Below, piece by piece: positions 1 to 25,313 of a stretch of DNA of 25,313 nucleotides; position 1 is the first letter of the stretch, and every line of letters starts with the position of its first letter. Both the position numbers and the translations under genes were made by a program. The stretch spans positions 1 through 25,313 of the forward strand of contig NW_003153118.1 of assembly GCF_000003605.2 (NCBI RefSeq). Direction: 5' to 3'. This stretch comes from Saccoglossus kowalevskii (Eukaryota > Hemichordata > Enteropneusta > Harrimaniidae). Below the pieces are notes generated by a model. That model saw only the letters and a list, made by a program, of their open reading frames with translations, ran no database searches and had not been told where the DNA came from.

Positions 1-70
1 GACATTCACTACAAGTGATATTATGTGGTACGTATGACATTCACTACAAGTGATATTATGTGGCACGCAT

Positions 71-377
71 GACATTCGCTAGTAGTGATATTATGTGGTA
101 TGCATGACATTTGCTGTGAGTGATATTACGTGATATGTGTGATATTCAATGTGATATTATGTGATATGCGTGTCATATGCTGTGAGTGATATTATGTGGT
201 ATGCATGACATTCGCTACGAGTGATATTATGTGGCATGCATGACATTCGCTAGTAGTGATATTATGTGGTATGCATGACATTTGCTGTGAGTGATATTAC
301 GTGATATGTGTGATATTCAATGTGATATTCTGTGATATGCGTGTCATATGCTGTGAGTGATGTTACGTGGTAAGCGT
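71..377. repeat. Divergent monomer doublet in E copy 1
   Basis: This is the most diverged sequence of the array. It holds two 31-bp monomers (141-171 and 312-342) spaced 171 bp apart, that is four 35-bp monomers plus one 31-bp monomer. Both begin GATATTCAATGTGATATT and are followed by GTCATATGCTGTGAG. The second differs from the first by ATTCTGTGAT in place of ATTATGTGAT. The segment starts at a GACATTCGCTAGTAG monomer and ends at GGTAAGCGT. Confidence 0.9.
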
Positions 378-972
378 GACATTCGCTACAAGTGATATTA
401 TAAGGTATGCTTGACATTCGCTACAAGTGATATTATGCGGTGTGCATGAAATTCGCTACGAGTGATATTATGTGGTATGCATGACATCCACTACAAGTGA
501 TATTATGTGGCATGCATGACATTCGCTACAAGTGATATTATGTGGTATGCATGACATTCGCTACGAGTGATATTATGTGGTATGCATGACATTCGCTACG
601 AGTGATATTATGTGGTATGCATGACATTCGCTACGAGTGATATTATGTGGTATGCATGACATTCGCTACGAGTGATATTATGTGGTATGCATGACATCCA
701 CTACAAGTGATATTATGTGGCATGCATGACATTCGCTACAAGTGATATTATGTGGTATGCATGACATTTGCTACGAGTGATATTATGTGGTATGCATGAC
801 ATTCGCACCGAGTGATATTATGAGGTATGCATGACATCCACTACAAGTGATATTATGTGGTATGCTTGACATTCGCTACGAGTGGTATTATGAGGTATGC
901 ATGACATCCACTACAAGTGATATTATGTGGCATGCATGACATTCGCTACAAATGATATTATCTGGTATGCAT

Positions 973-1010
973 GACATTCGCTACAAGTGGTGATATTATC
1001 TGGTATGCAT
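973..1010. repeat. 38-bp monomer variant
   Basis: A 3-bp insertion gives CTACAAGTGGTGATATT where the standard monomer has CTACAAGTGATATT. The same variant occurs at the corresponding place in other E copies: 3511-3548, 5705-5742, 11904-11941 and 20785-20822. The E fragment at 8061-8486 ends just before this point and lacks it. Confidence 0.92.
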
Positions 1011-1335
1011 GACATTCACTGCAAGTGATATTATGTGGTATGCATGACATTCACTGCTAGTGATATTATGTGGCATGCATGACATTCGCTACAAGTGATA
1101 TTATGTGGTATGCACAACATTCACTGCAAGTGATATTATGTGGTATGCACGACATTCACTGCAAGTGATATTATGTGGCATGCATGATATTCGCTACAAG
1201 TGATATGTGGTACGCATGACATTCGCTACAAGTGATATTATGTGGCATGCATGACATTCACTACAAGTGATATTATGTGGTATGCATGATATTCACTGCA
1301 AGTAATATTATGTGGCATGCATGTCTTTCGCTACA

Positions 1336-1440
1336 AGTAATATTATGTGGCATGCATGACATTCACTACAAGTGATATTATGTGGCATGCATGATATTCA
1401 CTGCAAGTAATATTATGTGGTATGCATGACATTCGCTACG
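1336..1440. repeat. Linking satellite monomers
   Basis: Ordinary 35-bp monomers, mixing GGCATGCAT and GGTATGCAT types, connect E copy 1 to the left edge of E copy 2. I see nothing other than satellite here. Confidence 0.75.
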
Positions 1441-1634
1441 AGTGATATTATGTGGCACGCATGACATTCACTACAAGAGATATAACGTGGTACGCATGAC
1501 ATTCGGTACAAGTGATATTATGTGGCATGCATGACATTCGCTACAAGTGATATTATGTGGCATGCATGACATTCGCTAGTAATGCTATTATGTGGTATGC
1601 ATGAAATTCGCTACAAGTGATATGTGGCATGTAT

Positions 1635-1803
1635 GACATTTGGTACAAGTGATATATGGTACGCATGACATTCGCTACAAGTGATATTATGTGGTATGCA
1701 TGACATTCGCTACAAGTGATATTATGTGGTACGCATGACATTCGCTACAATTGATATTATGTGGCATGCATGACATTTGGTACAAGTGATATGTGGTACG
1801 CAT
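1635..1803. repeat. Two 32-bp monomers that open minus-strand frames
   Basis: The monomers at 1635-1666 and 1772-1803 have a 3-bp deletion (GTGATATGTGG instead of GTGATATTATGTGG; the first reads GTGATATATGG) and TTGGTACAAG instead of TTCGCTACAAG. Read on the minus strand, the deletion removes a TAA and the substitution removes a TAG. This creates frames of 62-63 codons at 1553-1741 and 1687-1878. The repeated composition and absence of coding context argue against a protein. Confidence 0.9.
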
Positions 1804-2713
1804 GACATTCGCTACAAGTGATATTATGTGGTATGCATGACATTCGCTACAAGTGATATTATGTGGTACGCATGACATTCACTAAAAGTGATATTATGTG
1901 GCACGCATGACATTCGCTACATGTGATATTATGTGGCATGCATGACGTTCGCTACAAGTGATACTATGTGGTATGCATGACATTCGCTACAAGTGATATT
2001 ATGTGGCATGCATGACATTTGCTACAAGTGATATTATGTGGTACGCATGACATTCGCTGCAAGTGATGTTATGTGGTACGCATGACATTCACTACAAGTG
2101 ATATTATGTGGCATGCATGACATCCACTACAAGTGATATTATGTGGCATGCATGACATTCGCTACAAGTGATATTATGTAGTATGCATGACATTCACTGC
2201 AAGTGATATTATGTGGTATGCATGACATTCACTACAAGTGATATTATGTGGCATGCATGACATTCGCTACAAGTGATATTATGTGGTATGCATGACATTC
2301 ACTGCAAGTGATATTATGTGGCATGCATGATATTCGCTACAAGTGATATTATGTGGTATGCATGACATTCACTACAAGTGATATTATGTGGCATGCATGA
2401 CATTTGCTACAAGTAATATTATGTGGTATGCATGACATTCACTACAAGTGATATTATGTGGAATGCATGACATTCGCTACAAGTGATATTATGTGGTACG
2501 CATGACATTCACTACAAGTGATATTATGTGGTACGTATGACATTCACTACAAGTGATATTATGTGGCATGCATGACATTTGATACAAGTGATATTATGCG
2601 GTACGCATGACATTCACTACAAGTGATATTATGTGGCATGCATGACATTCACTACAAGTGATATTATGTGGTACGTATGACATTCACTACAAGTGATATT
2701 ATGTGGCACGCAT

Positions 2714-3020
2714 GACATTCGCTAGTAGTGATATTATGTGGTATGCATGACATTTGCTGTGAGTGATATTACGTGATATGTGTGATATTCAATGTGATAT
2801 TATGTGATATGCGTGTCATATGCTGTGAGTGATATTATGTGGTATGCATGACATTCGCTACGAGTGATATTATGTGGCATGCATGCCATTCGCTAGTAGT
2901 GATATTATGTGGTATGCATGACATTTGCTGTGAGTGATATTACGTGATATGTGTGATATTCAATGTGATATTCTGTGATATGCGTGTCATATGCTGTGAG
3001 TGATGTTACGTGGTAAGCGT
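2714..3020. repeat. Divergent monomer doublet in E copy 2
   Basis: The 31-bp monomers lie at 2784-2814 and 2955-2985, 171 bp apart, exactly 2,643 bp from those of copy 1. The second again has the ATTCTGTGAT form. A GCATGCCATTCGC substitution near 2884 is private to this copy among those compared. Confidence 0.9.
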
Positions 3021-3870
3021 GACATTCGCTACAAGTGATATTATAAGGTATGCTTGACATTCGCTACAAGTGATATTATGCGGTGTGCATGAAATTCGCT
3101 ACGAGTGATATTATGTGGTATGCATGACATTCGCTACGAGTGATATTATGTGGTATGCATGACATTCGCTACGAGTGATATTATGTGGTATGCATGACAT
3201 TCGCTACGAGTGATATTATGTGGTATGCATGACATCCACTACAAGTGATATTATGTGGCATGCATGACATTCGCTACAAGTGATATTATGTGGTATGCAT
3301 GACATTTGCTACGAGTGATATTATGTGGTATGCATGACATTCGCACCGAGTGACATTATGAGGTATGCATGACATCCACTACAAGTGATATTATGTGGTA
3401 TGCTTGACATTCGCTACGAGTGGTATTATGAGGTATGCATGACATCCACTACAAGTGATATTATGTGGCATGCATGACATTCGCTACAAATGATATTATC
3501 TGGTATGCATGACATTCGCTACAAGTGGTGATATTATGTGGTATGCATGACATTCACTGCAAGTGATATTATGTGGTATGCATGACATTCACTGCAAGTG
3601 ATATTATGTGGCATGCATGACATTCGCTACAAGTGATATTATGTGGTATACACAACATTCACTGCAAGTGATATTATGTGGTATGCACGACATTCACTGC
3701 AAGTGATATTATGTGGCATGCATGATATTCGCTACAAGTGATATTATGTGGTACGCATGACATTCGCTACAAGTGATATTATGTGGTATGCATGACATTC
3801 ACTACAAGTGATATTATGTGGTATGCATGATATTCACTGCAAGTAATATTATGTGGCATGCATGTCATTC

Positions 3871-4063
3871 ACTGCAAGTAATATTGTGCGGCATGCGCGA
3901 GATTCACTGCAAGTGATATTATGTGGCACGCATGATATTCGCTACAAGTGATATTATGTGGTATGCATGACATTCACTACAAGTGATATTATGTGGTATG
4001 CATGATATTCACTGCAAGTGATATTATGTGGCATGCATGTCATTCGCTACAAGTAATATTATG
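3871..4063. repeat. Linking satellite monomers with a diverged GTGCGGCATGCGCGAG copy
   Basis: Satellite monomers between E copy 2 and block B. The monomer near 3884-3905 has an unusual cluster of differences (ATTGTGCGGCATGCGCGAG) that I did not see elsewhere. No other content. Confidence 0.75.
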
Positions 4064-4960
4064 TGGCATGCATGACATTCACTACAAGTGATATTATGTG
4101 GTACGTATAACATTCACTACAAGTGATATTATGTGGTATGTACGACATTCACTGCAAGTGATATTATGTGGTATGCACGACATTCACTGCAAGTGATATT
4201 ATGTGGCATGCATGATATTCGCTACAAGTGATATTATGTGGTATGCATGACATTCGCTACAAGTGATATTATGTGGTATGCATGACATTCACTACAAGTG
4301 ATATTATGTGGTATGCATGATATTCACTGCAAGTGATATTATGTGGCATGCATGTCATTCGCTACAAGTAATATTATGTGGCATGCATGACATTCACTAC
4401 AAGTGATATTATGTGGCATGCATGATATTCGCTACAAGTGATATTATGTGGTATGCATGACATTCACTACAAGAGATATTACGTGGTACGCATGACATTC
4501 GGTACAAGTGATATTATGTGGCATGCATGACATTCGCTACAAGTGATATTATGTGGCATGCATGACATTCGCTAGTAATGATATTATGTGGTATGCATGA
4601 AATTCGCTACAAGTGATATGTGGTATGTATGACATTCGCTACGAGTGATATTATGTGGTATGCATGACATTCGCTACAAGTGATATTATGTGGCATGCAT
4701 GACATTTGGTACAAGTGATATGTTGTACGCATGACATTCGCTACAAGTGATATTATGTGGTATGCATGACATTCGCTACAAGTGATGTTATGTGGTACGC
4801 ATGACATTCACTAAAAGTGATATTATGTGGCACGCATGACATTCGCTACAAGTGATATTATGTGGCATGCATGACGTTCGCTACAAGTGATACTATGTGG
4901 TATGCATGACATTCGCTACAAGTGATATTATGTGGCATGCATGACATTTGCTACAAGTGA
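4064..4960. repeat. Higher-order block B (copy 1)
   Basis: Landmarks in order: GTACGTATAACATTC at 4101, TATGTACGACATTC near 4137, alternating GATATTCGC and GTCATTCGC monomers, an AAGAGATATTACGTGG monomer, a GCTAGTAATG monomer, a 32-bp monomer at 4701-4732 and an ACTAAAAGTG monomer. The left side matches 8902-9835 at an offset of 4,838 bp; past the middle the offset becomes 4,873, so this copy is one 35-bp monomer shorter. A 66-codon minus-strand frame at 4607-4807 ends at a CTA (TAG on the minus strand) in the standard GCTACAAG motif and is not considered a gene. Confidence 0.83.
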
Positions 4961-4977
4961 CATTATGTGGTACGCAT

Positions 4978-6080
4978 GACATTCACTACAAGTGATATTA
5001 TGTGGTATGCATGACATTCGCTAGTAGTGATATTATGTGGTATGCATGACATTTGCTGTGAGTGATATTACGTGATATGTGTGATATTCAATGTGATATT
5101 ATGTGATATGCGTGTCATATGCTGTGAGTGATATTATGTGGTATGCATGACATTCGCTACGAGTGATATTATGTGGCATGCATGACATTCGCTAGTAGTG
5201 ATATTATGTGGTATGCATGACATTTACTGTGAGTGATATTACGTGATATGTGTGATATTCAATGTGATATTCTGTGATATGCGTGTCATATGCTGTGAGT
5301 GATATTACGTGGTAAGCGTGACATTCGCTACAAGTGATATTATAAGGTATGCTTGACATTCGCTACAAGTGATATTATGCGGTGTGCATGAAATTCGCTA
5401 CGAGTGATATTATGTAGTATGCATGACATCCACTACAAGTGATATTATGTGGCATGCATGACATTCGCTACAAGTGATATTATGTGGTATGCATGACATT
5501 CGCTACGAGTGATATTATGTGGTATGCATGACATTCGCTACGAGTGATATTATGTGGTATGCATGACATTCGCTACGAGTGATATTATGTGGTATGCATG
5601 ACATTCGCTACGAGTGATATTATGTGGTATGCATGACATCCACTACAAGTGATATTATGTGGCATGCATGACATTCGCTACAAGTGATATTATCTGGTAT
5701 GCATGACATTCGCTACAAGTGGTGATATTATGTGGTATGCATGACATTCACTGTAAGTGATATTATGTGGTATGCATGACATTCACTACAAGTGATATTA
5801 TGCGGCATGCATGACATTCGCTACAAGTGATATTATGTGGTATGTACAACATTCACTGCAAGTGATATTATGTGGTATGCACGACATTCACTGCAAGTGA
5901 TATTATGTGGCATGCATGATATTCGCTACAAGTGATATTATGTGGTATGCATGACATTCGCTACAAGTGATATTATGTGGTATGCATGACATTCACTACA
6001 AGTGATATTATGTGGTATGCATGATATTCACTGCAAGTGATATTATGTGGCATGCATGTCATTCGCTACAAGTAATATTA
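4978..6080. repeat. Higher-order block E, right half, shortened (copy 3)
   Basis: After two ordinary monomers it contains the divergent doublet at 5013-5319 (31-bp monomers at 5083-5113 and 5254-5284), then the TAAGCGT, ATAAGGTATGC and GCGGTGTGC monomers, four CTACGAG monomers and the 38-bp monomer at 5705-5742. The TGAGGTATGC monomers found between the CTACGAG run and the 38-bp monomer in copies 1, 2 and 4 are missing here, so several monomers have been lost. From 5841 it overlaps block C. Confidence 0.85.
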
Positions 6081-6956
6081 TGTGGCATGCATGACATTCA
6101 CTACAAGTGATATTATGTGGCATGCATGATATTCGCTACAAGTAATATTATGTGGCATGCATGACATTCACTACAAGTGATATTATGTGGCACGCATGAC
6201 ATTCACTACAAGAGATATAACGTGGTACGCATGACATTCGGTACAAGTGATATTATGTGGCATGCATGACATTCGCTACAAGTAATATTATGTGCATGCA
6301 TGACATTCACTACAAGTGATATTATGTGGCATGCATGATATTCGCTACAAGTGATATTATGTGGTATGCATGACATTCACTACAAGTGATATTATGTGGT
6401 ATGCATGATATTCACTGCAAGTGATATTATGTGGCATGCATGTCATTCGCTACAAGTAATATTATGTGGCATGCATGACATTCACTACAAGTGATATTAT
6501 GTGGTATGCACGACATTCACTGCAAGTGATATTATGTGGCATGCATGATATTCGCTACAAGTGATATTATGTGGTATGCATGACATTCGCTACAAGTGAT
6601 ATTATGTGGTATGCATGACATTCACTACAAGTGATATTATGTGGTATGCATGATATTCACTGCAAGTGATATTATGTGGCATGCATGTCATTCGCTACAA
6701 GTAATATTATGTGGCATGCATGACATTCACTACAAGTGATATTATGTGCCACGCATGACATTCACTACAAAAGATATTACGTGGTACGCATGACATTCGG
6801 TACAAGTGATATTATGTGGCATACATGACATTCGCTACAAGTGATATTATGTGGCATGCATGACATTCGCTAGTAATGATATTATGTGGTGTGCATGACA
6901 TTCGCTACAAGTGATATTATGTGGCATGCATGACATTTGGTACAAGTGATATGTGG
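5841..6956. repeat. Higher-order block C (copy 1)
   Basis: This segment matches 23454-24570 with an offset of 17,613 bp, becoming 17,614 after a single-base deletion near 6294 (ATTATGTGCATGC). Shared rare variants include TATGTACAACATTC at the left edge, ATTATGTGCCACGCATG near 6744, CTACAAAAGATATTACG near 6767, GGCATACATGAC near 6819 and GTGGTGTGCATGAC near 6887. The match ends inside the 32-bp monomer at 6932-6963, where this copy continues into GTACGCATGACATTC and the other into GTATGCATGAAATTC. It looks like a recent long-distance copy of about 1.1 kb. Confidence 0.85.
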
Positions 6957-7279
6957 TACGCATGACATTCGCTACAAGTGATATTATGTGGTATGCATGA
7001 CATTCGCTACAAGCGATATTATGTGGTACGCATGACATTCACTAAAAGTGATATTATGTGGCATGCATGACGTTCGCTACAAGTGATACTTTGTGGTATG
7101 CATGACATTCGCTACAAGTGATATTATGTGGCATGCATGACATTTGCTACAAGTGATATTATGTGGTATGCATGACATTCGCTACAAGTGATATTATGTG
7201 GCATGCATGACGTTCGCTACAAGTGATACTTTGTGGTATGCATGACATTCGCTACAAGTGATATTATGTGGCATGCATG
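6957..7279. repeat. Satellite with an internal 140-bp duplication
   Basis: An ATGACGTTCGC plus GATACTTTGTGG monomer pair occurs at about 7068 and again 140 bp later at about 7208, meaning four monomers were duplicated. The same 140-bp duplication is present at 18421 and 18561. The minus-strand frame 6847-7038 overlaps the left edge and depends on the 32-bp monomer at 6932-6963. No other content. Confidence 0.8.
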
Positions 7280-7900
7280 ACATTCGCTAGTAATGATATT
7301 ATGTGGTATGCATGAAATTCGCTACAAGTGATATGTGGTATGTATGACATTCGCTACGAGTGATATTATGTGGTATGCATGACATTCGCTACAAGTGATA
7401 TTATGTGGCATGCATGACATTTGGTACAAGTGATATGTGGTACGCATGACATTCGCTACAAGTGATATTATGCGGTACGCATGACATTCACTAAAAGTGA
7501 TATTATGTGACATGCATGACATTCGCTACAAGTGATATTATGTGGCATGCATGACGTTCACTACAAGTGATACTATGTGGTATGCATGACATTCGCTACA
7601 AGTGATATTATGTGGCATGCATGAAATTTGCTACAAGTGATATTATGTGGTACGCATGACATTCGCTGCAAGTGATATTATGTGGTATGCATGATATTCA
7701 CTGCAAGTGATATTATGTGGCATGCATGTCATTCACTACAAGTGATATGTGGTATGCATGACATTCGCTACGAGTGATATTATGTGGTATGCATGATATT
7801 CACTGCAAGTGATATTATGTGGCATGCATGTCATTCGCTACAAGTAATATTATGTGGCATGCACGATATTCGCTACAAGTGATATTATGTGGTATGCATG
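7280..7900. repeat. Higher-order block D (copy 1)
   Basis: Matches 12290-12910 at an offset of 5,010 bp, and 22771-23391. Landmarks: GCTAGTAATG, a GAAATTCGC monomer followed by GTGATATGTGG, a 32-bp monomer at 7416-7447, TATGCGGTACGC, TATGTGACATGC near 7504, GATACTATG, GAAATTTGC and a short GTGATATGTGG monomer near 7742. This copy reads GTCATTCAC where copies 2 and 3 read GTCATCCAC. Confidence 0.83.
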
Positions 7901-8060
7901 ACATTCGCTACAAGTGATATTATGTGGTATGCATGACATTCACTACAAGTGATATGTGGTATGTATGAAATTCGCTACGAGTGATATTATGTGGTATGCA
8001 TGACATTCGCTACTAGTGATATTATGTGGCATGCATGACATTCGCTACAAGTGATATTAT
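7901..8060. repeat. Linking satellite monomers
   Basis: A few monomers, including a short GTGATATGTGG one, separate block D from an E fragment. Nothing else is visible. Confidence 0.75.
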
Positions 8061-8486
8061 GTAGTATACATGACATTCGCTACGAGTGATATTATGTGGT
8101 ATGCATGACATTCGCTACGAGTGATATTATGTGGTATGCATGACATTCGCTACGAGTGATATTATGTGGTATGCATGACATTCGCTACGAGTGATATTAT
8201 GTGGTATGCATGACATCCACTACAAGTGATATTATGTGGCATGCATGACATTCGCTACAAGTGATATTATGTGGTATGCATGACATTTGCTACGAGTGAT
8301 ATTATGTGGTATGCATGACATTCGCTCCGAGTGATATTATGAGGTATGCATGACATCCACTACAAGTGATATTATGTGGTATGCTTGACATTCGCTACGA
8401 GTGATATTATGAGGTATGGATGACATCCACTACAAGTGATATTATGTGGCATGCATGACATTCGCTACAAGTGATATTATCTGGTA
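8061..8486. repeat. Fragment of block E (CTACGAG run to TCTGGTATGC)
   Basis: Matches 11473-11898 at an offset of 3,412 bp, from GTAGTATACATGAC through four CTACGAG monomers, TGACATCCAC monomers, GCTCCGAG, TGAGGTATGC and ATGAGGTATGGATG to ATCTGGTATGC. It begins after and ends before the diagnostic doublet and 38-bp monomer, so it is an internal piece of E copied alone. GCTCCGAG and GTATGGATG are shared with copies 4 and 5, whereas copies 1 and 2 have GCACCGAG and GTATGCATG; that groups the fragment with the former. Confidence 0.83.
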
Positions 8487-8901
8487 TGCATGACATTCAC
8501 TGCAAGTGATATTATGTGGTATGCACGACATTCACTGCAAGTGATATTATGTGGCATGCATGATATTCGCTACAAGTGATATTATGTGGTATGCATGACA
8601 TTCGCTACAAGTGATATTATGTGGTATGCATGACATTCACTACAAGTGATATTATGTGGTATGCATGATATTCGGTACAAGTGATATTATGTGGCATGCA
8701 TGACATTCGCTACAAGTAATATTATGTGGCATGCATGACATTCACTACAAGTGATATTATGTGGCATGCATGATATTCGCTACAAGTGATATTATGTGGT
8801 ATGCATGACATTCACTACAAGTGATATTATGTGGTATGCATGATATTCACTGCAAGTGATATTATGTGGCATGCATGTCAATCGCTACAAGTAATATTAT
8901 G
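8487..8901. repeat. Linking satellite monomers
   Basis: Alternating GGCATGCATGATATTCGC and GGTATGCATGACATTC monomers resemble the repeating pattern inside blocks B and C. A GATATTCGGTACAAG monomer near 8667 is unusual. Only satellite is present. Confidence 0.75.
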
Positions 8902-9835
8902 TGGCATGCATGACATTCACTACAAGTGATATTATGTGGTACGTATAACATTCACTACAAGTGATATTATGTGGTATGTACGACATTCACTGCAAGTGAT
9001 ATTATGTGGTATGCACGACATTCACTGTAAGTGATATTATGTGGCATGCATGATATTCGCTACAAGTGATATTATGTGGTATGCATGACATTCGCTACAA
9101 GTGATATTATGTGGTATGCATGACATTCACTACAAGTGATATTATGTGGTATGCATGATATTCACTGCAAGTGATATTATGTGGCATGCATGTCATTCGC
9201 TACAAGTAATATTATGTGGCATGCATGACATTCACTACAAGTGATATTATGTGGCATGCATGATATTCGCTACAAGTGATATTATGTGGTATGCATGACA
9301 TTCACTACAAGTGATATTATGTGTCACGCATGACATTCACTACAAGAGATATTACGTGGTACGCATGACATTCGGTACAAGTGATATTATGTGGCATGCA
9401 TGACATTCGCTACAAGTGATATTATGTGGCATGCATGACATTCGCTAGTAATGATATTATGTGGTATACATGAAATTCGCTACAAGTGATATGTGGTATG
9501 TATGACATTCGCTACGAGTGATATTATGTGGTGTGCATGACATTCGCTACAAGTGATATTATGTGGCATGCATGACATTTGGTACAAGTGATATGTGGTA
9601 CGCATGACATTCGCTACAAGTGATATTATGTGGTATGCATGACATTCGCTACAACCGATATTATGTGGTACGCATGACATTCACTAAAAGTGATATTATG
9701 TGGCACGCATGACATTCGCTACAAGTGATATTATGTGGCATGCATGACGTTCGCTACAAGTGATACTTTGTGGTATGCATGACATTCGCTACAAGTGATA
9801 TTATGTGGCATGCATGACATTTGCTACAAGAGATA
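8902..9835. repeat. Higher-order block B (copy 2)
   Basis: Matches 17575-18508 at an offset of 8,673 bp and the right part of 13081-13735 at 3,893 bp. Landmarks: GTACGTATAACATTC at 8939, TATGTACGAC, ATTATGTGTCACGC near 9316 (GTGCCACGC in copies 3 and 4), GGTATACATGAAATTC, a 32-bp monomer at 9574-9605 and GATACTTTGTGG. The 66-codon minus-strand frame at 9480-9680 arises from that 32-bp monomer. A CTACAACCGATATT variant near 9651 is private to this copy. Confidence 0.85.
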
Positions 9836-10080
9836 TTATGTGGTATGCATGACATTCGCTAGTAGTGATATTATGTGGTATGCATGACATTTGCTGTGAG
9901 TGATATTACGTGATATGTGTGATATTCAATGTGATATTATGTGATATGCGTGTCATATGCTGTGAGTGATATTATGTGGTATGCATGACATTCGCTACGA
10001 GTGATATTATGTGGTATGCATGACATTCGCTACGAGTGATATTATGTGGTATGCATGACATTTGCTACGAGTGATATTAT
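9836..10080. repeat. Single divergent monomer followed by CTACGAG monomers
   Basis: The divergent segment begins at 9851 and has only one 31-bp monomer (9921-9951), of the ATTATGTGAT type, so the second member of the doublet is absent. It is followed directly by two CTACGAG monomers and a TTTGCTACGAG monomer. The same arrangement recurs at 13736-13975, 3,893 bp downstream, which shows that the loss predates that duplication. Confidence 0.85.
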
Positions 10081-12190
10081 GTGGCACGCATGACATTCGC
10101 TACAAGAGATATAACGTGGTACGCATGACATTCGGTACAAGTGATATTATGTGGCATGCATGACATTCACTACAAGTGATATTATGTGGCATGCACGACG
10201 TTCGCTACATGTGATATTATGTGGCATGCATGACGTTCGCTACAAGTGATACTATGTGGTATGCATGACATTCGCCACAAGTGATATTATGTGGCATGCA
10301 TGACATTTGCTACAAGTGATATTATGTGGTACGCATGACATTCGCTGCAAGTGATGTTATGTGGTACGCATGACATTCACTACAAGTGATACTATGTGGC
10401 ATGCATGACATCCACTACAAGTGATATTATGTGGCATGCATGACATTCGCTACAAGTGATATTATGTAGTATGCATGACATTCACTGCAAGTGATATTAT
10501 GTGGTATGCATGACATTCACTACAAGTGATATTATGTGGCATGCATGACATTCGCTACAAGTGATATTATGTGGTATGCATGACATTCACTGCAAGTGAT
10601 ATTATGTGGCATGCATGATATTCGCTACAAGTGATATTATGTGGTATGCATGACATTCACTACAAGTGATATTATGTGGCATGCATGACCTTCGCTACAA
10701 GTAATATTATGTGGTATGCATGACATTCACTACAAGTGATATTATGTGGCATGCATGACATTCGCTACAAGTGATATTATGTGGTACGCATGACATTCAC
10801 TACAAGTGATATTATGTGGTACGTATGTCATTCACTACAAGTGATATTATGTGGCATGCATGACATTTGATACAAGTGATATTATGCGGTACGCATGACA
10901 TTCACTACAAGTGATATTATGTGGCATGCATGACATTCACTACAAGTGATATTATGTGGTACGTATGACATTCACTACAAGTGATATTATGTGGCACGCA
11001 TGACATTCGCTAGTAGTGATATTATGTGGTATGCATGACATTTGCTGTGAGTGATATTACGTGATATGTGTGATATTCAATGTGATATTATGTGATATGC
11101 GTGTCATATGCTGTGAGTGATATTATGTGGTATGCATGACATTCGCTACGAGTGATATTATGTGGCATGCATGACATTCGCTAGTAGTGATATTATGTGG
11201 TATGCATGACATTTGCTGTGAGTGATATTACGTGATATGTGTGATATTCAATGTGATATTCTGTGATATGCGTGTCATATACTGTGAGTGATGTTACGTG
11301 GTAAGCGTGACATTCGCTACAAGTGATATTATAAGGTATGCTTGACATTCGCTTCAAGTGATATTATGCGGTGTGCATGAAATTCGCTACGAGTGATATT
11401 ATGTGGTATGCATGACATCCACTACAAGTGATATTATGTGGCATGCATGACATTCGCTACAAGTGATATTATGTAGTATACATGACATTCGCTACGAGTG
11501 ATATTATGTGGTATGCATGACATTCGCTACGAGTGATATTATGTGGTATGCATGACATTCGCTACGAGTGATATTATGTGGTATGCATGACATTCGCTAC
11601 GAGTGATATTATGTGGTATGCATGACATCCACTACAAGTGATATTATGTGGCATGCATGACATTCGCTACAAGTGATATTATGTGGTATGCATGACATTT
11701 GCTACGAGTGATATTATGTGGTATGCATGACATTCGCTCCGAGTGATATTATGAGGTATGCATGACATCCACTACAAGTGATATTATGTGGTATGCTTGA
11801 CATTCGCTACGAGTGATATTATGAGGTATGGATGACATCCACTACAAGTGATATTATGTGGCATGCATGACATTCGCTACAAGTGATATTATCTGGTATG
11901 CATGACATTCGCTACAAGTGGTGATATTATGTGGTATGCATGACATTCACTGCAAGTGATATTATGTGGTATGCATGACATTCACTGCAAGTGATATTAT
12001 GTGGCATGCATGACATTCGCTACAAGTGATATTATGTGGTATGCACAACATTCACTGCAAGTGATATTATGTGGTATGCACGACATTCACTGCAAGTGAT
12101 ATTATGTGGCATGCATGATATTCGCTACAAGTGATATTATGTGGTATGCATGACATTCGCTACAAGTGATATTATGTGGTATGCATGACA
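10081..12190. repeat. Higher-order block E, nearly whole (copy 4)
   Basis: Starts with AAGAGATATAACGTGG as the other left ends do, then passes within a few monomers to TTCGCTACATGTG at 10201, skipping the section with 32-bp monomers. From 10201 it matches 1913-3870 at 8,288 bp and 19082-21170 at 8,881 bp. The divergent doublet is at 11002-11308 (31-bp monomers 11072-11102 and 11243-11273) and the 38-bp monomer at 11904-11941. Private changes include GCTTCAAG near 11353 and CATATACTGTGAG near 11276. Confidence 0.87.
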
Positions 12191-12910
12191 TTCACTACAA
12201 GTGATATGTGGTATGTATGACATTCGCTACGAGTGATATTATGTGGTATGCATGACATTCGCTACAAGTGATATTATGTGGCATGCATGACATTCGCTAG
12301 TAATGATATTATGTGGTATGCATGAAATTCGCTACAAGTGATATGTGGTATGTATGACATTCGCTACGAGTGATATTATGTGGTATGCATGACATTCGCT
12401 ACAAGTGATATTATGTGGCATGCATGATATTTGGTACAAGTGATATGTGGTACGCATGACATTCGCTACAAGTGATATTATGCGGTACGCATGACATTCA
12501 CTAAAAGTGATATTATGTGACATGCATGACATTCGCTACAAGTGATATTATGTGGCATGCATGACATTCACTACAAGTGATACTATGTGGTATGCATGAC
12601 ATTCGCTACAAGTGATATTATGTGGCATGCATGAAATTTGCTACAAGTGATATTATGTGGTACGCATGACATTCGCTGCAAGTGATATTATGTGGTATGC
12701 ATGATATTCACTGCAAGTGATATTATGTGGCATGCATGTCATCCACTACAAGTGATATGTGGTATGCATGACATTCGCTACGAGTGATATTATGTGGTAT
12801 GCATGATATTCACTGCAAGTGATATTATGTGGCATGCATGTCATTCGCTACAAGTAATATTATGTGGCATGCATGATATTCGCTACAAGTGATATTATGT
12901 GGTATGCATG
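12191..12910. repeat. Higher-order block D (copy 2)
   Basis: From 12290 it matches 7280-7900 at 5,010 bp and 22771-23391 at 10,481 bp. The 12191-12289 part begins with a short GTGATATGTGG monomer. The 32-bp monomer at 12426-12457 reads GATATTTGG, which gives the isoleucine variant of the minus-strand frame at 12332-12532. GTCATCCACTACAAG near 12738 is shared with copy 3 and not with copy 1. Confidence 0.83.
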
Positions 12911-13080
12911 ACATTCACTACAATTGATATTATGTGGCATGCATGACATTCGCTACAAGTGATATTATGTGGTATGCATGACATTCACTGCAAGTGATAT
13001 TATGTGGCATGCATGATATTCGCTACAAGTGATATTATGTGGTATGCATGACATTCACTACAAGTGATATTATGTGGCAT
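12911..13080. repeat. Linking satellite monomers
   Basis: Ordinary monomers, including a CTACAATTGATATT variant near 12919. Satellite only. Confidence 0.75.
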
Positions 13081-13735
13081 GCATGTCATTCGCTACAAGT
13101 AATATTATGTGGCATGCATGACATTCACTACAAGTGATATTATGTGGCATGCATGATATTCGCTACAAGTGATATTATGTGGTATGCATGACATTCACTA
13201 CAAGTGATATTATGTGCCACGCATGACATTCACTACAAGAGATATTACGTGGTACGCATGACATTCGGTACAAGTGATATTATGTGGCATGCATGACATT
13301 CGCTACAAGTGATATTATGTGGCATGCATGACATTCGCTAGTAATGATATTATGTGGTATACATGAAATTCGCTACAAGTGATATGTGGTATGTATGACA
13401 TTCGCTACGAGTGATATTATGTGGTGTGCATGACATTCGCTACAAGTGATATTATGTGGCATGCATGACATTTGGTACAAGTGATATGTGGTACGCATGA
13501 CATTCGCTACAAGTGATATTATGTGGTATGCATGACATTCGCTACAAGTGATATTATGTGGTACGCATGACATTCACTAAAAGTGACATTATGTGGCACG
13601 CATGACATTCGCTACAAGTGATATTATGTGGCATGCATGACGTTCGCTACAAGTGATACTTTGTGGTATGCATGACATTCGCTACAAGTGATATTATGTG
13701 GCATGCATGACATTTGCTACACGAGATATTATGTG
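13081..13735. repeat. Higher-order block B, right part (copy 3)
   Basis: Matches 9188-9842 at an offset of 3,893 bp and 17861 onward at 4,780 bp. It contains GTGCCACGC, AAGAGATATTACG, GGTATACATGAAATTC, a 32-bp monomer at 13467-13498, ACTAAAAGTGACATTATG and GATACTTTGTGG. The left part of B, with GTACGTATAAC, is missing. Confidence 0.82.
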
Positions 13736-13889
13736 GTATGCATGACATTCGCTAGTAGTGATATTATGTGGTATGCATGACATTTGGTGTGAGTGATATT
13801 ACGTGATATGTGTGATATTCAATATGATATTATGTGATATGCGTGTCATATGCTATGAGTGATATTATGTGGTATGCATGACATTCGCT
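13736..13889. repeat. Single divergent monomer (second example)
   Basis: Counterpart of 9843-9996, with one 31-bp monomer at 13814-13844. Private changes CAATATGATATT and GCTATGAG separate it from the copy at 9911. Confidence 0.85.
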
Positions 13890-15331
13890 ACGAGTGATAT
13901 TATGTGGTATGCATGACATTCGCTACGAGTGATATTATGTGGTATGCATGACATTTGCTACGAGTGATATTATGTGGCACGCATGACATTCGCTACAAGA
14001 GATATAACGTGGTATGCATGACATTCGGTACAAGTGATATTATGTGGCATGCATGACATTCGCTACAAGTGATATTATGTGGCATGCATGACATTCGCTA
14101 GTAATGATATTATGTGGTATGCATGAAATTCGCTACAAGTGATATGTGGTATGTATGACATTCGCTACGAGTGATATTATGAGTATGCATGACATTCGCT
14201 ACAAGTGATATTATGTGGCATGCATGACATTTGGTACAAGTGATATGTGGTACGCATGACATTCGCTACAAGTGATATTATGTGGTATGCATGACATTCG
14301 CTACAAGTGATATTATGTGGTACGCATGACATTCACTAAAAGTGATATTATGTGGCACGCATGACATTCGCTACATGTGATATTATGTGGCATGCATGAC
14401 GTTCGCTACAAGTGATACTATGTGGTATGCATGACATTCGCTACAAGTGATATTATGTGGCATGCATGACATTTGCTACAAGTGATATGTGGTACGCATG
14501 ACATTCGCTGCAAGTGATGTTATGTGGTACGCATGACATTCACTACAAGTGATATTATGTGGCATGCATGACATTCACTACAAGTGATATGTGGTATGCA
14601 TGACATTCGCTACGAGTGATATTATGTGTATGCATGACATTCGCTCCGAGTGATATTATGTGGTATGCATGACATTTGCTACGAGTGATATTATGTGGCA
14701 CGCATGACATTCGCTACAAGAGATATAACGTGGTACGCATGACATTCGGTACAAGTGATATTATGTGGCATGCATGACATTCGCTACAAGTGATATTATG
14801 TGGCATGCATGACATTCGCTAGTAATGATATTATGTGGTATGCATGAAATTCGCTACAAGTGATATGTGGTATGTATGACATTCGCTACGAGTGATATTA
14901 TGTGGTATGCATGACATTCGCTACAAGTGATATTATGTGGCATGCATGACATTTGGTACAAGTGATATGTGGTACGCATGACATTCGCTACAAGTGATAT
15001 TATGTGGTATGCATGACATTCGCTACAAGTGATATTATGTGGTACGCATGACATTCACTAAAAGTGATATTATGTGGCACGCATGACATTCGCTACATGT
15101 GATATTATGTGGCATGCATGACGTTCGCTACAAGTGATACTATGTGGTATGCATGACATTCGCTACAAGTGATATTATGTGGCATGCATGACATTTGCTA
15201 CAAGTGATATGTGGTACGCATGACATTCGCTGCAAGTGATGTTATGTGGTACGCATGACATTCACTACAAGTGATATTATGTGGCATGCATGACATTCAC
15301 TACAAGTGATATGTGGTATGCATGACATTCG
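13890..15331. repeat. 721-bp segment in direct tandem duplication
   Basis: Two adjacent copies, about 13890-14610 and 14611-15331, are offset by 721-722 bp. Both run from CTACGAG monomers through AAGAGATATAACGTGG (13997 and 14718), GCTAGTAATG, GAAATTCGC, a 32-bp monomer (14226-14257 and 14948-14979), ACTAAAAGTG, TTCGCTACATGTG and a short GTGATATGTGG monomer (14482 and 15204). The content is the left part of block E. The first copy has a 1-bp deletion near 14190 (TTATGAGTATGC) and there is another near 14627 (TTATGTGTATGC). The first deletion shifts the minus-strand frame, so only the second copy yields a 66-codon frame, at 14854-15054. Confidence 0.85.
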
Positions 15332-15350
15332 CTACAAGTGATATTATGTG

Positions 15351-15659
15351 GTATGCATGACATCCACTACAAGTGATATTATGTGGCATGCATGACATTC
15401 ACTACAAGTGATATTATGTGGCATGCATGACATTCGCTACAAGTGATATTATGTGGTACGCATGACATTCACTGCAAGTGATATTATGTGGCATGCATGA
15501 CATTTGATACAAGCGATATTATGCGGTATGCATGACATTCACTACAAGTGATATTATGTGGCATGCATGACGTTCACTACAAGTGATATTATGTGGTACG
15601 TATGACATTCACTACAAGTGATATTATGTGGCACGCATGACATTCACTACAAGAGATAT
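15351..15659. repeat. 309-bp segment repeated at 17051-17359
   Basis: Matches 17051-17359 at an offset of exactly 1,700 bp. It shares the rare monomer TTTGATACAAGCGATATT (AAGCGATATT at 15511 and 17211), followed by ATGCGGTATGC and ATGACGTTCAC. The copies flank block F copy 1 closely on both sides. Confidence 0.82.
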
Positions 15660-17058
15660 TACGTGGTACGCATGACATTCAGTGCAAGTGATATTAAGTG
15701 GCACGCATGACATTCACTACAAGAGATATTATGTGGTACGCATGACATTCCGTACAAGTGATATTATGTGGCATGCATGACATTCGCTACAAGTGATATT
15801 ATGTGGCATGCATGACATTCGCTAGTAATAATATTATGTGGTATGCATGAAATTCGCTACAAGTGATATGTGGTATGTATGACATTCGCTACGAGTGATA
15901 TTATGTGGTATGCATGACATTCGCTACAAGTGATATTATGTGACATGCATGACATTCGCTACAAGTGATATTATGTGGCATGCATGACGTTCGCTACAAG
16001 TGATACTATGTGGTATGCATGACATTCGCTACAAGTGATATTATGTGGCATGCATGACATTTGCTACAAGTGATATTATGTGGTACGCATGACATTCGCT
16101 GCAAGTGATGTTATGTGGTACGCATGACATTCACTACAAGTGATATTATGTGGCATGCATGACATTCACTACAAGTGATATGTGGTATGCATGACATTCG
16201 CTACGAGTGATATTATGTGGTATGCATGATATTCACTGCAAGTGATTTTATGTGGCATGCATGTCATTCGCTACAAGTAATATTATGTGGCATGCATGAC
16301 ATTCACTACAAGTGATATTATGTGGTACGTATAACATTCACTACAAGTGATATTATGTGGCATGCATGACATTCACTACAAGAGATATAACGTGGTACGC
16401 ATGACATTCGCTACAAGTGATATTATGTGGCATGCATGACATTCACTACAAGTGATATTATGTGGCATGCATGACATTCGCTAGTAATGATATTATGTGG
16501 TATGCATGAAATTCGCTACAAGTGATATGTGGTATGTATGACATTCGCTACGAGTGATATTATGTGGTATGCATGACATTCGCTACAAGTGATATTATGT
16601 GGCATGCATGACATTTGGTACAAGTGATATGTGGTACGCATGACATTCGCTACAAGTGATATTATGTGGTATGCATGACATTCGCTACAAGTGATATTAT
16701 GTCGTACGCATGACATTCACTAAAAGTGATATTATGTGGCACGCATGACATTCACTACAAGTGATATTATGTGGCACGCATGACATTCACTACAAGTGAT
16801 ATTATGTGGCATGCATGACGTTCGCTACAAGTGATACTATGTGGTATGCATGACATTCGCTACAAGTGATATTATGTGGCATGCATGACATTTGCTACAA
16901 GTGATATTATGTGGTACGCATGACATTCACTACAAGTGATATTATGTGGCACGCATGGCATTCACTACAAGTGATATTATGTGGCACGCATGACATTCAC
17001 TACAAGTGATATTATGTGGCATGCATGACATTCACTACAAGTGATATGTGGTATGCAT
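15645..17058. repeat. Higher-order block F (copy 1)
   Basis: Matches 21283-22489. Rare shared variants are ATTCAGTGCAAG with ATTAAGTGGCACGC at 15693, CATTCCGTACAAG, GCTAGTAATAATATT, GTGATTTTATGTGG near 16240, ATGTCGTACGC near 16691 and GCATGGCATTCAC near 16956. The offset is 5,638 bp at the left and 5,431 bp at the right, because the other copy lacks 207 bp here (five 35-bp and one 32-bp monomer). The 66-codon minus-strand frame at 16516-16716 arises from the 32-bp monomer at 16610-16641. Confidence 0.86.
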
Positions 17059-17359
17059 GACATCCACTACAAGTGATATTATGTGGCATGCATGACATTC
17101 ACTACAAGTGATATTATGTGGCATGCATGACATTCGCTACAAGTGATATTATGTGGTACGCATGACATTCACTGCAAGTGATATTATGTGGCATGCATGA
17201 CATTTGATACAAGCGATATTATGCGGTATGCATGACATTCACTACAAGTGATATTATGTGGCATGCATGACGTTCACTACAAGTGATATTATGTGGTACG
17301 TATGACATTCACTACAAGTGATATTATGTGGCACGCATGACATTCACTACAAGAGATAT
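17051..17359. repeat. 309-bp segment, second copy of 15351-15659
   Basis: Identical landmark order to 15351-15659, with AAGCGATATT at 17211. It differs at its right end (GATATAACG instead of GATATTACG). Confidence 0.82.
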
Positions 17360-17574
17360 AACGTGGTACGCATGACATTCGGTACAAGTGATATTATGTG
17401 GCATGCATGACATTCACTACAAAGTGATATTATGTGGCATGCATGATGTTCGCTACAAGTGATATTATGTGGTATGCATGACATTCACTACAAGTGATAT
17501 TATGTGGTATGCATGATATTCACTGCAAGTGATATTATGTGGCATGCATGTCATTCGCTACAAGTAATATTATG
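17360..17574. repeat. Linking satellite monomers with a 36-bp copy
   Basis: A monomer near 17415-17430 carries a single-base insertion (CTACAAAGTGATATT), giving 36 bp. The next monomer reads ATGATGTTCGC, the only GATG form I noticed at this variable site. Nothing else is present. Confidence 0.8.
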
Positions 17575-18508
17575 TGGCATGCATGACATTCACTACAAGT
17601 GATATTATGTGGTACGTATAACATTCACTACAAGTGATATTATGTGGTATGTACGACATTCACTGCAAGTGATATTATGTGGTATGCACGACATTCACTG
17701 CAAGTGATATTATGTGGCATGCATGATATTCGCTACAAGTGATATTATGTGGTATGCATGACATTCGCTACAAGTGATATTATGTGGTATGCATGACATT
17801 CACTACAAGTGATATTATGTGGTATGCATGATATTCACTGCAGGTGATATTATGTGGCATGCATGTCATTCGCTACAAGTAATATTATGTGGCATGCATG
17901 ACATTCACTACAAGTGATATTATGTGGCATGCATGATATTCGCTACAAGTGATATTATGTGGTATGCATGACATTCACTACAAGTGATATTATGTGCCAC
18001 GCATGACATTCACTACAAGAGATATTACGTGGTACGCATGACATTCGGTACAAGTGATATTATGTGGCATGCATGACATTCGCTACAAGTGATATTATGT
18101 GGCATGCATGACATTCGCTAGTAATGATATTATGTGGTATACATGAAATTCGCTACAAGTGATATGTGGTATGTATGACATTCGCTACGAGTGATATTAT
18201 GTGGTGTGCATGACATTCGCTACAAGTGATATTATGTGGCATGCATGACATTTGGTACAAGTGATATGTGGTACGCATGACATTCGCTACAAGTGATATT
18301 ATGTGGTATGCATGACATTCGCTACAAGTGATATTATGTGGTACGCATGACATTCACTAAAAGTGACATTATGTGGCACGCATGACATTCGCTACAAGTG
18401 ATATTATGTGGCATGCATGACGTTCGCTACAAGTGATACTTTGTGGTATGCATGACATTCGCTACAAGTGATATTATGTGGCATGCATGACATTTGCTAC
18501 AAGTGATA
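17575..18508. repeat. Higher-order block B (copy 4)
   Basis: Matches 8902-9835 at 8,673 bp throughout, with GTACGTATAAC at 17612, GTGCCACGC near 17995, GGTATACATGAAATTC, a 32-bp monomer at 18247-18278 and GATACTTTGTGG. The 66-codon minus-strand frame at 18153-18353 is identical to the one at 13373-13573. CACTGCAGGTGATATT near 17837 is private. Confidence 0.85.
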
Positions 18509-18675
18509 TTATGTGGTATGCATGACATTCGCTACAAGTGATATTATGTGGCATGCATGACGTTCGCTACAAGTGATACTTTGTGGTATGCATGACATTC
18601 GCTACAAGTGATATTATGTGGCATGCATGACATTCGCTACGAGTGATATTATGTGGTATACATGACATTCGCTAC
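18509..18675. repeat. Linking satellite with 140-bp duplication
   Basis: The ATGACGTTCGC and GATACTTTGTGG pair at 18421 recurs at 18561, 140 bp on, just as at 7071 and 7211. A CTACGAG pair follows. Satellite only. Confidence 0.8.
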
Positions 18676-21170
18676 GAGTGATATTATGTGGCACGCATGA
18701 CATTCACTACAAGAGATATAACGTGGTACGCATGACATTCGGTACAAGTGATATTATGTGGCATGCATGACATTCGCTACAAGTGATATTATGTGGCATG
18801 CATGACATTCGCTAGTAATGCTATTATGTGGTATGCATGAAATTCGCTACAAGTGATATGTGGTATGTATGACATTCGCTACGAGTGATATTATGTGGTA
18901 TGCATGACATTCGCTACAAGTGATATTATGTGGCATGCATGACATTTGGTACAAGTGATATGTGGTACGCATGACATTCGCTACAAGTGATATTATGTGG
19001 TATGCATGACATTCGCTACAAGTGATATTATGTGGTACGCATGACATTCACTAAAAGTGATATTATGTGGCACGCATGACATTCGCTACATGTGATATTA
19101 TGTGGCATGTATGACGTTCGCTACAAGTGATACTATGTGGTATGCATGACATTCGCTACAAGTGATATTATGTGGCATGCATGACATTTGCTACAAGTGA
19201 TATTATGTGGTACGCATGACATTCGCTGCAAGTGATGTTATGTGGTACGCATGACATTCACTACAAGTGATATTATGTGGCATGCATGACATCCACTACA
19301 AGTGATATTATGTGGCATGCATGACATTCGCTACAAGTGATATTATGTAGTATGCATGACATTCACTGCAAGTGATATTATGTGGTATGCATGACATTCA
19401 CTACAAGTGATATTATGTGGCATGCATGACATTCGCTACAAGTGATATTATGTGGTATGCATGACATTCACTGCAAGTGATATTATGTGGCATGCATGAT
19501 ATTCGCTACAGGTGATATTATGTGGTATGCATGACATTCACTACAAGTGATATTATGTGGCATGCATGACATTCGCTACAAGTAATATTATGTGGTATGC
19601 ATGACATTCACTACAAGTGATATTATGTGGCATGCATGACATTCGCTACAAGTGATATTATGTGGTACGCATGACATTCACTACAAGTGATATTATGTGG
19701 TACGTATGACATTCACTACAAGTGATATTATGTGGCATGCATGACATTTGATACAAGTGATATTATGCGGTACGCATGACATTCACTACAAGTGATATTA
19801 TGTGGCATGCATGACATTCACTACAAGTGATATTATGTGGTACGTATGACATTCACTACAAGTGATATTATGTGGCACGCATGACATTCGCTAGTAGTGA
19901 TATTATGTGGTATGCATGACATTTGCTGTGAGTGATATTACGTGATATGTGTGATATTCAATGTGATATTATGTGATATGCGTGTCATATGCTGTGAGTG
20001 ATATTATGTGGTATGCATGACATTCGCTACGAGTGATATTATGTGGCATGCATGACATTCGCTAGTAGTGATATTATGTGGTATGCATGACATTTGCTGT
20101 GAGTGATATTACGTGATATGTGTGATATTCAATGTGATATTCTGTGATATGCGTGTCATATGCTGTGAGTGATGTTACGTGGTAAGCGTGACATTCGCTA
20201 CAAGTGATATTATAAGGTATGCTTGACATTCGCTACAAGTGATATTATGCGGTGTGCATGAAATTCGCTACAAGTGATATTATGTGGTATGCATGACATC
20301 CACTACAAGTGATATTATGTGGCATGCATGACATTCGCTACAAGTGATATTATGTGGTATGCATGACATTCGCTACGAGTGATATTATGTGGTATGCATG
20401 ACATTCGCTACGAGTGATATTATGTGGTATGCATGACATTCGCTACGAGTGATATTATGTGGTATGCATGACATTCGCTACGAGTGATATTATGTGGTAT
20501 GCATGACATCCACTACAAGTGATATTATGTGGCATGCATGACATTCGCTACAAGTGATATTATGTGGTATGCATGACATTTGCTACGAGTGATATTATGT
20601 GGTATGCATGACATTCGCTCCGAGTGATATTATGAGGTATGCATGACATCCACTACAAGTGATATTATGTGGTATGCTTGACATTCGCTACGAGTGATAT
20701 TATGAGGTATGGATGACATCCACTACAAGTGATATTATGTGGCATGCATGACATTCGCTACAAGTGATATTATCTGGTATGCATGACATTCGCTACAAGT
20801 GGTGATATTATGTGGTATGCATGACATTCACTGCAAGTGATATTATGTGGTATGCATGACATTCACTGCAAGTGATATTATGTGGCATGCATGACATTCG
20901 CTACAAGTGATATTATGTGGTATGCACAACATTCACTGCAAGTGATATTATGTGGTATGCACGACATTCACTGCAAGTGATATTATGTGGCATGCATGAT
21001 ATTCGCTACAAGTGATATTATGTGGTATGCATGACATTCGCTACAAGTGATATTATGTGGTATGCATGACATTCACTACAAGTGATATTATGTGGTATGC
21101 ATGATATTCACTGCAAGTAATATTATGTGGCATGCATGTCATTCGCTACAAGTAATATTATGTGGCATGC
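18676..21170. repeat. Higher-order block E, whole (copy 5)
   Basis: The most complete E copy. In order: AAGAGATATAACGTGG, GCTAGTAATGCTATT (18817), GAAATTCGC with GTGATATGTGG, 32-bp monomer at 18941-18972, ACTAAAAGTG at 19050, TTCGCTACATGTG, ATGACGTTCGC, TTTGATACAAG, the divergent doublet at 19883-20189, TAAGCGT, ATAAGGTATGC, GCGGTGTGC, a run of CTACGAG monomers, GCTCCGAG, TGAGGTATGC and the 38-bp monomer at 20785-20822. The GTAATGCTATT variant is shared only with copy 2. The minus-strand frame 18847-19047 derives from the 32-bp monomer and is not a gene. Confidence 0.88.
19883..20189. repeat. Divergent monomer doublet in E copy 5
   Basis: 31-bp monomers at 19953-19983 and 20124-20154, again 171 bp apart and again with ATTATGTGAT in the first and ATTCTGTGAT in the second. 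Sequence is nearly identical to the doublets at 71, 2714, 5013 and 11002. Confidence 0.9.
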
Positions 21171-21282
21171 ATGACATTCACTACAGTGATATTATGTGGC
21201 ATGCATGACATTCACTACAAGTGATATTATGTGGTATGCATAACATTCACTACAAGTGATATTATGTGGCACGCATGACATT
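21171..21282. repeat. Linking satellite monomers with a 34-bp copy
   Basis: One monomer near 21181 has a single-base deletion (CACTACAGTGATATT). Otherwise these are ordinary monomers. Confidence 0.78.
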
Positions 21283-22489
21283 CACTACAAGAGATATTAC
21301 GTGGTACGCATGACATTCAGTGCAAGTGATATTAAGTGGCACGCATGACATTCACTACAAGAGATATTATGTGGTACGCATGACATTCCGTACAAGTGAT
21401 ATTATGTGGCATGCATGACATTCGCTACAAGTGATATTATGTGGCATGCATGACATTCGCTAGTAATAATATTATGTGGTATGCATGAAATTCGCTACAA
21501 GTGATATTATGTGGTACGCATGACATTCGCTGCAAGTGATGTTATGTGGTATGCATGACATTCACTACAAGTGATATTATGTGGCATGCATGACATTCAC
21601 TACAAGTGATATGTGGTATGCATGACATTCGCTACGAGTGATATTATGTGGTATGCATGATATTCACCGCAAGTGATTTTATGTGGCATGCATGTCATTC
21701 GCTACAAGTAATATTATGTGGCATGCATGACATTCACTACAAGTGATATTATGTGGTACGTATAACATTCACTACAAGTGATATTATGTGGCATGCATGA
21801 CATTCACTACAAGAGATATAACGCGGTACGCATGACATTCGCTACAAGTGATATTATGTGGCATGCATGACATTCACTACAAGTGATATTATGTGGCATG
21901 CATGACATTCGCTAGTAATGATATTATGTGGTATGCATGAAATTCGCTACAAGTGATATGTGGTATGTATGACATTCGCTACGAGTGATATTATGTGGTA
22001 TGCATGACATTCGCTACAAGTGATATTATGTGGCATGCATGACATTTGGTACAAGTGATATGTGGTACGCATGACATTCGCTACAAGTGATATTATGTGG
22101 TATGCATGACATTCGCTACAAGTGATATTATGTCGTACGCATGACATTCACTAAAAGTGATATTATGTGGCACGCATGACATTCACTACAAGTGATATTA
22201 TGTGGCACGCATGACATTCACTACAAGTGATATTATGTGGCATGCATGACGTTCGCTACAAGTGATACTATGTGGTATGCATGACATTCGCTACAAGTGA
22301 TATTATGTGGCATGCATGACATTTGCTACAAGTGATATTATGTGGTACGCATGACATTCACTACAAGTGATATTATGTGGCACGCATGGCATTCACTACA
22401 AGTGATATTATGTGGCACGCATGACATTCACTACAAGTGATATTATGTGGCATGCATGACATTCACTACAAGTGATATGTGGTATGCAT
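21283..22489. repeat. Higher-order block F (copy 2)
   Basis: Matches 15645-17058 but lacks 207 bp after the GAAATTCGC monomer near 21487, where the other copy continues with a short GTGATATGTGG monomer and five further monomers. Shared rare variants include ATTAAGTGG at 21331, GTGATTTTATG near 21674, ATGTCGTACGC and GCATGGCATTC. The minus-strand frame at 21947-22147 is identical to that at 16516-16716. Confidence 0.86.
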
Positions 22490-22770
22490 GACATTCGCTA
22501 CGAGTGATATTATGTGGTATGCATGACATCCACTACAAGTGATATTATGTGGCATGCATGACATTCGCTACAAGTGATATTATGTAGTATGCATGACATT
22601 CACTGCAAGTGATATTACGTGGTACGCATGACATTCAGTGCAAGTGATATTATGTGGCACGCATGACATTCACTACAAGAGATATTACGTGGTACGCATG
22701 ACATTCCGTACAAGTGATATTATGTGGCATGCATGACATTCGCTACAAGTGATATTATGTGGCATGCATG
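22490..22770. repeat. Linking satellite monomers resembling the F left edge
   Basis: Contains ATTCAGTGCAAG and CATTCCGTACAAG monomers like the left edge of block F but with ATTATGTGG instead of ATTAAGTGG. It therefore looks like an older or recombined relative of that edge placed before block D. Confidence 0.78.
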
Positions 22771-23391
22771 ACATTCGCTAGTAATGATATTATGTGGTAT
22801 GCATGAAATTCGCTACAAGTGATATGTGGTATGTATGACATTCGCTACGAGTGATATTATGTGGTATGCATGACATTCGCTACAAGTGATATTATGTGGC
22901 ATGCATGATATTTGGTACAAGTGATATGTGGTACGCATGACATTCGCTACAAGTGATATTATGCGGTACGCATGACATTCACTAAAAGTGATATTATGTG
23001 ACATGCATGACATTCGCTACAAGTGATATTATGTGGCATGCATGACGTTCACTACAAGTGATACTATGTGGTATGCATGACATTCGCTACAAGTGATATT
23101 ATGTGGCATGCATGAAATTTGCTACAAGTGATATTATGTGGTACGCATGACATTCGCTGCAAGTGATATTATGTGGTATGCATGATATTCACTGCAAGTG
23201 ATATTATGTGGCATGCATGTCATCCACTACAAGTGATATGTGGTATGCATGACATTCGCGACGAGTGATATTATGTGGTATGCATGATATTCACTGCAAG
23301 TGATATTATGTGGCATGCATGTCATTCGCTACAAGTAATATTATGTGGCATGCATGATATTCGCTACAAGTGATATTATGTGGTATGCATG
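22771..23391. repeat. Higher-order block D (copy 3)
   Basis: Matches 12290-12910 at 10,481 bp, sharing GATATTTGG in the 32-bp monomer (22907-22938) and GTCATCCAC near 23218. It differs in keeping ATGACGTTCAC near 23043 where copy 2 has ATGACATTCAC. CATTCGCGACGAG near 23255 is private. Confidence 0.83.
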
Positions 23392-23453
23392 ACATTCGCT
23401 ACAAGTGATATTATGCGGTGTGCATGAAATTCGCTACAAGTGATATTATGTGG
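23392..23453. repeat. Short junction piece bearing an E-type monomer
   Basis: Contains GCGGTGTGCATGAAATTCGC, otherwise seen only within block E. It sits at the junction between block D and block C and is probably a remnant of an exchange. Confidence 0.7.
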
Positions 23454-24570
23454 TATGTACAACATTCACTGCAAGTGATATTATGTGGTATGCACGACAT
23501 TCACTGCAAGTGATATTATGTGGCATGCATGATATTCGCTACAAGTGATATTATGTGGTATGCATGACATTCGCTACAAGTGATATTATGTGGTATGCAT
23601 GACATTCACTACAAGTGATATTATGTGGTATGCATGATATTCACTGCAAGTGATATTATGTGGCATGCATGTCATTCGCTACAAGTAATATTATGTGGCA
23701 TGCATGACATTCACTACAAGTGATATTATGTGGCATGCATGATATTCGCTACAAGTAATATTATGTGGCATGCATGACATTCACTACAAGTGATATTATG
23801 TGGCACGCATGACATTCACTACAAGAGATATAACGTGGTACGCATGACATTCGGTACAAGTGATATTATGTGGCATGCATGACATTCGCTACAAGTAATA
23901 TTATGTGGCATGCATGACATTCACTACAAGTGATATTATGTGGCATGCATGATATTCGCTACAAGTGATATTATGTGGTATGCATGACATTCACTACAAG
24001 TGATATTATGTGGTATGCATGATATTCACTGCAAGTGATATTATGTGGCATGCATGTCATTCGCTACAAGTAATATTATGTGGCATGCATGACATTCACT
24101 ACAAGTGATATTATGTGGTATGCACGACATTCACTGCAAGTGATATTATGTGGCATGCATGATATTCGCTACAAGTGATATTATGTGGTATGCATGACAT
24201 TCGCTACAAGTGATATTATGTGGTATGCATGACATTCACTACAAGTGATATTATGTGGTATGCATGATATTCACTGCAAGTGATATTATGTGGCATGCAT
24301 GTCATTCGCTACAAGTAATATTATGTGGCATGCATGACATTCACTACAAGTGATATTATGTGCCACGCATGACATTCACTACAAAAGATATTACGTGGTA
24401 CGCATGACATTCGGTACAAGTGATATTATGTGGCATACATGACATTCGCTACAAGTGATATTATGTGGCATGCATGACATTCGCTAGTAATGATATTATG
24501 TGGTGTGCATGACATTCGCTACAAGTGATATTATGTGGCATGCATGACATTTGGTACAAGTGATATGTGG
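23454..24570. repeat. Higher-order block C (copy 2)
   Basis: Near-identical to 5841-6956, 17.6 kb upstream, sharing rare variants GTGCCACGC, CTACAAAAGATATT, GGCATACATG and GTGGTGTGCATG. It lacks the single-base deletion present near 6294. The match ends inside the 32-bp monomer at 24546-24577. The minus-strand frame 24461-24649 crosses this edge. Confidence 0.85.
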
Positions 24571-25313
24571 TATGCATGAAATTCGCTACAAGTGATATGT
24601 GGTATGTATGACATTCGCTACGAGTGATATTATGTGGTATGCATGACATTCGCTACAAGTGATATTATGTGGCATGCATGACATTTGGTACAAGTGATAT
24701 GTGGTACGCATGACATTCGCTACAAGTGATATTATGTGGTATGCATGACATTCGCTACAAGTGATATTATGTGGTACGCATGACATTCACTAAAAGTGAT
24801 ATTATGTGGCACGCATGACATTCGCTACATGTGATATTATGTGGCATGCATGACGTTCGCTACAAGTGATACTATGTGGTATGCATGACATTCGCTACAA
24901 GTGATATTATGTGGCATGCATGACATTTGCTACAAGTGATATTATGTGGTACGCATGACATTCGCTGCAAGTGATGTTATGTGGTACGCATGACATTCAC
25001 TACAAGTGATATTATGTGGCATGCATGACATCCACTACAAGTGATATTATGTGGCATGCATGACATTCGCTACAAGTGATATTATGTAGTATGCATGACA
25101 TTCACTGCAAGTGATATTATGTGGTATGCATGACATTCACTACAAGTGATATTATGTGGCATGCATGACATTCGCTACAAGTGATATTATGTGGTATGCA
25201 TGACATTCACTGCAAGTGATATTATGTGGCATGCATGATATTCGCTACAGGTGATATTATGTGGTATGCATGACATTCACTACAAGTGATATTATGTGGC
25301 ATGCATGACATTC
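24571..25313. repeat. Block E, left part, cut by the window end (copy 6)
   Basis: From 24586 it matches 18847-19574 at an offset of 5,739 bp with very few differences. It includes a 32-bp monomer at 24680-24711, ACTAAAAGTG, TTCGCTACATGTG, ATGACGTTCGC, GACATCCAC and the rare TTCGCTACAGGTG (25243, matching 19504). The divergent doublet would be expected about 300 bp beyond the window. The minus-strand frame at 24586-24786 is identical to those at 14854 and 18847. Confidence 0.87.

What the first reader, a model, noticed from the sequence alone, without database searches (positions are those of the whole stretch)
1..25313. Uninterrupted 25-kb satellite with mosaic higher-order architecture
The window is about 720 monomers of one 35-bp family without any insertion. 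It is organised into blocks (E, B, C, D, F) of 0.6-2.5 kb that recur in different orders and at unequal distances. This is more complex than a simple periodic higher-order repeat and looks like repeated segmental shuffling inside an array. I do not recognise the monomer, so the family may be undescribed.
Basis: partly seen in the sequence, partly recalled or inferred. Interest (0 to 1): 0.7.

Follow-up and report, generated by a model that had tools for sequence, protein, structure and literature searches.

The report
Mosaic 35-base satellite DNA array
The window is one long run of a 35-base repeated DNA unit whose multi-unit blocks recur at scattered places within the run; it is ordinary in kind (satellite DNA), but it records unusually clearly how such a run has been reshuffled.

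Summary
The window is a whole contig (C4297) of an unnamed 572 Mb assembly. It is one uninterrupted one-way array of 729 monomers, 660 of them 35 bp. Its order is a true mosaic: 70 block pairs of at least 300 bp/97% cover 89.5%, and 5 of 5 shuffles of monomer order give none. The longest block is 1.93 kb, not 2.5 kb. A second contig, C793, is the same satellite with its own mosaic but shares no seeded stretch above 92 bp with the window. One 28-bp variant has 23 genome matches, all in the window. So homogenisation is local and acts on multi-monomer blocks. Simulations favour displaced copying over tandem duplication/deletion, moderately, not decisively. A few degenerate units elsewhere lie beside conserved flanks, which suggests but does not prove an origin inside a dispersed element. 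In the paper library, 8 papers hold a 12-base piece of the monomer and none a 14-base piece; no repeat library was on hand. New member of a known kind. A centromere or other function was not testable.

The parts
1..25313 (+). Single uninterrupted 35-bp satellite array, 729 monomers, one orientation
   Evidence: TRF; segmentation; no reverse-complement 20-mers
1..884 (+). Block family called 'E' here (holds 31-bp variant monomers), copy 1; matches 10932-11815 and 19813-20696
   Evidence: 99.43% and 99.77% identity; TRF sub-rows within 120-356
2644..3235 (+). Block family 'E' copy 2
   Evidence: 98.99% to 1-592; TRF sub-rows within 2763-2999
5009..5693 (+). Block family 'E' copy 3
   Evidence: 99.56% to 67-751; TRF sub-rows within 5062-5298
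10277..12207 (+). Longest duplicated block, copy 1 (includes 'E' copy 4)
   Evidence: 99.53% to 19158-21088
19158..21088 (+). Longest duplicated block, copy 2 (includes 'E' copy 5)
   Evidence: 99.53% to 10277-12207
1752..3235 (+). Block also at 18921-20404 (1,484 bp)
   Evidence: 99.26%
8776..9830 (+). Block also at 17449-18503 (1,055 bp)
   Evidence: 99.34%
16122..17063 (+). Block also at 21553-22494 (942 bp)
   Evidence: 99.79%
6294..6958 (+). Block also at 23908-24572 (665 bp)
   Evidence: 100%
7238..7924 (+). Block also at 22729-23415 (687 bp); most of it also near 12242-12873
   Evidence: 99.42% and 99.53% (7232-7863)
1207..1751 (+). Longest stretch (545 bp) not covered by a pair of at least 300 bp/97%

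Best explanation
A non-coding satellite DNA array with a 35-bp unit in a eukaryote (eukaryote inferred from the 572 Mb assembly). Shown: blocks of many monomers recur, in register and in one orientation, at scattered places within the array, and two arrays on different contigs have each built their own set of blocks from partly shared monomer variants. Inferred: the main motor is recombination repair between mis-registered repeats (gene conversion, or break-induced or template-switch copying between sister arrays), with typical tracts of roughly 0.5-1.6 kb (about 15-45 monomers, the range of medians of the best simulations), on top of some tandem duplication and deletion; point mutation then marks the copies. 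No coding or known RNA role is indicated; any function would lie in chromatin (heterochromatin or centromere) and is untested.
For: Mosaic against shuffles. C793 shows the same behaviour (98 pairs of at least 300 bp/97%, 84.1% covered, longest 1,901 bp) with different blocks (longest stretch shared with the window, by exact 60-base seeds, 92 bp). Variant TGATATTATGTGGTATGCATGATATTCA, chosen because common in the window and absent from C793, has 23 genome matches, all 23 in the window; it is the only such variant for which the genome search was answered. The array end on C1345 shares blocks of 1,477 bp (99.59% and 99.32%) and 1,242 bp (100%) with C793 at three places, but at most 150 bp (92.67%) with the window. 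Short-lag similarity is slight. Simulations: of the best 200 of 47,026, 0 were tandem dup/del, 121 conversion, 79 copy-insert; with larger arrays and tracts added for dup/del and conversion (71,160 in all, 32,261 of them dup/del), 0 of the best 100, 1 of the best 200 and 5 of the best 500 were dup/del; two overlapping 729-monomer pieces of C793 each give 0 dup/del in the best 200. No ORF of 100 aa or more; no Rfam match at gathering scores.
Against: Cross-check: of the 150 dup/del simulations nearest to the observed array, 14 would also have shown no dup/del among their 50 nearest, and 115 in all were called 'displaced', so the simulation test is only moderate. Simulations start from all-different monomers, treat monomers as symbols and place donor and acceptor at random. 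Colinear strings of blocks (offsets of 8.3-8.9 and 17.2-17.6 kb) fit some long tandem duplications. A weak excess at lags 4-6 in the window and at lag 1 (+0.015) in C793 shows some short-range tandem copying. Breakpoints show no marked phase in the monomer (230 breakpoints, 22-45 per 5-bp bin), so no site-specific mechanism is seen. The contig has no unique flank, so its assembly is unverified.
Confidence: 0.6

Rival explanations
1. Ordinary unequal sister-chromatid exchange only: tandem duplications and deletions of long tracts (tens to hundreds of monomers or more) in a much larger array, whose later erosion leaves scattered copies.
For: Colinear strings at offsets near 8.3-8.9 and 17.2-17.6 kb; a dup/del simulation with an array of 15,000 monomers and mean tract 1,888 came to distance 0.58, against 0.31-0.34 for the best displaced-copy runs; several of the nearest long-tract dup/del runs have as little adjacent duplication as the real array.
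Against: 0 of the best 100 and 1 of the best 200 of 71,160 simulations. In the first single-run grid, near-adjacent pairs make up 4.1% of duplicated length in the real array against 6.6-76% in 24 of 24 dup/del runs.
Confidence: 0.25
2. Assembly artefact: the mosaic order comes from mis-joined satellite reads.
For: The contig is satellite from end to end, has no unique anchor, the assembly is in 4,830 contigs, and several block pairs are identical (665, 658, 484 and 479 bp at 100%).
Against: Many long block pairs are not identical (99.53% over 1,931 bp, 99.26% over 1,484 bp); C793 shows the same pattern independently; the array end on C1345, attached to non-satellite DNA, shares blocks with C793 at three places.
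Confidence: 0.12
3. The satellite grew out of tandem units inside a dispersed, transposon-like element (an origin, compatible with the reshuffling above).
For: Three loci outside arrays carry one or two degenerate units beside a left flank ending TTATTTCAATATTATTTGGTGATRTGGTACGCGTGACATTCG (C994 401157 minus, C994 398225 plus, C617 11273 plus); a right flank ACATTATTATCTTCGTGT follows the units at C617 11342 and C994 400992 and follows the array end at C1345 7157; the C994 plus copy has a diverged right flank with 4 extra bases. A shuffled control of 529,690 bases gave 3 right-flank, 0 left-flank and 0 unit matches.
Against: Genome-wide, a 30-base left-flank pattern with up to 3 mismatches has 2 matches and a 28-base right-flank pattern 1; 301 bp at the C1345 array end match only themselves (a search that skips very common words); no flank or unit pattern match in 39,380 further bases. 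In the C994 minus copy an unrelated stretch separates left flank and units. C1345 shows the right flank only. No transposon terminus, target duplication or empty site was looked for.
Confidence: 0.35

Closest known systems
Satellite DNA with higher-order repeats (alpha satellite and other centromeric satellites; recalled, general reading)
   Same: Long head-to-tail array, non-coding, multi-monomer blocks at 97-100% identity on a background of more diverged monomers, array-specific blocks
   Different: 35-bp unit, no fixed higher-order period, blocks scattered at unequal distances; centromere role untested
Cg_HINE Helentron central repeats and Cg170-type satellites of Crassostrea gigas (PMC7492417; abstract and Results section read)
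   Same: Repeat units also found as very short runs beside conserved left and right flanks
   Different: Their monomer consensus lengths are 138-181 bp and each cluster has 140-1,397 arrays; their left flank ends in a microsatellite, mostly of 4-base units; here the unit is 35 bp, the left flank is AT-rich and only a few diverged loci were found; subTIRs, palindrome and insertion site were not examined
Ogre-derived satellites of Lathyrus sativus (PMC7004042; search listing and passages seen) and Tetris TIR-220 of Drosophila virilis (PMC4079207; abstract and outline seen)
   Same: Short tandem runs inside dispersed elements next to long arrays of the same unit
   Different: The carrier element is identified there and not here

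Membership tests
Satellite DNA | Long head-to-tail array of one repeat family (kilobases or more) | tested here: met
   729 units over 25.3 kb; C793 971 units over 33.9 kb
Satellite DNA | Non-coding | tested here: met
   No ORF of 100 aa or more in six frames; no Rfam family at gathering scores
Satellite DNA | Several arrays in the genome, heterochromatic location | tested here: inconclusive
   820 exact matches of one monomer pattern genome-wide: 215 in the window, 257 in C793, 10 at C1345, 338 not placed; chromosomal location not testable
Higher-order repeat (regular) | A multi-monomer unit repeated at a constant period | tested here: not met
   No constant offset; lags 1-40 exceed the baseline by at most +0.010 in the window (lag 4) and +0.015 in C793 (lag 1)
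Helentron/HINE element carrying central repeats | Conserved left and right flanks around the repeats in many copies | tested here: inconclusive
   4 loci share one or both flanks; strict patterns give only 2 and 1 genome matches
Helentron/HINE element carrying central repeats | subTIRs, 3' palindrome, TT insertion site | not tested
   Element ends not resolved
Centromeric satellite | Binds CENP-A/CenH3 | not testable with these tools
   Needs ChIP or CUT&RUN
Described satellite of a named species | Sequence match in a repeat library or paper | tested here: inconclusive
   Six 12-14-base pieces: 8 papers each hold one of the two 12-base pieces, none a 14-base piece; titles concern other subjects (listing); no repeat library available

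The most novel reading that the evidence does not exclude
The arrays of this family are homogenised mainly by copying blocks of roughly 15-45 monomers to non-adjacent sites of the same array (conversion or template-switch copying) and little by single-monomer slippage or adjacent duplication, so that each array becomes a private mosaic. The array is then a readable record of conversion tracts in a short-unit satellite.
Probability: 0.45. Interest if true: 0.5.

Novelty: new member of a known kind. Interest (0 to 1): 0.35.

Why it matters
How satellite arrays are homogenised (unequal exchange against conversion-like copying) is an old question. A short, uniform unit with many marked variants, two arrays with different mosaics and an array end joined to other DNA make the tract length and the copying mode measurable with long reads. 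If the flanked units elsewhere are remnants of a dispersed element, the family would also be one more case of a satellite grown from a mobile element.

Tried and rejected
Protein-coding or known structured-RNA reading: rejected. Phage, plasmid, viral-contig or prokaryote-genome relatives: no matches (with the first 2,000 bases; with one exact 28-base pattern). Regular higher-order period, including 5 monomers (175 bp): lag 5 exceeds the baseline by only +0.009. Long blocks shared between the window and C793: none found. A self-BLAST of the window gave no rows and was replaced by exact-seed extension. The dispersed element as an abundant, well-conserved transposon: not supported. Naming the host: not achieved; searches for 18S rRNA and COX1 did not complete. 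Placing the other 338 pattern matches on contigs: not achieved (the list stops inside C793; some searches did not complete). A search with the C994 plus copy did not complete, nor one with the 31-bp variant.

Full report
What is there. The window is the whole of contig C4297 in an unnamed assembly of 572,110,611 bases in 4,830 contigs. It is one array of a 35-bp unit from first to last base (TRF: 728.2 copies, 87% matches). Segmentation gives 729 monomers, 660 of them 35 bp, with 46 of 32 bp, 12 of 31 bp and a few others; 164 distinct sequences. The mean identity of the 35-bp monomers to their consensus is 93.0%. All units have one orientation. GC is 0.373-0.394 per kilobase. There is no ORF of 100 aa or more and no Rfam match at gathering scores.

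The mosaic. Exact 60-base seeds extended on each diagonal give 1,388 pairs, the longest 1,931 bp at 99.53%. At 97% identity or more, 228 pairs of at least 150 bp cover 96.3%, 70 of at least 300 bp cover 89.5%, 30 of at least 500 bp cover 77.2% and 4 of at least 1,000 bp cover 30.7%. In 5 of 5 shuffles of monomer order there was no pair of at least 300 bp/97%; pairs of at least 150 bp numbered 7-17 and the longest was 244-271 bp. A dot plot shows scattered off-diagonal blocks. Some strings stay colinear (offsets 17.2-17.6 kb and 8.3-8.9 kb), so the array is partly ordered. Adjacent monomers are only 0.006 more alike than random pairs; over lags 1-40 the largest excess is 0.010 at lag 4 (5.2% identical pairs against 2.6% expected), and in C793 0.015 at lag 1. 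Exchange has therefore acted mainly on long blocks, with a weak short-range component.

Other arrays. One monomer pattern has 820 exact matches in the genome, 399 forward and 421 reverse, and 0 for the reversed control; 215 are in the window, 257 in C793 and 10 at C1345, which leaves 338 not placed. C793 (33,851 bp) is satellite throughout (970.5 copies; 971 monomers, 254 distinct). It has its own mosaic (98 pairs of at least 300 bp/97%, 84.1% covered), but by exact 60-base seeds no stretch longer than 92 bp is shared with the window. Window and C793 share 18 distinct monomer sequences, which make up 339 of 729 and 262 of 971 units. The array end on C1345 (from 4745, after N, to about 7150) shares blocks of up to 1,477 bp with C793 but at most 150 bp at 92.67% with the window; C793 and C1345 may be one locus (inference). 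A 28-bp variant chosen because it is common in the window and absent from C793 has 23 matches in the genome, all 23 in the window. The absence from C793 is by choice; the absence from the rest of the genome is the result. A second such variant (34 in the window) could not be searched.

How it came about. I simulated three modes on symbol strings and compared seven summary measures. Of the best 200 of 47,026 runs, 121 were conversion (replacement), 79 copy-insertion and 0 tandem duplication/deletion; the median tract among the best 50 of each kind was 30.9 monomers for conversion and 45.0 for copy-insertion. Adding 24,134 runs of dup/del and conversion with larger arrays and tracts gave 1 dup/del run in the best 200 and 5 in the best 500. 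Two overlapping 729-monomer pieces of C793 gave 0 dup/del in the best 200, with median tracts of 14.7-33.0 monomers for the two displaced modes. As a check, of the 150 dup/del runs nearest to the observed values 14 would have looked as one-sided as the real array, against 138 of 150 conversion and 136 of 150 copy-insertion runs, and 115 of the 150 dup/del runs were called displaced copying. So displaced copying is favoured, but long unequal exchange is not excluded.

Origin. The first DNA search gave two short matches outside arrays, C994:401004-401061 and C617:11291-11346. It did not list the window's own contig or C793, because that search skips very common words, so it cannot count arrays. 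The surroundings of the two matches, a further copy on C994 near 398,245 and the array end on C1345 share a left flank (three loci) and/or a right flank (three loci by pattern, the fourth only in the alignment). A shuffled control gave 3 right-flank and no left-flank or unit matches in 529,690 bases. But strict genome-wide patterns found only 2 left flanks and 1 right flank, the 301 bp at the C1345 end match only themselves and 39,380 further bases (N excluded) had no pattern match. I read this as an old, degenerate dispersed repeat from which the satellite may have grown; moderate support only. Comparable cases in print are the oyster Cg_HINE elements (PMC7492417, abstract and Results read), Lathyrus Ogre satellites (PMC7004042, passages) and Drosophila Tetris (PMC4079207, abstract and outline); PMC5139131 (abstract and outline) describes abrupt satellite junctions in molluscs.

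Known or new. Six monomer pieces were searched in 5.39 million papers: 8 papers hold one of the two 12-base pieces, none a 14-base piece, and by their titles they are about other subjects (listing only). Word searches for 35-bp satellites listed 0, 3 and 0 papers, none of them by title on such a satellite. No repeat library could be searched, so novelty of the family is open. The kind of thing, a satellite array with complex higher-order structure, is well known (recalled). The host was not identified; one ORF on C1345 has a sub-threshold PAN-domain match (21.2 bits against a cut-off of 21.4), which hints at an animal and no more.

Facts were mended on the paper search, the lag analysis, the first simulation grid, the oyster flanks and the flank loci; the tract range was restated as 15-45 monomers.

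Noticed in passing
window 120-356, 2763-2999, 5062-5298, 11051-11287, 19932-20168: A distinctive hybrid stretch with 31-bp monomers (such as GATATTCAATGTGATATTATGTGATATGCGT, 6 copies) marks the 'E' blocks; partial versions lie at 9900-9965 and 13793-13840.
   Followed up: partly
window, 46 monomers of 32 bp: A recurrent 3-bp-shorter monomer class; the commonest, GAAATTCGCTACAAGTGATATGTGGTATGTAT, occurs 14 times.
   Followed up: no
L009 8258-8515 (C1345): AT-rich degenerate repeat that matches, in reverse, the AT-rich stretch left of the flanked unit on C617 (69% over 166 bp).
   Followed up: no
L011 (C994) near 398245 and 401004: Two flanked copies of degenerate units in opposite orientation about 2.8 kb apart.
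   Followed up: partly
L009 7508-7587 (C1345) and L011 (C994): A dispersed repeat shared in opposite orientation relative to the units (82 aligned positions, 76.8%); looks SINE-like by eye only.
   Followed up: no
L049 8837-9385, minus strand (C1345 end): A 182-aa open frame with an internal protein-level repeat seen by eye.
   Followed up: no
L048 1914-2375 (C1345): Open frame that looks to me like a C-type lectin exon (recalled); no Pfam or PDB match at the thresholds used.
   Followed up: partly
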